Of a stretch of 64,000 nt of DNA, positions 1-64,000 are shown piece by piece; position 1 is the first letter of the stretch, and every line of letters begins with the position of its first letter. Location of the stretch: NCBI RefSeq assembly GCF_017833295.1, contig NZ_JAFIBW010000001.1, forward strand, positions 2,494,001-2,558,000, given 5' to 3'. This stretch comes from Methylobacterium sp. PvR107. Its GTDB lineage: Bacteria > Pseudomonadota > Alphaproteobacteria > Rhizobiales > Beijerinckiaceae. Both the position numbers and the translations under genes were made by a program. The notes beneath the pieces are model-generated. The model made no database searches. It saw only the letters and a program-made list of their open reading frames with translations, and had not been told where the DNA came from.

Positions 1-721
1 GCGTGCCGGTGCCGCCGAGATCGGTGGTGGCAGCGGCGGCTAGCGACGTCTCGGTGGAGGCGAAATCGATTCCGCCGGTCCTGGCCGAGGCGGTGAGCGC
101 GGTGGCGAAGGCGGCGCCGTCGGGTGAGACCTTCAGGGAAACATCGTCGCTCCCCAGTAGCCCGAGCAGCGCACGCGCCGCGTAGCCGGTCTCGAGGACC
201 AGGGCGGCGTCGCGGGTCGCGTCCCGCTTGTTCACGAAGATCCGCATGTCGCCGCTGCCCGGCGTCGCATCGTCCCAGGTCAGCAGCGCCGCGTCCGCCT
301 TGACGGCGAGGCGGTTGGTCGCGTCGGCACCCGTGTTGATCCCGAGGCGGCTGATGCTCTGGACGGCCGTGAGGGTGCGGCGGAAGCTCGTCCAGGCGGC
401 GCCGTCGAACACGTAGAGGTCGGCCTCGTCGATCAGGTAGGCGAGCCAGCCGGCCCGGGGCGCCGCACCAGTCCAGACGCCGTCGGCGTAGCGCACCATC
501 TGGCCCGCGAGGCCCGCCCAGGCGCCGCCGGGATCGGCCGCGGCCACGAGGTAGCGGTCGCCCTCCGCGGGGCCCGGCGGCGGCGCGATCAGGTCCTTGT
601 CGAGGCAGGCGAGCTGCGCGAGCGCGTCGATCAGGCCGAGCGCCTCGTTGTGGGTGACGTGCTTCTGGGCCTGGCTCGCGGCGATCAGCGGCAGGCCGAG
701 ATGGGGCGTGGTGTCGGACAT
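1..721 (-). CDS. DUF2793-domain tail-associated protein, 3' end beyond window
   Basis: The frame opens with ATG at 721 and runs to base 1 without a stop, so about 240 N-terminal residues are visible and the C-terminus lies outside the window. The first ~120 residues fit DUF2793: a start like MSDTTPHLGLPLIAASQAQK, then an HNEAL segment and a repeated motif of Trp/Gly around 'GDRYLVA' and 'WAGLAGQ'. Proteins of this family commonly follow the GTA host-contact gene in Rhizobiales and are thought to belong to the tail tip or fibre. It starts 17 bases after the end of the TIM-barrel tail gene on the same strand, so it is probably the last cistron of the GTA operon. The remainder (about residues 125-240) is beta-rich and unassigned. 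Family assignment is good; the role in the particle is inferred. Confidence 0.8.
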   Translation of the reverse strand, partial: MSDTTPHLGLPLIAASQAQKHVTHNEALGLIDALAQLACLDKDLIAPPPGPAEGDRYLVAAADPGGAWAGLAGQMVRYADGVWTGAAPRAGWLAYLIDEADLYVFDGAAWTSFRRTLTAVQSISRLGINTGADATNRLAVKADAALLTWDDATPGSGDMRIFVNKRDATRDAALVLETGYAARALLGLLGSDDVSLKVSPDGAAFATALTASARTGGIDFASTETSLAAAATTDLGGTGT

Positions 722-738
722 GGCGGGCTCCCGGGCGT

Positions 739-3700
739 TCAGGCCGAGCGGACGGGGATGCGGACACGGCGGGCGGGCCCGGGGCCGGCGACGGCGCCGA
801 TCTGCGCCACGGCCAGGTCGAGGCTGGTTTGCGGCCCGCCGAAATCCGCCGCCTCGTCGGCGTAGAGGAGGTTCTGGGCCTCGGCCCGGAGCGTCCGGAC
901 GGCCGTGTCCCCGGAGAAGAGCGTCACCGCGTAGGCTTCCGGCTCGTCCAGCGGGATCTCGGCCGGCTCCCAGGAATCGCCGTCGCGGCGTGCCCGGCGG
1001 ATCCAAGAGAGCCGCACGCCCTGCGCCTCCCGGCGCGCCCGCAGGTGCACGGGCCGCAGCGGCCGGAATGCCGCGAGGCCGGCGGTGGCCGCGAGTTCCG
1101 TGAAGGCCGGATCGCCCGGGTCGCTCCCCGCCGGGCCGATCCGGTAGCGGAAACCCCGTCCGGCCTCGTCGAGCCGCTCGACCAGGGGGACCACCGCGCC
1201 GTCGTCGAGGCGCACGATCAGGCTGCCCAGGGGGGTGTCCCGGCCGGCGGCCTCCTCGCTGCCCGCGAGCCCGCGCAGGAGCCCGGACAGCCGGTAGGTG
1301 TCGGTTCCGGTGAGCACGGCCTGCGCGACGCCGAGCAGCTCGACGGCGCCGTCCGGGCCGATCAGCGCGAACAGGTTGCCGCCGGCGAGCATTGCGGCCG
1401 TGCCCACCGAGGCGAGCGCGCTGCCCCGACGCAGGGTGACGTCGAGCGTCACGCCGCGCTGCAGGCGCCAGAGCGGTCCGGCCGGGAGCGCCGCGCGGGT
1501 GCGCCCCAGGCAGGCCGGGTAGTCGACGCGTCCGTGGAGCGCGAGCGGTCCCGTGCCGTCCGCGCGCCAGATCGCGGCCGCCCCCGGCCAGGGCTCGGCC
1601 GCCACCGCGAGGTATTGCAGGATCGTGGGGCTGCCCCGATCCACCGGCAGGTCAAGGGCGAGCGCCAGCGGCGGTCCCGGGAAAGCCGGCGGCGCGAGCG
1701 CCGGCAGGGCCGGGCTGCGGGCGAGTGCCCGCCCGGGGCCGCCGCGCGGCGGCACGCCGCTCGCCTCGATCCGGCGGCCGGTGGGGGCGTCGTCGATCCG
1801 GTCGATCTTGCGCAGCACCGTGCCGCCCGGCACGTCCGCCGGGACCGCCAGGAGATCGCCGGGCTCCAGCGCGACCCGGCGCGGGCTGACCGTGAACACC
1901 GCGCTGTCGCGGGCCGCGATGATCCGGTCGAGCAGCGCCTCGGCGAGCCCGTCGCCGGTCTCGCAGCGGGTGACGATCGCCGCCTCGATCCGGGTCTCGC
2001 GCCGCCGGTCGCCCGCCGGCCGCGCGGCCGCCGCCGCGGCGCGGCGGTAATCCGGGCTCTCGGACTCGGTGATGCCGAGCTCCACCGAGCGCGGCAGGGC
2101 GCTCTCCTCGGCGCGGACCTGCCGGAGCACGGGCCTGTCCTCGGAAAGCCGGACGAGCTCGGCCTCGGCGAGCACCACCGGCCGGTCGCGGCGCGGCCCG
2201 CGCAGGCGCAGGGTGCCGGCCACCGCCGAGACGTCGAGGCCGTAGACCTGCGCCAGGGTCTCCAGGGCGCCGCGGGCCGTGAGCGGCCGGTCGATGACGT
2301 AGCCGTCGAGATAGGCCGCAGCCTCCACGGAGACCGGCGCGTCGAAGCCGAACTCGGCGAGGATCTGCCGGACCAGCAGGTCGAGGTCGCAGCCCTCGAT
2401 CCGCCCGGTGATCCAGTGGCCGATGCGCCAGTTGCCGGCATCCGCCCAGGGCCCGCGCACGGTCGGGAAGGCCGGGAACGGCCGCGCGTCCCAGGCCCAG
2501 ACGTGGAGCGCCGCCGGGTCGACCATCCGGCCGCCATAGACCGGGGAGACCGGATTGTCGGCCTCGCGGAAGCCCGGCGCGGCGGGATCGAAGCGCGCGA
2601 TCACCGCGGCGACGCCGCGGAGCTGGATCAGCTCGTCGCGCAAACCCCGGGATTCCGGCGGGACGGCGCTCTCGATGGATTTCGGGTCGGGGAAGACGTT
2701 CGGCCCGTTCGTGCCCTTGTCCACCGCCGGCACCCCGATCTCGGTGAGCCAGATCGGCTTAGCCATCGGCACCCAGGCGGTGGCCCGGGTCTCGACGCCG
2801 CCGTCGCGCTCGACATGCGGGTTCGACCACCACGCCAGGAGGTCCTTCGGCCGGTAGATCCAGGCCTTGCCGTAGGCCCCGTCCTCGATCGGCCTGCGGT
2901 CCTGGGCGGCGCGACCGGCCGCGTCGGCGTAGTACCAGTCGAAGCCCTCGCCCGAGGCGCCCCGATCCTTGAGGTAGGCGCGGTCGGTGATGTCGCCCGC
3001 GACCGCGAGGTCGGCATGGTCCGGCGCGTCGCGCCAATCCGAGACCGGGGGGTACCAGTCGATCCCGACCGCCGCGATGGCGGGATCGGCGAACAGGTCG
3101 TCGAGCGGGAAGCGCAGCGTGGCGCCGCCGTCGCGGACATCGGCGCCGTATTCGGTCCAGTCGGCCCCGTAGACTAGGGCGGCCCCCGGTCCGAGGCGGT
3201 CGCGCACGGCGGCGGCGAGATCGCGGAACGCCTGCACGGCCGGGTAGCCGGCCGCGCCGCGCAGGCGGGTCAGGCCGACATACTCGCTGCCGAGGATGAA
3301 GCCCGCGATCCGCACGCCGGACGACGCCCAGCCTGCGGCGAGGTCGGCGTAGTGCAGCACCGCGTCCCGGTAGCCGCCCGCGAAGAAGGCCGCGACCTGC
3401 GCGTCGACCAGAGCAGTGCCGTCCGGGCTCCCGGGCAGGCCGGGCGCCGGATCGCAGGTGATGCGCCCGCGCCAGGGATAGGACGGCTGGGTCGCGCCGG
3501 GCACGCGCGGATCGGGCCGCGCGTTGCCGGCCGGCACGTCCATCATCACGAACGGGTAGAGCACCACCTCAAGCCCGCGACGGGCCAGCTCGGCCACGAG
3601 CCGGGTCAGCCCATCGTCCGAGGGCGTCCCGCCGTAGGATGGGCTGCCGTCCGGAAGGAGCGAGACGATCTCGGCCTCGGCGCGGCCGATCCCGGCGACG

Positions 3701-4632
3701 CGCCAATCGGCCGGCAGCGCGCGCTTGCTGCGGCCCTCTACCTTCGGGACCACCCGACAGGCCCCGGCCCGCAGGTCCGACCCGAACCACGTCGCCACCA
3801 CGGCGACCCGCCGCAGGTTCGGGCAGAGCGCCTGGAGCGCATCGAGGGAGGCGATCACGTCGGTGCTGCGCTGGAGCTGGTGCCGGTTGGCGGCCTCGGT
3901 CCGGCCGAGGCCGAGATCGACGGTGACGCGGTCCGGATCGAGGCCGAACTCGCTCGCCCCGGGGATCAGGTCGACGGCGCGGATCCGGCCGCACAGGCCG
4001 TTGACCGGGCGGATCACCTCGAAGGCGAATTGCGGGACCCGGTTGCCGAAATCGGCGAGCGGCAGGGCCTCGAACACCACGTAGGCGAGGCCGCGATAGG
4101 CCGGCGCGTTCTCGGGCCCCTCCTTGGCGACGATCAACGGGTCGGGCGCCTGGTCCGGGCCGCCGGTATGGACCCGCAGGGTCAGGCCGGCCTGGTCGAT
4201 CTCCCTGCCGTCCGCCCAGATCCGACGGACGCAGGCGATCTCGCCCTCGCACAGGCCGACCGCGAGGTTGGCGAAATAGGCGTAGCGCGTGGTCACGGTC
4301 TTCTGGCCGCCCAGGCTCTTGGCCGGAACGGCGGCGCGCGCCACCGTGGTGTTGGCGACCTCCAGCGGGCGCGTCGCCCAGATCAGGGTGCCGCCGATCC
4401 GGGCCCGGCCGTAGATGCGGGGGATCGGGTCGCCCTCGGTCGAGGTGAGCCCGGCCACGTCGGCGAGCCGCGGCCCCTCGACGAAGCGGGTGTGCCGCCC
4501 GGAGCCGAACAGCGCGCCGCCGAGCGCCGCGCCCGCCACGGATCCGAGCGCCCGCCCGAGCATGCCGCCGATCGGGCCGCCCAGCGCGGTGCCCAGGGCC
4601 GTGCCGGCCGAGGACAGGATCAGCGTGGCCAT
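739..4632 (-). CDS. GTA host-contact tail protein with TIM-barrel domain (g15-type)
   Basis: This 1297-aa protein matches the largest GTA gene (RcGTA g15 class). Start ATG 4632 was chosen because MATLILSSAGTALG followed by a Gly/Ala-rich stretch is the usual beginning; an in-frame ATG at 4737 would add 35 untypical residues. Order seen: Gly-rich N-terminus (1-60), conserved region with 'PRIYGRARIGG' and 'YAYFANLAVGLCEGEI', a TIM-barrel glycoside-hydrolase-like domain (roughly 360-640, with 'GSEYVGL', 'GIDWYPPVSDW' and 'WLTEIGVP'), then a phage tail domain to the C-terminus. In GTAs this protein forms the tail hub and tip and contacts the recipient surface. It ends the main run of tail genes, but a plus-strand chemoreceptor separates it from the NlpC/P60 gene upstream. 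Confidence 0.93.
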   Translation of the reverse strand: MATLILSSAGTALGTALGGPIGGMLGRALGSVAGAALGGALFGSGRHTRFVEGPRLADVAGLTSTEGDPIPRIYGRARIGGTLIWATRPLEVANTTVARAAVPAKSLGGQKTVTTRYAYFANLAVGLCEGEIACVRRIWADGREIDQAGLTLRVHTGGPDQAPDPLIVAKEGPENAPAYRGLAYVVFEALPLADFGNRVPQFAFEVIRPVNGLCGRIRAVDLIPGASEFGLDPDRVTVDLGLGRTEAANRHQLQRSTDVIASLDALQALCPNLRRVAVVATWFGSDLRAGACRVVPKVEGRSKRALPADWRVAGIGRAEAEIVSLLPDGSPSYGGTPSDDGLTRLVAELARRGLEVVLYPFVMMDVPAGNARPDPRVPGATQPSYPWRGRITCDPAPGLPGSPDGTALVDAQVAAFFAGGYRDAVLHYADLAAGWASSGVRIAGFILGSEYVGLTRLRGAAGYPAVQAFRDLAAAVRDRLGPGAALVYGADWTEYGADVRDGGATLRFPLDDLFADPAIAAVGIDWYPPVSDWRDAPDHADLAVAGDITDRAYLKDRGASGEGFDWYYADAAGRAAQDRRPIEDGAYGKAWIYRPKDLLAWWSNPHVERDGGVETRATAWVPMAKPIWLTEIGVPAVDKGTNGPNVFPDPKSIESAVPPESRGLRDELIQLRGVAAVIARFDPAAPGFREADNPVSPVYGGRMVDPAALHVWAWDARPFPAFPTVRGPWADAGNWRIGHWITGRIEGCDLDLLVRQILAEFGFDAPVSVEAAAYLDGYVIDRPLTARGALETLAQVYGLDVSAVAGTLRLRGPRRDRPVVLAEAELVRLSEDRPVLRQVRAEESALPRSVELGITESESPDYRRAAAAAARPAGDRRRETRIEAAIVTRCETGDGLAEALLDRIIAARDSAVFTVSPRRVALEPGDLLAVPADVPGGTVLRKIDRIDDAPTGRRIEASGVPPRGGPGRALARSPALPALAPPAFPGPPLALALDLPVDRGSPTILQYLAVAAEPWPGAAAIWRADGTGPLALHGRVDYPACLGRTRAALPAGPLWRLQRGVTLDVTLRRGSALASVGTAAMLAGGNLFALIGPDGAVELLGVAQAVLTGTDTYRLSGLLRGLAGSEEAAGRDTPLGSLIVRLDDGAVVPLVERLDEAGRGFRYRIGPAGSDPGDPAFTELAATAGLAAFRPLRPVHLRARREAQGVRLSWIRRARRDGDSWEPAEIPLDEPEAYAVTLFSGDTAVRTLRAEAQNLLYADEAADFGGPQTSLDLAVAQIGAVAGPGPARRVRIPVRSA

Positions 4633-4787
4633 GGCAAGGCTCCGGATGGAATAGACTTTGCACCGATAAATGGAGAGGATCGCAGCAAGACCGCAAGTCA
4701 GATTGACCGATTCAACCCATGATCCGTCGTCGCTCAACTCCGAATGACGACACCTCAGCGGCGAACCGTACCGAAAGTCGCAGAACG

Positions 4788-6485
4788 ATGACCGTAAAGC
4801 TCGGGATCAAACCGAAGATACTGCACAAGATCGTCCTGATTGTCCTGGTTATCGGGGCGATCGTCGGCGGCTGCATCTGGCACGAGACCGGGCGCATGGA
4901 GGCGATCGGCCGGCAGTACACGCGCTTCATCGACCACGATGCGAAGATGGCCGAGGGCGCGCGGCAGATCATCCGCCTGTTCCATCAGACCAATTACGCG
5001 ATCTATCGCGTCATCGCCGAGACCGAGGCCGAGCGGATCCAGCAGGCGAGCCAGGAATTCGACGTCGCGGTGATCGGGCTCCGGCAGACCTTCGCGGCCC
5101 TGATCGCGGAGGCGCCCGAGTTGAGGGACCAGGTCGACACGCTACGGGGCCGCGTGGAAAGCTACATCTCGGACGTGTCGGAGGCGCGCATCCTCGGGGA
5201 AGTTAACCTCAACGCCGACGCCCTCACCCTGATGCACCAGAAGATCGATCCGATCGTCGCGGACCTGGGTCGAAGCACCAGCGCGCTCAGCGAGGGCATC
5301 AGCGACCGCATGGGGGCCGGCGCGCAGGATCTCGCCGGGCAGATCGCGGGGATGCGCCGCGACCTCTGGACGTACACGAGCCTCGGCCTGCTCGCCGGGC
5401 TCGCCACCGCCGTCGCGGTCGGCATCTTCGGCATCGGCCGCCCGCTCGGCCGCCTCGTCGCGAGCCTGGAGCGGATGGCCGCCGGGGATACCGAGGCGCG
5501 GATCGCCGGAGAGCGGCGGCGCGACGAGATCGGCGCCGTCGCGCACGCCGTCGATCGCATCCGCGCCCTGGTCGCCCAGCGCGCTGCCGCCGAGGCCGAG
5601 AGCCGGCGCGTGGTGGACGCGACGGTCGCGGCGGAACGGCGGCGCGCCATGGCGGCCCTGGCTGACACGTTCGAGGCGACGGTGGGCGGGATCGTCGGGA
5701 CGGTCTGCGACGCCGCAGCCGCGCTGCGGGTGACCGCGTCGGCGATGAGCATCACCGCCCGCGGCACGGCCGAGCAATCCACGATGGTGGCGGGCGCAGC
5801 CGAGGAAACCGCCCGCACGGTGAACACCGCAGCGGTCGCGGCCGAGCAGCTCGGGGTCTCGGCCGCCGAGATCGGCCGCAGCGCGGACGAGTCGGCGCGC
5901 CTGACCCAGGCGGCGGTGACCGAGGCCGAGCAGAGCACCGGCCAGGTTGGCGCCCTCAGCGCGGCAGTGGCGGAGATCGCCGACGTCGTGCATCTGATCG
6001 CGCAGATCGCCGGTCAGACCAACCTGCTGGCCCTCAACGCAACGATCGAGGCGGCCCGCGCCGGCGAGGCCGGCCGCGGCTTCGCGGTGGTGGCGGGCGC
6101 GGTCAAGGACCTCGCCGCCCAGACCGCCCGGGCGACCGAGACGATCGGCCAACGGATCGGATTGGTCCGGAACTCGACCGACGCGGCGGTGCTGTCGATC
6201 ACCACGATCAGCGAGCGGATCCACGCGGTCCGCGCCGTCACCGCCGCGATGGCCACGGCGATCAGCCAGCAGGGCGCGGCGAGCCGGGAAATCATCCAGA
6301 GCGTGGCGCAGGCCGCCGCTGGCACCGACGCGGTGACCCGGACCATCACGGGCGTCGCCGAAGCCGCCGGGGAAACCGAGACCGCATCCGGTCAGGTGCT
6401 CGGCGCGGCGGACGAACTCGCCCGGCAGTTCGCGGCGCTGCGCGGCGAGGTCGCGAGTTTCCTGGCCACGGTGCGGGCGGCGTGA
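4788..6485 (+). CDS. Methyl-accepting chemotaxis protein inside the GTA cluster
   Basis: A 565-aa transmembrane chemoreceptor. ATG 4788 places a first membrane helix at about residues 14-32; an upstream ATG at 4719 would add 23 charged residues. A periplasmic helical sensor region follows (about 35-190), then a second membrane helix (about 195-217), a HAMP domain, and the cytoplasmic signalling domain whose tip is recognisable from '[20 protein letters not shown]' near residue 410-430. No C-terminal CheR/CheB docking pentapeptide is seen. The ligand is unknown. The gene is divergent from the GTA tail-tip gene (155 bp between starts) and is convergent with the NlpC/P60 gene, so it breaks the GTA operon on the opposite strand and probably has its own promoter in 4633-4787. 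Confidence 0.93.
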
Positions 6486-6517
6486 CGGCGCCGGTCCGCA
6501 CCGTTTCCCCCATCGCG

Positions 6518-7078
6518 TTATTGGCGCGTATCGAAGCTTCGCGACGCGACCGGCCGCAAGGTCATGGACGTCTTCGGCGTCGAGCCGACCGTGGCGACCG
6601 GATCGCTGCGGCCGGATCCGCTCCCCGGAAACCGGAACACCCCCGTCAGGTGCCGCCGCCACCACGCGGTCAGCGCCACCTCGGCGACCACCGCGCCGTC
6701 ATGGGCATGGATCATCGCGCCGTCGCCGGTGGCGATGGCGCAGTGCCGGGCCGGCAGGTGGCGGCGGAAGGCGAAGAGCAGCACGTCGCCCGCGCGCTGC
6801 GCGCCGGCTGCGGGCGAACCGGCCACCGGCACGAGGTGGCGGGCCGCCGCCGCTCCGAGCGGGTCGGTGCCGGGCGCTACCGATTCCGCCCAGGTGGCGC
6901 TGTAGGGCGGCACCCCCTCCGGCTCGACGCCGTAGAGCCCGCGCCACACCCCGCGCAGCAGCCCGAGGCAGTCGCAGCCGACCCCGCGAAGCGAGGCCTG
7001 ATGCCGGTAGGGCGTGCCCAGCCAGAGGCGTGCCTCGCCGAGCGCCGCCGCGCCGACATCCCGCCGCATCGCGCTCAT
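6518..7078 (-). CDS. GTA/phage NlpC/P60 cell-wall peptidase (g14-type)
   Basis: A 186-aa NlpC/P60 peptidase of the phage/GTA type, expected to nick peptidoglycan during DNA entry. The nucleophile is the Cys of 'GCDCLGLLRGVW', where the usual DCSGL has Leu for Ser. The catalytic His is in 'RHCAIATGDG' or the following 'MIHAHDG' segment. Start ATG 7078 gives MSAMRRDVGAAALGEARLWLG; the start overlaps the stop of the DUF2163 gene by four bases (ATGA), so the two are translationally coupled. About 30 residues after the domain (Ser/Arg/Thr-rich, ending SFDTRQ) look like a read-through extension. The downstream partner (g15) is reached only after the inserted chemoreceptor. Confidence 0.92.
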   Translation of the reverse strand: MSAMRRDVGAAALGEARLWLGTPYRHQASLRGVGCDCLGLLRGVWRGLYGVEPEGVPPYSATWAESVAPGTDPLGAAAARHLVPVAGSPAAGAQRAGDVLLFAFRRHLPARHCAIATGDGAMIHAHDGAVVAEVALTAWWRRHLTGVFRFPGSGSGRSDPVATVGSTPKTSMTLRPVASRSFDTRQ

Positions 7079-7950
7079 CGGAACAGACTCCCGCCGTCGA
7101 GGACGTGATCCGAGCCCGGCACCGCCCGCATCACCGCGTCGTTGCCGGGCAAGTGCGGGAAGCCCTGGAAGTTGACCGCATTGGCGAACCGGTCGCGGCA
7201 GGTGGCGAGGCGCTTGTCGCACCCGGCGGTCACGGTGAAGGCGTCGCCGGCCGCGACCGGCCGGGGCGGCGCGCTCCAGAGTTCGAGCAGGGCTCCGAGC
7301 TGGAGGCGTACATCCGCCGCGTGCCCGGCATTGGCCCCCTCCGTCCAGGTCAGCCGGCCGCCGGTGAACAGGCCGTCCGCGAATCCGCCGGAGAGCGCGA
7401 CCGAGAGCGTTGCGGGTTCCGGAACACCGGTCACGCGGCCGGTGGTGCGCCACGGGACGAGGTCGACCCGGCAGCGGGAATCGCCGAGTTCGGCGCCGCA
7501 GGTGGCCCGGTAGGTTCGGCCGCGCTCGGCGTCGAGCCGGTGCGTGAGACCGCGCAGCTCCGCCACGAAGGCGTCGCCCTCGCGGCGGATCTCGCCGATC
7601 GTGGCGAGGTCGAGGAGCAGCCGCGTCTCGGGATGGGTCCAGTCGACCAGCCAGGTCTCGACGGCGGCACCGTCGTAGAGGCCGCCGGCGATGTCGGCCT
7701 CGGTGAGGCCGAGGCTGCTGAGCGCCCCGGCCACGTCGCCGCCCGAGATCGCGAAGCCGAGCTCGGCGCTGGCCTCGGCTGCCTCCAGCCCGGTCCGGGC
7801 CTCGTGGACGAGGCCCGCGACGGTGAGGTCGCGGTCGTGGTCGGTGAAGCCGAGGGTGGCCCCGTCCCGCCGCCGCAGGGACCAGCAGCGGCACAGGGTG
7901 GTCACGCCCCCCGCGAGATGGGCCGCGAAGGCCTCCGGGATGTCACGCAT
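7075..7950 (-). CDS. GTA tail hub protein, DUF2163 (g13-type)
   Basis: A 291-aa protein beginning MRDIPEAFAAHLAGGVTTLC, the typical opening of DUF2163 tail proteins. The conserved 'RRDGATLGFTDHDRDL' follows at about 25-40 and 'VDWTHPE' and 'RTYRATCGAELGDSRCRVDL' lie further on; these Cys residues are typical of iron-sulfur-type hub proteins of siphophage/GTA tails. Start ATG 7950 was chosen from the family alignment; the frame stays open upstream through a repeat element that is not coding. It is followed by the NlpC/P60 gene with a four-base overlap and is separated from the DUF2460 gene by a 281-bp gap holding a palindromic repeat. Confidence 0.92.
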   Translation of the reverse strand: MRDIPEAFAAHLAGGVTTLCRCWSLRRRDGATLGFTDHDRDLTVAGLVHEARTGLEAAEASAELGFAISGGDVAGALSSLGLTEADIAGGLYDGAAVETWLVDWTHPETRLLLDLATIGEIRREGDAFVAELRGLTHRLDAERGRTYRATCGAELGDSRCRVDLVPWRTTGRVTGVPEPATLSVALSGGFADGLFTGGRLTWTEGANAGHAADVRLQLGALLELWSAPPRPVAAGDAFTVTAGCDKRLATCRDRFANAVNFQGFPHLPGNDAVMRAVPGSDHVLDGGSLFR

Positions 7951-8049
7951 GGCGCCCCCCTCAGGGCCCGGAATTGCAGGAAGCAGACGTTTCATGACCG
8001 CTTGGCGCGCGTCCGCGCAGGACGGCCTCGACCACCTTGGCCGCCTGTC

Positions 8050-8182
8050 GCCGTCATCCCGGGGCCGCGCGGCGGAGCCCGGGATCCGGATCCGCCGACG
8101 CGCCGGGTCATGGCACCACCAGCGGCTCTGGGTTGCCCGCCTCCGGGTCCGGGCTCGCCTGCGGCGCCCCGGAACGACGAGG
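8050..8182. repeat. Composite palindromic intergenic repeat, family A
   Basis: The 7951-8231 gap between two GTA tail genes holds no gene. It contains two inward-facing, GC-rich half elements: one with GTCATCCCGGGG then GGAGCCCGGGATCC, the other with GGGCTCGCC then GCGCCCCGGAACGAC. In reverse complement, the whole 130-bp unit matches the element at 54028-54145 (shared GTCGTTCCGGGGCGCCGC, GGCGAGCCCGGA and ACCCAGAGCCGC blocks). Half copies occur at about 18395, 20942, 47565 and 50205. It resembles a REP/MITE-like mobile palindrome rather than a regulatory site of the GTA. Confidence 0.75.
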
Positions 8183-8231
8183 CCGAACACGCGGCGCGGT
8201 GACGCGGTTGATAGGGCGGACCACCCTCATC

Positions 8232-8873
8232 TCACGGCACGATCTCGACGAGGGGCACCTTCGGGATCTCGCCCGCCGTGAAGGCCGCGAGGTCGATGGT
8301 CAGGTCGTCGGTGTCGAAGCGGACCGGCACGTCGAAGGCGAAGCCCGCCGTCACGGCGGCGCCCGGCTCCGGGGCGTGGCCGGCCGCGAAGGCGACGAGG
8401 CCGGTGGCGGGATCGCACGCGAAGGCGTCGGGCCCGACCTCCCGGCCGCCGACCGCCACCCGGACGCTGCCGGCCACCGGCTTGGCGATCCGGCGGCGAT
8501 AGGGTGCGAAGCCGGCGCCGTAGGTCTTCACCAGCGGAAAGGTGGCGGTGACCCCGTCGCCCGTGCCGAGCGGCTGGTCGAGGGGGCCGACCGGCCGGCC
8601 CGGCGGCCCGGAGCGGCCGTCGACCCGGTCGCGGAAGCGGAATCCGTAGAGACGCCCGCGGCGCTCCTCGAAGAAGGCCAGCACGGCGTGCAGCGCGTCG
8701 AGGCCGCGCAGGCCGAAGCCGGCATCGTAGCGGCGGCGGGAATCGGCCCAGCGGCCGTTCCGGTGCTCCCGGCCCGAGGCCAGGGTCACGATCTCGGTCA
8801 GCCGCTGCGGGCCGCCGCCGGCACGCAGGGACACGTCGAGGGGGAACAGCACCTCGTGGAAGTCGTCGGCCAT
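8232..8873 (-). CDS. GTA distal tail protein, DUF2460 (g12-type)
   Basis: A 213-aa protein of the DUF2460/TIGR02217 family, known as the distal tail protein in GTA particles. The start MADDFHEVLFPLDVSLRAGG (ATG 8873) is a family hallmark, as are 'EHRNGRWADSRRRYDAG' (about 35-50) and 'FFEERRGRLYGFRFRD' (about 65-80). The C-terminal 'GEIPKVPLVEI' is also typical. The frame extends upstream, but only through the intergenic repeat at 8933-9018, so the family start is preferred. A plus-strand dioxygenase gene separates it from the tape-measure gene, which would normally be its immediate neighbour. Confidence 0.93.
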   Translation of the reverse strand: MADDFHEVLFPLDVSLRAGGGPQRLTEIVTLASGREHRNGRWADSRRRYDAGFGLRGLDALHAVLAFFEERRGRLYGFRFRDRVDGRSGPPGRPVGPLDQPLGTGDGVTATFPLVKTYGAGFAPYRRRIAKPVAGSVRVAVGGREVGPDAFACDPATGLVAFAAGHAPEPGAAVTAGFAFDVPVRFDTDDLTIDLAAFTAGEIPKVPLVEIVP

Positions 8874-8932
8874 GGCGGGCCCTCCGGTTCGCGTCGCGAC
8901 AGGGCCGCGCCAATCATCCGCGCCACCGCCGG

Positions 8933-9018
8933 CCTCGCGCGCAGCGCAGCGACCCAGGGCTGCGCGCCATCGGTGAACGGGGCGCTCCTGGATTGCTTCG
9001 CTCCGCTCGCAAGGACGA
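8933..9018. repeat. Palindromic intergenic repeat, family B
   Basis: A roughly 85-bp imperfect palindrome built from GCGCAGCGCAGCGACCCAGG and, inverted, CCTGGATTGCTTCGCTCCG, ending CTCGCAAGGACG. The same arms recur at 24024-24114, 43912-44012, and more degenerate at 36914-37006 and 56801-56893. The 8874-9268 gap otherwise holds only the promoter region of the dioxygenase gene. Confidence 0.75.
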
Positions 9019-9125
9019 TCGCGGTGTCCTGCCTCGGCTGGACCCGGCGGCGTCGGGGAATGCTGTCGCTGCCGGATCGAAGCAGCTGAAAAAAGTCTTC
9101 CGGGCGGAGGCGGAAAATCAAAAGT

Positions 9126-9145
9126 GTCGTTTATCGACAAACGAC
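9126..9145. promoter_or_regulatory. Palindrome upstream of TauD-type dioxygenase
   Basis: GTCGTTT-N6-AAACGAC is a perfect 7-bp inverted repeat with a 6-nt spacer (ATCGAC), 123 bp upstream of the dioxygenase ATG at 9269. Its size and dyad symmetry suit a repressor or activator operator. The regulator is not in the window and the assignment is inference. Confidence 0.4.
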
Positions 9146-9268
9146 GGCGGTCGATCGAAGATCGTCACGCCGAAGCGGATGTCCTCCGAAGTCCTTTCGG
9201 CCCGCACATCCCGGTTCATCGCGCGCGATCGGCACGACGCGACGCCGTTCTGTCAGGAAAGCCTTCCG

Positions 9269-10180
9269 ATGAGCGCCATCCTTCAGCCCCTCCACGCATC
9301 CGCCCTCGACATCCGCCGCGTCGCCGGCCGCATCGGCGCGGAGATCCGCGGCGTCGCCCTCTCGGGCGATCTCGAGGCAGGGACCGTGGCGGCGATCCGG
9401 CAGGCGCTGACAACCCACAAGGTCGTCTTCTTCCGCGATCAGACGCTCGACGAGGCCGGGCAAGAGGCGTTCGGCCGGCGCCTCGGCGACCTTGTCCCGC
9501 ACCCGACCGTGCCGTCGCTCGCGGGCACCGCGGGCGTGCTCGACCTCGACGGCAGCCGCGGCGAGCGGGCGAACTCCTGGCACACCGACGTGACCTTCGT
9601 GCCGGCCTACCCGGCGATCTCGATCCTGCGCGCGGTGACGCTGCCGGCCTATGGCGGCGACACGCTCTGGGCGAACACGGCGGCGGCCTATTCCGACCTG
9701 CCCGAGCCCCTGCGCGACCTCGCCGACACGCTCTGGGCGCTGCACTCCAACGTCTACGACTATGTCGGCGGGCGGGTGAACGTCTCGGAGGCCGGGCGGC
9801 GGCGCTACGACGAGGTCTTCACCAAGACGGTGTTCGAGACCGAGCACCCGCTGGTCCACGTGCATCCGGAGACCGGCGAGCGCTCCCTGATCGTCGGGCA
9901 TTTCATCCGGCGCATTCTCGGGCTGACCACCGCGGATTCGCAGCACCTGCTGGCGATCTTCCACGACCACGCGACCCGGCCCGAGAACACGGTGCGCTGG
10001 TCCTGGCGGAAAGGCGACGTGGCGATCTGGGACAACCGGGCGACCGTCCACCGCGCGGTGGACGATTACGGCGACGAGCCCCGGGTGGTCCGGCGCGTGA
10101 CGATCCAGGGCGTGGCCCCGGTGAGCGTCGATGGCCGCCGCAGCCGCGCGCGGGACATGGAGGCCCGGGAGGCGGCGTGA
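9269..10180 (+). CDS. TauD/TfdA-family Fe(II)/2-oxoglutarate dioxygenase
   Basis: A 303-aa TauD-type enzyme. The facial triad is visible: H105 and D107 in 'SWHTDVTF' and H261 in 'ATVHRAVDDYG'; the 2-oxoglutarate-binding Arg is R275 or R276 in 'RVVRRVTI'. The N-terminal 'RIGAEIRGV' and 'VVFFRDQ' are family signatures. Relatives hydroxylate taurine, alkyl sulfates or chlorophenoxyacetates, releasing sulfite or an aldehyde; the substrate here cannot be read. ATG 9269 has AGGAAA about 10 bases upstream. It is a single plus-strand gene set between the GTA tape-measure and DUF2460 genes, ending 4 bp from the tape-measure stop. No sulfonate transporter adjoins it, so calling it tauD would be over-reach. 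Confidence 0.9.
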   Translation: MSAILQPLHASALDIRRVAGRIGAEIRGVALSGDLEAGTVAAIRQALTTHKVVFFRDQTLDEAGQEAFGRRLGDLVPHPTVPSLAGTAGVLDLDGSRGERANSWHTDVTFVPAYPAISILRAVTLPAYGGDTLWANTAAAYSDLPEPLRDLADTLWALHSNVYDYVGGRVNVSEAGRRRYDEVFTKTVFETEHPLVHVHPETGERSLIVGHFIRRILGLTTADSQHLLAIFHDHATRPENTVRWSWRKGDVAIWDNRATVHRAVDDYGDEPRVVRRVTIQGVAPVSVDGRRSRARDMEAREAA

Positions 10181-10183
10181 TCC

Positions 10184-10756
10184 TCACGTCGCCCGCTGGC
10201 CCCGCGCCACGGCCCGGGCGAGGCTCGCAGTCACCTGCGCCTCCGAGCGGCGGAAGGCCGCCGGATCGGGAGTCGCGATGTGGACGGTCACCGAGACCGG
10301 GCGGGCCGAGGCGCCCCCGGCCGCGACGCCGAGGCGGCCATCCGGGCCGCGCCCCAGCGGCAGGATCGCCTCGGGGCCGGCCTCGCCCATGAGGCCGGTG
10401 CCGCCCGCCATCGGGAAGTAGGTCGGGGCGGCCACGACCCCGCCCGCCGCGAAGGGCTGGACCCGCCCGCCCCGGAACACGCCGCCCCGGGCGAAGCCGG
10501 TCTCGGATCCGGCACCCATCAGGGTGTTGATCAGGCCCGTGAGGCCCGACTGGATCGAGCCGCCCGCCGCCCGGGCCGCCGCGCCGGCGAGCCGGGTGCC
10601 GATGGTGGTCAGCACGCCGTCGAGGCTGCGCCCCGAGGCGGCGCCCCGGGTCAGCGCCGCGTCCAGGCTGCGGCCGAAATTCTGCGCGAGCCGGTCGAGG
10701 GTTTCGAGCTGCGCGATCCGCGCGGCAGCCGGGGTGTCGGATTCGGTTTCGGTCAT
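10184..10756 (-). CDS. Short GTA tail tape-measure protein (g11-type)
   Basis: A 190-aa protein of the short GTA tape-measure type. It starts MTETESDTPAAARIAQLETL, then a helical stretch, followed by the Gly-rich motif 'GFARGGVFRGGRVQPFAAGGVVAAPTYF' split by 'GLMGEAGPEAILPLGRG', which is the hallmark C-terminal segment of tape-measure proteins. GTA tails are short, and the protein length fits that. It lies between the chaperone-like genes (107 bp away) and the inserted dioxygenase gene. Confidence 0.9.
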   Translation of the reverse strand: MTETESDTPAAARIAQLETLDRLAQNFGRSLDAALTRGAASGRSLDGVLTTIGTRLAGAAARAAGGSIQSGLTGLINTLMGAGSETGFARGGVFRGGRVQPFAAGGVVAAPTYFPMAGGTGLMGEAGPEAILPLGRGPDGRLGVAAGGASARPVSVTVHIATPDPAAFRRSEAQVTASLARAVARGQRAT

Positions 10757-10862
10757 CGGGCGGGCCCTGTCGTGGAGAAGGCTCTAATCCGGGTCGTCCC
10801 ACCCATCCCCCTGATCCTGAGGTCGAGCGCGGGAGCGCCCACGCTTGTGGACGGCTCAGATG

Positions 10863-11093
10863 TCAGGGCTCAGCGGCGTCCGGATCTGGAAAAGCGGCGA
10901 GCAGGCGCTCGAAGGCGGCGCGGCTCAGCGGCTCCGGACCGGCGCGACGGCCGAGGGCCGCGGCGAACTCCCGGGGCGTCGCCGCCCAGAATTCCTGCGG
11001 CCGCCAGCGCAGCACCCCGAGGCCGAGCGCCAGGGCGTCGTCCCACGGAAAGCCGGCCGGGTCATGAGCCGCCCCCGACCGCGGCGCGGTCAC
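10863..11093 (-). CDS. GTA tail assembly chaperone, TIGR02216-type
   Basis: A 76-aa protein with 'FPWDDALALGLGVLRWRPQEFWAATPREFAAAL', diagnostic for the small TIGR02216 proteins found between gp10 and the tape measure. Such proteins probably act as tail assembly chaperones. The ATG at 11093 overlaps the stop of the gp10 gene by four bases, so the two are coupled, possibly reflecting an ancestral frameshift pair as in other tail chaperones. Confidence 0.88.
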   Translation of the reverse strand: MTAPRSGAAHDPAGFPWDDALALGLGVLRWRPQEFWAATPREFAAALGRRAGPEPLSRAAFERLLAAFPDPDAAEP

Positions 11094-11434
11094 GGACGGC
11101 TCCGCGGAGGGTTTGCCGGACCCTGCGCCTCCCCGAAGGCCGCCGCCAGCACGTCGCCGAGGGCCGCCGAGACGGCGTCGAGCCCGCCCGCCAGCGGCAG
11201 CCGGGCGACCGCCGCGTCGTCGAGGTCGTGGCCGCCGCCCCGCAGGGCGACCCCCAGCAGGGCGATCAAGTCCCGCGCCGAGACCCGCCCGCCCGCGAAG
11301 CGCGCGGCGAGTCCCACGAGGTCGCCGGCTTGGAGCGCGGCTTCCAGCTCGGCCAGCGCCCCGAGGGTGAGGCAGAGCGTGTAGCGCTCGCCGGCGAGAT
11401 CGAGCGGCACCGCGCCGCGGATCCGGTTGACCAT
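11090..11434 (-). CDS. GTA gp10-like tail protein
   Basis: A 114-aa protein starting MVNRIRGAVPLDLAGERYTLCLTLGALAELEAAL, the standard N-terminus of the GTA gp10 family (phage tail tube/assembly chaperone class). The C-terminal third is Pro/Gly-rich and overlaps the next gene. It lies 15 bp downstream of the major tail protein gene, as in other GTAs. Confidence 0.88.
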   Translation of the reverse strand: MVNRIRGAVPLDLAGERYTLCLTLGALAELEAALQAGDLVGLAARFAGGRVSARDLIALLGVALRGGGHDLDDAAVARLPLAGGLDAVSAALGDVLAAAFGEAQGPANPPRSRP

Positions 11435-11449
11435 GGGACTCCCCTGGGC

Positions 11450-11860
11450 TCAGGCCGCCGCGAAGGCGAGCGCGCCCGCCGAATCGAGGCTCATGTCGAA
11501 GGTGACCTCGCCGGCATGATCGCCGCGGTATTCGAGGCTCGCGATCTGGAACGGGCCCTCCAGGATCCCGAAGGCCGGCACCACGATCTGGAAGGTCTCG
11601 ATCGCCCCCTCGAAGAAGATCAGCCGCAGACGCGCGTCCGAGGCCTGATCGCGAAAAACGCCGGAGCCCGCGATCGCGGCCCGGCGCACGCCGGCGCCGG
11701 CGAGCAGCTCCCGCCAGCGCCCTGTGGAATCGGCGTTGGTGACGTCCACGGTCTCGGCGTTGAGCGTGATCTGCCGGGTCCGCAGGCCCGCCACGGCCAC
11801 GAAGCCGCCCGCGCCGTCCCCGGCCCGGATCAGCAGGTCCTTGCCCATCTGCGCGCCCAT
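11450..11860 (-). CDS. GTA major tail protein (g9, TP901-1 family)
   Basis: A 136-aa tail tube protein. It opens MGAQMGKDLLIRAGDG and contains 'TLNAETVDVTNADSTGRWREL', the TP901-1 major tail protein signature; later 'RLIFFEGAIETFQIVVPAF' and 'EVTFDMSLDSAGALAF' match the tube fold. A strong ribosome site (GGGGAGGGAG) precedes ATG 11860. It would polymerise to form the GTA tail tube. It is followed by gp10 and preceded by the DUF3168 gene, the classical order. Confidence 0.92.
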   Translation of the reverse strand: MGAQMGKDLLIRAGDGAGGFVAVAGLRTRQITLNAETVDVTNADSTGRWRELLAGAGVRRAAIAGSGVFRDQASDARLRLIFFEGAIETFQIVVPAFGILEGPFQIASLEYRGDHAGEVTFDMSLDSAGALAFAAA

Positions 11861-11873
11861 CGGCTCCCTCCCC

Positions 11874-12290
11874 TCACAGGATTTCGGTGACGGCCTCGAC
11901 CGTCAGGCTCGCCCGGGCCTCGCCGGTCCGGGCGTCGCGGCGGGCCCTGACGGCGCGCACCCGCAGGGTCACGAGCCGGCAGCCGGCGAGCGGCAGGCCC
12001 GTATCGCGCAGCAGCGCGGCCATGCGCGCGGCGGCGTCGAGCGCGGTCCGGACCGAGCCGGCCTGCGCGATCACCGCGATCGCGTGGCTGTGGCGGTGGC
12101 GCTCGGCCCCGTCCACGGCATCGTCCTCGATCGCCGCGTCCTCCCACAGGGCGTAGACCGGCGGCGCACCCCGCGGCGGCTCGTCGTAGAGCCGCACGTG
12201 TCCGCCGAGCAGGGCCGCGAGGCCGGCATCGGCGGAGAAGCGGGCGATCAGGCCGGCGCGCAAGGCCAGCAGCGGGCTCGGATCGCTCAC
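11874..12290 (-). CDS. GTA tail terminator, DUF3168 (g8-type)
   Basis: A 138-aa DUF3168 protein with 'SPLLALRAGLIARFSADAGLAALLGG' and 'VRLYDEPPRGAPPVYALWED' near the N-terminus, typical of tail terminator/completion proteins. The start is GTG at 12290, because it overlaps the stop of the upstream head-tail joining gene by four bases (GTGA) and gives the family's normal MSDPSPL opening. It caps the tail tube and joins it to the head in homologous systems. Confidence 0.88.
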   Translation of the reverse strand: MSDPSPLLALRAGLIARFSADAGLAALLGGHVRLYDEPPRGAPPVYALWEDAAIEDDAVDGAERHRHSHAIAVIAQAGSVRTALDAAARMAALLRDTGLPLAGCRLVTLRVRAVRARRDARTGEARASLTVEAVTEIL

Positions 12291-12658
12291 GGCAGGCTCT
12301 CCCGCGGCAGTTCCTCGACGTGGCAGACGCAAGCGCAGCCCCGCGCATCCGGCTCGGTGACGGCGCGGATCGCGAAGCGGCGGGGGCCGGCCACGAGCCG
12401 CATCGTCGGGTCGAGGCGGGGCCGGCCCCGCAGGGTGATCCGATAGACGGGCCGCGCGTCGGTCCGGCCGCCGGCTGTCCGGTCGACCACGCTCGCCGGC
12501 GCCAGCGCGCCCCACAGGACCGGGCCGGCCACGTAGCAGCGCAGGACGCCCCCGAACCCGTCGGGCTCCTCCAAGGGACGCTCGAGGACGAAGCGACGCC
12601 GCCGGGCGCCGAGGGGCGGGCGCGATGCGGCCATCGCCGAGGCTCCGGACCGGACCAT
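12287..12658 (-). CDS. GTA head-tail joining protein (g7-type)
   Basis: A 123-aa head-closure protein of the phage head-tail joining family. Features are 'RRRFVLERPLEEPDGFGG', 'GPVLWGALAP' and 'YRITLRGRPRLDPTMRLVAGPRRFAIRAV', the usual beta-barrel pattern. ATG 12658 shares its A with the stop codon of the connector gene (TGATG); an internal ATG at 12634 giving MAASRPPLG is an alternative start. The C-terminus has a Cys-rich 'GCACVCHVEE', unusual for the family. Confidence 0.87.
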   Translation of the reverse strand: MVRSGASAMAASRPPLGARRRRFVLERPLEEPDGFGGVLRCYVAGPVLWGALAPASVVDRTAGGRTDARPVYRITLRGRPRLDPTMRLVAGPRRFAIRAVTEPDARGCACVCHVEELPRESLP

Positions 12659-13218
12659 CACAGCCGCATCCGGCGGAACGGCGCCGCGAGGTCGGCGGCG
12701 TCGGTGCGGGCGGCGTCCGGCTCGTCGCCGCGATGCTCGTAGCGGGCGGCCGCGAGCCGCAGGATCGCGAGGCGCAGGGGCGCCGGCACCGGCGGCCCGT
12801 CGCCCCCGTACCCGGCCGCGACCTCGATCAGGATCGTGCGTCCGGCGGGATCGGGTGCGGCCGGATCGATCAGCAGGCCCGGCGCCTCGACCGGGTCGGG
12901 GCCGAGGCGCACCAGCCCGGCGGCGAGGTCGGTGACGCCCCCAGCCTCCGCGAAGCCGGCGCGCAGGAGCGTCACCAGCGGGCTCAGCGGCAGCGGCACC
13001 TGCCCGTCGGCCGGCCAGGCGGCGAGCGCGATCCGGTAGCGGCCCGGGACGAGGATCCGGCGCGTCTCGCTCTCCAGGCTGGCCCGCACCGCGGTGATCA
13101 GGGCCTGGAGCAGCGCGTCCTCGGCGCCGTCGTCGTCGGACTCGAACCGCAGGTAGGCGCGCAGGTCGGCCACGCTCACCGGCTCGACGGCGGCGGCGTC
13201 GATGCGTAACGGGATCAT
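12658..13218 (-). CDS. GTA head-tail connector, gp6-like (g6-type)
   Basis: A 186-aa gp6/gp8-like connector. 'EPVSVADLRAYLRFESDDDGAEDALLQALITAVRASLESETRR' is the diagnostic N-terminal helix bundle; 'WPADGQVPLPLSPLVTL' and 'PAPLRLAILRLAAARYEHRGD' follow. It docks on the portal in siphophage heads. ATG 13218 was chosen because it gives MIPLRIDAAAVEPVS. In standard GTAs it lies next to the capsid gene; here 2.9 kb of plus-strand genes intervene. Confidence 0.9.
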   Translation of the reverse strand: MIPLRIDAAAVEPVSVADLRAYLRFESDDDGAEDALLQALITAVRASLESETRRILVPGRYRIALAAWPADGQVPLPLSPLVTLLRAGFAEAGGVTDLAAGLVRLGPDPVEAPGLLIDPAAPDPAGRTILIEVAAGYGGDGPPVPAPLRLAILRLAAARYEHRGDEPDAARTDAADLAAPFRRMRL

Positions 13219-13244
13219 CGCGCGTCTCTCTCGAAGGGTGGTCG

Positions 13245-13991
13245 ATGCTGGTTTCGAAGCGCCGCCCGGCGGCCCTCGCCGTCGCGACGGTTTCCCTGAC
13301 GGCTTGCCTGCTGCTCGCGGCCGTGCCGGCGCGGGCCATCGTCGGCGGTACGGAGGCACCCCCCGGCGGGGCCGTGATGGTCCTGTCGTCGAAGGGCGGC
13401 GTCTGCACCGGGTTGGTGCTCGCCCCCGACACGGTGCTGACCGCCGGCCATTGCGCCGCCGCGGGCGAGCACCGCGTCCATTTCCGCGACGCGGCCGGCG
13501 CGCCCGTTCTCGTCGAGATCGCCGCGCGGGCGGTGCATCCGGGCTACGATGCCGGCGCCGCGAAGGCCCGGCGCCGCTCCATCGACCTCGCGCTCCTGCG
13601 CACCGCGACACCGCTGCCGGCCCGCTTCGCGCCCGCGACCCTGAGCGCCGCCATGCCGCGGGCCGGCGACAGCCTGACCCTGTCGGGCTACGGCGCCGCC
13701 AGGCCCGGCGACCCGCGCTCGACCGGCACCTACCGCAGCGTCGCCCTGCCGGTGATCGAGCCCTACGGGCCGAGCCGGATCCTGGTCTGGCTGCGGGGCG
13801 AAGCCGGCGGCGCCTGCCAGGGCGATTCCGGCGGACCGATCGCGGCGCCGGACGGCGCGGTGCTGGCGCTGTCCGCCTGGATCGGCGGCAGCTGCGGCGG
13901 CCTCACGCAGGGCGTCCTGCTGGGACCGCAGCGCGGCTGGATCGACGAAAGGCTCGGCGGCTGGGGCCGCAGCGCCCGCTGGGCGGAGTAG
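13245..13991 (+). CDS. Secreted trypsin-like serine protease
   Basis: A 248-aa S1-family protease. The signal peptide (about residues 1-31, hydrophobic LTACLLLAAVPARA) is followed directly by IVGGTEAP, the classical mature N-terminus. The catalytic triad is H69 in 'LTAGHC', D114 in 'SIDLALL' and S195 in 'GDSGGP'. Substrate preference and function are unknown; bacterial members often act in the periplasm or outside the cell. It is divergent from the GTA connector gene (26 bp apart) and followed by a second, related protease gene, pointing to tandem duplication. Confidence 0.9.
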   Translation: MLVSKRRPAALAVATVSLTACLLLAAVPARAIVGGTEAPPGGAVMVLSSKGGVCTGLVLAPDTVLTAGHCAAAGEHRVHFRDAAGAPVLVEIAARAVHPGYDAGAAKARRRSIDLALLRTATPLPARFAPATLSAAMPRAGDSLTLSGYGAARPGDPRSTGTYRSVALPVIEPYGPSRILVWLRGEAGGACQGDSGGPIAAPDGAVLALSAWIGGSCGGLTQGVLLGPQRGWIDERLGGWGRSARWAE

Positions 13992-14109
13992 AACCCGAGC
14001 TCATCCGCGGGGAACCTCAGCTTGGCCGGGACATTGCCTTGCTCTAGGCTCACCCGGCGCCGCGCTCCCTCGGACGGCGTCCCTCACCCGCGCCCCCCCG
14101 GAGTGCCCG

Positions 14110-15048
14110 ATGTCCCCTCGCCCGATCCGCAAGGCCGGCCTTCGCGAGCGTGTCCTGCGCGAGCGTGTCCTGCGCGGCGGCCTCGCGGGCCGATTGGGCG
14201 GCGGCCTCCTCGGCGCGGCGCTGCTCGGCACGGTCGCGGGCCTGATGCCGGCCCCCGCCGCGGCGGTGATCAACGGCACCACCACGCGGGATCCGAACGG
14301 GGCGCGCAGCTTCGTGGTGCGCATCGAGAGCACGGAGGGCGAGATCTGCTCGGGCACGCTGATCGCGCCCGACCTCGTGCTCAGCGCCGCCCACTGCGTG
14401 ATGCGCCCGGCCGGCTACACGGTGATCAGCGTGGACCGCGGCTTCCGCCAGCAGCGGACCGCGGTGATCGCCGCGACCATGCACCCCGACTTCGTCCCCG
14501 GCACGACGCCGGAGGACCAGCCGGGCGTCGACCTGGCGCTGCTCAAGCTCGAGCAGCCGCTGGGCACCGACTACATGCCCCTCGATCCCCGCGGGGCCGC
14601 CTCGATCGATAACGGCGCGCCCGTCGATATCGCGGGCTTCGGCGTCGTGGCGGAGAACCGGCGGAACTCGGCGCGCGTCCTGCGGCTGGCGCATCTCGTG
14701 TCGATCGGCTCGCTGCAGGTCGCCAATCGCGTGACCGTGGTGACCGACCGGCGGCGGATGGCCGAGACCTCGGGGGCCGGGGCGTGCCTCGGCGATTCCG
14801 GCGGCCCGATCCTGGCCGGCGGCCCCGGTGGCTACCGGATCGTCGGCGTGGTGAGCTGGTCGAGCGGCGCCCTGCAGCAGGGCGCGCGCCGGACCGCCTG
14901 CGGCGGCTTCACCGCCGTGACGCCGGTGGCCGAGCACGCCGGCTGGATCGCGTCCCGATCGGCGGAGCTGTCGCGGATCCAGGTGGGCGAGGCGCTGCCG
15001 CGCGGCAACCGTTCCGACTGGATGGCGCGCCCGGGCCGGCACCGCTAG
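14110..15048 (+). CDS. Second secreted trypsin-like serine protease
   Basis: A 312-aa S1-family protease, paralogous to the one just upstream. An unusually long Arg-rich leader (1-30) precedes a hydrophobic signal segment (about 30-52), then VINGTTTRDP as the probable mature start. Triad: H95 in 'SAAHC', D141 in 'GVDLALLKL', S230 in 'GDSGGP'. A 15-bp exact tandem repeat at 14143-14172 encodes RERVL twice inside the leader; a shorter start after it would give a more normal signal peptide, but no better start codon is visible. A GGAG sits about 10 bases before the ATG. A strong hairpin follows the stop. Confidence 0.9.
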   Translation: MSPRPIRKAGLRERVLRERVLRGGLAGRLGGGLLGAALLGTVAGLMPAPAAAVINGTTTRDPNGARSFVVRIESTEGEICSGTLIAPDLVLSAAHCVMRPAGYTVISVDRGFRQQRTAVIAATMHPDFVPGTTPEDQPGVDLALLKLEQPLGTDYMPLDPRGAASIDNGAPVDIAGFGVVAENRRNSARVLRLAHLVSIGSLQVANRVTVVTDRRRMAETSGAGACLGDSGGPILAGGPGGYRIVGVVSWSSGALQQGARRTACGGFTAVTPVAEHAGWIASRSAELSRIQVGEALPRGNRSDWMARPGRHR

Positions 15049-15075
15049 AGCCGTCGCCGGCCCCGGCCCGACCCG

Positions 15076-15125
15076 CCCGCATGCCTCACCCGAGATGCAC
15101 GCGCATCTCGGGTGAGGCATGCGGG
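15076..15125 (+). terminator. Perfect 23-bp hairpin after the protease gene
   Basis: Arms 15076-15098 and 15103-15125 are perfectly complementary over 23 bp around an ACGC loop (inner arm CTCACCCGAGATGC). It starts 28 bp after the protease stop. There is no T-run, so it may be a factor-assisted terminator, an mRNA-stabilising structure, or a mobile palindrome. The perfection of the arms is itself unusual. Confidence 0.6.
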
Positions 15126-15325
15126 TCGGATTCGCCAGGACCGCAGCTGCCCGGCGCCCTGAGAAGCGCCCGCGAGACCCGCCCACGCCGCGGCACCAAT
15201 CCACCGCGTCCGCATGTGCGGCCGCGCTCATCGTCCGGGGATCCGTCGCCCCCGCGGGAACCTGAGGCCGCATCGACACTTTCGAATCCGAACCTCACCA
15301 CCTCACTGGCTCACGGAGCGAGAGC

Positions 15326-15871
15326 ATGGCCGACACCGGCACCAGCAATACCCCGCGGACGCACAAGACCCGCAACAACACGGATTCGAACGCCAAGAAG
15401 GTCTCGATCGAAGCGCTCAACGCCCGGCTGGCGGACGGCATCGATCTGGCGCTCGCGATCAAGCAGGCCCATTGGAACCTCAAGGGACCGCAGTTCATCG
15501 GCGTCCACGAGATGCTCGACGGGTTCCGGACCCAGCTCGACGAGCTCAACGACACGGTCGCCGAGCGCGCGGTGCAGCTCGGCGCGACGGCCTTCGGCTC
15601 GACCCAGGCCGTCGCCGAGCGCACGAAGCTCCCGGCCTACCCGACGGGCATCTACGCCATCGCCGACCACATCGCCGCGCTGATCGACAGCTACGCCGCC
15701 TACGCCAACGCGGTGCGGCAGAACATCGACGAGACCGACGAGGCGGGCGATCCGGACACGGCCGACCTGTTCACCGAGATCTCAAGGGCCGTGGACAAGC
15801 ACCTGTGGTTCCTCGAGGCCCACGTGCAGGAGCCGACCGGCACCCTGCGCGACGGCAATTCGGGGCGCTAG
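15326..15871 (+). CDS. dps: Dps-family DNA-binding ferritin-like protein
   Basis: A 181-aa Dps. Ferroxidase residues are visible: H49 in 'KQAHWNLKG', H61 and D65 in 'GVHEMLDGF'. The N-terminal ~25 residues are rich in Thr, Asn, Lys and Arg, a tail of the kind used for DNA binding. The dodecamer stores iron with H2O2 and shields DNA in starvation and oxidative stress. It is the third plus-strand gene between the GTA connector and capsid genes, with its own upstream region (15126-15325). Its end is 221 bp from the capsid stop (convergent). Confidence 0.93.
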   Translation: MADTGTSNTPRTHKTRNNTDSNAKKVSIEALNARLADGIDLALAIKQAHWNLKGPQFIGVHEMLDGFRTQLDELNDTVAERAVQLGATAFGSTQAVAERTKLPAYPTGIYAIADHIAALIDSYAAYANAVRQNIDETDEAGDPDTADLFTEISRAVDKHLWFLEAHVQEPTGTLRDGNSGR

Positions 15872-16092
15872 GCCGATCCGCCCCGCCCGCCAGCAGGCGG
15901 GGCGCAGACCGGTATACGAAATGGGCCCAGCCGATCGGCCGGGCACGTCCTGAACACACGGTCGGGGCGCCCCGTCTCGGGAGGCGGCACAGCCCCGTCG
16001 CGGCTATCCGGGAGAGCGTGCCCCTGATGTCACGGCGGGATTGAGCCGAGCTCGGGACGGGCGCCGCCGGAGACCGCACCGGCCGGCCCGGC

Positions 16093-17385
16093 TCAGCCGG
16101 ACTTCAACAGCTTGATGGCGTCGAAATCCTGCACGCCGCCGCCGACGCGCTTGGTGGTGTAGAACAGCACGTAGGGCTTGGCCGAGTACGGGTCGCGCAG
16201 CACCCGCATGCCGGTGCGGTCGACCACGAGGTAGCCGCGGCGGAAGTCGCCGAAGGCCACCGACAGGCTGTCCTTTCCGAGATCCGGCATCGCCTCCGCC
16301 TCCGTCACAGGGAAGCCGATCAGCGTCGCGGACCGGCCGGCGGCGAGCGGCGGCTGCCAGAGGTAGTTGCCTTCTGCGTCCTTGAACTTCCGGATCGCGC
16401 TCTGGGTGCGCCGGTTCATGACGAATCCGGCGTTCTGGCGGTAGCCCGCCCGCAGGCCGTAGACGAGGTCGAACAGCACGTCCGCCGGGTTGGTCGACGG
16501 GAACCCGCCCGCCGCCCCGGTGGCGACGAATCCGAGCTTGCCCGGCACCCAGGCGGCGTTGGCGACCGTGTCGTAGCTCAGGACGCCGCGCGGGCGGCTG
16601 GCGCCGTTGCCGGTGACGAAGGCGATGCCCTCCTGCTCGGCGAAGGCGGTCTCGACCTCGGCCGAGAGCCACCCGTCGAGATCGACCACGGAATCGTCGA
16701 GGAGCGTCTGCGTGGCGGCCGGCATCGCGTAGAGTTCCATGGCGGGGAACGCGATCTCCGAGAGCGCCGGCGCGGCGGTTTCGGGCCGCGGTGCCGTCTC
16801 CGCCGCCCAGCCGGTGACCGGCGCCCCCACCGAGATCGCGCGCTTGTACTGGGCGCCCGAGATCTGCTGCACGCTGGCGATCGACCGGATCGGGGACACC
16901 TGGGCGAGACGCGTCAGCACGGTGCGCTCGATCGTGTCCGGCACGAGGTAGCCGCCATCCGGCCCCGAGCCGGCCGACAGCGCGTTGGCCTCCAGGCGCT
17001 TGAGCCCGGCGCTCTCGCCGGCCCGCACGTACAGGTCGAAGGCCGCCTTGTACTCTTGGGCGAGCGCATCGCCCCGGGGCCCAGGCTGGCCCAGCGGCGG
17101 CCGGGCCTGCTCCAGGCCGATCCGGTCGAGGCGGGTGCGGGCGGCGTCCAGCGCCGCGTCGATGCGGGCGAGCTTCTCCTCGGTGAGCACGTCGGCGCCG
17201 AGCCGGCCCTCGATCGCCCCGAGGCGTACCTCGTTCGTCTCCTTGAACGCCGCGAAGGCGGTGGCGAGCTCGTCGAGGGCCGAGCGCATCGGCCCGCCCT
17301 CGGGCCGGGCGGCCTTGTTCTCCAGATCGGGCAGGCCGCCCTTGGTCTCGAGGTCGGAGCTGGCCGTCAGGGTGTTGGCATCCAT
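16093..17385 (-). CDS. GTA HK97-type major capsid protein (g5)
   Basis: A 430-aa HK97-fold capsid protein. The first ~110 residues form the charged, helical scaffold (delta) domain with 'ELATAFAAFKETNEVRLGAIEGRL'; the capsid core begins near 'LKRLEANALSAGSGPDGGYLVP' at about 130 and includes 'PRPETAAPALSEIAFPAMELYAMPAATQTLLDDS', a family signature. The prohead protease encoded 15 bp upstream probably removes the scaffold. The capsid packages about 4 kb of random host DNA in described GTAs. Start ATG 17385 gives MDANTLTASSDLETKG. Confidence 0.95.
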   Translation of the reverse strand: MDANTLTASSDLETKGGLPDLENKAARPEGGPMRSALDELATAFAAFKETNEVRLGAIEGRLGADVLTEEKLARIDAALDAARTRLDRIGLEQARPPLGQPGPRGDALAQEYKAAFDLYVRAGESAGLKRLEANALSAGSGPDGGYLVPDTIERTVLTRLAQVSPIRSIASVQQISGAQYKRAISVGAPVTGWAAETAPRPETAAPALSEIAFPAMELYAMPAATQTLLDDSVVDLDGWLSAEVETAFAEQEGIAFVTGNGASRPRGVLSYDTVANAAWVPGKLGFVATGAAGGFPSTNPADVLFDLVYGLRAGYRQNAGFVMNRRTQSAIRKFKDAEGNYLWQPPLAAGRSATLIGFPVTEAEAMPDLGKDSLSVAFGDFRRGYLVVDRTGMRVLRDPYSAKPYVLFYTTKRVGGGVQDFDAIKLLKSG

Positions 17386-17400
17386 GGCGAAACCTCGTCG

Positions 17401-17907
17401 TCAGGAGGGGTGTCGGAGCCGGAGGGACGGAACCGGCCGGCGGGACGGGGCGATCCGGCGGGCGAGGCCGCGGATCTCCGCCACCAGGGGATCCTCGCCG
17501 GGAGCCGGGCTCGCCCGGGCCCCCGGCTGGAGCGGGAAGGTCACCAGCGAGATCTCCCAGAGATCGACCTGATGGAGCCGGCGCGCGCCGCCCGCGCCCG
17601 GCCCAGCGCGCAGCGTGCGGAAGCCGATCGACAGCCCGTCGAGGCCGCCCTGGCGCATCAGCGCGTCGACCTCCCGGGCGCGCTGAACGTCGAGGTTGAG
17701 CTGACCCTCGGCCCGGAGGCCGCGGGCATCCTCGCGGAGGGTGAGCCAGCGGCCGATCGGCTCGGCCGGATCGTGCTGGAACAGCAGCCGCACGCCGGCC
17801 GGCCCGCGCCGGGCAAGGCTCGCCGCGAAGGCGCCCGGCATCACCACGTCGCGGCCCAGATCGGGCACGCCGAACAGGCTGGCGTAGCCGGTGAAATGGC
17901 CGTCCAT
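17401..17907 (-). CDS. HK97-family prohead protease (g4)
   Basis: A 168-aa prohead protease (U35/S78 clan). 'GHFTGYASLFGVPDLGRDVVMPGAF' at the start is diagnostic. Catalytic residues are probably H45 in 'LLFQHDPAEPIGRW' and S93 in 'GLSIGFRT'. ATG 17907 gives the family start. It is immediately upstream of the capsid gene. The portal gene would normally adjoin it but here a plus-strand GIY-YIG gene lies between. No small g3.5-like gene was found. Confidence 0.92.
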   Translation of the reverse strand: MDGHFTGYASLFGVPDLGRDVVMPGAFAASLARRGPAGVRLLFQHDPAEPIGRWLTLREDARGLRAEGQLNLDVQRAREVDALMRQGGLDGLSIGFRTLRAGPGAGGARRLHQVDLWEISLVTFPLQPGARASPAPGEDPLVAEIRGLARRIAPSRRPVPSLRLRHPS

Positions 17908-18100
17908 GGCGGGGTCCTCGGGGATGGGGCGATCGTGAGCGGTGCAGTTTGCCGGAGGTCCGCGGAGCGGATCGGCCGGTCCCGGGGGCGCGACGGCGCC
18001 GGGCCGTAACGACGGTCCCGGAATGTCGGCACCATGCGCCACCCGGTACGATTAGGCTTCTGGTCCTGAGGCGGGGACCCGGACCGCGACGGCCTATGAC

Positions 18101-18385
18101 GTGTCGCTGCTCGCCAGCCGGCGGCACGGCACGCTGTATCTCGGCGTGACCAACAACCTCGCGCGGCGGGTTCACGAGCATCGCAGCCGGCTGAGCCCCG
18201 GCTTCGCCGCGACCTACGGGGTGACCCGGCTCGTCTGGTACGAGCCCTACGACCGCATCGTCGAGACGATCGAGCGGGAGAACGCGCTCAAGACGTGGCG
18301 CCGCGACTGGAAGATCCGGCTCATCGAGGAGATGAACCCGGCTTGGTCGGATCTATACGAGACGCCGTCGGGATGGACGGGCTGA
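18101..18385 (+). CDS. GIY-YIG-domain nuclease-like protein
   Basis: A 94-aa single-domain GIY-YIG protein. 'GTLYLGVTNNLARRVHEH' holds the motif Tyr, Gly and Arg; 'ERENALKTWRRDWKIRLIEEMNPAWSDL' holds the usual Lys/Arg helix and catalytic Glu. GTG 18101 is the only usual start after the in-frame stop at 18053. The first GIY Tyr-pair appears as 'AYDVSLLAS' just ahead of that GTG, so translation may begin at a rarer upstream codon, otherwise motif I is clipped. Related UPF0213/UvrC-like proteins have unknown roles; some behave as mobile-element nucleases. It sits between the GTA portal and protease genes on the opposite strand. Confidence 0.85.
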   Translation: MSLLASRRHGTLYLGVTNNLARRVHEHRSRLSPGFAATYGVTRLVWYEPYDRIVETIERENALKTWRRDWKIRLIEEMNPAWSDLYETPSGWTG

Positions 18386-18394
18386 TAACGACCC

Positions 18395-18440
18395 GCCCCG
18401 TCATCTCGGCGCCGCGCAGCGGAGCCCGCAATGACGGGGC
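18395..18440. repeat. Palindromic repeat, family A half copy
   Basis: GCCCCGTCAT (18395-18404) and ATGACGGGGC (18431-18440) are a perfect 10-bp inverted repeat around a GC-rich centre with the family A core CGCGCAGCGGAGCCCG. It sits 10 bp after the GIY-YIG stop codon and could serve as its transcription end. Confidence 0.7.
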
Positions 18441-18481
18441 GCAAGCATCGTAGTTCGAACCCGTTGGCAGGCGCATCCCCC

Positions 18482-19669
18482 TCAGCCCCCCGGCGGCTCC
18501 GGCGGGTAGCCCACCGCCTCGCGCTTCTCGGAGACCGTCAGGAAGTCGGCGGCCTGGACCCGGCGCCAGAGGGATTCCCGCTCGCCCGCGAGCGCCTCGA
18601 TCCGGTCGAGGTCGGGCTCCAGGTCCACCGGGCCGAAGGCCGGTTCCAGCCAGCCGGCCAGCGCCCGCGCGGTGCGGCTAGCCAGGGGGATCAGGGTCTG
18701 ACGGTAGAGGGCGCGGTTCGCCTCGGCGTAGTTGGAATGGGTGCTGTCGCCGGGGAGCCCCAGCAGGAGCGGCGGCACCCCGAAGGCCAGGGCGATCTCC
18801 CGGGCCGCCGCGTTCTTGGCCGCGACGAAATCCATGTCTCGCGGCGACAGGGCGAGCGGCTTCCAGTCGAGGCCACCCTCGAGCAGAAGCGGCCGGCCGG
18901 CATTGGCCGCGCCCTGGTAGTTCGCCTCCAGCTCCGCCTTCAGGCGCTCGAATTGCGGCTCGGACAGGCTCGCCCCCGCGAAGACCAGCGCCCCGGACGG
19001 CCGGGCGGCGTTGTCGAGGAGCGCCTTGTTCCAGGCGCTCGCGGCGTTGTGAATGTCGAGCGCGGTGGCGGCGGCCTCGATCGGCGCGAGGCCGCCGGTC
19101 TCGTCGGCCGGGTGGAACAGGGCGAGCGCCAGGATCGGCGCCACGGCCGGCTCGCCGGGGGCCGGCAGATCGAACCGGCGGTTGCGCCCGCCCGCGCTGT
19201 AGACATAGGCGGCCGGCCAGCCGTCGGGCCCCGGCAGCATCCGCATCCGGCCCGGCCGCAGGGCCTGGAGCGCCGCGACCCGCCCGTCGAGGGCGACCGC
19301 CTCCAGATAGGCCGTGCCGGTTAGCAGGAGGTCAGCGTAGACGGTCTCCAGCAGCTGCGTGCCGCTCTCCCGCGGGTTCGGCCGGGCCAGCAGCGCCAGC
19401 AGGTCGGCCGCGCGCGGCCCGCCGGGCCCGGTGGCGATCAGCGGCAGGCTCGCGGCGCTCTCGGCGACCAGCCGGATGGCCCGGTGGACCACCGGATTGC
19501 CCTGGTAGCCCGCCCGGGCCAGCGCCGCCGGGTCGCGGGGCGTCCAGCTGGCCCGGCCCTCGGCGTAGAGCGCGAAGGCGGGCGCCGCAGCGGCCTTGGT
19601 GGCCAGGACGGGGCCGCCGGGCGCGGCGCGGCGCGCGAGGCGCGCCAGCTTCTCGAGGACAGTCGACAT
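18482..19669 (-). CDS. HK97-family portal protein (g3)
   Basis: A 395-aa portal protein, the dodecameric DNA channel of the head. 'AGYQGNPVVHRAIRLVAESAASLPL', 'YADLLLTGTAYLEAV', 'VPPLLLGLPGDSTHSNYAEANRALYRQTLIPL' are family hallmarks. The C-terminus 'VSEKREAVGYPPEPPGG' is typical of GTA portals. ATG 19669 gives MSTVLEKLARLARR; the frame stays open upstream only as a shadow of the plus-strand gene at 19700. TerL is 1.3 kb further upstream, separated by that inserted gene and a repeat-rich gap. Confidence 0.94.
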   Translation of the reverse strand: MSTVLEKLARLARRAAPGGPVLATKAAAAPAFALYAEGRASWTPRDPAALARAGYQGNPVVHRAIRLVAESAASLPLIATGPGGPRAADLLALLARPNPRESGTQLLETVYADLLLTGTAYLEAVALDGRVAALQALRPGRMRMLPGPDGWPAAYVYSAGGRNRRFDLPAPGEPAVAPILALALFHPADETGGLAPIEAAATALDIHNAASAWNKALLDNAARPSGALVFAGASLSEPQFERLKAELEANYQGAANAGRPLLLEGGLDWKPLALSPRDMDFVAAKNAAAREIALAFGVPPLLLGLPGDSTHSNYAEANRALYRQTLIPLASRTARALAGWLEPAFGPVDLEPDLDRIEALAGERESLWRRVQAADFLTVSEKREAVGYPPEPPGG

Positions 19670-19699
19670 GCCGGTCCGTTCCTGCGCTATGGTCTCGCG

Positions 19700-20590
19700 A
19701 TGCAGCCCTGGTCCCCCTCGCGCCCCCGCGCGGCCCGGTACGGGTGTCTCGCGGCGGCGCTCGCGGCCTTGGTCGCCGCGGCGGCGGAAGCCGGGGAGGC
19801 GCCCGTCTGGCCGGAGCCCAACGGGACCCTGGTCCTGGCGCGGCCCTTCGGCCGGTCGGATCTCAGCCTGCGCCTCGCCCGCCGCGTCGCCGGAGCGGTC
19901 GACAGCCTGACCTGGGACGGCGTCACCTTCATCGCCGACGCGGAGGCGGAGGACGCCCTGCAGGCGCGCGTCACCGTCGGCCCGGACGAGGCCGGCCGCG
20001 CGGCGAGCGAGGGCGGCGGCCCGGAGGACGGCGTGCCGGCCGCGCAGCGGCTGACGGGGCTGCGGTTCGGCCGGAGCTGGGCCGAGACCGAGACCCGCCT
20101 CGCCGGGACGCCGCCCGGGGCCAAGGCCGTGATCCTGCACAAGCGGGTCGGCCTCGGCCTGCCGGGTCTCGGCAACGCGGTCGAGGTGCAGGCGCGCTTC
20201 GTCCTGCCCGAACCCGCCGACGCCGTGCGCTTCGAGGCCCTTGCGGCCTCCGTGCCGGCGGAATTCTCCGAGGCCTGGAGCTTCGACCGCGGCACCGGAA
20301 CGGTCAGCCGGCTCGATCCCGCCGACGGCGATCCGCGGCGTCCCGTGATCCTGGCGATGCCCGAGGGCTCGCACGCCCTGGCCTTCTGGAGCCCGAATCC
20401 GCCCGCGCAGGAGGCGGATGCGCCGCGCCCCGCCTTCGCGGTCCGGCCCGGTGCGGACACCAACCGGCTGAGCTGCGCCTTCGCGGTCGCGCACGCCGCC
20501 TCGGGCGCCCACGATTTCGCCTGTTACGTCCTGATCGGGACCCTGGCCGATATCCGCGCTGCCCTCCGGAGCCTGACCGCGCCGGAGTGA
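19700..20590 (+). CDS. Secreted protein of unknown function
   Basis: A 296-aa protein I do not recognise. A signal peptide is visible (Arg-rich start, then hydrophobic 'CLAAALAALVAAAAEAGEA', cleavage near residue 32). The mature part is beta-rich with paired Arg/Asp segments: 'NGTLVLARPFGRSDLSLRLARRVAGAVDSLTWDGVTFI' and 'AFWSPNPPA'; two Cys near the C-terminus ('LSCAFAV', 'DFACYVLIG') could form a disulfide. No catalytic signature is evident. It is divergent from the portal gene (30 bp apart) and is one of the opposite-strand insertions in the GTA cluster. Confidence 0.75.
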   Translation: MQPWSPSRPRAARYGCLAAALAALVAAAAEAGEAPVWPEPNGTLVLARPFGRSDLSLRLARRVAGAVDSLTWDGVTFIADAEAEDALQARVTVGPDEAGRAASEGGGPEDGVPAAQRLTGLRFGRSWAETETRLAGTPPGAKAVILHKRVGLGLPGLGNAVEVQARFVLPEPADAVRFEALAASVPAEFSEAWSFDRGTGTVSRLDPADGDPRRPVILAMPEGSHALAFWSPNPPAQEADAPRPAFAVRPGADTNRLSCAFAVAHAASGAHDFACYVLIGTLADIRAALRSLTAPE

Positions 20591-20779
20591 CGGGCCGCCG
20601 ACGGCGACTGGTTCCGCGTCCGGTCGACAGCATCGATCGCTGGAGGCCGCGCCGCCATCACGGGCGCGGCGACCCGGAACAGCGTTATCGTCCGACCGGC
20701 CGATGACAGCCCGCGGGCTGTGTTGGGCCCCGACGCCGTCGGACTGGGAAAACGATACCAGTATTGTGATCCCGTGACC

Positions 20780-20888
20780 TGTCCGCCACAGCGTGGCGTG
20801 GGAAATCGTGTATACAGGATGCAGTTCGTTCCAGAGACCACGAACCGACTCCCGGCGCGCCTCAGCGAGGCGCGCCGTATTGTTTTGG
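20780..20888 (+). ncRNA. Candidate small RNA ending in intrinsic terminator
   Basis: In the 20591-21013 gap, a hairpin GTTCGT-N10-ACGAAC (20824-20845) is followed by an 11-bp GC-rich terminator stem and a T-rich tail, a layout typical of bacterial small RNAs. A TGTATACA-like dyad at about 20811-20819 could be an operator or promoter part. There is no open frame of note here, and the plus-strand gene upstream ends 190 bp earlier. The 5' end is a guess. It may instead be only the terminator of the 19700-20590 gene. Confidence 0.4.
20853..20886 (+). terminator. Intrinsic terminator
   Basis: An 11-bp GC stem (20853-20863 with 20867-20877, AGC loop) is followed by TATTGTTTT, giving a good rho-independent terminator on the plus strand. 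It ends either the candidate small RNA or the 19700-20590 transcript. Confidence 0.7.
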
Positions 20889-20941
20889 GGCCGTGCCGGC
20901 GCTGAGTCCGGGTGTGGGCGCCCCCTCGGGTTCATGCTTCC

Positions 20942-20988
20942 ACCGTCCTTCCGGGGCGCCGGAGGCGAGCCCGGAATCCGGAAGCACG
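20942..20988. repeat. Palindromic repeat, family A half copy
   Basis: CGTCCTTCCGGGGCGCC then GGCGAGCCCGGAATCC, flanked by TGCTTCC/GGAAGCA as an outer inverted repeat. It is a family A element 26 bp beyond the TerL stop, between TerL and the candidate small RNA. Confidence 0.7.
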
Positions 20989-21013
20989 TCGATAGAGGAT
21001 CGGCCGCCTCGGA

Positions 21014-22375
21014 TCAGAGACGCCGGATCCGCGGCTCCGCGCGCGTCTCGAGCATCAGGTGGGTGAGCGCCCAGACCAGGGCGTCGAGCCGGTCGGGCGA
21101 GGCTCCACCGGACAGCCCGTCGGGGCCGAAATCGCACAGCTCGTCCTCCAGCGCCGGCAAGGCGCCGACATGGTGGACCAGCCCGCGGGCGTAGAGCAGC
21201 GACACCGGCTCGGCCCGCAGATACTTGCCGCGCGTGGCGTGCACCCGCGTCACCGGCACGGCGGGATCGCACTGGGCCAGCACGGCGGCGGCCATCTCGC
21301 CGCCCTGGTTGACCTCGACCACGAGGGCGTCGGCCCGGAGCCGGTGATAGAGCGCCAGCGCCGTCCCCGCCCAGGCCTGCGGGCTGGCGCGGGCGAAGCT
21401 CGCATCGGCCAGCACATAGGCGTGGGTGCCGGCCCGCCCGGCCGCGACGATCCCGCAGGCATCCGAGCGCGCACCCGAGCCGGCCGGCGGATCGACCGCC
21501 ACGACGATCCGGCCGAGATCCGGTGCGGCCCCGACCCGGGCGGCCTCCAGGGCGGCGCGGTCCCACAGGGCGTCGTCCCGGTCGGCGATGAGCTCGCCGT
21601 CGAGTTCCTGGCGGCCGAGGCGGGTGCCGGCGTAGCGGCCGACCACCCGCTCCAGGAAGTCCGGCGCGAGGTTCTGCGCGTTGTCCTGCGTGCGCGCCCG
21701 GCTCACGACGGTGCGCGGATCGGCGAGCAGGCGGCGGATCAGCGGGACCGGCCGCGGCGTCGTGGTCACGAGGTTGCGCGGCCGGGCGCCGAGGCGCAGC
21801 CCGAATTGCAGCATGTCGAAGGTCGCCTCCGGCCGGCGCCACTTGGCGGCCTCGTCGCACCAAGCGGCGCCGAATTGCGGGCCGCGGAGCGCGTCGGGCT
21901 CCTCCGCCGAGAAGGCGAGCGCGACTGCGCCGTTCTCCCATTCGAGCCGCCGCCGGCTCGGCGACCAGACCGGCCGCGCCCGGCCGCGGCGCGGCAGGCC
22001 GAGGAGCCCCGACGGCCCCTCCACCATCACGTCGCGCACGTCGAGATGCGTCTCGCCCACCAGCGCGATGCGCCCGACCGGCTCGGGCGTGAAGGCCGGA
22101 TCGCCGCGGGTGAGCGCGTCGACCCATTCGGCCCCGGTGCGGGTCTTGCCGCTGCCGCGGCCGCCGATCACCGCCCAGGTGGTCCAGGGTTCGGACGCGG
22201 CCGGCGGCAGCTGATCCGCCCGGGCCTGGTGCAGCCAGTCGCCGGCCAGCGCCCGGAGCAGCGCCGGCGGCAGGGTCTCGAGGAAGTCAGGCAGACGCCC
22301 GGCCGCCGACAAAGCCAGCATAGCGTCCCGCGATCTCCGCGCGGAGGGCGGGCAGGTCGGGCTCGATGCCGTCAT
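21014..22375 (-). CDS. GTA large terminase (g2)
   Basis: A 453-aa terminase large subunit that pumps DNA into the head. Walker A is 'GGRGSGKT' (about residues 70-77); the Walker B region is 'AAWCDEAAKW'; the nuclease domain has 'IVVAVDPPAGSG' and 'VVEVNQGGEM' and a C-terminal 'DRLDALVWAL'. These carry the acidic residues of the RNase H-like fold. ATG 22375 was preferred because a strong ribosome site (GGGGGAGGGGAG) precedes it; ATG 22321 is an alternative giving a more compact start. It overlaps the small terminase gene by 89 bp. Confidence 0.94.
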   Translation of the reverse strand: MTASSPTCPPSARRSRDAMLALSAAGRLPDFLETLPPALLRALAGDWLHQARADQLPPAASEPWTTWAVIGGRGSGKTRTGAEWVDALTRGDPAFTPEPVGRIALVGETHLDVRDVMVEGPSGLLGLPRRGRARPVWSPSRRRLEWENGAVALAFSAEEPDALRGPQFGAAWCDEAAKWRRPEATFDMLQFGLRLGARPRNLVTTTPRPVPLIRRLLADPRTVVSRARTQDNAQNLAPDFLERVVGRYAGTRLGRQELDGELIADRDDALWDRAALEAARVGAAPDLGRIVVAVDPPAGSGARSDACGIVAAGRAGTHAYVLADASFARASPQAWAGTALALYHRLRADALVVEVNQGGEMAAAVLAQCDPAVPVTRVHATRGKYLRAEPVSLLYARGLVHHVGALPALEDELCDFGPDGLSGGASPDRLDALVWALTHLMLETRAEPRIRRL

Positions 22376-22928
22376 CGCTCCCCTCCCCCGCACCATTCCG
22401 CCCGCCATCCGCCCCGACCGTGTCGAGCAGCCGCTTGAGCCCCCCGAGATCGCGCAGCACCCGGGCCGAGTCGCGCAAGGCCGGCTCGTCCCGGCTCAAA
22501 GCCGCGTCGAACGTGGCGATCTGCCGGGCGATGTGGCCGCACAGATGCGCCCGCAGGACCGCCGGATCGGCCAAAGGCTGGTCCAGGCGCGCGCGCACCG
22601 CCGGTGCCAGGGCCGACCCGAAGGTCGAGACCAGAGCCTTCGGGCCAGGGCGGCCGAGGCCCAGCACCTCGGCGATGTCGGCGGGATCGTTGCCCGGCGC
22701 GCCGAGCAGGCGCAGCAACGCGGCCCGGCGCGCCGCCGGCCAGCGCGCGGTCAGCAGCCAGCGCCGCCGCGGCGGCCGCGGCCAGCCGCCTCGCCTGTTC
22801 CAGTGCCAGACGGTCCGGGCGCTCGCGCCGACGCGGGCCGCGATCTCCGCGACGGAGAGTTCGGTCTCGCGCAGGAGGCACAGGGCCGCCGCGCGGGGCT
22901 CGGCGCGGCGGGGACCGGTTCTCGGCAT
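22287..22928 (-). CDS. GTA small terminase-like helix-turn-helix protein (g1)
   Basis: A 213-aa protein first in the GTA cluster. 'LLRETELSVAEIAARVGASARTVWHWNRRGGWPRP' (about 15-50) is a helix-turn-helix of the kind found in small terminases; the rest is helical. GTA g1 proteins of this layout recruit DNA non-specifically to the large terminase. ATG 22928 has GGAG 8 bases upstream. The frame extends further upstream to 22991 but without a ribosome site. The C-terminus overlaps the start of the large terminase gene. Confidence 0.85.
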   Translation of the reverse strand: MPRTGPRRAEPRAAALCLLRETELSVAEIAARVGASARTVWHWNRRGGWPRPPRRRWLLTARWPAARRAALLRLLGAPGNDPADIAEVLGLGRPGPKALVSTFGSALAPAVRARLDQPLADPAVLRAHLCGHIARQIATFDAALSRDEPALRDSARVLRDLGGLKRLLDTVGADGGRNGAGEGSDDGIEPDLPALRAEIAGRYAGFVGGRASA

Positions 22929-22996
22929 CACCCATCTCCGCACACGTCTCGACCGTGCCTGCTTGATAGCCGAGCAGCGCGACGGTGTCAAGTGTA

Positions 22997-23025
22997 AATT
23001 CCTATTTGATTTTCAATTAGGAATT
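22997..23025. promoter_or_regulatory. 29-bp AT-rich palindrome upstream of the GTA operon
   Basis: AATTCCTA(T)TTGA-TTT-TCAA(T)TAGGAATT is symmetric about base 23011, with only the positions 23005/23017 unmatched. It lies 69 bp upstream of the small terminase start and 43 bp after the yfdX-like stop. In a 70% GC region its AT content stands out. It may be an operator controlling GTA expression or a stem-loop ending the yfdX transcript; there is no long T-run. Confidence 0.55.
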
Positions 23026-23068
23026 CAGGCCGCGCGCCGGCCCACGCCGTCCGGTCGCGGGCCGCTGT

Positions 23069-23833
23069 TCATCGGCCGCTCTTGGCACCGGCATTCGTCC
23101 CAGTGGCCTGTGGAGCCGTCTTGGCAGCGGCCGTCGTGGCCTTCTGCGGCAGGGCGACCGCGTCGATCACGTCGAAGCGAATGCCGTCCTGCGCCGTCTT
23201 CAGGACCGCGTTGGCCTCGTAATACTTGCCCTGCCCGATCAGCGTCGCCGCCTGGTCGATGTCGGCCACGGTCTTGTCGAGCGGGAGCACCGCCATGGTG
23301 AAGTTCACGTCGACATGGGCGAGCTTGAGCGTCTCCAGCGCGCCGGTCTGGTCGCCCTTGGCGAGGTTCTTGTTGGCCTCGGTGACGGCCGAGGCCTTCT
23401 CGGGCGTCGCCACGAAGTCGTCGCCCAGCACGAGCTGCGCATCGACCGGCACCCAGGCGAGTGCCGCCTTGGAGGCCGGCGCGGCCTCGCTCCCGGTCGC
23501 CGTGGCCTTCTGGCCGGCGCTGCCGGCTTGCGTCTTGAGCTCGGCCTCCGCCTTGGTGAACACCGCGTCGTCGGTCTTCGCCTTCGCGAAGGCCGCCTGC
23601 GCCTTGCCGATCATGTCCTTGGCCTGGGCGGGATCGGCCTCGAAGATCGCCAGACGGGTGAGCTGGAGATCCCGGAAGCCCTGCGCCCCGTCCTTGGAGA
23701 GCTTGCCGACATCCCTGTCGACCGCCGTCCGGTTCGCCGCCGACGGCTGGGCGGCCTGCTCGGCCGCGAAGGCCGATCCGCCCAGGATGGTGGTGAGCAC
23801 GAGCGCCGCGGCCATAGACTTCCGATAAGTCAT
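23069..23833 (-). CDS. YfdX-family periplasmic protein
   Basis: A 254-aa secreted protein of the YfdX family. Signal peptide at about 1-24 (MTYRKSMAAALVLTTILGGSAFAAE). 'AVDRDVGKLSKDGAQGFRDLQLTRLAIFEADPAQAKDMIGKAQ' is a clear family signature; 'VDVNFTMAVLPLDKTVADIDQAATLIGQGKYYEANAVLK' follows. E. coli YfdX is linked to the EvgA acid/drug stress response; the role here is unknown. It is transcribed towards the GTA cluster, so read-through from this gene into the GTA is conceivable. Confidence 0.88.
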   Translation of the reverse strand: MTYRKSMAAALVLTTILGGSAFAAEQAAQPSAANRTAVDRDVGKLSKDGAQGFRDLQLTRLAIFEADPAQAKDMIGKAQAAFAKAKTDDAVFTKAEAELKTQAGSAGQKATATGSEAAPASKAALAWVPVDAQLVLGDDFVATPEKASAVTEANKNLAKGDQTGALETLKLAHVDVNFTMAVLPLDKTVADIDQAATLIGQGKYYEANAVLKTAQDGIRFDVIDAVALPQKATTAAAKTAPQATGTNAGAKSGR

Positions 23834-24023
23834 CGTCCGATCTCCATCTGAATGTCGGATGAGATGATTTGCGCTACACTCGCGCTCTTCATCCGATGTT
23901 CAGACAATAGATCCGGCCCGTCTTGGTGGCATGTCCGGAAGATGAAACATCGTCCATGCGGGTCGCGGCCGGTCGGATCGCCGGCGCGCGACAATGGGCT
24001 TCCGGTCGCTGCATCCCGCCCCC

Positions 24024-24114
24024 GTCCTAGCGGGCGCAGCGCAGCAATCCAGGAGCGCCACGACTTCCGGCGTCGCGGCACGCTGGGTCGCTTCGCTCCG
24101 CGCGCGATGACGGA
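24024..24114. repeat. Palindromic intergenic repeat, family B
   Basis: The 23834-24139 gap between two minus-strand genes holds this family B copy: GCGCAGCGCAGCAATCCAGG with inverted GGGTCGCTTCGCTCCGCGCG. The remainder (23834-24023) has a less GC-rich stretch that probably carries the yfdX promoter. Confidence 0.75.
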
Positions 24115-24139
24115 GCAGACCGCTCACACGCAAACTGAT

Positions 24140-26488
24140 TCAGAAGGTCAGGCGGGCCGTGAGCACGAAGGTGCGGCCCGGACCCGGCGTGGCCGACCCG
24201 AAGCCCGACACCGTTTCGAAGTTCTTCGTATTGGCGATGTTGTAGACGTTGAGCTGCAGGGCCGCGCTCTCGGTCAGCCTGTAGACGGCCAGCGCGTCGA
24301 GGCGCCAGTAGCCAGGCACCAAAGCTGTATTGGCCGCGCTGGTGAACCGTTCACCCACGTAATACGCGCTGCCGCCGACCGTCAGGCCCGGCAGGAGGAC
24401 GTAGGTGCTGGTCAGCGAGAAGGTGTTGTGCGGCGTGTTGGCGAGAATATTGCCCGGCGTCGTCACGAAGGCGCCGGCCGTGTTCCGGGCGCTCTTCAGG
24501 ACCCGGCCGTCCAGATAGGTGTAGCCGCCGAAGACGCTCCAGGCGTCGGTGATCTTGCCGGCGATGCCGAGTTCGAACCCCTGGACCCGGGTGGTGCCGA
24601 CCGTCGCGTAGATGCCGTTGGTCTGATCGACCGCCTCGATGGCGTTCTGCTGGGTCACTTGGAACACGGCACCGGTCAGGCTGAGCTGATTGTCGAACAG
24701 ATCGTATTTCGCGCCGACCTCGTAGGTCTCGTTGGTCGTCGGATTGAGGTTCTGCTGTCCGCCCGTAATCGTCAGATACTCGCTCGATGGATCGAACGAG
24801 GTCCCGTACATGAAGTAGACGCTTGCGTTGTCGACGGGGTGAACGACGGCGCCCGTCCGCCAGCTGACGAACTGCACCTTGTTGACGACGTCGTACGGCG
24901 TGGTCGCGTTGAGCGGCCCGGTCTCGTTGTAGGTTCCCGACCGGACGGTGGCGGCGTGCTGGCGGACCGTGAGATCGTCGTAGCGCAGGCCGCCCAGGAT
25001 CTCGAGGTAGCGATTGATCTTGACCTGATCGCTCGCATACACGCCGACCGTGTCGCCGACGGCGTACGTGTCGGTGCTGGTGGCCGGAATCGTCCCCGGG
25101 CTGGCCGGATACGGGTTGGGAAACCCGACATTGACGCGCGAGCCGCCCGCGATGTTGGTCCGATACTGATCGCGAGTCTCCTGGCTCACCTCGATCCCGC
25201 TCAGCAGCGTGTGCTGGAGGCCGAACGTCTCGGCGTGGCCGACGAGATCGGTCTGGTTCGTGAACAGCGTGTTGACGGTGTGGTTCTGAAAATCGTTCGT
25301 GTTGTTCACGTACAGATTGCCGAGCGGGCGCATGAACAGCGCCGCCCCGGACAGCGGCACGCCGCCGGTCGCCTGCCCGTACAGGTTCGTCGCGTTGACC
25401 TGGACACCGCGGACGCGCACGAACCGGTCGATCAGCGAGTAACGCGTGGTGTTGGTGATGCTCCAGTCCTGATCGAAGGTGTGCTTGTACTGCAGGGTGC
25501 CGATATGGGCGTCCACCCGCTCGGTGTCGGAGAAACCCGGGCTGAGCCGGCCGAAATAGGTGTTCTTCGAGACCGGCGCCGGTTGCCCGTAATACGTCCC
25601 GAAATAGGCGCCCGGCAGAACCGGGATGCCGTAATCGGGGATGTTGTTGTCCTTCTGGTAGATGTAGCTGACCGTCACCTGATCGTCCGGCGTCAGGTTG
25701 GCGCGGATCGACGGCGCGACGCCGAAGCGCGTGGTGTTGATGTGGTCGCGGCCGGCGACATCGGTGTCGTTGGCGAGGAACGCGAGGCGGACCGCCGAGT
25801 CGCCGAGAACCGAGTTGATGTCGCCGGTGACGCGCGCGCCCGGGGCGCTGTAGCCCGAGGCGTCGATCTGGACCTTGTCGGCGGCGAAGAACGGCAGCTT
25901 GCTGGTGACGTTGACGACGCCGCCGGTCGAGCCGCGCCCGAACAGGAACGAGGACGGCCCCTTCAGCACCTCGACGCTCTCGATGCTGAACGTGTCGCGG
26001 GTGTACCAGCCCGGATCGCGAACGCCGTCGCGATAGAAGTCGTTGCGGGCGGAGTAGCCGCGGATGTTGATGTTGTCGCCCTGCGTGCCGCCCTCGCCGC
26101 CGAACATCGTGATGCCGGGCACGTTGCGCAGCGTCTCCACGAGCGTCGAATCGCGCTGATCCTGGATGAGCTGCTGCGGGACGACCGTGATGCTCTGGGG
26201 CGTATCGAGGATCGGGGTCGGCAACCGCTGAAGCTGGAGCTGCCGGGGATTGTAGGGTGAACCCGTGGCGGGCCCCGACGTCGTGACGTCGAGCTGATCC
26301 ATCACGACCGACAGGGTCTCCTGTGCGGCCGCGGGCGCCGCCACGAAGGCCAGGGACGCCGCGCCGAGCGCAGCCTGCGACAGGCGCGCCAATCCCGGCG
26401 CGCGCGGTCCGGGTGCGTTGTCGAATGCGGAACCGGCCCCATCGTCCCGGACCGAGAATAGCTCGGCGATCAGCTCCTGCTTGTTCAT
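24140..26488 (-). CDS. TonB-dependent siderophore receptor
   Basis: A 782-aa outer-membrane receptor. An unusually long leader (about 1-58) ends in a signal segment 'LGAASLAFVAAPAAAQ'; a TonB-box-like 'TLSVVMDQLDV' follows. The plug domain is clear: 'TPILDTPQSITVVPQQLIQDQ', 'LRNVPGITMFGGEGG', 'INIRGYSARNDFYRDGVRDPG', 'SIESVEVLKGPSSFLFGRGS TGGVVN'. The barrel ends in '...TFVLTARLTF' with the C-terminal Phe. It is of the catecholate (Fiu/FcuA-like) kind. ATG 26488 gives MNKQELIAELF; the upstream open frame is AT-rich promoter DNA. It is divergent from the PepSY/PiuC genes, which supports iron uptake. Confidence 0.93.
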   Translation of the reverse strand: MNKQELIAELFSVRDDGAGSAFDNAPGPRAPGLARLSQAALGAASLAFVAAPAAAQETLSVVMDQLDVTTSGPATGSPYNPRQLQLQRLPTPILDTPQSITVVPQQLIQDQRDSTLVETLRNVPGITMFGGEGGTQGDNINIRGYSARNDFYRDGVRDPGWYTRDTFSIESVEVLKGPSSFLFGRGSTGGVVNVTSKLPFFAADKVQIDASGYSAPGARVTGDINSVLGDSAVRLAFLANDTDVAGRDHINTTRFGVAPSIRANLTPDDQVTVSYIYQKDNNIPDYGIPVLPGAYFGTYYGQPAPVSKNTYFGRLSPGFSDTERVDAHIGTLQYKHTFDQDWSITNTTRYSLIDRFVRVRGVQVNATNLYGQATGGVPLSGAALFMRPLGNLYVNNTNDFQNHTVNTLFTNQTDLVGHAETFGLQHTLLSGIEVSQETRDQYRTNIAGGSRVNVGFPNPYPASPGTIPATSTDTYAVGDTVGVYASDQVKINRYLEILGGLRYDDLTVRQHAATVRSGTYNETGPLNATTPYDVVNKVQFVSWRTGAVVHPVDNASVYFMYGTSFDPSSEYLTITGGQQNLNPTTNETYEVGAKYDLFDNQLSLTGAVFQVTQQNAIEAVDQTNGIYATVGTTRVQGFELGIAGKITDAWSVFGGYTYLDGRVLKSARNTAGAFVTTPGNILANTPHNTFSLTSTYVLLPGLTVGGSAYYVGERFTSAANTALVPGYWRLDALAVYRLTESAALQLNVYNIANTKNFETVSGFGSATPGPGRTFVLTARLTF

Positions 26489-26709
26489 AGTAATTCTAGG
26501 CTTCCGATCCGGATACGTTTCCGGCGCGTATCTTAGTCCAGACGCATACAGCAACAGAAATCCGTACATCATGGGATTAAATCTGTTATTTTTAGATTTT
26601 AATAATTCGAAAGAAGGGATGTACTGGACCAGTTCTAAAATGCTGCGATTGCATTTGTTGCCGTCTTGACCCAAGAGCGGCCAGCGGTGACCGAGCGGGT
26701 GCGAGACGG
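26489..26709. promoter_or_regulatory. AT-rich divergent promoter region of iron genes
   Basis: The gap between the TonB receptor and PepSY genes has an AT-rich core (about 26575-26645) unlike its surroundings. It includes TTCTAAA, half of the rhizobial iron control element bound by Irr. No complete palindromic Fur, Irr or RirA site could be identified by eye. Iron-responsive control is inferred from gene content. Confidence 0.4.
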
Positions 26710-27930
26710 ATGGCCTTCGGACGATCTCCTTCCTGGCGTCGGGTGCTCCGGACGGTGCACCTGTGGCTCGGGATCGGCCTGACGCTCCTGATCGTGCCGA
26801 TCAGCCTCACCGGGCTCGTCCTGGTGTTCGACGACGAGATCGACGCGGTTCTCAATCCGGGGCTCTACGCGACCACCGGCGCGGCGGTCGCGCGTCCCGC
26901 GGACGCCTATCTGCGCAGCGCGAGCGAGGCCGTGGGTGGCCAGGCGGCCGTGCTGCGCTGGCCGCATGCGGAGGGCGATCCGGTGACGGTCGTGGTCCGC
27001 CTCCAGACCGCGGCGGCGGTGGAGGCGCGTCGACCCGACGGCGACCGCGCCGCGAACCGGAGCGGCGGACCCGGGGAATCGGGTGGCCCGAGGCGGCCGC
27101 CCAGCCGCCTCGTCTATCTCGACCCGCCGACGGCCGCGGTGCTGGGCGTCAAGGACCCGCGCAATTCGCCGATCGGGCAGGTTCACGTCTTCCACGAGAA
27201 CCTGATGGTGCCGGCGTATTCCGGCCGCGACATCGTCGGCTGGACCGGCGTGGCGCTGCTCCTGCTGTCGGTGACCGGGCTTGTCCTCTGGCTGCCGCGC
27301 AACGGGCGCTTCGTGCGCGCCCTGGCCTGGCGACGCGGCCCGGCGACGAGCATCAACCTGCACCACCTCGCGGGTTTCTGGATCTCCATTCCTCTCGGAC
27401 TGATGGCGCTCACCGGCATCGTGCTCGCCTTCCCGCCGCAGGCCAGCGCCGTCCTGAACGCGTTCGACGCGCCGCGGCCGCCCGTCCGGCGAGCCGGCGG
27501 CGATCCGCTGATGCCGCAGCCGATGCTCACCGCGGACCGGGCCCTCGCGCTCGGGACAGACGCGGCCGCGCCGGAGACGCCCCGCCTGCTCGCCGTCCCC
27601 AGCACCGTCACGAAGGCGTGGCGCCTGGAGGTCCAGGCCGCGGACGGGACCCGGCACGCGGTCAGCATCGATGATGCGACCGGACAGACCAAGCCGGAGC
27701 CGGCGCAAAGCCGCGGCGACGCGATCGGCGCCTGGATGCGGCGGGTGCACCAGGGCCGCGCGCACGGCCCGGTCTGGGCGGCGCTGGCCGGCCTCTGCGG
27801 GGCGCTGCCCACGCTGCTGGCGATCACCGGCGTGCTGATGTGGATGCGGAAGCGGCGCAACAGAGCGGCGCTGCAGCGCGACGCGGCCGCGTTTTCCGAC
27901 CGGCGCCTCATCTCAGCTGAAAACGCTTAG
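26710..27930 (+). CDS. PepSY-associated membrane protein (iron-uptake type)
   Basis: A 406-aa membrane protein of the PepSY-TM family. Hydrophobic helices lie at about 20-40 ('IGLTLLIVPISLTGLVLVF'), 175-195 ('GWTGVALLLLSVTGLVLWL'), 220-240 and near 355-380. The preserved His-rich helix features are 'RTVHLWLGIGLTL', 'QVHVFHENL', 'INLHHLAGFWISIPLG' and 'RRVHQGRAHG'. Relatives next to siderophore receptors (PiuB, FegB-like) are thought to reduce ferric siderophores in the inner membrane. A Pro/Arg/Gly-rich loop (about 105-130) is an odd insertion. 18 bp separate it from the dioxygenase gene. Confidence 0.88.
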   Translation: MAFGRSPSWRRVLRTVHLWLGIGLTLLIVPISLTGLVLVFDDEIDAVLNPGLYATTGAAVARPADAYLRSASEAVGGQAAVLRWPHAEGDPVTVVVRLQTAAAVEARRPDGDRAANRSGGPGESGGPRRPPSRLVYLDPPTAAVLGVKDPRNSPIGQVHVFHENLMVPAYSGRDIVGWTGVALLLLSVTGLVLWLPRNGRFVRALAWRRGPATSINLHHLAGFWISIPLGLMALTGIVLAFPPQASAVLNAFDAPRPPVRRAGGDPLMPQPMLTADRALALGTDAAAPETPRLLAVPSTVTKAWRLEVQAADGTRHAVSIDDATGQTKPEPAQSRGDAIGAWMRRVHQGRAHGPVWAALAGLCGALPTLLAITGVLMWMRKRRNRAALQRDAAAFSDRRLISAENA

Positions 27931-27948
27931 GCGAAGGGAGCCCCTCCG

Positions 27949-28626
27949 ATGCTCGTCCACATCCCGCAGGTCCTGAATGCGGATCAGGTCGCCCGGTGCC
28001 GAACCGTCATAGACCAGGCGGCCTGGACCGACGGGCGGGTGACCGCCGGGTTCCAGTCGGCGCAGGTCAAGAAGAACCTGCAATTGCCGGAGGACGCGCC
28101 CGAGGCCCAGGAACTCGGCGGCCTGGTGATGCTCGCGCTCAAGCGCAGTCCGCTGTTCCTCTCGGCCGCCCTGCCGCACACGGTCTTCCCGCCGCTGTTC
28201 AACCGGTACGATTCCGGCATGACGTTCGGCGCCCATATCGACAACGCCATCCGCCAGTCGCTGGACGGCCAGCGCATCCGCACGGATATCTCGGCGACGC
28301 TGTTTCTCAGCGGACCGGACGAGTACGACGGCGGCGAGCTGACGGTGGAGGACACCTATGGCTCCCACGCCGTCAAGCTGCCGGCCGGCGACCTGGTGAT
28401 CTACCCTGCGGACAGCCTGCACACCGTCACGCCGATCACCCGCGGCTCGCGCGTCGCGTCCTTCTTCTGGATCCAGAGCCTGATCCGCGACAGGACGCGC
28501 CGGGCCCTGCTGTTCGACCTCGACACCTCGATCCGGCACCTGACCCGCGACGTCCCGGGGCACGAGGCGCTCGTTGCCCTGACGGGCACCTACCACAATC
28601 TGCTTCGGCAATGGGCCGAGACCTGA
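27949..28626 (+). CDS. piuC: PKHD-type Fe(II)/2-oxoglutarate hydroxylase
   Basis: A 225-aa PiuC/YbiX-type enzyme. H96 and D98 in 'FGAHIDNAI', H158 in 'DSLHTVTP' and R168 in '[11 protein letters not shown]' form the iron/2-oxoglutarate site. '[19 protein letters not shown]' is a family-wide signature. It is cotranscribed with the PepSY gene and lies next to a siderophore receptor, the usual setting. Its substrate is not established. It is convergent with the LysR gene, with 40 bp between them and no evident terminator. Confidence 0.93.
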
Positions 28627-28666
28627 TCGGAGACAGGGATTGTCGCCGGCCCAGTATCGATCTTCG

Positions 28667-29563
28667 TCAGGCGCCCTCGCGATTAAGCCGAACGACGAGC
28701 TGATCGGCGAACTTGGCCGCAGCCACCGACAGCGACCGTCCGCGCAGTTGCGCCAGGACAAGCGTCATCGGCGTGAGGTCGCGCGTGTCGATCGGGCGGC
28801 TGTGCAGGCGCGGATCCTCCGGGATGCCGCTGGGAACCTGGAGGCTGACCACGTCCTCCCGCAGGGTCAGGTTGCGGAGGAATTCCAGCGAGCCCGACTC
28901 GACGGACGGCCGGAGCTCGACCCCCCGCCGGGCAAGCGCCTGCTCGATGTGATGGCGGATGGCGAGCGAGTGGTCGGGCAGCGCCAGGGCATGGGCGAGG
29001 CAGTCGCGCAGCCGCACCGGCCCCGCCTCCGCCGCCAGCGGGTGGCCGCTGCGCATCAGCGCGCACAGGGTCTGGTGGCCGGAATAGAGGAGGTGCAGCT
29101 CCGCCGAGGGCGGCGGCTGCAGGATCAGGGCGAGATCCGCCTCGAAGGCCGCCAGCGCCGTCACCGCCTGCGCGTGATCGCGGACCTGCACGGTGAAGCC
29201 GACCTGGGGAAACCGGGCCCTGTAGGCCTCGACCTCCTCCGGCACGACCTGCGTGACGAATGCCTGGCTGCAGGCCAGGGCCACGTGGCCACGCCGCACC
29301 CCCGATAGGTCGGCGATCTGGGAGCGCACCCGGTCGAGATCCGCCACTTGGTCGCGGATATGACGGGCGAACAGCTCACCGGCCGCGTTGAGCCGCATGC
29401 CCTGCGGCAGGCGCTCGAAGATCGGCGTGCCGAGCTCGTATTCGAGATCCTGGATCTGCCGCGTCAGGGCCGATGGCGTCAGGTTGAGACGCTCCGCGGC
29501 GCGCCGGATCGAGCCGGCACGGGCGATCTCGGCAACGTAGGTGACGGTGCGCAGATGCTTCAC
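28667..29563 (-). CDS. LysR-family transcriptional regulator of the ureide operon
   Basis: A 298-aa LysR regulator. The N-terminal helix-turn-helix is 'AGSIRRAAERLNLTPSALTRQIQDLEYELGTPIFER' (about 16-51); an effector domain follows (about 90-295). GTG 29563 gives MKHLRTVTYVAEIARAG, the standard start; the frame stays open upstream to 29794 but into the promoter of the divergent operon. It is divergent from the ABC/hydrolase operon with 118 bp between starts and a dyad in the middle, the classical LysR layout. The co-inducer would be the imported compound or a product, which is unknown. Confidence 0.9.
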   Translation of the reverse strand: MKHLRTVTYVAEIARAGSIRRAAERLNLTPSALTRQIQDLEYELGTPIFERLPQGMRLNAAGELFARHIRDQVADLDRVRSQIADLSGVRRGHVALACSQAFVTQVVPEEVEAYRARFPQVGFTVQVRDHAQAVTALAAFEADLALILQPPPSAELHLLYSGHQTLCALMRSGHPLAAEAGPVRLRDCLAHALALPDHSLAIRHHIEQALARRGVELRPSVESGSLEFLRNLTLREDVVSLQVPSGIPEDPRLHSRPIDTRDLTPMTLVLAQLRGRSLSVAAAKFADQLVVRLNREGA

Positions 29564-29580
29564 ACGTGCACACTCCACCG

Positions 29581-29601
29581 CCGTTGCCGAGAATGCAACG
29601 G
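29581..29601. promoter_or_regulatory. LysR-type operator candidate
   Basis: CCGTTGC-N7-GCAACGG is a perfect 7-bp inverted repeat and contains a T-N11-A core (TTGC-N7-GCAA). It lies 18 bp from the LysR start and 80 bp from the binding-protein start, the expected place for autoregulation and activation. Confidence 0.65.
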
Positions 29602-29681
29602 ATCGCTCAGGAAATAGCACTTCCTCGCAACAGGGTCCGCGCCTAGCGTTACGGCAATCGTGACCTTGCAGGAGCCGTTCG

Positions 29682-30632
29682 ATGATCCGCCGCCGCACCC
29701 TCCTGGCCGGTCTCGGGGCCGGCCTCGCCGTCGGCCCCCTGTCCGGCGCCCGTGCCCAGGGCGCCCCCGTGACGATCCGGATGGGCTCGCTCAAGCTGAT
29801 CCACTCGATCGCGCCGAGCTTCTACGAGCGCTTCACCCCCGCGGGCGTGACCGTGGAGGTGGTGCCGTTCGAGAGCCCGACCGAGTGCAAGAACGCCGTC
29901 GTCACCAAGTCGGTGGATTTCGGCACCTTCGGCATCGCCGCCGCGACGCTGGGTGCCGCCGCCGGTGAGCCGCTCGTGGTGATCGCCTCGACCTGCAACC
30001 GCGGGATGGCGGTGATCGCCAAGAAGGGCTCCGACATCCACGCCATCAAGGACCTGCGCGGCAAGCGGGTCGCGATCTGGCCCGGTAGCACCCAGGAGGT
30101 CTTCGTCCTGGAGCGGATGCGGATGGAGGGGCTGTCCGTGAAGGACATCACCCCCGTGCGCATCTCCTTCTCGGAGATGCACATCGCGCTCGCCCGCGGC
30201 GACGTCGACGCCTATGTCGGCGCCGAGCCGGGGCCGGGCGTCAGCCTCGCCTCGGGCGTCGGCCAGCTCGTCGAGTATCCCTACGGCACCGAGATGGGCG
30301 CCCTGAACATGGTGTTCGGTGCCCATCGCGACACGCTCGCCGAGCGGCCCGACCTCGTCCGGACCATGCTGGAGATCCACCGCAAGGCCACGGACTTCGC
30401 GGCCCGCGACCGCGACGCCATGATCGCCATGGCGGTGGCCAAGCTCGGCCAGAAGCGTGAGGCGCTGGAACTGTCGGCCCCGAATGTCGAGCTGACCTGG
30501 CGCCTCGGGCCGGACGAGGTCCGGCAGGCGCAAGCCTACGCGCAGCACATGCTGGCGCTCAAGCAGATCAAGCGGCTGCCCGAGCCCGGCTTCATCGACA
30601 CCCGCTTCGTCGACGCGATGGGGCGGGCGTGA
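29682..30632 (+). CDS. NitT/TauT-type ABC substrate-binding protein
   Basis: A 316-aa periplasmic binding protein of the NMT1/SsuA-like class. The leader has a twin-arginine-like 'RRRTLLAGL' (residues 3-11) before a hydrophobic segment and cleavage near 26 ('SGARAQGAP'). 'FESPTECKNAVVTKSVDFGTFGIAAATLGAA' and 'GEPLVVIASTCNRGMAVIAKKGS' are typical of the fold; 'DLRGKRVAIWPGSTQEVF' lines the ligand cleft. Ligands of relatives range from sulfonates and nitrate to pyrimidine precursors and ureides; the downstream hydrolases suggest a nitrogen compound. The permease start overlaps its stop by four bases. Confidence 0.9.
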   Translation: MIRRRTLLAGLGAGLAVGPLSGARAQGAPVTIRMGSLKLIHSIAPSFYERFTPAGVTVEVVPFESPTECKNAVVTKSVDFGTFGIAAATLGAAAGEPLVVIASTCNRGMAVIAKKGSDIHAIKDLRGKRVAIWPGSTQEVFVLERMRMEGLSVKDITPVRISFSEMHIALARGDVDAYVGAEPGPGVSLASGVGQLVEYPYGTEMGALNMVFGAHRDTLAERPDLVRTMLEIHRKATDFAARDRDAMIAMAVAKLGQKREALELSAPNVELTWRLGPDEVRQAQAYAQHMLALKQIKRLPEPGFIDTRFVDAMGRA

Positions 30633-31486
30633 GCACCGGGATCGAGGCCGGCCCCCTGCCGGCGACGGTAGCGCCGGCCCCCGCGGCCGACCGGGCCGGT
30701 GCCGGCTTCGCCCGCCTCCGCCGGCTGGCGCTGGCCTGCGTGGTGCCAGCGGCGCTCGTCGCAATCTGGCAGTTCACCACCGCGGGCCGGCCCTACAGCC
30801 TGATCCCGCCGCCCGCGGAGGTCTGGGCCGAGCTGCAGGACCTCGCGGTCGGCGGCATCAACGACGACGCCTTCAGCGGCACCCTCTGGACCCATCTCGT
30901 GGCCTCGCTGAGCCGGGTCTACGGCGGTTTCGCGCTGGCGGCGGCCGCAGCTCTGCCGCTCGGCCTGCTGATCGGCCGCGTGCCGCTGATCCGGGCGCTC
31001 CTCGATCCGGTCCTGCAGGTCCTGAGGCCGGTTCCGGTCACCGCGTGGCTGCCGCTGGCGATGATCCTGTTCGGCCTCGGGCCGCGCTCGGCCTTCTTCC
31101 TCGTCTTCCTCGGGGCGTTCTACCCGATCCTGGTCAACACCGTGTTCGGCGTGCGCTCGGTCGAGCCCCGCCTGTTCGAGGCGGCGGCGATGCTGGGCTG
31201 CACCGGTCCGGCGCAGTTCGTCCGGGTGGTGCTGCCGGCGGCGCTGCCGTCGATCTTCACCGGTCTGCGGCTGGGGCTGGGCTTTGCCTGGGTGGTGATC
31301 GTGGTCGGCGAGATGACCGGCGTCCAGACCGGCCTCGGCGCGATCATCATGGAGGCGCGCCAGCTGTCGCGCACCGAGATCGTGATCTGCGGCATGGCGG
31401 TGATCGGGGTCGCAGGCTTCGTCTCCGACTGGCTGGTCATGCAGCTCGGCCGCCGGCTGCTCGCCTGGAGCCCCAATCATGGCTGA
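30629..31486 (+). CDS. NitT/TauT-type ABC permease
   Basis: A 285-aa inner-membrane permease with about six helices: 'ALACVVPAALVAIWQF', 'GGFALAAAAALPLGLLIG', 'AWLPLAMILFGLGPRSAFFLVFLGAFYPILVNTVFG', 'GLGFAWVVIVVGEMTG' and 'IVICGMAVIGVAGFVSDWL'. The EAA loop is 'LFEAAAMLGCTGPAQFVRVVLP' (about 187-208). GTG 30629 overlaps the binding-protein stop, indicating coupling. It overlaps the ATPase gene by eight bases. Confidence 0.92.
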   Translation: MSTGIEAGPLPATVAPAPAADRAGAGFARLRRLALACVVPAALVAIWQFTTAGRPYSLIPPPAEVWAELQDLAVGGINDDAFSGTLWTHLVASLSRVYGGFALAAAAALPLGLLIGRVPLIRALLDPVLQVLRPVPVTAWLPLAMILFGLGPRSAFFLVFLGAFYPILVNTVFGVRSVEPRLFEAAAMLGCTGPAQFVRVVLPAALPSIFTGLRLGLGFAWVVIVVGEMTGVQTGLGAIIMEARQLSRTEIVICGMAVIGVAGFVSDWLVMQLGRRLLAWSPNHG

Positions 31487-32261
31487 TCCGACGATCCCGA
31501 TCCTCGACATGCGGGCGGTCTCCAAGACCTACACGGCCGGCGGCCGCCGGACCGAGGCCTTGCGCGAGGCGAACCTCACCGTGGCGCGCGGCGAGTTCGT
31601 CTGCCTGCTCGGCGCCTCGGGCTGCGGGAAGTCGACGCTGCTGCGGGTCGCCGCCGGCTTCGAGGCCCCGACCGCCGGGCAGGCCCTGATGTGGGGCAAG
31701 CCGATCGCGGGGCCGGGGCCGAGCCGCGGCATGGTCTTCCAGGATTACGGCCTGTTCCCGTGGCTCACCGTGCGCGACAATATCGGCTTCGGCCCGAAGG
31801 CCTGTGGGCGGCCCGCCGCCGAGGTGCGCGACATCGCCGAGCGCTACATCGCCCTCGTCGGCCTCCAGGCCTTCGCGGACGCCTACCCGCACCAGCTCTC
31901 GGGCGGGATGAAGCAGCGCGTCGCCATCGCCCGGGTGCTCGCCAACGAGGCCGAGGTGGTGCTGATGGATGAGCCCTTCGGGGCGCTCGACGCCATGACC
32001 CGCGAGCGGCTTCAGGACGAGCTGCTCGACCTGTGGTCGCGGACGGGGCTGACGATCCTGTTCGTCACCCACGCCATCGAGGAGGCGATCTTCCTGGCCG
32101 ACCGGATCGTGATGATGTCGCCCGGCCCCGGGCGGATCGAGTCGATTCATCCGGTCGAGCTGCAGCGGCGGCGCGACGTGTCGAGCCCGGCCTTCAACGA
32201 CCTGCGCCGGATGCTGGCGGCGCAGCTTCACAGCCACCACGCGCCGCGGGCCGCCGCCTGA
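31479..32261 (+). CDS. NitT/TauT-type ABC ATPase
   Basis: A 260-aa ATP-binding subunit. Walker A is 'GASGCGKST' (45-53), the signature 'LSGGMKQRVAIARVLA' (about 138-153), Walker B 'VVLMDEPFGALD' (about 160-171) and the switch His is in 'LFVTHAIEEA'. It energises uptake by the permease just upstream. The stop shares its A with the ATG of the deacetylase-like gene (TGATG), so transporter and enzymes are made as one unit. Confidence 0.94.
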   Translation: MADPTIPILDMRAVSKTYTAGGRRTEALREANLTVARGEFVCLLGASGCGKSTLLRVAAGFEAPTAGQALMWGKPIAGPGPSRGMVFQDYGLFPWLTVRDNIGFGPKACGRPAAEVRDIAERYIALVGLQAFADAYPHQLSGGMKQRVAIARVLANEAEVVLMDEPFGALDAMTRERLQDELLDLWSRTGLTILFVTHAIEEAIFLADRIVMMSPGPGRIESIHPVELQRRRDVSSPAFNDLRRMLAAQLHSHHAPRAAA

Positions 32262-33175
32262 TGGAGACCGCCTTCGACGATCCCCGCCGGCCTGAGAACA
32301 GGCTCGCCTACCGCGCCGCCATCGACCGGCCGCGGCTGGCGCTGCCCGGGGGCAAGCACGTCGCAATCTGGCCGGTGGTCAATGTCGAGCACTGGCTGAT
32401 CGACCATCCGATGCCGCGCCAGATCCTGGTGCCGCCGACCGCCGCGAGCCTGCTGCCGGATATCCCGAACTGGGCGTGGCACGAGTACGGGATGCGGGTC
32501 GGGTTCTGGCGCTTCCTGGAGGCGTTCGAGAGCCGCGGCATCCGCCCGACCCTGTCGATCAACGGTTCGGTCTGCACGGCCTATCCGCGCATCGCCGAGG
32601 CCGCCCACGCGGCCGGCTGGGAGTTCATGGCCCACGGCTTCCACCAAGTCCCGACCCATCGGGTCGCGGACCAGCCCGAGATGATCGCCCGCACGGTCGC
32701 GGCCATCACCGCGGTCACGGGGCGCCCGCCGCGCGGCTGGCTGGGCCCGGGCCTCACCGAGACCCTCGACACCCCCGACCACCTGCGTGCGGCCGGCATC
32801 GAGTATATCGGCGACTTCGTGGTCGACGATCGCCCCTGCCGGGTGGCGACGCGCACGAGCGACCTCTTTGCCCTCCCCTACTCCGTCGAGCTGAACGACA
32901 TCCCGCTGCTCGCCATCCAGCACCATCGCGCCGACGAGTTCGTCGAGCGGGCGCTCGCCCATCTCGACCGCCTTGCCGCCGAGGCCGCGGGTCCCGGCCC
33001 GCTCGGCGGCGCCAAGGTGATGGGCTTCGCGATCCATCCGTACATCACCGGCGTGCCGCACCGGATCGCCCTGCTCGAGCGGCTGCTCGACGCCATCCTG
33101 GCGCGCAGCGACGTGGCCGTCATGCAGGGGGTCGAGATCCTCGACTGGTATCGCGCCACCGGCGACGGATCCTGA
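32261..33175 (+). CDS. NodB/PuuE-like polysaccharide-deacetylase-family hydrolase
   Basis: A 304-aa protein of the carbohydrate esterase 4 fold, closest in style to PuuE allantoinases. Features: 'HVAIWPVVNVEHW' (33-45) as the first strand, 'YGMRVGFWRFLEAFESRGIRPTLSINGSVCTAYP' (76-109), the metal-binding-like 'MAHGFHQVPTH' (H125, H128, H133), and 'GWLGPGLTETLDTPDHLRAAGIEYIGDFVVDD'. It has no signal peptide, so it acts in the cytoplasm on the imported compound rather than on cell wall. PuuE hydrolyses the allantoin ring amide; a similar C-N hydrolysis is inferred here, feeding AtzF. ATG 32261 overlaps the ATPase stop. Confidence 0.85.
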   Translation: METAFDDPRRPENRLAYRAAIDRPRLALPGGKHVAIWPVVNVEHWLIDHPMPRQILVPPTAASLLPDIPNWAWHEYGMRVGFWRFLEAFESRGIRPTLSINGSVCTAYPRIAEAAHAAGWEFMAHGFHQVPTHRVADQPEMIARTVAAITAVTGRPPRGWLGPGLTETLDTPDHLRAAGIEYIGDFVVDDRPCRVATRTSDLFALPYSVELNDIPLLAIQHHRADEFVERALAHLDRLAAEAAGPGPLGGAKVMGFAIHPYITGVPHRIALLERLLDAILARSDVAVMQGVEILDWYRATGDGS

Positions 33176-33196
33176 GCCGCGCCCCGAGGAGACGCC

Positions 33197-35002
33197 GTGC
33201 CGCCCTTCCCGACAATTCCGCTCCTGCACGCGGCCTATTCCGACGGCCTCGACCCACGCACCGTCGTGGCTGAGGCCTATCGCCGGATCGCCGCGGTCGG
33301 CGATCCCGGCATCTTCCTCGCGCTGGTGCCGGAGGCCGACGCGCGGGACGCCGCGGGGGCGCTGCCGCCCTTCGACCCCGTGGCGATGCCGCTCTGGGGC
33401 GTCCCCTTCGCCGTCAAGGACAACATCGACGTCGCCGGCCTGCCGACCACCGCGGCCTGCCCGGACTTCGCCTATACGCCGACCGAGACCGCGCCCGCTG
33501 TGATGCGCCTCGTGGCGGCCGGGGCGATCCTGATCGGCAAGACCAACCTCGACCAGTTCGCCACCGGTCTCGTGGGCCTGCGGACTCCCTTCCCCGCCCC
33601 GCGCAACGCGATCGATCCGGCCTACGTGCCCGGCGGTTCCAGCAGCGGCTCGGCCGTCGCGGTCGCCCACGGGATCGTCGCCTTCGCCCTCGGGACCGAT
33701 ACGGCGGGCTCGGGCCGGGTGCCGGCGGCGCTCAACAACGTCGTCGGGTTGAAGCCGTCCCTGGGCTCGATCTCCAGCCGCGGCATGCTGCCGGCCTGCC
33801 GGACCCTCGATACGCTCTCGGTCTTCGCCGGGACCGTGGCCGACGCCGACGCGGCGTTCCGGGTCATGCTGGGCTTCGACGGCGCCGACCCCTGGTCGCG
33901 GGCCCTACCGGTGGCCGCGACGCCCGCCGGCCTCCCTCCGGGCCTACGCCTGGGCCTGCCGGATGCGGCGAGCCTCCGCTTCGGCGGCGACGATTTCTCG
34001 GAGGCGGCCTTCGCGGCGACGGCCGCCGATCTCGAAGCCCTCGCCGGTGCGGCAACGCCCATCGATTGCGCGCCGATGTTCGCCGTCGCGGCCCTGCTCT
34101 ACGACGGGCCCTGGGTTGCCGAGCGCTACGCGGCGATCCGGCCGGTCATGGAGACGCGCCCCGAGATCCTGCACCCGACGACGCGGGCGGTCATCGCCAA
34201 CGCCGGGCGCCACAGCGCCGCCGACGCCTTCGCGGGCCTCTACAGCCTCACGGAGCTGCGCCGCCCCGCGGACGCGATCTGGGAGCGCGTCGACGTGCTC
34301 GCCGTGCCGACCTATCCGCGCCCGCAGACCTGCGCGGCCTTGGCCGCCGACCCGATCGGGCCGAACAGCGAGCTCGGAACCTATACCAACTTCGTCAACC
34401 TGCTCGACTGGTGCGCCCTCGCGGTCCCGGGTCGGCCCCGCGCCGACGGCTTCCCCGCGGGGGTCACCCTGCTGGCGCCGCGGGGATCGGACGGGCTGCT
34501 CGCCGCCCTGGGCGCACGCCTGCACGCACGTACGGCGGCCCGGATCGGTGCGGGCCCGACGCCCGTGCCGGCGGCGGAGCCGGGCCCGGCGCGGGCCTTG
34601 CCCGGCGAGATCGAGCTGGCGGTGGTCGGCGCGCATCTGTCCGGACTGCCCCTGAACCGTGAGTTGACGGAACGCGGTGCCCGTTACCTGCGGACGGCGC
34701 CAACCGGGCCGGACTATCGCCTCTACGCCCTGCCCGGCGGGCCGCCGCAGCGCCCGGGGCTGCTCCGGGTGGCTGCCGGTGAGGGCGGCGCGATCGAGAC
34801 TGAGGTGTGGGCGCTGCCGCCCGCCGCCTTCGGGGCCTTCGTGGCCGGGATCCCGGCGCCGCTCGGCATCGGTACTCTGCGGCTCGCCGACGGGACGGCG
34901 CCCAAGGGGTTCCTGGTCGAGGCCGCCGGCCTTGTCGATGCGGCCGACATCACCCGCTTCGGCGGCTGGCGCGGCTACATGGCCGGTCGCGCGGCGGCCT
35001 AG
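33197..35002 (+). CDS. atzF: Allophanate hydrolase, AtzF type
   Basis: A 601-aa amidase-signature enzyme with the AtzF C-terminal domain. The Ser-cisSer-Lys triad is K74 ('PFAVKDNID'), S148 ('GGSSSGSA') and S172 ('GTDTAGSGRVPAA'), with exactly the spacing of AtzF. The C-terminal domain (about 470-600) has 'GLPLNRELTERGARYLR', 'APLGIGTLRLADGTAPKGFLVE' and 'DITRFGGWRGYMA'. AtzF converts allophanate to two ammonia and two CO2. The start is GTG 33197, 21 bp after the hydrolase gene. Urea carboxylase, which usually makes allophanate, is absent from the window, so allophanate must come from the imported compound or a distant gene. Confidence 0.93.
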   Translation: MPPFPTIPLLHAAYSDGLDPRTVVAEAYRRIAAVGDPGIFLALVPEADARDAAGALPPFDPVAMPLWGVPFAVKDNIDVAGLPTTAACPDFAYTPTETAPAVMRLVAAGAILIGKTNLDQFATGLVGLRTPFPAPRNAIDPAYVPGGSSSGSAVAVAHGIVAFALGTDTAGSGRVPAALNNVVGLKPSLGSISSRGMLPACRTLDTLSVFAGTVADADAAFRVMLGFDGADPWSRALPVAATPAGLPPGLRLGLPDAASLRFGGDDFSEAAFAATAADLEALAGAATPIDCAPMFAVAALLYDGPWVAERYAAIRPVMETRPEILHPTTRAVIANAGRHSAADAFAGLYSLTELRRPADAIWERVDVLAVPTYPRPQTCAALAADPIGPNSELGTYTNFVNLLDWCALAVPGRPRADGFPAGVTLLAPRGSDGLLAALGARLHARTAARIGAGPTPVPAAEPGPARALPGEIELAVVGAHLSGLPLNRELTERGARYLRTAPTGPDYRLYALPGGPPQRPGLLRVAAGEGGAIETEVWALPPAAFGAFVAGIPAPLGIGTLRLADGTAPKGFLVEAAGLVDAADITRFGGWRGYMAGRAAA

Positions 35003-35470
35003 GGATCAAGATCAGACGCTTGGTGCCCGCGGCGCGGAGCCGGTTTCGATCCAGGTCGGCCGTTCGGCCGACGATCGATGCCTACCGATGGCGGCAATCG
35101 ATCGGCCGTCCGCTCCTTCGGCTGGGGGGTCAAGCAGGTTCCGGAATCGCATTGGACAGCAAGCGTTCCATCCGCACTCACAGGCCGCCTGATCCGCTCC
35201 TGTTTCGTCTAACCCCACTCGCACTGCCACGCCTGTTTCTACCCGACAGCTGCATCCCCGGAGACAGCCCTGCACCTCGTCGGCCGTGAATGGCTTCGCG
35301 ATGAACCGTCATTCTCGACCGATCTCGCCCTCGTCCGGCCGTGTCCGTCGGGCGGGTCCAAGCTCGTTCGTCTCAATCGGGCTTGTGAACGGGCGCGCAA
35401 CACGCGCCGCATGCCGGTGCCGCATCAGCCGATGAGACGGTCACATCTGGCAGACTTCGTCCCATCGAGG
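35003..35470. other. 468-bp gap with decayed response-regulator remnant
   Basis: No intact gene was found. On the minus strand at about 35255-35308 the frame reads RFIAKPFTADEVQGCLR directly after a stop, which resembles the last helix region of a response-regulator receiver domain. The rest is unassigned and less GC-rich than the flanks. Confidence 0.4.
35055..35072 (+). terminator. Hairpin after atzF
   Basis: GTCGGCC-GTTC-GGCCGAC is a 7-bp stem with a 4-nt loop 53 bp after the atzF stop. There is no T-run; it is a possible operon end. Confidence 0.4.
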
Positions 35471-36466
35471 TCATTCGATCACTTCGTCAGCCCTGGCGAG
35501 GATGCTGGCCGGTATGCTGATTCCCGCCGCATTCGCTGAGGCAAGATTTATCGAAATCTTCAGGCGCAGGGGCTGGTAGAATGGGATGCTCCCGACGTCC
35601 GTTCCTCTCAAGATTTGCGAAACTTGTTGCCCGACATGTGCATTCAGGTCAACGAGATCGATATCATGACCTATAAGTCCTCCTCGAACGACATAGTCAC
35701 GCATCGGATAGAATGCGACGATACGGTGCTCGTTCACCAGTCTGATGATGAGATCCATGTTGTTGAAGTTTTCGACAGCCGTCGTGACCAAGGCCGATTT
35801 CGTTTTCTCAGCGGCAGCAGCCACAGCTGCACTGTACTGCGGCTCACGATGCGGACTTTCCACAGGAGGACCGATCAGTTGAAGCCCGGCCTTCTCGACA
35901 GCCGCTTGCACACTCGATCCCAAGGGACTTTCCCAGAGGGTACGGGATGTGAGCTGGAAAACACCTCGCGTATCCGGAACGATTTCTCTCAAAAACTCGA
36001 TGCGCTTTTCAAATATTTCAGGACTAGAGTTGACCATAATTCCAGTGACGTTGCCTCCAGGATGAGCCAGGGAGCGGGCCAGCCCGTACGATACCGGGTC
36101 ACTCGTCAAAGCGACGATCGGAATGCTTGTGGTCGCATCTTTAATCAATTTCGTCATGCGATCTGAAATGGACATTATGATATCGGGGCGCCATTTGACG
36201 ACTTCCTCAGCAGTTGCTTTGTAGTTTTCCGATATACCACCGCCGTCGAACCGACCCACGATCAAGCTGCTTCCCTCTTCGAAGCCAGATTTCGAAAGCT
36301 CGTCGAAAAATGCTCGAAAATTAGGGCTTTTCTCCCTCGTCATCAGGCTCGTTGATCGATCAGGATGCACAATCGCGAGCTTATAGGATCGGAGAGGCTG
36401 AGCCCGAACCATGCATGTCGACGCGAAAAGCGTCGCACCCGCCGCAAGGAATCGACGCCGTTTCAT
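35471..36466 (-). CDS. Orphan ABC substrate-binding protein, lower GC
   Basis: A 331-aa binding protein of the ABC_sub_bind (TrpX/YtrF-like uncharacterised) family. Leader 'KRRRFLAAGATLFASTCMVRA' (Tat-like, cleavage about 23), then 'YKLAIVHPDRS', 'FFDELSKSGFEEGSSLIVGRFDGGG', 'WRPDIIMSISDRMTKLIKDATTSIPIVALTSDPVSYGLARSLAHPGGNVTGI', all typical. A strong ribosome site (GGAGGGAGG) precedes ATG 36466. The base composition is clearly lower in GC than neighbours and codons are A/T-richer, suggesting acquisition. No permease or ATPase gene adjoins it. The ligand is unknown. Confidence 0.88.
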   Translation of the reverse strand: MKRRRFLAAGATLFASTCMVRAQPLRSYKLAIVHPDRSTSLMTREKSPNFRAFFDELSKSGFEEGSSLIVGRFDGGGISENYKATAEEVVKWRPDIIMSISDRMTKLIKDATTSIPIVALTSDPVSYGLARSLAHPGGNVTGIMVNSSPEIFEKRIEFLREIVPDTRGVFQLTSRTLWESPLGSSVQAAVEKAGLQLIGPPVESPHREPQYSAAVAAAAEKTKSALVTTAVENFNNMDLIIRLVNEHRIVAFYPMRDYVVRGGLIGHDIDLVDLNAHVGQQVSQILRGTDVGSIPFYQPLRLKISINLASANAAGISIPASILARADEVIE

Positions 36467-37098
36467 TCTTCCCTCCCTCCGATACATATTTAGTAATGAA
36501 GGCCGGTTCTGCAGTGTCTAGGCAAATTGGTAACGACAGGTGCAAAGTGCTAAGTGCATACGCGATCGAGCCGAGGGTGCCTCCTCGCGCGGCAGCGTAG
36601 CGGCCTCGATCCGAAGCGCTCCGGAACAGCGGGGGATCGGCAAGATAAAGATCCTGCACGACCCCGCGAGCATGGGGCAGGCGTCGCAATAGATCGTGGA
36701 AGCCAGCAGCGGATACTTCCAAGTTCTGGGAAGGAGCGTGAGCGGACGGGGCGGCATCGTCCGCTTCGTCTCGAAGATGCCTTGATACGGACGGGCAAGC
36801 CTTCGTCCGAGGCCGACCGCGTCAGCGGGTACCAGGCGTCAGATGTTGGCCACGCGCAGGCTGTCGCTTCCGATCCGGTATCCCGTCGAACCCTTCCGTC
36901 GATGCGGGCCGCTCCGTCATCACGCGTGCCGCGCAGTGGCCCCGAAGCGCGCCATCGGCCGTCGTGGCACCGACCGCGCTTCGTCGCTCTGCTCGCAAGG
37001 ACGGCGGCAGAGCCCTCGACCGACGCCGTCCGGGACCGCTCCAGGCCTCAAGCACCGGCGGGCTCCGATCGCGACCGGAGGCCCGTCCCTGCCGCCCC
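36467..37098. other. 632-bp gap: promoter side and family B-like repeat
   Basis: The gap begins with the promoter side of the orphan binding-protein gene (about 36467-36560, still low GC). Beyond 36830 it has a degenerate family B repeat (36914-37006) preceded by CGGTATCCCGTCGA, a segment shared with the repeat at 56766. No open frame here has credible protein features. Confidence 0.6.
36914..37006. repeat. Degenerate palindromic repeat, family B
   Basis: CTCCGTCATCACGCG at one end and GCTTCGTCGCTCTGCTCGCA AGGACGG at the other match the outer parts of the 8933 and 56801 elements, with a diverged centre. Confidence 0.55.
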
Positions 37099-37380
37099 TC
37101 ACGCGAGCAGATCGTGATGCGCGGGGTGCCGGCGCAGCCACGCGCGGGCGTACCCGCAGTGGGGCACGATCCGTTCACCGCCGGCCCGGGCCCGCGCCAC
37201 GACGCCCGCCATGAGCCTGTCGGCCGCTCCGGTGCCGCGGAGGACGGGCGGGGCGTAGACGTGGCTGATGAGGAGCTGCCCCACTTCGCGGCGATACGTG
37301 GCGAAGGCGACCTCGCCGCCGACCGCCAGCTCGAAGCGGCTCCGGTCGACATTGTCGCGCACCACCTCCGTCATCCACAT
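37099..37380 (-). CDS. Small GNAT-type N-acetyltransferase (YjdJ-like)
   Basis: A 93-aa protein of the small acetyltransferase family (Acetyltransf_CG). 'GGEVAFATYRREVGQLLISHVYAPPVLRGTGAADRLMAGVVARARAGGERIVPHCGYARAWLRRHP' contains the RGTGAA acetyl-CoA loop and the 'VPHCGYA' Cys typical of this family. The substrate is not known. ATG 37380 or 37374 could be the start. It appears to be monocistronic. Confidence 0.88.
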   Translation of the reverse strand: MWMTEVVRDNVDRSRFELAVGGEVAFATYRREVGQLLISHVYAPPVLRGTGAADRLMAGVVARARAGGERIVPHCGYARAWLRRHPAHHDLLA

Positions 37381-37627
37381 CTCCCGAACCCTAAATTGCC
37401 TGGACGTTTCCTGCAGCGGCGCCCTGGCCCAGGAACGTCGGGCTCCGGAGCAAGGTTTCTCCGCCCGCGCCGGTCTCGGCGCTCCCCGCTACGATGGGGT
37501 CTGTCGGACTCGTCGCCGCCCGTCGGATCGATGAACAGCCGCACCAGATCCGGTTCACGGTCGCGGTCGCATCCTCCTGTCATCCGGCCCGGTAAGCCCG
37601 GGGCCAGGGTTGTCAGGAGATCGTGTC

Positions 37628-37936
37628 ATGAAGCGCTCCAGGATGTTCGGGATGGCCGCGGTGCTGGCGGCAGGGTTTGCCACCGCCACGGCGGCCAATG
37701 CGGCGCCGTTCGGATACGGCCCGCCGGATGGCGGCGTGCGGTTCGAACGCGTGGCCGGCGGCTGCGGCCCCGGCTTCCACCCGAACCCGTGGGGCCATTG
37801 CCGGCCCAACGATCGCGGCTGGGGCTATGGCGGACCGCGCGGCCCCTATGGCGGCCGGCCGGGCTACGGATATGGCGGGTACGAGCGTGGCCCCGGCGGC
37901 TACGACGGCCCGCGCCGCTCCTACGGGGGCTGGTGA
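37628..37936 (+). CDS. GCG_CRPN-type secreted Gly/Tyr-rich protein
   Basis: A 102-aa secreted protein. Signal peptide at 1-25 (cleavage at 'ANAAPFGY'). The motif 'GCGPGFHPNPWGHCRPN' is the GCG_CRPN element found ahead of low-complexity repeats, and the remaining 40 residues are Gly/Tyr/Arg/Pro-rich. Function is unknown; family members are common and abundant in Methylobacterium and Bradyrhizobium-like genomes. The 3' end overlaps the convergent gene at 37921 by 16 bp. Confidence 0.85.
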   Translation: MKRSRMFGMAAVLAAGFATATAANAAPFGYGPPDGGVRFERVAGGCGPGFHPNPWGHCRPNDRGWGYGGPRGPYGGRPGYGYGGYERGPGGYDGPRRSYGGW

Positions 37937-38301
37937 CCGTCGCCGTCGGGCGGGGCGTCGGGGTGCCAGCCTGACAGCCCCGTCCAGGCCTCGCGGATGA
38001 AGGCGAGGCGGCGTTCGGCCCGCAGGGGATCGGTGCCGGCGACCTGCTGGAGCACCGCCGCCATCGCCTCGGGGCCACCCAGGGCTGCGGCGGCCTCGCC
38101 CTGGCGGCGCATGGCGGAGCGATGGGCCTTCATCGCGGGCCCGGCCTTCGGGCCGGTCTCGATCGCCTCCAGGACCGCGACCAGCGCCGCCACGATCGGT
38201 GCAACCTCCCGCCACGTCGGCACGGGTGGGTTTTCGGGCGCGACTGGCCGCGGCCCGCTCGGCGGCGGGACGGTGAAACCGGTGGTCAGCGGACGCTTCA
38301 T
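37921..38301 (-). CDS. Hypothetical 126-aa protein
   Basis: I do not recognise this protein. It starts MKRPLTTGFTVPPPSGPRPVAPENPPVP (Pro-rich, likely disordered), then a helical stretch 'WREVAPIVAALVAVLEAIETGPKAGPAMKAHRSAMRRQGEAAAALGG' and 'ERRLAFIREAWTGLSGWHP'. No signal peptide. GAGGAG lies about 9 bases ahead of ATG 38301. It overlaps the 3' end of the GCG_CRPN gene. Confidence 0.65.
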   Translation of the reverse strand: MKRPLTTGFTVPPPSGPRPVAPENPPVPTWREVAPIVAALVAVLEAIETGPKAGPAMKAHRSAMRRQGEAAAALGGPEAMAAVLQQVAGTDPLRAERRLAFIREAWTGLSGWHPDAPPDGDGHQPP

Positions 38302-38364
38302 GGCTGGACTCCTCAGGCGACCAAGATGAGCCGATAACCGGCCGGTGGACACCCGCGGGGGCGC

Positions 38365-38697
38365 ATGACCAGGCACTCATGGAGGAAGCGTTCCGGCGAG
38401 GAAGGCCTGTCGCGCCACATCCTGCCCAATGCCGGGACGATGGTCGGCGTGTGCACCACGTTGATCGGCCTGGTGAAGATCGTCGAGGGGCGCATCGGTC
38501 CGAGCCACGTCGACGAGGCTGCCGCACTGACGGCCATCCTGTTCCTGGTCAGCGCGATCGCCTCCTACCTGTCGATCCGCCTGGAATCCGAGAGCGACCT
38601 CGCGATCCGCCTGGAGCGCTGCGCCGATATCGGCTTCGTCCTCGGGCTGATCAGCCTGTCGGTCATCGCGATCCTGTTCGCCTACGAGACGATCTAG
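38365..38697 (+). CDS. Small membrane protein, 110 aa
   Basis: Three hydrophobic stretches: 'TMVGVCTTLIGLVKIV' (25-40), 'AAALTAILFLVSAIASYLSI' (52-71) and 'IGFVLGLISLSVIAILFAYETI' (89-110). The loop 'RLESESDLAIRLERCADI' is charged. The family is unknown to me, although it resembles small uncharacterised inner-membrane proteins in Rhizobiales. No operon partner is evident. Confidence 0.7.
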   Translation: MTRHSWRKRSGEEGLSRHILPNAGTMVGVCTTLIGLVKIVEGRIGPSHVDEAAALTAILFLVSAIASYLSIRLESESDLAIRLERCADIGFVLGLISLSVIAILFAYETI

Positions 38698-38826
38698 CGA
38701 GCGGCGGCCCGGCCCGTCCGGATGTCCCGTCGTGTCACGCGTGTTCCAGAACACGTCGGCCCTGAAAGCTTAGGCATACATCGGTTTCACCACGCGAACA
38801 CAGTCGCGAACCCGATGGAGGCCACG

Positions 38827-38931
38827 ATGACTTGGACGAACCGCATCACCATTGCCGCCACGCTGATCGGCGGCGCGATCGCGCTGGTGACCTATGCGCA
38901 GGCCCTGAGCCTACCCGCGCACTTCGCCTGA
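38827..38931 (+). CDS. Small 34-aa membrane peptide
   Basis: MTWTNRITIAATLIGGAIALVTYAQALSLPAHFA: one hydrophobic helix with a GGA-rich centre. GGAGG lies 8 bases ahead of ATG 38827; an in-frame ATG at 38815 is weaker. Function unknown. Plausible but not proven to be translated. Confidence 0.5.
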   Translation: MTWTNRITIAATLIGGAIALVTYAQALSLPAHFA

Positions 38932-39008
38932 CGCCGCACGTCCGGGAGACCGTCTTGCCACGGCCTTCCGGGCGTCACAGGGGTTGAGCCCGCTGAGGAC
39001 ACCGCGCC

Positions 39009-39179
39009 ATGAACGCGATCAGGGATACGACGGCTTGGATCGGCCACGCGCTCGCCGGGATGGCCTATGAGGTCTTCCTGAGCTTCGGTCCGCTCGCGGC
39101 GCCGATGGCTTCCGAAGGATCCGTCGCGCCGAGACGATGCCAGGATGAAAGCCGTCGTGAGACCGGGAATGGCCTCTGA
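39009..39179 (+). CDS. Small 56-aa open frame
   Basis: Begins MNAIRDTTAWIGHALAGMAY and ends ESRRETGNGL. A GAGGAC sits about 12 bases upstream of ATG 39009. The first half could be a short helix; nothing is recognisable. It follows the 34-aa peptide by 77 bp. Real coding status is uncertain. Confidence 0.35.
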   Translation: MNAIRDTTAWIGHALAGMAYEVFLSFGPLAAPMASEGSVAPRRCQDESRRETGNGL

Positions 39180-39357
39180 CGGACTGGCCTGACCATCCGT
39201 CGGCTGCCCTTGCCCGCCGCCTCCGTATCGCCAGGACCCTGCCCTGGCGACCGGCACGTCGGACGCCGCCGGATGCACGGACAGCCCAGTTCACCGCGCC
39301 GCCGGGCTTCGATAAAGGGTGGCGGGACCGTTGAGCCTCGCAGGAATAGGACCCGTC

Positions 39358-39864
39358 ATGTCGGCGCGCGCGCTGGTCCTGTTCCCGGACCCCTGCCTCT
39401 CTTGTCCGGCCTCCCCGGTCGATAGTTTCGGGCCGGACCTGAAGGTCCTGGCCGACGATGTACGGGACGCGCTCCGGACCGCGAGCGCCCTCGGCCTGAC
39501 AGCCCCGCATATCGGCGTGCCCGCGCGCGTCATGGTGATCCGGATGTCGCCGGATCAGGAGCCGCGCGCCTACGTGAACCCCACGATCCTTTGGGCGTCC
39601 TCCGACCTGGCGACGCATGAGGAGGGCAGCGTCAGCATGCCGGGCGTCCGCGAGCGGATCACCCGGCCCGCGCGCGTCCGGTTCGGCTACAGCGACCTCG
39701 ACGGATCGGCCCACGAGGAAGAGGCGGACGGCTTCCAGGCCGCGGTCATCCAGCACGAGATCGATCAGCTCGACGGCGTGTTCTGGATCGATCGCCTGTC
39801 GCGCCTGAAGCGGGATCGTCTCCTCAAGCGGTTCGGCAAGCTGAAATCGGCGGCGGCGCCCTGA
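39358..39864 (+). CDS. Peptide deformylase-like protein lacking two metal ligands
   Basis: A 168-aa PDF-fold protein. The three PDF motifs are present but altered: motif 1 'ALGLTAPHIGV' (45-55) for GxGLAAxQIG; motif 2 'EEGSVSMPG', where Ser 91 replaces the ligand Cys of EGCLS; motif 3 'QHEIDQLDG' (132-140), where Gln 137 replaces the second ligand His of HExxH, while H133 and catalytic E134 remain. The Fe/Zn site is therefore probably broken. It may be a non-catalytic paralogue or have another function. No fmt gene adjoins it, unlike housekeeping def. ATG 39358 has AGGA 12 bases upstream. Confidence 0.85.
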   Translation: MSARALVLFPDPCLSCPASPVDSFGPDLKVLADDVRDALRTASALGLTAPHIGVPARVMVIRMSPDQEPRAYVNPTILWASSDLATHEEGSVSMPGVRERITRPARVRFGYSDLDGSAHEEEADGFQAAVIQHEIDQLDGVFWIDRLSRLKRDRLLKRFGKLKSAAAP

Positions 39865-39955
39865 AATCCCGATCGGTTGTTTCGTTAGGTTAATGAGCGG
39901 CGCGCGATCTCGGCATACGCCCGGATCGAAGATGACGTTCGATGGAATTGCCGCC

Positions 39956-40264
39956 ATGAGCACAGATATCATCGACCTCGATGATCAGACGGCTTGGCTC
40001 GTCCAGCACCTTGCCATCAACGGGCCTGCCTCGGCCGAAGCGGCGACGGCCCTGACGATCGAGAAGCTGCGTCGATTGGAGGATCTGGCGCGACACGCAG
40101 GGGCCGACCGGCAGGCGTTCCAGAAGATCCTGTCGGCGCGCCGGGTGCTTGGCGACCGTGCCGATCTGGGCCGGGCGCCGCCTTTCGGCGAGAGCGCTAT
40201 CGCGATCAATCTCATCCCGGAAGCGCTGCAGCTTCCCGACGCCGGGACCGGACCGACGGTGTGA
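39956..40264 (+). CDS. Hypothetical 102-aa protein
   Basis: I do not recognise it. Start MSTDIIDLDDQTAWLVQHLAINGPASAEAATALTIEKLRRLEDLARHAGADRQAF is helical and acidic; a short hydrophobic 'ESAIAINLIPEALQLP' lies near the end. ATG 39932 is an in-frame alternative. It is 92 bp after the PDF-like gene on the same strand. Confidence 0.55.
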   Translation: MSTDIIDLDDQTAWLVQHLAINGPASAEAATALTIEKLRRLEDLARHAGADRQAFQKILSARRVLGDRADLGRAPPFGESAIAINLIPEALQLPDAGTGPTV

Positions 40265-40409
40265 ACTGCCCGTCGCGCACCAGGCGGCGATGCCGGGAAC
40301 ACCGGCGTCGCGCGATGTTCATTGGGCGAGGCGCCGGATTTCCTTCGGGCGCGAACTCGCGTTGCGTCTCACGCGGTATCCATGGCGGGCGCGTCCGCGA
40401 GACCTTCGG

Positions 40410-40860
40410 CCTGCAAATGCAGCGTTCCGCGACGTCATCCCACACCGGCAGCTGATCTATAGCGGACCGATCGACGCGTATTTCGACGGCCGGTTCGTGC
40501 GCCTGCCCTACCGCAGCCTCCGGTTCGTCCACACCACCCCGGACGTCACCCGTCACCAGCCGGTGGCGGCGGTGAACTATCCGCAGACCGAGGCCCACAC
40601 GCGGATCACCGAGTCGAAGCATCTCACCGGGCAGGAGCACGTGCTGACGTCGCTGACGTTCGAGTATTCGAGCGCCGAGGGTGATCCGTACTATCCGATT
40701 CCGAGGCCCGAGAACCAAGCCCTGTTCAAACGCTGCGAGCGCCTCGCGCTCACCGAGCGGAACGTGTGGTTCGTCGGCCGGCTCGCGACCGATCGCTACT
40801 ACAACATGGACCAGATCGTCGGGCAGGCCCTGGCGACCTTCCGGCGGATCGACGCCCAGT
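40410..40860 (+). pseudogene. glf: Truncated UDP-galactopyranose mutase (glf) relic
   Basis: About 150 residues clearly match the C-terminal half of UDP-galactopyranose mutase: 'FRDVIPHRQLIYSGPIDAYFDGRFVRLPYRSLRF', 'QPVAAVNYPQTEAHTRITESKHLTGQEH', 'AEGDPYYPIPRPENQALFKR' and 'VWFVGRLATDRYYNMDQIVGQALATFRRID'. The N-terminal FAD-binding half (about 200 residues, with GxGxxG) is missing, and the open frame upstream is unrelated. The relic is still in frame, so loss is by deletion rather than scattered mutations. It may be a remnant of a polysaccharide gene cluster. Confidence 0.85.
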
Positions 40861-41044
40861 TGGGGCACCCCGCCTCCGGCTCCGTGCGGATAAAGCTCCG
40901 GCCTTCGGCGACCATCCGGTCGCTCAAGTCTAGAACGGCCGATCGGCAGGGCGGAAACCGCGCCACGCCAGCTCGGTCGTCCGGCGTTCAAGAGCGGCCG
41001 GAGCCGAAGCCCGGCCGCGCCTGCAGCCCTGTCGCGCGGCCCGC

Positions 41045-41143
41045 TCAGAAGGCGCGGTTACGCGCCGGATGCGGGTTGCCGTAGCGGCGGCGCAGGTAGG
41101 ACACGACCTTCGGGAGAAGGAAGGCGATCAGGATCTTGCGCAT
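41045..41143 (-). CDS. Small 32-aa basic peptide downstream of xthA
   Basis: Begins MRKILIAFLLPKVVSYLRRR and ends GNPHPARNRAF: a short hydrophobic helix followed by a basic tail, as in many small membrane-associated peptides. It lies 76 bp after xthA on the same strand. The ribosome site is weak. Coding is plausible but unproven. Confidence 0.4.
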   Translation of the reverse strand: MRKILIAFLLPKVVSYLRRRYGNPHPARNRAF

Positions 41144-41218
41144 CGGGGCTGGCTCGCATCGCGGGTTCGTGAGCGGGCAATGCGCCGGATACATCGCGGT
41201 TCCGCGTAGGGCGCAGGA

Positions 41219-42028
41219 TCAGAGTTCCAGCGTCAGGGTCACCGGCGCGTGGTCGGATGGGCGCTCCCAGGCGCGGGCCTCGCGCAGCACCTCGACCTTG
41301 CGGACGGTCCCGACGAGGTCCGGCGACACCCACAGGTGATCGAGGCGCCGTCCCTTGTTGGCGCCCGACCAGTCGGGGGAGCGGTAGCTCCACCACGTGT
41401 AGATCTTCTCCGGCTCCGGCGTGAGATGGCGCGCCGTGTCGATCCAGCCCGCCTCCCCGCGCAGGATCTCGAGCGCCTCCGTCTCCGCGGGGGTGTGGCT
41501 CACCACGTCGAGGAGCTGCTTGTGCGACCAGACATCGTGCTCCAGCGGCGCGACGTTGAGGTCGCCCATCAGGATCGCCGGTCCGGAGACGCGCTTGCCG
41601 CCCCACGCGCGCAGCTCGGCCAGGAAGTCGAGCTTGTGGGCGAATTTCGGGTTGAGGTCGCGGTCCGGCACGTCGCCGCCAGCCGGCACGTAGAAATCGT
41701 GCAGCACGATGCCCGAGGCCGCCCCGGCCTCCGGCCCGAGCACCGCCGAGATGTGGCGGGCATCCGCCCGCTCGCAGAACCCCATCACGCTGCGGGTGTG
41801 CAGGGGGAAGCGCGACAGGATCGCGACGCCGTTGTAGCCCTTCTGGCCGGCGAACATCACATGCTCGTAGCCGGAGCCGCGCAGGGCCTTCAGCGGGAAG
41901 GCGTCGTCGGGGCACTTGGTCTCTTGGAGGCAGAGCACGTCCGGCTTGTGCGCGGCCAGGAAGCGCAGCACCAGGTCGATGCGCAGGCGCACCGAGTTGA
42001 TGTTCCAGGTGGTGACGGTGAGTTGCAC
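41219..42028 (-). CDS. xthA: Exodeoxyribonuclease III
   Basis: A 269-aa EEP-family nuclease that processes abasic sites in base-excision repair. 'TTWNINSVRLRIDLVL', 'DVLCLQETKCPDDAFP', 'GVAILSRFP', 'HDFYVPAGG', 'ILMGDLNVAP' and 'RRLDHLWVSPDL...SDHAPVTLTLEL' give the complete set of catalytic Asn, Glu, Asp and His residues. ATG 42028 gives MQLTVTTWNINS, the usual start. It belongs to the xthA-lolA-ftsK neighbourhood seen in many Rhizobiales, with a plsC gene between here. Confidence 0.96.
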   Translation of the reverse strand: MQLTVTTWNINSVRLRIDLVLRFLAAHKPDVLCLQETKCPDDAFPLKALRGSGYEHVMFAGQKGYNGVAILSRFPLHTRSVMGFCERADARHISAVLGPEAGAASGIVLHDFYVPAGGDVPDRDLNPKFAHKLDFLAELRAWGGKRVSGPAILMGDLNVAPLEHDVWSHKQLLDVVSHTPAETEALEILRGEAGWIDTARHLTPEPEKIYTWWSYRSPDWSGANKGRRLDHLWVSPDLVGTVRKVEVLREARAWERPSDHAPVTLTLEL

Positions 42029-42188
42029 GGGCGGCGCTTGGGTTCGGACGGCGTTGCGTTCCGATAGCCGATTTCGCGGCCCGCGACAGTCCGCTCACCG
42101 TCGGTGGGGCAAAAGGCCGTGCGCGCTTGGCCCGCAGGCGCTATGTCCGGGGCTTGCCCTGTCCCGGGCCCCTCGACGAGGCCCTGCC

Positions 42189-42929
42189 ATGGCACATGCC
42201 CGTTCGCTCCTGTTCGCCGTCTACTGGGCGGCCTGGACGACCCTGTTCCTCGCGCCGCTGGCGATCTTCCTGCTGTCCGGCTCGCCGCAGCGGCCGATCC
42301 GCCGGGCGACGCGGCTCTGGGCGCGCGGGATCCTGGGCGGGCTGCGGCGTATCGTCGGGCTGCGTTACGTCGAGGAGGGCCGCCAGCACCTGCCGGCCGA
42401 GCCCTGCCTGATCGTTGCCAATCACCAATCGACCTGGGAGACGCTGGCCTTCCTGGTGCTGGTGCCGGACGTGGCGATCGTCGCCAAGCGGGAGCTGCTG
42501 GCGATCCCGGTGGTCGGATGGTTCCTGCGGCGTTCGCCGATGATCGTCATCGACCGGGGCAACGGCACCCAGGCGCTGCGCACCATGATCGACGAGGGGC
42601 GCGCCGCCGTGAATGCCGGCCGGTCGATCCTGATCTTTCCCGAGGGTACCCGCGGCGGCATCGCCGCGCCGCTGCGCTTCAAGCGCGGCGTCGAGCTGCT
42701 CTACGGCCGGCTCGGGCTGCCGGTGGTGCCGGTGGCGCTCAATTCCGGACTGTTCTGGCCCGGCGGCACGGCGACCCGGTCCGGCACGGTGGTGGTGAGC
42801 TACCTCGCCGCCGTCGCCCCGGGCCTGCCGGCCGCGGAGTTCCTGCGCTGCACCGAAGGGGCGATCGACCGGGAGCTCGACCGCTGGCGCGGCGCCGCCC
42901 CCGGCGGGATCGACGCCAAGGCGGCGTGA
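42189..42929 (+). CDS. plsC: 1-acyl-sn-glycerol-3-phosphate acyltransferase
   Basis: A 246-aa membrane acyltransferase that makes phosphatidic acid from lysophosphatidic acid. An N-terminal hydrophobic helix (about 8-31) anchors it. The HX4D motif appears as 'NHQSTWE' (H79, E84 in place of Asp), the common alphaproteobacterial variant; 'IFPEGTRGG' is the glycerol-phosphate-binding motif. ATG 42189 gives MAHARSLLFAVYWA. It is convergent with lolA. Confidence 0.92.
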   Translation: MAHARSLLFAVYWAAWTTLFLAPLAIFLLSGSPQRPIRRATRLWARGILGGLRRIVGLRYVEEGRQHLPAEPCLIVANHQSTWETLAFLVLVPDVAIVAKRELLAIPVVGWFLRRSPMIVIDRGNGTQALRTMIDEGRAAVNAGRSILIFPEGTRGGIAAPLRFKRGVELLYGRLGLPVVPVALNSGLFWPGGTATRSGTVVVSYLAAVAPGLPAAEFLRCTEGAIDRELDRWRGAAPGGIDAKAA

Positions 42930-42936
42930 CGGCCCG

Positions 42937-43833
42937 TCACTGCTTCGTCTGCTGGATCTGCTGCTGCATCGCCTTGTCCTCGGCGCGGCCGTAATTGATG
43001 AAGAACAGGCTGCCGTCGACACTCTTGCCCTTCTGCAGGTTCGAGAGCGTCACCGTGGTGATGTAGCCCTGCGGATCGGTGATCCGCCATTGCGACAGGG
43101 TCTTCATCTCGGAATCGAAGAACAGCTGGATCTTCGAGGTGCCCCCGAGGGTGGCGCGGTCCTCCAGGCTGATGCGCACGCCGCCCGGATCGTTGGCCAC
43201 GTCGGTCACGGTGAGGTCGCGGGCGAGGTCGATCTTCTCGCGCAGCAGGAATTTCAGCGGCGTCTGGGTGATGAAGTAGAGGTCCTGGGTGTTGAGCTTG
43301 CGGTCGCGGACCGCCACCGAGGTGCCGTCGGCGACGACCTCCAGGGGCGAGGGCTGGTCGTAGTCGAAGCGCAGGCGGCCGGGCTTGGCCAGCGTCAGCT
43401 TGCCGCCGATCCGGCGCCCGTCGGCGCCGATCTGCATGAAGCTGCCCGTGAGGGTGTTGATGCCGTTGAAATAGGCGTTGGCCTGAGCGAGCAGCGTGGC
43501 GGGATCCGCCGAGTCGCCGGTGACGATCGCGGTCGGCGCGCCGACCGCCGCGACCTTCGGCTCCGGGGCCTTGTGGTCGGCCTTGTCGCCGCCCTTGGCG
43601 GGCTTGGCGCTGCCGGCCTTCGCGTCCTTGCTCGCTTCCTTCGCCTTGGGGGCCGGCTTCTTGGCCGGCGCGGGCGCTGCCGGGGCGGTCTCCGGCTGCG
43701 GGGCGGGTTCCTCCTTGTGGCCGAACAAGCTGTCGATGAAGGCGCCGACCTGCGCGTCGGCCGGGTTGGCGGTCGCGAGCCACAGCCCGGCGGCGATCAG
43801 GGAGCCGGCTGTGCGGATGCGGCGGCCGATCAT
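42937..43833 (-). CDS. lolA: LolA-like outer-membrane lipoprotein carrier
   Basis: A 298-aa periplasmic protein. Signal peptide at about 1-28 (after MIGRRIRTAGSLIAAG, cleavage at 'ADAQVG'). A long Lys/Pro/Ala-rich linker (40-105) precedes the LolA domain: 'FNGINTLTGSFMQIGADGRRIGGKLTLAKPGRLRFDYDQPSPLEVVADG', 'LKFLLREKIDLARDLTV'. LolA shuttles lipoproteins to the outer membrane. The Lys/Pro linker is longer than in E. coli LolA. ATG 43833 has AGGAG upstream. It is downstream of ftsK on the same strand. Confidence 0.9.
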   Translation of the reverse strand: MIGRRIRTAGSLIAAGLWLATANPADAQVGAFIDSLFGHKEEPAPQPETAPAAPAPAKKPAPKAKEASKDAKAGSAKPAKGGDKADHKAPEPKVAAVGAPTAIVTGDSADPATLLAQANAYFNGINTLTGSFMQIGADGRRIGGKLTLAKPGRLRFDYDQPSPLEVVADGTSVAVRDRKLNTQDLYFITQTPLKFLLREKIDLARDLTVTDVANDPGGVRISLEDRATLGGTSKIQLFFDSEMKTLSQWRITDPQGYITTVTLSNLQKGKSVDGSLFFINYGRAEDKAMQQQIQQTKQ

Positions 43834-43911
43834 CGGCAGAATCTCCTGGGGAACCGCGGGCAAGCTCCGGCGGCGAAACAGAGGTGTGCGGGCCGCTGCG
43901 GACGCCTGACC

Positions 43912-44012
43912 ATCCCCTCGCCCTTGCGCGCGGAGCGAAGCAATCCAGGTGCGCCACGCTTACCGATGTCGCGCTGTCCTGGGTTGCGTCGCTCCGCGCG
44001 CAAGGACGGGGC
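43912..44012. repeat. Palindromic intergenic repeat, family B
   Basis: The ftsK-lolA gap holds a well-preserved family B copy: CCTTGCGCGCGGAGCGAAGC with inverted GCGTCGCTCCGCGCGCAAGG, and internal AATCCAGG/CCTGGGTT. This is the best preserved copy in the window. Confidence 0.8.
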
Positions 44013-44100
44013 GGGTTTCGCAGCGGCCCGTTAGAACCCCGCCCTGTGGCGAAGATGCGACGTCCGGGCCGCCCCCGTGGGAAGCGGCCCGGACAGCGTG

Positions 44101-47100
44101 TCACTCGTCGTCGTACATTCCGGCCGAGCTGTGCGACGCCCCGGCGACCAGGATCTCGCGCTTGCCGGCATGGTTGGCCGGGCCGACGATGCCCTCGATC
44201 TCCATCCGCTCCATGATCGAGGCGGCGCGGTTGTAGCCGATCTGCAGGCGGCGCTGGATGTAGCTGGTCGAGGCCTTCTGGTCGCGCAGCACCACCTCGA
44301 TGGCCTGCTTGTAGAGGTCGTCGGACTCGCCGCCGGTCGCCGCCGCGAAGGCGCCGATATCGAAGACGGGGGCGTCTTCCTCGGGCTCGTCGGAACGCTC
44401 GGACTTGTCGGCAGTCGCCGCCTTGCCCCGGCCGGACCGGCCGCCCTCCTTGGTGGGCTCCTCGGACGCGTCGTCGGCGGTGACGGCGTCGAGGTAGCTG
44501 GGCCGGCCCTGGCGCTTGAGGTGGGCGACCACGCTCTCGACTTCGCTGTCCGAGCAGAACGGCCCGTGCACGCGGGTCGTGCGCCCGCCGCCGGCCATGA
44601 ACAGCATGTCGCCCTGACCGAGCAGCTGCTCGGCGCCCATCTCGCCCAGGATCGTGCGGCTGTCGATCTTGCTGGTCACCTGGAAGCTGATCCGGGTCGG
44701 GAAGTTCGCCTTGATCGTGCCGGTGATCACGTCCACCGACGGCCGCTGCGTCGCCATGATCAGGTGGATGCCGGCCGCCCGCGCCATCTGGGCGAGACGC
44801 TGGATCGCGCCCTCGATGTCCTTGCCGGCCACCATCATCAGGTCGGCCATCTCGTCGACCACGATCACGATGTACGGCAGCGGCGCCAGGTCCATCGCCT
44901 CGTCCTCGTACACCGCCTCGCCGGTATGGCGGTCGAAGCCGGTCTGGACCGTGCGCGTGATGGTCTCGCCCCTGTCGCGGGCCTCCTTCATGCGGGCGTT
45001 GTAGCCGTCGATATTCCGGACGGCGATCTTGGACATCTTCTTGTAGCGCTCCTCCATCTCGCGCACGGCCCATTTGAGGGCGATCACCGCCTTCTTGGGG
45101 TCGATCACGACCGGGGAGAGCAGGTGCGGGATGCCGTCGTACACGGACAGCTCCAGCATCTTGGGATCGACCATGATCAGGCGGCACTCCTCCGGCTTGA
45201 GCCGGTAGAGCAGGCTGAGGATCATGGTGTTGATCGCCACCGACTTGCCGGAGCCGGTGGTGCCGGCGACCAGGAGGTGGGGCATGCGCGCGAGGTCGGC
45301 GATGATCGGCTCGCCGCCGATGTTCTTGCCCAGACACAGAGCCAGCTTGTGCTTGCTCTCGCCGAAATCGGCCGACGCGAGCAGCTCGCGCAGGTAGACG
45401 GTCTCGCGGGTCTCGTTCGGCAGCTCGATGCCGATGACGTTGCGGCCGGGCACGACCGCGACGCGGGCCGAGACCGCCGACATGGAGCGTGCGATGTCGT
45501 CCGACAGGCCGATCACGCGGCTGGACTTGGTGCCGGGGGCGGGCTCGAGCTCGTAGAGGGTGACGACCGGGCCGGGCCGCACCGCCAGGATGTCGCCGCG
45601 CACGCCGAAATCCTGCACCGTCTGCTGGAGGTTGAGGGCGTTCTGCTCCAGGACGTCGGCATCGACCTCCTCGCTGCCGCCGGGGGCCGGCAGGGCGAGC
45701 AGTTCGAGGGACGGCAGCTCGTAATCGGCGTTCTCGATCGGCGCGATCTCGAGGTGGCGGCCGGCCGGGATCAGGTGCGCCCGGGACGCCACCATGGGGA
45801 GCGCGGACGGAGCGGGCGCGGGCACGGCGACCTCGACCATCTCGACCGCAGCCGCGACGGGCTCGGCCGCGACCTCGACCTCGGCCGCCATCGGCTCGGG
45901 CTGCGGCGCCAGCTTGCCCCGGAGCAGGACCGGGCGCGGGGTCATCGGGATCACCACGCGCTCCGCTTCGGCGCGCTCGGCGATCGGCGTGGCCGCAACC
46001 GGAAACGGGACCATCTCGGGCTGAGCCTGCGGCGCCGGCGGGACCGGGCTCGGCTGGCCGCCCGCACGGATCGCCGCCCGCGCCGCCATGGCGCTGAGAA
46101 CGGGGGCGCGGCGCGGGGCTTCCGGCTCGGCCGCAATGCCGGGGCCGAAGACCAGCGACAGGCCGGACGATGCCGGCGTGGCGGACGGCAGGAACGCGCT
46201 CCGGATCGCGGCGGCCTCCTCGGTGCGCTGGCCGGACTCCGTTCCGTTATCCTGCCCGTCGGCGGGCCGCGGCGGCTGATCGAACCGCACGAGCCGGTCG
46301 AGCACGTAGACCGGCCGCGGCGGCAGCGAGCGCAGGTGCGAGACGTCGAGGGGCATCGACACGAAGCGCTCGTCGGAAGCCGCCTGCGCGGTGATCTCCC
46401 CCAAGGCCGGTGCAGCTACGGCGGGCTGCGCCTCCAGGGCGGACCAGGCGTCCACGGACGACCAATCGGCGCCCTCGAACCAGGGCTGGACCTCGGACCA
46501 GTCCGGCAGGTCGGACCAGTCACGAGCCGGTACGGCGTCCTCGGCCGCCTCCGCGACGACCGGCATGGCCGCCACCGGGGCGATCACCGCCGTGGACGCG
46601 GCGAGCTCGACGGCGGGCCGGACCGGGCGGCGGTCCGGCGTGCGGAAGAAGCGGACGCCCGGCGGCGCGACGAAGGGCTGGCGCCACAGGGGCACCGGCT
46701 CCGCGTCCGGCGCGCCGGCTTCGGGCATGTCCGGCGGGGCGAACGCGCGCTCGGCCTCCTCGGAGGCGATCCGGGCATGCTCGCTGCGCTCGCGCTCGGC
46801 CTCGTCGCGGGCCGCCCGCTCGGTCTCCTGAGCGAGGGCGGCCGCTTGCGCATCGGCGCGGGCGCGCTCCAGGGCGACGCGCTCGGCCTCGAGGGCGCGC
46901 TGGCGGCGCTCCTGCAGCACCGAATCGGGCGTCCGGGTCCAGCGCACGGCCGAAGGCGCGGCCGGAGCCGGTGCGGGCGCGGAGGCCGCCGCATGCTCCG
47001 GCGCGATCGCAGCGGGTCGGCGCGGCTGACGCACCAGCACGCCCGGCGAGGAGGCGCTGCGATCGATTCGGCTCTCGACGACGGGTCCGTCCAGCGCGTC

Positions 47101-47421
47101 GAGGCTCGCCCGGTCGTCGAAGACCTCGGCCGGCCATTGGGGCTCCGACGGAGCGGCGCGCGGGGTGCGCTCCGCGGATTCGCGGCCGACCATCGCGGCC
47201 GGCGCGGTGAGCCAGCTCGGCTCCGCCCGGCACCCGGGGACGCCGTAGGACGGGCGCGCTGGCACGCCGGCCGGGGAGCCGGACAGGCGTCGGGTGAGGC
47301 TGGCGCGGAGCGCCATCAGCCGGTGCGCAAGGGCTCCCAGGGAGAGGCCCGAGCGGTCGCCGCCGCGGACGGGGCGAGCGGGGTCACGGTGGGAGTACGG
47401 AGGCCGTCCCGATGCGCGCAT
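44101..47421 (-). CDS. ftsK: FtsK/SpoIIIE-type DNA translocase without membrane domain
   Basis: A 1106-aa DNA translocase. The motor is complete: alpha region '[38 protein letters not shown]', Walker A 'GTTGSGKS', Walker B '[13 protein letters not shown]', '[12 protein letters not shown]', and the gamma DNA-reading domain '[40 protein letters not shown]' at the C-terminus. The N-terminal ~550 residues have none of the usual four membrane helices; instead there is a Pro/Ala-rich disordered region, a Glu/Arg/Ala coiled coil (about 160-215) and a Trp-rich patch with repeated DWS (about 280-310). ATG 47421 is the best start, but ATG 47316 is possible. Neighbouring lolA and xthA mark the usual ftsK locus. 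Confidence 0.9.
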
Positions 47422-47564
47422 GGGTTCTCGAACGATACTCGAAACAGGGATCCGCCGACGCGCGGCGGCTGTCCCTGAGTTAGGCCATTCGTCGTTAATG
47501 GAGGCTTGCCGCGCGCCCATCTGGCGGAAACCATGTGGGGGTCCGGACCTGTCGGTCGCCTCCT

Positions 47565-47603
47565 GCATGCCGGAGCGCCGTAGGCGAGCCCGGGATGACG
47601 CGG
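47565..47603. repeat. Palindromic repeat, family A half copy
   Basis: In the 302-bp gap between ftsK and nadE (divergent), GCATGCCGGAGCGCCGTAGG then CGAGCCCGGGATGACGCGG matches the right half of family A. The rest of the gap must carry both promoters; none could be called. Confidence 0.6.
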
Positions 47604-47723
47604 AGGCCGTGAAAGGCCGATGGAGGCCAAACTCCGTCCCGCCGCGTTGACCGGCGTGACGCGGCGCTGCCACCACCCTGCCGCGTCCCATATGATACCC
47701 GCAGCCACCCCTCATCCGGACAG

Positions 47724-49789
<2,066 letters not shown>

Positions 49790-49793
<4 letters not shown>

Positions 49794-49836
49794 CCGTCAC
49801 AAACTCGACTGATTGTGCCATTATGAGCACGGTCAA
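49790..49836 (+). terminator. Inverted repeat spanning the nadE stop
   Basis: TTGACCGT (49790-49797) and ACGGTCAA (49829-49836) form an 8-bp inverted repeat with a 31-nt loop; the nadE TGA stop lies in the left arm. It could be a weak terminator or an operator for the small gene at 49909. Confidence 0.35.
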
Positions 49837-49908
49837 GCCGATTCTTCGCAATGCAAGATCTTGTATTGGGAAAATTTGGCTTGAGGGCGGCCAGGCGGAG
49901 GACTTCGG

Positions 49909-50139
49909 ATGCGAAGCTACAACCTGTTCCAGCTCAGAAGCGTGGAGGGCCTCTGCTGCGCGGTGCCGGAGGCCAGCAGTGTCCCGCCCTTCATCGGTGC
50001 CGGCCGCTGGACCTTTGGCGGCAAGCTCTGCGACGGCAGCCGGCAGCCGCTCGACTTCGACGACAGGGCCGCCGACACGGCCGTGCGCTTCAACGGCTTC
50101 TACCTGTTCCAGACCGTCGACCGGCGCTTCATCGTTTGA
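49909..50139 (+). CDS. Hypothetical 76-aa protein
   Basis: Not recognised. It starts MRSYNLFQLRSVEGLCCAVPEASSVPPFIG and is beta-rich, with 'WTFGGKLCDGSRQPLDFDD' and 'VRFNGFYLFQTVDRRFIV'. GGAGG lies about 9 bases upstream of ATG 49909. An AT-richer region with possible promoter elements precedes it. Confidence 0.6.
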   Translation: MRSYNLFQLRSVEGLCCAVPEASSVPPFIGAGRWTFGGKLCDGSRQPLDFDDRAADTAVRFNGFYLFQTVDRRFIV

Positions 50140-50204
50140 GGGGATAGCGAGCCGGTCCGGCGTGCGTTCCGGAGCCGTCCTCATGGGTGCGCCCGCGGCA
50201 CATC

Positions 50205-50290
50205 GATCTGGACGTCGGATCCGCCGTCCGTGTGATGCCTCGGCACGACGGCGGCTCTGGATCCCGGGCGCCGCTGCGCGGCCCCGAGAT
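50205..50290. repeat. Palindromic repeat, family A half copy
   Basis: In the 50140-50433 gap, GGCTCTGGATCCCGGGCGCC then GCTGCGCGGCCCCGAGATGACG matches the right half of the composite at 54028. No gene was found in the gap. Confidence 0.65.
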
Positions 50291-50433
50291 GACGCGGGAG
50301 CAGCCGGCTCGGGCGGCTTCTCACAGGCCGGCGGAACGGGACGCTGTGCGGCTTGCCTCTCCCGCACCAGTCACTGAGATCACACAGCCCCTGCGCGGGT
50401 GTCTTCGGCCCTGCGGACGAATTCCCTAAGCGA

Positions 50434-53400
50434 TTACGGGTGCTGCGCGTCGATGGGCGTCGCGCCCTGCCCGTCGCCGCCCTGCACCCGGACCCGCTGT
50501 GCGGCCTCCTCGGCGGCGGCGCGCTCGGCGGCAGCCTTCTCGGCAGCGGCCTTGTCGGCCGCAGCCTTGAGCGCCGCGGCGCGGGCGCGGTCCATCTCGA
50601 TCCGGGCGCGGCGGCGCTGCCGCTCCACCTGATCCGCCTCGGACAACTCGATCGTCTCCAGCTCGCGCTGCAGCACGAAGGCGGCGAGCCCGTTCGACAG
50701 GGCGCCGACATCGAGACTCCGTTCGGGCGCGGCGAGCGGCCCCGTCAGCCCGAGCTGGACGGCCGGCGGCCCGGCATTCCAGCCTCGGGGCACCGGGCCG
50801 CCGGCGAGCGTGCCGCGGGCGTCGAGCCGGCCGGCACGCAGGTCGTAGCCGACCGTGCCGGTCCAGCGCGCGGAGCCGAAATCGATGTCGAGGGGGCCGG
50901 CCCGCAGCACGCCGCCGACGATGGTGGCCGCGGCGCGGGCTGGCCCGCGTGCCTGCGCGCCACCTTTCGCGAGTTCCTCGGAGACCAGGGCCTGGAGCCG
51001 CCCCCCGCGCAGCGGATCGTCGATCTCGGCCGCCCGGGCCAGGGCGCGTCCGAGCCCCGCGGGATCGGCCTCGGGCACGCTCAGGTCCTGGAGGGTGAGC
51101 GTGCCGCTCCCCGAGAGACCCTCGTCGAGACCCGTCAGCGTCTCCGCATTGGTGGAGACGCGCAGGTCGGCGCTCAGGCGGCCGCCGACCGGGCCGCCCC
51201 CGGCGAGCGCCGGGATCGCGGCCGCGTCGATCGTGCCCTCGCCGGTGATCGCCGCGGCCGCCCCGAGCCGGGCAATCGTGGCCGAGCCCGCGATCCGTCC
51301 ACCGGCGAGCTTGGCCGTGAGGTCCCGCAGGGTCAGGCTCGTGTCGGCCAGCCCGAGGGCGACGGAGGCCTCCGTCGCCACGAGGCCGCGCCCGAGATCG
51401 AGGCTGGCGATCCGGGTATCGAGGGCGGCGGACGGGTGCGACGGCGGCGTCGAGAACCGGCCGTTCGCCTCCGTCGGAAGCAGGAGCGCGGCGGCGAGCT
51501 GCGGCAGCGACAGGCGGTCCAGGCCGAGACGGCCGCGCAGGGCCCCGCCCGGCGCCCGCATCAGCGTCCCGGTCACGCCCGACCCGGCGACCTTGCCGGT
51601 GAGGGCGGCGATGCTGTCGCTCTTGTCCCGCGACAGGGTGACGGTCAGGTCCGCCGGCCAAGCGCCCGGCTGGAGGCGCGCGGCCCCGGCGAGCGTCAGG
51701 AACGGAGCGAGGTCGGCCGTGTCGGCCCGGATCTCGCCGCCGGTGGGCACGGCGTCGGCCCCGATCTGGACCGGCCGGCCGGTCGCGATCCGGAGGCCCG
51801 CCACCGTTCCGTCGATCGTGAGGGCGAGGGCGCCGGCGCCTGGTCGCTCGGCCTTGAGGTGAAGCTCGGCGGGACGCTGCAGGCCGGCGATGTCGGTCCG
51901 CCCGAACCACAGGCCGGCCCGCGGGCTGGTCAGGGCGGCGGTGCCGCCCTCGATCCGTGTCCCGCGGCTCGCCAGGATCAGGTCGAGGGTGCCGCCGCCG
52001 GCACTGCCCTTCGCCTGGGTGCGCAGGGCCTCGGAGGCCACGCCCTCCCGGTCGAGGGCGACGGCGAGGTCGAGGGGCGCGTCCCGCAGGAAGGCGGGGA
52101 GCAGGCGGATCTCGCCGACCCAGACCCGTTCGAGCAGGCCGAGCAACGGCGCCGCCACCGGGGCCTTCAGGCGCCCCGACACGCGGCCGGTCCCGTCCGC
52201 GCCGATCCGGCCGGAGAGCGTGGCGCTCGCGCCCGCGAGGTCGGTCACGTCGAGACTGTCGACCGCGAGGCCCGCGCCGTCCGACTGGATGCGCGCCGCG
52301 ATGGTGCCGTTTCCGGAGCCCGCCGCCCCGAAACGGACGTCCCGTGCTTCCAGGGTCAGGGCGAGATCGAGATCGCGCAGGCTCCCCAGCGTCGTCCCGA
52401 GGGGCGGCAGGCCGGCGATGTCGATGCCGCTCGCGCGGATCTGCGCCTCGAACCGCCCGCGCGTTCCGGCCTCCGCGGCGGTGTAACGGGCATTGCCGGT
52501 GATCCGCGCCGGCCCGAGGCCGAGCCGGAGGTTGCGCAGCGACAGGCTCGCCGCATCGGCGGAAACGTCGGCGGCGGCTTCGATCCGGCGGCCGTCGAGG
52601 AGCGCGGTCAGGGGGCCGTCCAGGCCGAGGCGGCGTAGGTAGCGCCCGAGCGCCTCGGAATCCGGCGCGGTCAGCGCCACCGGCCCGGTCAGGCGGAACG
52701 GCGCGGTCTCGACCTGCCCGCTGACGCTGACGCTCGAGTCCGCCGGCCCGGTCACCGCGAGGCGGCGCAGCAGCAGGCCGCCCGCGCGCTCCAGGGTGCC
52801 GGTGAGCGCGAGATTCGACCATTCCTCGCCGCCGAGCACGGCGCTGCCGACCGCGAGATCGAGGTCGAGCATGGCCGGCAGGCCCCCGGCCCAGCTCGGC
52901 AGGCCGCGGGCGATCAGGCTCTGGCCCTCGGGCGAGGCCAGGAACGCGTCGAGGTCGAGGCGGCGGGCCTCCAGGTTCAGGCCGGCGCGCCACTGGCGCA
53001 GGTCGAGGCGGCCGCTCCCGCCGAGCCGCAAGGCGCGGCCGCCCGGATCGATCGCGAGATCGACGTTCTCGAATCGCACCTGGGTGCCGCGGGCCTTGAA
53101 GGCGCCGCCGATCGAGAACGGCAGGTAGGCCCCGGCGGCCTGGGTCGGCGGGCCGACCACGAGGCGGGCGGAGCCTTCGGCCTCCACCGAGACGGCCCGG
53201 CCGGATTCCGCCGGGACCAGGCCGAAGCGTGCGTCCGCCTCGAACCGCGGATGCGCGTCGCCGCCGCCCGAGATCTTCGCGGCCAAGCGCCCATCGGACC
53301 CCGGCGTGCCGCTAACGGCGCGGAACGGGATGCCGCCGCTCGTTCCCTCGACGCGCCAGGGCCCGATTAGCGCCGGCGCCTGGAGGGTCAGGTCCTGGAC

Positions 53401-53883
53401 GTAGAGCTGGTCGGTCCGGCCGGTGGCCGGCACCTGCGTGGTCACGAGGAATTGCTGGACGTGCAGGGCCTCGATCGCGAAGTCGCGCGCGCGCAGGGCT
53501 TCGCCGAAGTCGCCCGGCAGCTTCAGGGCGTCGGGGCCCGCGAGCGGGAGCTTGATCTCCGCCCGGCCGATCCGGGTCTCGGTGAAGCGGAACTCGCCCT
53601 TCAGGAGCGGCGCCAGGGCGATCTCGGCCTTGACGAACCGGGCGTCGAGCGTGGGTCGGTCCGCGTCGGCTCCGAGATGCAGCCGGTCGACGCGCAGCCG
53701 GGGCGACGGCAGCAGGCGGACTTCGATCCGGCCGTCGGTCCGGGCCGGCACCCCGAGGGAACGGGTCATCGCCCGCTCGACCAGCGCACGATGGGCCTGC
53801 CAATCGACGAAGGGGGGGACGGCCAGCGCCGCCACGAGAACCAGGATGACGGCGCCCGCCAGCGCGGTCAGAAGATCACGCAA
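50434..53883 (-). CDS. Large AsmA-family protein
   Basis: A 1149-aa inner-membrane-anchored periplasmic protein of the AsmA/TamB-like superfamily, proposed to move lipids between membranes or affect outer-membrane assembly. One N-terminal helix (about 8-28, 'ALAGAVILVLVAALAVPPFVDW') is followed by the AsmA motif 'RTDGRIEVRLLPSPRLRVDRLHLGADADRPTLDARFVKAEIALAPLLKGEFRF'. The bulk is repeating beta-strand; the AsmA_2 region near 'LDTRIASLDLGRGLVATEASVALGLADTSLTLRDLTAKLAGGRIAGSATI' is typical. The C-terminal 60 residues are an Ala/Arg/Glu coiled coil. TTG 53883 was chosen: GGGA precedes it and it puts the helix at the N-terminus. Confidence 0.87.
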   Translation of the reverse strand: MRDLLTALAGAVILVLVAALAVPPFVDWQAHRALVERAMTRSLGVPARTDGRIEVRLLPSPRLRVDRLHLGADADRPTLDARFVKAEIALAPLLKGEFRFTETRIGRAEIKLPLAGPDALKLPGDFGEALRARDFAIEALHVQQFLVTTQVPATGRTDQLYVQDLTLQAPALIGPWRVEGTSGGIPFRAVSGTPGSDGRLAAKISGGGDAHPRFEADARFGLVPAESGRAVSVEAEGSARLVVGPPTQAAGAYLPFSIGGAFKARGTQVRFENVDLAIDPGGRALRLGGSGRLDLRQWRAGLNLEARRLDLDAFLASPEGQSLIARGLPSWAGGLPAMLDLDLAVGSAVLGGEEWSNLALTGTLERAGGLLLRRLAVTGPADSSVSVSGQVETAPFRLTGPVALTAPDSEALGRYLRRLGLDGPLTALLDGRRIEAAADVSADAASLSLRNLRLGLGPARITGNARYTAAEAGTRGRFEAQIRASGIDIAGLPPLGTTLGSLRDLDLALTLEARDVRFGAAGSGNGTIAARIQSDGAGLAVDSLDVTDLAGASATLSGRIGADGTGRVSGRLKAPVAAPLLGLLERVWVGEIRLLPAFLRDAPLDLAVALDREGVASEALRTQAKGSAGGGTLDLILASRGTRIEGGTAALTSPRAGLWFGRTDIAGLQRPAELHLKAERPGAGALALTIDGTVAGLRIATGRPVQIGADAVPTGGEIRADTADLAPFLTLAGAARLQPGAWPADLTVTLSRDKSDSIAALTGKVAGSGVTGTLMRAPGGALRGRLGLDRLSLPQLAAALLLPTEANGRFSTPPSHPSAALDTRIASLDLGRGLVATEASVALGLADTSLTLRDLTAKLAGGRIAGSATIARLGAAAAITGEGTIDAAAIPALAGGGPVGGRLSADLRVSTNAETLTGLDEGLSGSGTLTLQDLSVPEADPAGLGRALARAAEIDDPLRGGRLQALVSEELAKGGAQARGPARAAATIVGGVLRAGPLDIDFGSARWTGTVGYDLRAGRLDARGTLAGGPVPRGWNAGPPAVQLGLTGPLAAPERSLDVGALSNGLAAFVLQRELETIELSEADQVERQRRRARIEMDRARAAALKAAADKAAAEKAAAERAAAEEAAQRVRVQGGDGQGATPIDAQHP

Positions 53884-54027
53884 TGGTCCCGTTCCGCACC
53901 ATCTCTGCGCGAGGCCGCGACCTCGCCGTGCCGCCGCGCCCCGCGTGCCCCCGCGAGTCAGTCGCCACGGCCATAGCACGATAAGTCCCGGCGGGCGCCA
54001 GCGGCGATGCCACCCCGGCGGCAGCGC

Positions 54028-54145
54028 CGTCGTTCCGGGGCGCCGCAGGCGAGCCCGGAACCCAGAGCCGCCAACGGTGGCTGGATTTGCTTCACCTGCG
54101 GATCTGGATTCCGGGCGCCGCTGCGCGGCCCCGGAATGTCGGGGC
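54028..54145. repeat. Composite palindromic repeat, family A
   Basis: A complete family A composite in the 398-bp gap between the AsmA and UvrD genes (divergent). Outer ends GTCGTTCCGGGGCGCCGC and GCGGCCCCGGAATGTC are inverted copies. It matches the reverse complement of 8050-8182. The remaining part of the gap should hold both promoters. Confidence 0.8.
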
Positions 54146-54281
54146 GCTGTCGTGGGAGGCGCCGAGAGGACGATCCAAGGTGCACTTACTTGGAGATTCG
54201 CACCGCTCGCGCCGGCCACGGCTGTCCCCAGCGCGCCCGAACCACCTCGACGCCGTTCGCGATTTGGTCCAGGGATGCGGG

Positions 54282-56654
54282 ATGCAGAACCACCCGCCCG
54301 CGCAGCCCGCCGGGGACGGCGCTCCCGCCTCCTCCATCGCCGCCCGCGCCATGGGCGCGCTCCGCCGCGACGCCTCCGCCTACCTCGAAGGCCTCAACCC
54401 CGAGCAGCGCCGCGCCGTCGAGACCACGGAGGGCCCGGTGCTCGTGCTCGCTGGCGCCGGGACCGGCAAGACCCGCGTGCTGACCACCCGCATCGCGCAC
54501 CTGATCGCGACCAACCGGGCGCGGCCCTTCGACATCCTGGCGGTGACCTTCACCAACAAGGCCGCCCGGGAGATGAAGCACCGGATCGGCGCGCTGATCG
54601 GCCCCGCCGGCGAGGGCATGCCCTGGCTCGGCACCTTCCACGCCATCGGCACCAAGATCCTGCGCCGCCATGCCGAGATGGTCGGGCTCAAGTCCGATTT
54701 CACGATTCTCGGCACCGACGACCAGCTCCGGCTGATGAAGCAGGTCATCGCCGACCAGAACGTCGACGAGAAGCGCTGGCCGGCCCGCGCCCTGTCCCAC
54801 GCCATCGACGGCTGGAAGAACCGCGGCCTCGGGCCGGAGCAGGTGCCCCCGGGCGAGGCCGCCGCCTTCGCGTTCGGCAAGGGCGGCACGCTCTACACCG
54901 CCTATCAGGCCCGGCTGGCGACGCTGAACGCCGTCGATTTCGGCGATCTCCTGCTGCTCTGCCTTAAGCTCTGGCGGGAAAATCCCGACGTGCTGGCCAA
55001 CTATCAGGACCGGTTCCGCTACATCCTGGTCGACGAGTATCAGGACACCAACGTCGCCCAGTACCTGTGGCTGCGCCTCCTGGCGCAGAACCGCAAGAAC
55101 ATCGCCTGCGTGGGCGACGACGACCAGTCGATCTACGGCTGGCGCGGCGCCGAGGTCGACAACATCCTGCGCTTCGAGCACGATTTCCCGGGTGCGGTGG
55201 TGGTGCGGCTGGAGCGCAACTACCGCTCCACGGGCCACATCCTGGCCGCCGCCTCCGGGCTGATCGCCAAGAACGAGAGCCGGCTCGGCAAGACCCTGCG
55301 CACCGACGACGAGCCGGGCGAGCGCGTCACCGTGACCGGCGCTTGGGATTCCGAGGAGGAGGCGCGGATGCTCGCCGAGTCGATCGAATCCCTCCAGGCG
55401 AAGCAGCACGCCCTGTCGGAGATCGCCGTGCTGGTGCGGATCTCCGCGCAGATGCGCGAGATCGAGGACCGGTTCGTCCAGCTCGGCCTCCCCTACCGGG
55501 TCATCGGCGGCCCGCGCTTCTACGAGCGCGCCGAGATCCGCGACGCCCTGGCCTATCTGCGCACCACCATGAATGTCAGCGACGACCTCGCCTTCGAGCG
55601 GATCGTCAACACGCCCAAGCGCGGCCTCGGCGACGCGACCCTGCAGCAGCTCCACACCTACGGCCGGGCCAACCGGCTGCCGCTGCGGATCGCGGCCGAA
55701 CGTTTGTGTGAGACCGACGAGCTGAAGCCCCGGGTCCGCTCCACCCTGCGGGCGCTCACCCAGAGCTTCTCGCGGTGGGCGCGGCTCGTGGAGTCGCGGC
55801 CGCACAGCGAGGTCGCCCAGATCATCCTGGAGGAATCCGGCTACACCGAGATGTGGCAGAAGGACCGTTCGGCTGACGCCGCCGGGCGCCTGGAGAACCT
55901 CAAGGAATTCGTCCGCTCGATGGAGGAATTCCCCGACATGGCGGCCTTCCTCGAGCACGTCTCCCTGGTGATGGAGGCCTCCGAGACCGAGGGCGCCGAG
56001 CGCGTCTCCCTGATGACGCTCCACGCCGCCAAGGGGCTCGAATTCGACACCGTGTTCCTGCCCGGCTGGGAAGACGGCCTGTTCCCCAGCCAGCGGGCGC
56101 TCGACGAGAGCGGCCGCGCCGGCCTTGAGGAGGAGCGGCGCCTCGCCCATGTCGGTCTCACCCGAGCACGCAAGCGGGCGAAGCTGTCCTTCGCGGTGAA
56201 CCGGCGCATCCACGGGCTGTGGTCCTCGACCATCCCGTCCCGCTTCATCGACGAGTTGCCGGAGACAGCCGTCGACGTGGTCGAGGCGCCCGCCCATTTC
56301 TCCGCCGGCGCCTCGCGGTTCGACCGCAACCCGACGCCGTTCGGATCGAGCTACGGCACGCCCGGCTGGCAGCGGGCGCAAGCCAACACGGCGCCGAATG
56401 GCGGCCGCGGTTTCGGTTCGGGGCCCGGCGGACGGTCCGGAGGCTATTCGGGCGGTCCGCGCCAGATCGAGGGCGAACTGATCGCCAAGTCGACGGGCAC
56501 GCCGTCGGCGTTCGAGACCGGCCAGCGCGTGTTCCACACCAAGTTCGGCCCCGGAACGATCGCCGGCGTGGACGGCAACAAGCTGACCGTTGACTTCGAC
56601 AAGGCCGGCCGGAAAATGGTCCTCGACAGCTTCATCCAGGCTGGATCGAGCTAG
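54282..56654 (+). CDS. uvrD: UvrD/PcrA-type ATP-dependent DNA helicase
   Basis: A 790-aa superfamily 1A helicase for repair and replication restart. Motifs in order: Q/I 'LNPEQRRAVETTEGPVLVLAGAGTGKT' (about 40-66), Ia 'VTFTNKAAREM', II 'YILVDEYQDTN', III 'CVGDDDQSIYGWRGA', IV 'LERNYRS', V 'VSLMTLHAAKGLEFDTVFLPG', VI 'EEERRLAHVGLTRARK'. The C-terminal Tudor-like segment 'TGQRVFHTKFGPGTIAGVDGNKLTVDFDKAG' follows a Gly/Ser linker, as in PcrA. ATG 54282 gives MQNHPPAQPAGDG; the upstream open frame is in the repeat. Confidence 0.95.
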   Translation: MQNHPPAQPAGDGAPASSIAARAMGALRRDASAYLEGLNPEQRRAVETTEGPVLVLAGAGTGKTRVLTTRIAHLIATNRARPFDILAVTFTNKAAREMKHRIGALIGPAGEGMPWLGTFHAIGTKILRRHAEMVGLKSDFTILGTDDQLRLMKQVIADQNVDEKRWPARALSHAIDGWKNRGLGPEQVPPGEAAAFAFGKGGTLYTAYQARLATLNAVDFGDLLLLCLKLWRENPDVLANYQDRFRYILVDEYQDTNVAQYLWLRLLAQNRKNIACVGDDDQSIYGWRGAEVDNILRFEHDFPGAVVVRLERNYRSTGHILAAASGLIAKNESRLGKTLRTDDEPGERVTVTGAWDSEEEARMLAESIESLQAKQHALSEIAVLVRISAQMREIEDRFVQLGLPYRVIGGPRFYERAEIRDALAYLRTTMNVSDDLAFERIVNTPKRGLGDATLQQLHTYGRANRLPLRIAAERLCETDELKPRVRSTLRALTQSFSRWARLVESRPHSEVAQIILEESGYTEMWQKDRSADAAGRLENLKEFVRSMEEFPDMAAFLEHVSLVMEASETEGAERVSLMTLHAAKGLEFDTVFLPGWEDGLFPSQRALDESGRAGLEEERRLAHVGLTRARKRAKLSFAVNRRIHGLWSSTIPSRFIDELPETAVDVVEAPAHFSAGASRFDRNPTPFGSSYGTPGWQRAQANTAPNGGRGFGSGPGGRSGGYSGGPRQIEGELIAKSTGTPSAFETGQRVFHTKFGPGTIAGVDGNKLTVDFDKAGRKMVLDSFIQAGSS

Positions 56655-56738
56655 TCCCGCCGACCAAGCCCGGACGTTTCAGGGCGGCAGGGTCGGCCGG
56701 CTTCGCCCCTGCGGGCGGGGAGGATCCGCGATCGTGCC

Positions 56739-56893
56739 GGATACCGTGCCATCCCGACCCGTACGGTATCCGGTCGAGGCTTCCCGTCCCTGCAACACGC
56801 TCCGTCATCGCGCGCGCGGCGAAGCGACCCGGAGCGGTGGGTTATCCGCCGGCGCGGCACTGCCGGATGGCTCTGCCCTGCCCGCCAGGACGG
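56739..56893. repeat. Hairpin plus degenerate family B repeat
   Basis: The 572-bp gap 56655-57226 holds no gene. GGATACCGT (56739-56747) and ACGGTATCC (56763-56771) form a perfect 9-bp hairpin; a diverged family B copy follows (56801-56893, CTCCGTCATCGCGCG to CCAGGACGGG). The segment GTATCCGGTCGAGGCTTCCC is shared with 36878. The region 57060-57226 is likely the phoH promoter/leader. Confidence 0.6.
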
Positions 56894-57226
56894 GGCGGCC
56901 GATGGACGGAGGCGGCATCGCTCAGGCCAACCCTGATGCATCCGCGCCAGCCGCGCGGCATTTTCGAAACCCCGCCCCTCACCGTCACCTCTTGGTCACA
57001 CCCGGCGCGCAATCGTCGGGTGCGAAGCGCGCTGGTGCGGCAGTTGCATCGCGTATTCGGCCGCGTACGACATGTCGTGACGCTCTCCACAGGCTGACGA
57101 ACGCGGGGCGGAACCTTCGGTCTAGGGCCGGTATTAAGTCCGCAAACGAGTAGAACCGGGAGCAAGCAGGTAAACGGCAGTTCAGAGACAGATCCAGGTT
57201 GGCAAGTCCCGTTGGAGTGTACATCC

Positions 57227-57943
57227 ATGAAGAGACGCCGCGCACGACTTGAACTGGTTGAAGACCGCACGTCCCGCATTCATCGCACACGCTTCGACGA
57301 AGAACGCAACCTCGCTCCGATCCAACCGCTCACCGAACGACAAGCCGAATATCTCGACGCCCTCGCCCGCTCCCCGCAGGTCATCGTCCTCGGGCCGGCC
57401 GGCACCGGCAAGACCTTCATCGCCGGAACCCGCGCCGCGGATCAGCTCCGCCAGCGTCGCATCGCCAAGGTGGTGATCACCCGTCCGAACGTGCCGTCAG
57501 GCCGCTCGCTGGGCTACTTCCCCGGCACCCTTGAGGAGAAGATCGCCCCCTGGGTCGCCCCGCTGACCGAGGCCATGAAGGAGCGCATGGGCGCCGCCGC
57601 CTTCGAGATCGCCGTCAAGACCGGCGACATCGAGATCGTCCCCTTCGAGGTGATGCGCGGGCGAACCTTCAAGAACTGCCTCGTGATCCTCGACGAGGCC
57701 CAGAACACCACGGTCAACGAGATCAAGATGTTCCTGACCCGCATCGGCGACGATTGCCAGGTCATCATCAACGGCGACGTCTCGCAGACGGATCTCCGCG
57801 AGACTTCGGGCCTGCGCACCGTGATGCATCTGATCAAGAGCCGGATGATGCCGATCCCGGTGGTCGAGTTCACCCGCAACGACATCGTCCGCTCGGGCAT
57901 CTGCGCCGAATGGGTGAAGGCCTTCGAGGAAACGAATCTGTAA
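57227..57943 (+). CDS. PhoH-like ATPase
   Basis: A 238-aa PhoH-family P-loop protein. Walker A is 'LGPAGTGKT' (about 52-60), 'VITRPNVPSGRSLGYFPGTLEEKIAPWVAPL' and 'EIVPFEVMRGRTFKNCLVILDEAQNT' (Walker B) follow, then 'TRIGDDCQVIINGDVSQTDL' and 'EFTRNDIVRSGICAEWVKAFE'. It is the short version without an N-terminal PIN or KH domain and is unlinked to ybeY, so distinct from the ybeZ-ybeY operon type. ATG 57227 gives MKRRRARLELVEDR; ATG 57212 is an alternative. Role likely in RNA metabolism, inferred from the family. Confidence 0.9.
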   Translation: MKRRRARLELVEDRTSRIHRTRFDEERNLAPIQPLTERQAEYLDALARSPQVIVLGPAGTGKTFIAGTRAADQLRQRRIAKVVITRPNVPSGRSLGYFPGTLEEKIAPWVAPLTEAMKERMGAAAFEIAVKTGDIEIVPFEVMRGRTFKNCLVILDEAQNTTVNEIKMFLTRIGDDCQVIINGDVSQTDLRETSGLRTVMHLIKSRMMPIPVVEFTRNDIVRSGICAEWVKAFEETNL

Positions 57944-58076
57944 CCCGGAAGTTGATGGCGGCGGGTCCTCGCAGACCCGCCGTGCCGCCCCGCGGCACGA
58001 GACGACTCTCCGTACCTCCCATCCGGGAGGATGAACCGGGCACCAAACCCGGCCATCAGAGAACTGGAGTCTCCTC

Positions 58077-58298
58077 GTGAGGAAACTGACCTTCGCCTTC
58101 GCCGTGCTGGCCACGCTCGGCGGCGCCGCCCTCGTCCAGCCCGCCTCCGCGGCCCCCGCTATGCCCGGCGCCGTCACGGCCCCCGATGCGGTGACCCATG
58201 TCCGCATGACCCCCATGGAGCGCCGGATGATGCACCGCCGGATGGAGCGGCGCATGATGCATCGTCGCATGCACCGCCGGATGATGCATCGCATGTGA
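58077..58298 (+). CDS. Secreted Met/His/Arg-repeat peptide
   Basis: A 73-aa protein with a signal peptide (1-26, 'LATLGGAALVQPASAAPAM') and a mature C-terminus made of near-repeats of RRMMHRRME and HRRMMHR. About 24 of the last 29 residues are Met, His or Arg. Met/His clusters often bind copper or other soft metals; the high positive charge could also bind nucleic acid or membranes. GTG 58077 is the start, with GGAG 8 bases upstream. It follows phoH by 133 bp and is closed by a hairpin. I know no family for it. Confidence 0.75.
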   Translation: MRKLTFAFAVLATLGGAALVQPASAAPAMPGAVTAPDAVTHVRMTPMERRMMHRRMERRMMHRRMHRRMMHRM

Positions 58299-58306
58299 GG
58301 TCCGCA

Positions 58307-58339
58307 GGCGGAGCGGTGGTCCACCGGCCCCGCTCCGCC
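58307..58339 (+). terminator. Hairpin after the Met/His/Arg-repeat gene
   Basis: GGCGGAGCGG (58307-58316) and CCGCTCCGCC (58330-58339) form a perfect 10-bp stem with a 13-nt loop, 8 bp after the stop. There is no T-run. Confidence 0.5.
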
Positions 58340-58439
58340 GTCCCGGGGCGTTGCTCCCCACCGCGAAGATTCCTATCTCCTCACTCGAATCGCGCAGTCA
58401 GGCGGCCGTCGCGGCAGCCGGCCGATCCGGGAGACCAGG

Positions 58440-58724
58440 ATGCCCCCCTCGAACCGACTGTTCGACGATCTCGCCCGCCTGATGACCGATGCGGCCGGCG
58501 CCGCCCAGGGCGTGCGCCGTGAGGCCGAAACCGTGGTCAAGGCCCAGCTCGAACGCGTGATCCGCGACCTCGACGTCGCCTCGCGCGAAGAGCTCGATGT
58601 GCTGCGCGATCTCGTCACCAACCTGCAGGCGCAGAACGCGGCGCTCACGGCCCGCGTCACGGCCCTGGAGGCGAAATCCGGCGGTGCCGCAGCGGGTGCG
58701 GCGGGGCTGAGCGAGGTCGTCTGA
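58440..58724 (+). CDS. ubiK: UbiK-type BMFP accessory protein
   Basis: A 94-aa protein of the BMFP/UbiK (YqiC) family, an accessory factor for ubiquinone biosynthesis with membrane-fusogenic activity. 'NRLFDDLARLMTDAAGAAQGVRREAETVVKAQLERVIRDLDVASREELDVLRDLVTNLQAQNAALTARVTALE' is a classic amphipathic helix followed by a C-terminal coiled coil. ATG 58440 has a purine-rich GGGAGACCAGG upstream. Confidence 0.93.
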   Translation: MPPSNRLFDDLARLMTDAAGAAQGVRREAETVVKAQLERVIRDLDVASREELDVLRDLVTNLQAQNAALTARVTALEAKSGGAAAGAAGLSEVV

Positions 58725-59014
58725 GTCTCCGCGGCAACGCCGGAGGCTTTTACACAGGAAGCGGCAGCGACGATCCGGTTTCCTGTTCACTGAACGTGGC
58801 CTGCACTTTGTGTCGCGAGTCACGGCCGGTCTATAGTCGGGCATAGGGTGATTCGGGGGCTGCGGGGCGATGTCCGCGGAGCTTTGACAGTCGATCGCTT
58901 CACCTCCGGTGCAGATCTGCCGGTCGTTCCAGTTCTCGGAGTGTTCTCACGCTCCGGTTTCGCGTCACCGTCACGTCAGGCCCGGACTCGTCTAGGCCGT
59001 CCTTTTGGATCGTC

Positions 59015-59524
59015 ATGCCGCTTCTCAATGTCGACTTCCACGACCCGGACCGGAACGAGCATCCGCTCGACGTCGTCGAGCGGCTGGCGTCCCTGCGCGA
59101 CTGGATCTTCGACCGGGCCGAGACCGACGAGATGTCGGTCACGAGCCCCGGCCGGTGGACCGACTACAACGTGGCCTTCACGTGGATCGAGGACGTGGAG
59201 GCTCTGCACGTCGCCTGCGCGTTTGACCTCAAGGTGCCGGAGCGGCAGCGGACCGAGGTGATGCGTCTGATCGCATTGATCAACGAGCAGCTCTGGGTCG
59301 GCCATTTCGACCTGTGGTCGAGCGACAGCGTGGTCATGTTCCGGCACGCCCTGCTGCTGACGGGTGGGGCGGTCCCGACCCATCCGCAATGCGCCACCAT
59401 GATGAAGAGCGCGGTCGACGCCTGCGAGCGCTACTACCAGGCGTTCCAGTTCGTGCTGTGGGCCGGAAAGAGCGCCCGCGAGGCGCTGGATGCCGTCCTG
59501 TTCGAGACCGAAGGCGAGGCGTGA
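59015..59524 (+). CDS. YbjN-domain protein
   Basis: A 169-aa YbjN-family protein. 'HPLDVVERLASLRDWIFDRAETDEMSVTSPGRWTDYNVAFTWIEDVEALHVACAFDLKVPE' and 'LALINEQLWVGHFDLWSSDSVVMFRHALLL' are the family signatures. The family is structurally similar to type III secretion chaperones and may act as a stress chaperone. It overlaps proC by four bases (GTGA), so the two are coupled, as in many alphaproteobacteria. The 290 bp upstream hold no gene; a TATAGT-like -10 sequence is at about 58834. Confidence 0.92.
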   Translation: MPLLNVDFHDPDRNEHPLDVVERLASLRDWIFDRAETDEMSVTSPGRWTDYNVAFTWIEDVEALHVACAFDLKVPERQRTEVMRLIALINEQLWVGHFDLWSSDSVVMFRHALLLTGGAVPTHPQCATMMKSAVDACERYYQAFQFVLWAGKSAREALDAVLFETEGEA

Positions 59525-60354
59525 CGGACCCGGGCGCCTCCGCGGCGCGGATGCCGGACTCCCTGGTCCTGGCCGGGGCCGGCAAGATGGGCGGCGCGAT
59601 GCTGACGGGGTGGCTTGAGGCCGGCCTCGACCCGCGCCGCACGACGATCATCGATCCGGTGCCCGCACGCCCGATCGTGGATCTCTGCGCCGCGCGGGGC
59701 ATCGCCTTGAACCCGCCGGATGCCGAGCCCGGGGCGGTGCTGGTCCTTGGGATCAAGCCGCAGGGCCTGGAGGCGGCGGCCACCGGGCTGGATCGGCTGA
59801 TCGGCCGCGACACGCTCCTCGTCTCGATCCTGGCGGGCAAAACCATCGCCGACCTGCGCGCCCGGCTGAAGCGGGCGCGTGCCGTCGTCCGGGCGATGCC
59901 CAATCTGCCGGCGAGCATCGGCCGGGGCGCCACCGGCGCCTGCGCGAGTCCCGAGGTCTCGCCGGAGCAGCGCGCGGCCGCCGAGGCGCTGTTCGCGGCC
60001 AACGGGGCGGTGGCGTGGCTCGCCGACGAGGCGCAGATCGACGCGGTGACGGCGGTCTCGGGCTCCGGCCCGGCCTACGTCTTCCTGCTCGCCGAGACCC
60101 TGGCGGAGGCCGGCATCGCGGCCGGTCTGGACCCCGACGTCGCCCGTGCTCTCGCCCGGGCCACGGTGGCGGGCGCCGGCGCGCTCCTCGATGCGGATCC
60201 GGCCGAGGCGGCGGAGTTGCGCCGCAACGTCACCTCGCCCGGCGGCACCACTGCGGCGGCGCTTGATGTGCTGATGCGCCCGGATGGCCTTGGCGCGCTG
60301 ATGCGGGAGGCTGTGGCGGCGGCCCGTCGACGGGCGGCGGAACTCTCCGGCTGA
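59521..60354 (+). CDS. proC: Pyrroline-5-carboxylate reductase
   Basis: A 277-aa enzyme for the last step of proline synthesis. NAD(P)-binding 'LVLAGAGKMGGAMLTGWLEAG' (about 15-35), 'VLVLGIKPQGLEA', 'RAMPNLPASIGRGATG', 'AVSGSGPAYVFLLAETLAEAGIAAGLD' and 'NVTSPGGTTAAALDVL' cover the full family. GTG 59521 is coupled to ybjN; ATG 59551 (MPDSLVLAGAG) is a shorter option. Confidence 0.95.
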   Translation: MTDPGASAARMPDSLVLAGAGKMGGAMLTGWLEAGLDPRRTTIIDPVPARPIVDLCAARGIALNPPDAEPGAVLVLGIKPQGLEAAATGLDRLIGRDTLLVSILAGKTIADLRARLKRARAVVRAMPNLPASIGRGATGACASPEVSPEQRAAAEALFAANGAVAWLADEAQIDAVTAVSGSGPAYVFLLAETLAEAGIAAGLDPDVARALARATVAGAGALLDADPAEAAELRRNVTSPGGTTAAALDVLMRPDGLGALMREAVAAARRRAAELSG

Positions 60355-60458
60355 CAGCGGGCCCACCTCTGTGCGGCATGGCCGCGCGACGACCCTGCCC
60401 TTCGCCGCCGGCCCACCTAAATGAAGCGACACGACCGACAAATGCGGGCGACCGACCC

Positions 60459-61280
60459 ATGACCGACAGCAAAGCCTCTCCGAAGCGCCCCCGCAAGGCC
60501 GCGAGCACCGCCACGTCGAGCCGCACCGACGGGAGCGTCGTGCAGGAGAGCGTTGCGGCCGAGGCCTCTGGGCAGGCGGGCGCGGCGCCGAGCGACAGCG
60601 CGCCGAAGCTGCCGCCCCGGGAGGCCGCCGTCGAGGCCCTGATGCGGCTCGCCGCAGAGCAGCCCTGGAACGACATCGAAGTCAGTGACATCGCCCGCGA
60701 GGCGGGCCTGACGTTGGCCGAGCTGCGCGACCTGTTCCCCTCGAAGGGCGCCGTGCTCGGCGGGCTCACTCGGATCATCGACCGCAAGGTCCTGGAGGGC
60801 GACCTCGCGGGCCTTGAGGAAGAGCCGACCCGCGAGCGCCTGTTCGACGTGCTGATGCGCCGCCTCGACGCGATGGAGCCCTACAAGCCGGCCCTGCGCC
60901 GGATTGCCTACGCGCTCCGCGGCGAGCCGCTGTCGATGCTGGCCTTGAACGGCGTCATGCTGAACTCGCACCGCTACATGCTGGCGGCAGCCGGGATCGA
61001 CACCGAGGGCCCCCTCGGGCAGCTCAAGCTGCAGGGCGTGGTGATCGCCTTCGCCCGCGTCACACAGGTCTGGCTCGACGACGAGGATCCGGCGCTCGCC
61101 CGGACGATGGCGCGGCTCGACAAGGAGATCCGCAATGGCGAGCGCTTCATGGAGCGGGCCGAGGATGTCCGCCGGCTGACAGCGCCGCTGCGCGCCCTCG
61201 GCCGCTCGTTCCTGGACCGCCGCCCGCGCGAGCGCCGTGGACAGGACGGCGACGAATCGGATCCCGCCGCCGCGATCTAG
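60459..61280 (+). CDS. TetR-fold protein (regulator or COQ9-like)
   Basis: A 273-aa protein with a disordered N-terminus rich in Ser, Ala and Lys (1-50), then a TetR-like helix-turn-helix 'LAAEQPWNDIEVSDIAREAGLTLAELRDLFPSKGAVLGGLTR' (about 62-103). The ligand domain ends in 'VTQVWLDDEDPALARTMARLDKEIRNGERF', reminiscent of COQ9 proteins, which share the TetR fold. A transcription regulator is more likely, but a COQ9-type role in ubiquinone biosynthesis cannot be excluded, since ubiK is close by. Start ATG 60459, 104 bp after proC. Confidence 0.75.
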   Translation: MTDSKASPKRPRKAASTATSSRTDGSVVQESVAAEASGQAGAAPSDSAPKLPPREAAVEALMRLAAEQPWNDIEVSDIAREAGLTLAELRDLFPSKGAVLGGLTRIIDRKVLEGDLAGLEEEPTRERLFDVLMRRLDAMEPYKPALRRIAYALRGEPLSMLALNGVMLNSHRYMLAAAGIDTEGPLGQLKLQGVVIAFARVTQVWLDDEDPALARTMARLDKEIRNGERFMERAEDVRRLTAPLRALGRSFLDRRPRERRGQDGDESDPAAAI

Positions 61281-61320
61281 AGCGTTTTCAGCGATGCTTG
61301 AACCGCTGAAAATGCTCTAG
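61277..61320. terminator. 17-bp hairpin overlapping the stop codon
   Basis: CTAGAGCGTTTTCAGCG (61277-61293) and CGCTGAAAATGCTCTAG (61304-61320) pair over 17 bp with one G.T pair and a 10-nt loop. The left arm contains the TAG stop of the TetR-fold gene. The AGAGCGTTTTCAGCG palindrome is of a type widely dispersed in rhizobial genomes. Confidence 0.6.
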
Positions 61321-61421
61321 CTTATCGATGAGGCTGCATTCTCCGCCGAACCGGTGACCACTTCGGCGGAACATGCTCTCAGCGACCGATCCAGGCGGCG
61401 AGGCTGAACGATGCCCCGGCC

Positions 61422-63419
61422 TCAAGCGGCCTGGATGTCGCTGAGGAAACTGTCGACGTCGCGTTTGACGGTGAGCGACTGCGCCGCCAGCTCGGCGGCC
61501 GCGCTCTGCACCTGGACGGCCGCGCTGCCGGTCTGGCGGGCGGCGGCCAGAACCCGCGACACGTTGGCCGAAACGTCCTCCGTGCCCCGCGCCGCCTCGC
61601 CGGCGTTGCGCGAAATCTCGCTCGTCGCCGCCGTCTGTTCCACCACGGTCGCGGCGATGGCGCCGCTGATCTCGTTCACGGCGGCAATCGTGCGGCCGAT
61701 CTGCTGCATCGCCTCCGCGGCCTGGCCAGAGGCCGCCTGGATCGCGGCGATCTGACCGCCGACTTCCTCGGTGGCCCGCGCCGTCTGTCCCGCGAGCGCC
61801 TTCACCTCGGCGGCGACGACGGCGAAGCCCCGCCCCGCCTCGCCGGCACGCGCCGCCTCGATCGTGGCATTCAGCGCCAGCAAGTTGGTCTGGCTGGCGA
61901 TTCCCGAGATGAGGGTCACGGCCGCGCCGATCTGCTCGGCGGCCGCGCGGAGGCTCGCCATGGCGGCGTTGGTCGCCTCGGCCTCGTGGGCGGCATGACC
62001 GGCGACCTCGTTCGAGCGGACCACCTGCCGCTCGATTTCCTGGAGCGACGTGACCATCTCCTCGGCCGCAGCCGCTACGGTCTGGACGTTGGACGAGGTC
62101 TGCTCTGCGGCCGTGCTCGAGGTCACGGCCTGGCTGTTGGTATCGTCGGCCACCCGGGTCATCGCCCGCGCGGTGGCATCGAGCGCGGTGGTCGTCGCCG
62201 TGACGATGTCGAGCGAGGCGGCGATCTTCCCCTCGAAGGCATGCACCAGCGCGTCGACCCGCTCGGCCCGGCGCAGGCGGGCGGCCTGCTCGGCGGCCCG
62301 CGCGGCCTCCAGCTCGGCGCGGGCGACGGCGTTCTGGCGGAAGATGTCCACGGCGCGGGCCATCGCGCCGATCTCGTCGGTCACGTCGCGATAGGGCACC
62401 ACGACCTCCCGGTCGCCGCCGGCCAGCCGCGTCATGGCCTCCGTCATGCCGGTGAGCGGCCGGACGATGCTGCGGGCGACCAGGAAGGCCAGGAGGCCGC
62501 CGAGAACAAGAACCAGCGCGAAGAGGCCGATCTGGATGCGCTGGGCGCTTTCTGCGGCTTCATCGGTTTCCTTGGACTTCCGCTCGGCGGCTGCCAGAAT
62601 CCTGCCCCGCAGATCCACGCCGAGTCGTTCGAGGGCTTCGATATGCGGCTTGATCCCGCTTTCGAACACAGTCTTCGCTGTGATCATGGCCTGATCATAA
62701 ACATAGAAGCTGCTCGAGGCGGTCTTGAGCGCTTCGAGAACCGTGTTGACCTGCGGCCCGAACGGCGCTCCTCCCGGACCCGCCCTGAACGTCTCCAGTG
62801 CCGACCGCGCTTCGTCGATCCGACGGCTGTAGGACGACAAATCCTGAGGGTCGAAGCTGATCATATAGCGCGCGGACGTCAGGCGCGCCCGCAGGACGAC
62901 ATTGTCGACGTTCTGGGCGCGGGCGAGCGTCGCCTCCTCGGCGCGTGCGTGCACGTCCGTGATCAGCTTCGCCATGAGCTGAGCCAGCACGTTGCCGGAC
63001 TCGAACATCCGCGCCTTGGATTCGCTGAGAGCGGCGCCCGCGGCGGCGAGACGCTCCAGCTCCGGCCTCATGGCACTGGCGTGATCGCGCATCTCAGTGA
63101 AGTACTTGCGCCCGAGATCCGTCAGGGCTCCCGCGATACCACCGTCGCAGGACTTCTCGATCGCGAGGCGCGCCTGTTCCATCGCGACGATCCGCTCCGG
63201 CTGCGGTGTGAGCCGATAAGTCTCGGCAAAGCCGTTGAGACGCGCCGCCGAGCCATCGACGGCGAAAATCGCCTGTGCGCCCAGATAGAGGCGGCGGCGC
63301 AGGTGATAACTTTCGTTGAGCTTAGTTTGCTGAACGACTGCAAACGCGCCAATAAATCCCGCCATTATGACAAGCAGAATAAATCCGGAATATAGGCGCG
63401 ACTTTATCCCGATGCTCAT
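61422..63419 (-). CDS. Methyl-accepting chemotaxis protein
   Basis: A 665-aa chemoreceptor. The first membrane helix is at about 10-30 ('[19 protein letters not shown]'), a large helical periplasmic sensor at 31-292, the second helix at about 294-316 ('[19 protein letters not shown]'), HAMP at 317-370, and the signalling domain to the end, with the tip '[21 protein letters not shown]' near 520-540. No CheR/CheB pentapeptide. It shares the signalling core but not the sensor with the receptor at 4788. The ligand is unknown. It has a long AT-rich upstream region. Confidence 0.94.
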
Positions 63420-64000
63420 CCTATTCGCCCTTGATGCGTCGCCCCGATGCTGCGCCGCATATCAAGGTAGGATATTTGTGACATCTTTGTGTCAAATTTG
63501 TCTTTTTATCGGAACGATACTTGAGGTTGGGTAGTATATCAGTCGAAAAAATCACTAAATAGTCTGGAATTGAGCATTAAATTACAATAAGACCGCTTAC
63601 AGGCCGCCAATCAACCCGCTAAAGCGAATTGCGGCCGTTCTTTCCGAACGGTTCTTGGTGGTGCGATGATCTGAACGTGCGGACGCCGCCGGCTTGGCAA
63701 TCGCCGTGCTGGCCCTCGCTGCGTGCCGTGTGTCTCGCGGATCGAGACGGCGCTCGCTCGTCTGGGATGCTGCATTGGCGAGCAGGATTCGGGCGCGTCC
63801 TGGTCCCGCCGAGGGCGTGATCCGTGCGACGCCGATACCGGGGGCGTGCCGCGAGCAGAGCTCGGCGTGCCGTCACGGTGCAGCGGGAGAAGCCCTCACA
63901 ACACCGGCCGGTCGCGTCCCAAGGCCGCGAGCGGATCGCCCGGGGCGAAACGCAGCCGAATCGCGCTTCAGGCGGCGCGGCTTGCCAACGCCTCGCGCAT
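63420..64000. other. 581-bp region: AT-rich promoter side, then no clear gene
   Basis: 63470-63600 is distinctly AT-rich and is the probable promoter of the chemoreceptor. 63600-63890 is GC-rich with no credible gene. At the right edge two minus-strand frames look like possible C-termini: one ends at 63968 (MREALASRAA then stop), the other at 63896 (reading LRFAPGDPLAALGRDRPVL then stop), but neither can be followed in the window. Confidence 0.4.

Follow-up and report, generated by a model that had tools for sequence, protein, structure and literature searches.

A gene transfer agent cluster of Methylobacterium interrupted by antisense host genes, and a protease pair that persists where the cluster is gone

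Introduction

The expression and upkeep of gene transfer agent (GTA) clusters of 14-22 kb are only partly understood. GTA particles are made by a subpopulation of cells, and the producers die. In Caulobacter, GafZ, which is similar to the C-terminal part (domain) of GafA, is reported to carry polymerase past terminators of the GTA cluster (PMC11150451). The domain DUF6456 is named for GafA, and it was already known that gafA accompanies GTAs (PMC9765227). A GTA has been counted as RcGTA-like where at least six RcGTA-like genes occur and neighbouring ones are at most 8 kb apart (PMC6821227).

Here we describe a GTA cluster in a 64,000-nucleotide stretch (the window) of Methylobacterium sp. PvR107, in which host genes on the opposite strand sit between intact GTA genes. 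The source genome is a single contig of 6.36 Mb, and the nearest named relatives of its capsid protein are from Methylobacterium species. A search of listings of the openly accessible literature yielded no description of this arrangement.

Results and Discussion

Gene content of the cluster

Codon-based gene calling together with Pfam and NCBIfam searches places an RcGTA-like cluster, g1-g15, at window positions 739-22928 on the minus strand and in canonical order, as an earlier sequence-only reading of this DNA had proposed. The cluster starts with an open reading frame in the small-terminase position (g1, 22287..22928; HTH_23), followed by the large terminase TerL (g2, 21014..22321; PF03237 and PF17289, Terminase_6N/6C), the portal (g3, 18482..19669; PF04860), the S78 prohead protease (g4, 17401..17907; PF04586, TIGR01543), and the HK97-type major capsid protein (g5, 16093..17385; PF05065). 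Next come the connector (g6, 12658..13218; PF05135), the head completion protein (g7, 12287..12658; PF05521), the gp17-like tail completion protein (g8, 11874..12290; PF11367), the tail tube (g9, 11450..11860; PF06199), GTA-gp10 (g10, 11090..11434; PF11836), and the TAC_6 tail assembly chaperone (g10.1, 10863..11093; PF09550). The tape measure protein (g11, 10184..10756) is without a Pfam match and scores 158.6 bits against NF058675, below the 220-bit cut-off. It is followed by a DUF2460 protein (g12, 8232..8873; PF09343), the baseplate hub (g13, 7075..7950; PF09931, PF09356), an NlpC/P60 protein (g14, 6518..7078; PF00877), and the GTA_TIM host-contact/tail protein (g15, 739..4632; PF13547, PF13550, PF23666). 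In the g12/g13 gap lies one copy of a repeat of about 130 bp (8051..8179), with 39 further matches among those listed in its own genome. A DUF2793 protein on the minus strand crosses the window start (1..721; PF10983 on the full gene in locus L083), and beyond it are a phage-type lysozyme (PF18013) and small open reading frames without an assigned family. Rfam and tRNA scans of the window returned nothing.

With 16 GTA genes (g1-g15 including g10.1) and a widest gap of 2.9 kb, between g5 and g6, the cluster is RcGTA-like by the gene number and spacing used in PMC6821227. Its locus is stable, with a flank common to several genera, and its genes are under purifying selection (see below). We found no match to g3.5 in the window or in 42 Methylobacterium/Methylorubrum loci among the best 80 relatives, some of these loci being short, and g3.5 is present in 33 of the 38 non-Methylobacterium loci among the same 80; we treat it as accessory to, rather than defining for, the RcGTA-like class. 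The sequence-only reading had named an intact second GTA elsewhere in the genome as a finding that would speak against it. None was found in the single-contig genome, in which TerL and g13 have one match each, and the portal has one orthologue plus one match of 25% identity.

Host genes in five gaps

Seven host genes on the plus strand are spread over five gaps of the cluster, and every frame is open. The earlier count of seven non-GTA genes, none of which breaks a GTA gene, is confirmed. A secreted-type protein without a family match occupies the g2/g3 gap (insert 1, 19700..20590), and a GIY-YIG protein lies between g3 and g4 (insert 2, 18101..18385; PF01541). The g5/g6 gap holds Dps (insert 3, 15326..15871; NF006975, 238.4 bits, cut-off 114) and two trypsin-like proteases with signal-like N-termini, PRB (insert 4, 14110..15048; PF00089) and PRA (insert 5, 13245..13991; PF00089). 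A TauD-type dioxygenase is found in g11/g12 (insert 6, 9269..10180; PF02668), and a chemoreceptor (MCP) in g14/g15 (insert 7, 4788..6485; PF00015, PF00672).

The window proteins were mapped on the best 80 relatives listed, a set biased to near relatives, and on the loci of 46 genus genomes. The arrangement is not a product of chance, because the same layout recurs in relatives. In particular, of the best 80 relatives, 77 loci contain both g5 and g6, and all 77 have a trypsin-like protease in antisense orientation between the two; so do 83 of 83 genus loci, with 39 loci common to both sets. The genera concerned include Methylobacterium, Methylorubrum, Microvirga, Bosea, Chelatococcus, Enterovirga, Salinarimonas, and Alsobacter. 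The usual state is the pair; a single protease is seen in 8 of the 77 loci (L049, L056, L060, L064, L076, L079, L080, and L081), and PRA and PRB cross-match, so the PRB count is not independent. All 14 aligned PRA and all 11 aligned PRB sequences retain the catalytic H, D, and S, and the PRA profile matches solved trypsins, many of them starting at their first residue.

The other inserts have a different history. Among genus loci, Dps (24 loci), the dioxygenase (14), the secreted protein (9), and the GIY-YIG protein (2, the window and its relative G103) occur only in the wider clade of the window, and chemoreceptor genes entered several lineages and gaps. Different genes are inserted in other lineages, such as a PIN-domain gene in g3/g4, and by our own gene caller at least one insert gene beyond the proteases is present in 45 of the 61 loci spanning g2-g14. 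Thus, the inserts differ in age: the protease is old and conserved at its slot, and most of the others are lineage-specific. The inserts are not one phenomenon, and the conservation in relatives that the sequence-only reading had proposed as a check exists for the protease at g5/g6 and fails for the four clade-confined genes.

Phage morons are extra genes that lie between structural genes, are absent in relatives, and have their own promoter and terminator. The dioxygenase is such a gene between two structural genes: its site is empty in loci L004, L005, L006, L152, and L164, where the g11/g12 gap is only 41-58 bp.

That all inserts run opposite to the GTA genes is true of the source genome and does not extend to the genus, where 34 antisense and 18 sense combinations of family and slot were counted (52 in all; binomial p 0.036, with combinations that are not fully independent, weak short ORFs included, and calls from our own gene caller). 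This count leaves out PRA/PRB and any called gene located within a single GTA gene that is split (L138, L147, and L148, as well as a dioxygenase entered as g11/g11). In the g5/g6 gap it gives 8 sense and 8 antisense combinations. An "always antisense" rule for the genus was therefore dropped.

A protease pair that outlasts the GTA

An orthologous capsid match, our definition of a GTA-bearing genome (fragments in G008 and G086 included), is present in 90 of the 111 genus genomes. The GTA-lacking genomes include five in which the sole capsid match is 31-42% identical (G001, G002, G030, G032, and G036), as well as G078, a 70%-complete assembly that has DUF6456. PRA is kept in 19 of these 21 GTA-lacking genomes, in one of them as a contig-edge fragment. 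In all 17 of the GTA-lacking Methylobacterium loci that were fetched, PRA and PRB are adjacent, and the fetched flanks of these loci contain no GTA match. The proteases stand beside a response-regulator/histidine-kinase pair in 15 of the 17, the other two (L084 and L087) ending early on short contigs. This pair, mostly with ccm genes beyond it, is the same chromosomal address that lies past g15 in GTA-bearing genomes, including the source genome. The 17 loci form one clade (support 1.00) in a tree built from the two proteases only, with the 108 of 117 loci that have both, including four outgroups; this suggests a single loss of the GTA in the genus.

The same is seen outside the genus. In G314 (family f20), PRB, PRA, and a DUF465 gene lie on one strand at the regulator/kinase flank without a GTA, and three f50 genomes (G160, G230, and G305) have the proteases at this flank and no GTA, where capsid absence in the order sample means no match at E 1e-50. 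G259, one of five f50 genomes with proteases, has a capsid match at 1.7e-110. Conversely, G344 carries the regulator/kinase pair and the GTA with nothing between g5 and g6 and no protease. Across the order sample of 249 genomes, a capsid is found in 169 (E to 1e-50) and PRA in 30 (E to 1e-25), the latter in four families. Genomes of f36/g39 (L102, L104, and L105) were considered as a further case and were not counted, each having one protease-like match and no close regulator/kinase flank.

Three states therefore exist at one address: GTA without proteases, GTA with proteases, and proteases without GTA. The proteases thus belong to the host and survive the GTA, and their retention at this address in GTA-lacking genomes means that they serve the host independently of it. 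That the pair is instead a GTA component, acting for example in release or maturation, would agree with its fixed position inside the cluster (77 of 77 loci among the best 80 relatives) and with the trypsin-like peptidase domains of LypA and LypC, which are reported to be needed for GTA-linked lysis in Caulobacter (PMC13236601). Against it stand the persistence of PRA in GTA-lacking genomes of the genus, the same address without a GTA in G314, G160, G230, and G305, and the absence of PRA from G344 and from most of those genomes in the order sample that bear a GTA. We consider this explanation highly improbable and have set it aside.

It is just as hard to credit that a row of host genes came first and that the parts of the GTA were added around it one after another. 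In GTA-lacking genomes these genes do stand in a simple row next to the regulator/kinase pair, but the GTA order is canonical on both sides of each insert, G344 has the same flank with an uninterrupted g5-g6, and far more genomes of the order have the capsid than have PRA. An address that holds the GTA only, both, or the proteases only amounts to a natural experiment on GTA loss.

Selection on the GTA genes and integrity of the cluster

The sequence-only reading had argued for purifying selection despite the interruptions and had proposed dN/dS as a check, and the values bear it out. The median NG86 omega between the window and members of its clade is 0.11-0.34 for g2-g14, 0.23 for g15 (one comparison), and 0.62 for g1. 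Pooled omega is 0.136-0.222 in 12 pairs of the window's clade (8-13 genes each) and 0.120-0.252 in nine other pairs (6-13 genes); at this GC, dS may be underestimated and omega thereby inflated. Eight pairs of a clade with few inserts give 0.103-0.162, so the window's clade is somewhat higher, and the proteases are likewise lower in omega in the few-insert clade. The GTA genes are thus under purifying selection, and the cluster is, judging from its genes, apparently still under selection, at least until recently.

All 13 core genes are present as single matches of at least 60% coverage in 51 of the 61 loci spanning g2-g14; in each of the remaining ten, one or two genes have no such match, and some of these cases may be contig ends. 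The cluster is broken in G103, the closest relative found, in which TerL is split into two parts separated by about 43 kb, g8 is truncated after residue 55, and g13 sits at a distance of about 124 kb. It is broken in G065, G079, and G091 as well. These clusters, and the whole clade of the genus that is without a GTA, could be taken to mean that the inserts mark a dying element and that the cluster is a relic no longer expressed. The open frames in the window, the 51 loci with all core genes, the omega values well below 1, and the retention of the activator described below make this improbable.

A DUF6456 activator tracks the GTA

The source genome encodes a DUF6456 protein (G000:C1:4036324-4036719; E 4e-40; 139.2 bits, cut-off 26.3) 1.5 Mb from the cluster, and thus has an activator of the GafA type. 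Across the genus, DUF6456 is over the cut-off in 88 of 90 capsid-bearing genomes and in 1 of the remaining 21 (Fisher p 9e-19, without correction for phylogeny), the single positive being the incomplete assembly G078. The exceptions are G110, with GTA genes and no DUF6456 match, and G102, with a sub-cut-off fragment only. As the GTA-lacking Methylobacterium loci are one clade, the association there may rest on one loss. The sequence-only reading had asked whether the particle is still made; an activator that tracks the GTA and a phage-type lysozyme downstream lower this doubt without settling it.

How the interrupted cluster might be expressed

At each insert, one junction is convergent and the other divergent. 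The divergent gaps are very short before g3, which starts 30 bp from insert 1, and before g6, which starts 26 bp from PRA, and the PRA/g6 gap has a median of 28 bp in 86 loci (extrapolated from homology). Gaps of 30 and 26 bp hardly leave room for a promoter, and transcription must therefore originate farther upstream or inside the antisense gene; the need for internal promoters or long read-through that had been noted earlier is real. A promoter scan gave 0 promoter-like sites against 0.5 expected, the scan being weak at this GC, and terminator-like sites numbered 7 against 3.2 expected, with the longest stem at 20853-20877.

We give a probability of roughly 0.6 to the reading that the cluster, the sole GTA found in the genome, at a fixed inherited address and still selected, is transcribed by read-through of an anti-terminated polymerase loaded by the DUF6456 protein. 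In rare producers, the cluster would be read as one long transcript by an anti-terminated RNA polymerase, loaded by the GafA/GafZ-type DUF6456 protein and also reading across the antisense genes. In most cells, which are non-producers, the GTA would be silent and the inserts would run from their own promoters. Antisense interference with the host genes would cost producers little, because producers die. The promoter of an antisense insert would also be unable to switch on downstream GTA genes in the wrong cells, which would fit the moderate antisense bias noted above.

It is possible, if unlikely, that the cluster is divided into several transcription units with separate promoters, some of them buried in antisense genes, in which case long read-through would be unnecessary. 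The divergent spacers between the dioxygenase and g12 (395 bp) and between the GIY-YIG gene and g4 (193 bp) could hold promoters, and accessory GTA promoters activated by GafY are reported for Caulobacter (PMC11150451). The short gaps before g3 and g6 speak against it; the promoter scan, weak at this GC, argues neither for nor against buried promoters.

Read-through by a DUF6456-loaded polymerase, the reading we prefer, could be extended to a two-state switch, in which transcription of the inserts (proteases, Dps, dioxygenase, and chemoreceptor) opposes leaky GTA expression in the majority and the read-through of producers silences the inserts by antisense RNA. We regard this extension as doubtful; if it were true, host genes embedded in Hyphomicrobiales GTAs would have become a conserved means of insulation.

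Comparison with known systems

The window cluster shares with RcGTA and CcGTA, of Rhodobacter and Caulobacter, the gene families and their order from g1 to g15, and a DUF6456-type activator encoded elsewhere. Those clusters are given as about 14 kb long, whereas the window cluster is about 22 kb long and has seven antisense host genes and no g3.5 that we could find. The likeness to the GafA/GafZ system lies in the DUF6456 protein of the source genome, which tracks the GTA across the genus. Anti-termination by GafZ was shown in Caulobacter, and we infer a counterpart in Methylobacterium.

Like phage morons, the inserts lie between structural genes and are absent in relatives. Unlike morons, they resemble genes of the host and are antisense in most cases, and one pair outlives the element. 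LypABC, the CARD-NLR-like control of GTA release in Caulobacter, likewise links trypsin-like serine peptidases to a GTA; LypA and LypC are multi-domain proteins, whereas PRA and PRB are single-domain, have signal-like N-termini, and are kept without a GTA. Antisense host genes inside a selected GTA cluster, recurring in several genera, make GafZ-type anti-termination testable in a new host.

Inserts and repeats in the gaps of the GTA cluster

The gap between g11 and g12 holds the TauD-type dioxygenase gene in the window, and a small antisense DUF465 gene in loci L109 and L110 as well as in those of Microvirga, Salinarimonas, and Alsobacter. This DUF465 gene is also kept next to the proteases in G314, a genome of another family that lacks the GTA. 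The spacer between the dioxygenase gene and g12 contains weak terminator-like hairpins (window positions 9096-9145), in the GTA sense and ahead of g12. Across window positions 4000-23400, seven terminator-like sites were found versus 3.2 expected. The gap between g12 and g13, which spans about 14-20 bp in many relatives, carries a repeat of about 130 bp (window positions 8051-8179) with at least 39 further matches in the same genome.

In several lineages, gaps of the GTA cluster have acquired toxin-antitoxin-type genes that encode PIN-domain and RelE-like proteins (the latter labeled by eye); these gaps include the g3/g4 gap of L018, L026, L029, L042, and other loci, and the g14/g15 gap of L014 and L031.

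Disrupted clusters and a shared capsid split

In G103, the nearest relative found (loci L155, L168, L203, L204, and L206), the TerL gene lies in two pieces with about 43 kb between them and about 11 bp common to both, g8 is cut, and g13 is located about 124 kb away. Large insertions have likely occurred in the GTA cluster of this genome. Other clusters are disturbed as well: a 4.7-kb insert containing a transposase-like gene (labeled by eye) interrupts the portal gene of L147 (genome G091), and in L107 (G342), where the GTA cluster includes a protease, the gene order is disturbed: TerL has the protease on one side and additional capsid fragments on the other.

The GTA capsid gene is split by inserted DNA in G065 (L138:4003-17051) and G079 (L144 from 8537 and L165 from 12337), two genomes distant from each other within Methylobacterium, and the split point is common to both within about 2 bp. 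The inserted DNA has inverted ends, TGTGCAGATnCCCATAACTTG, and is flanked by a 4-bp target duplication, as judged by eye. Among the 111 genus genomes, this end sequence (≤1 mismatch) has three matches in two genomes, found only at these capsid splits. No paper seen in our literature search described a transposon that homes in on a GTA capsid gene. The right-end protein of the G065 insert has HTH domains and gave no match to TniQ. The G079 insert encodes proteins with TniQ, TniB, and Mu-transposase-C domains, and therefore looks Tn7/Tn5053-like.
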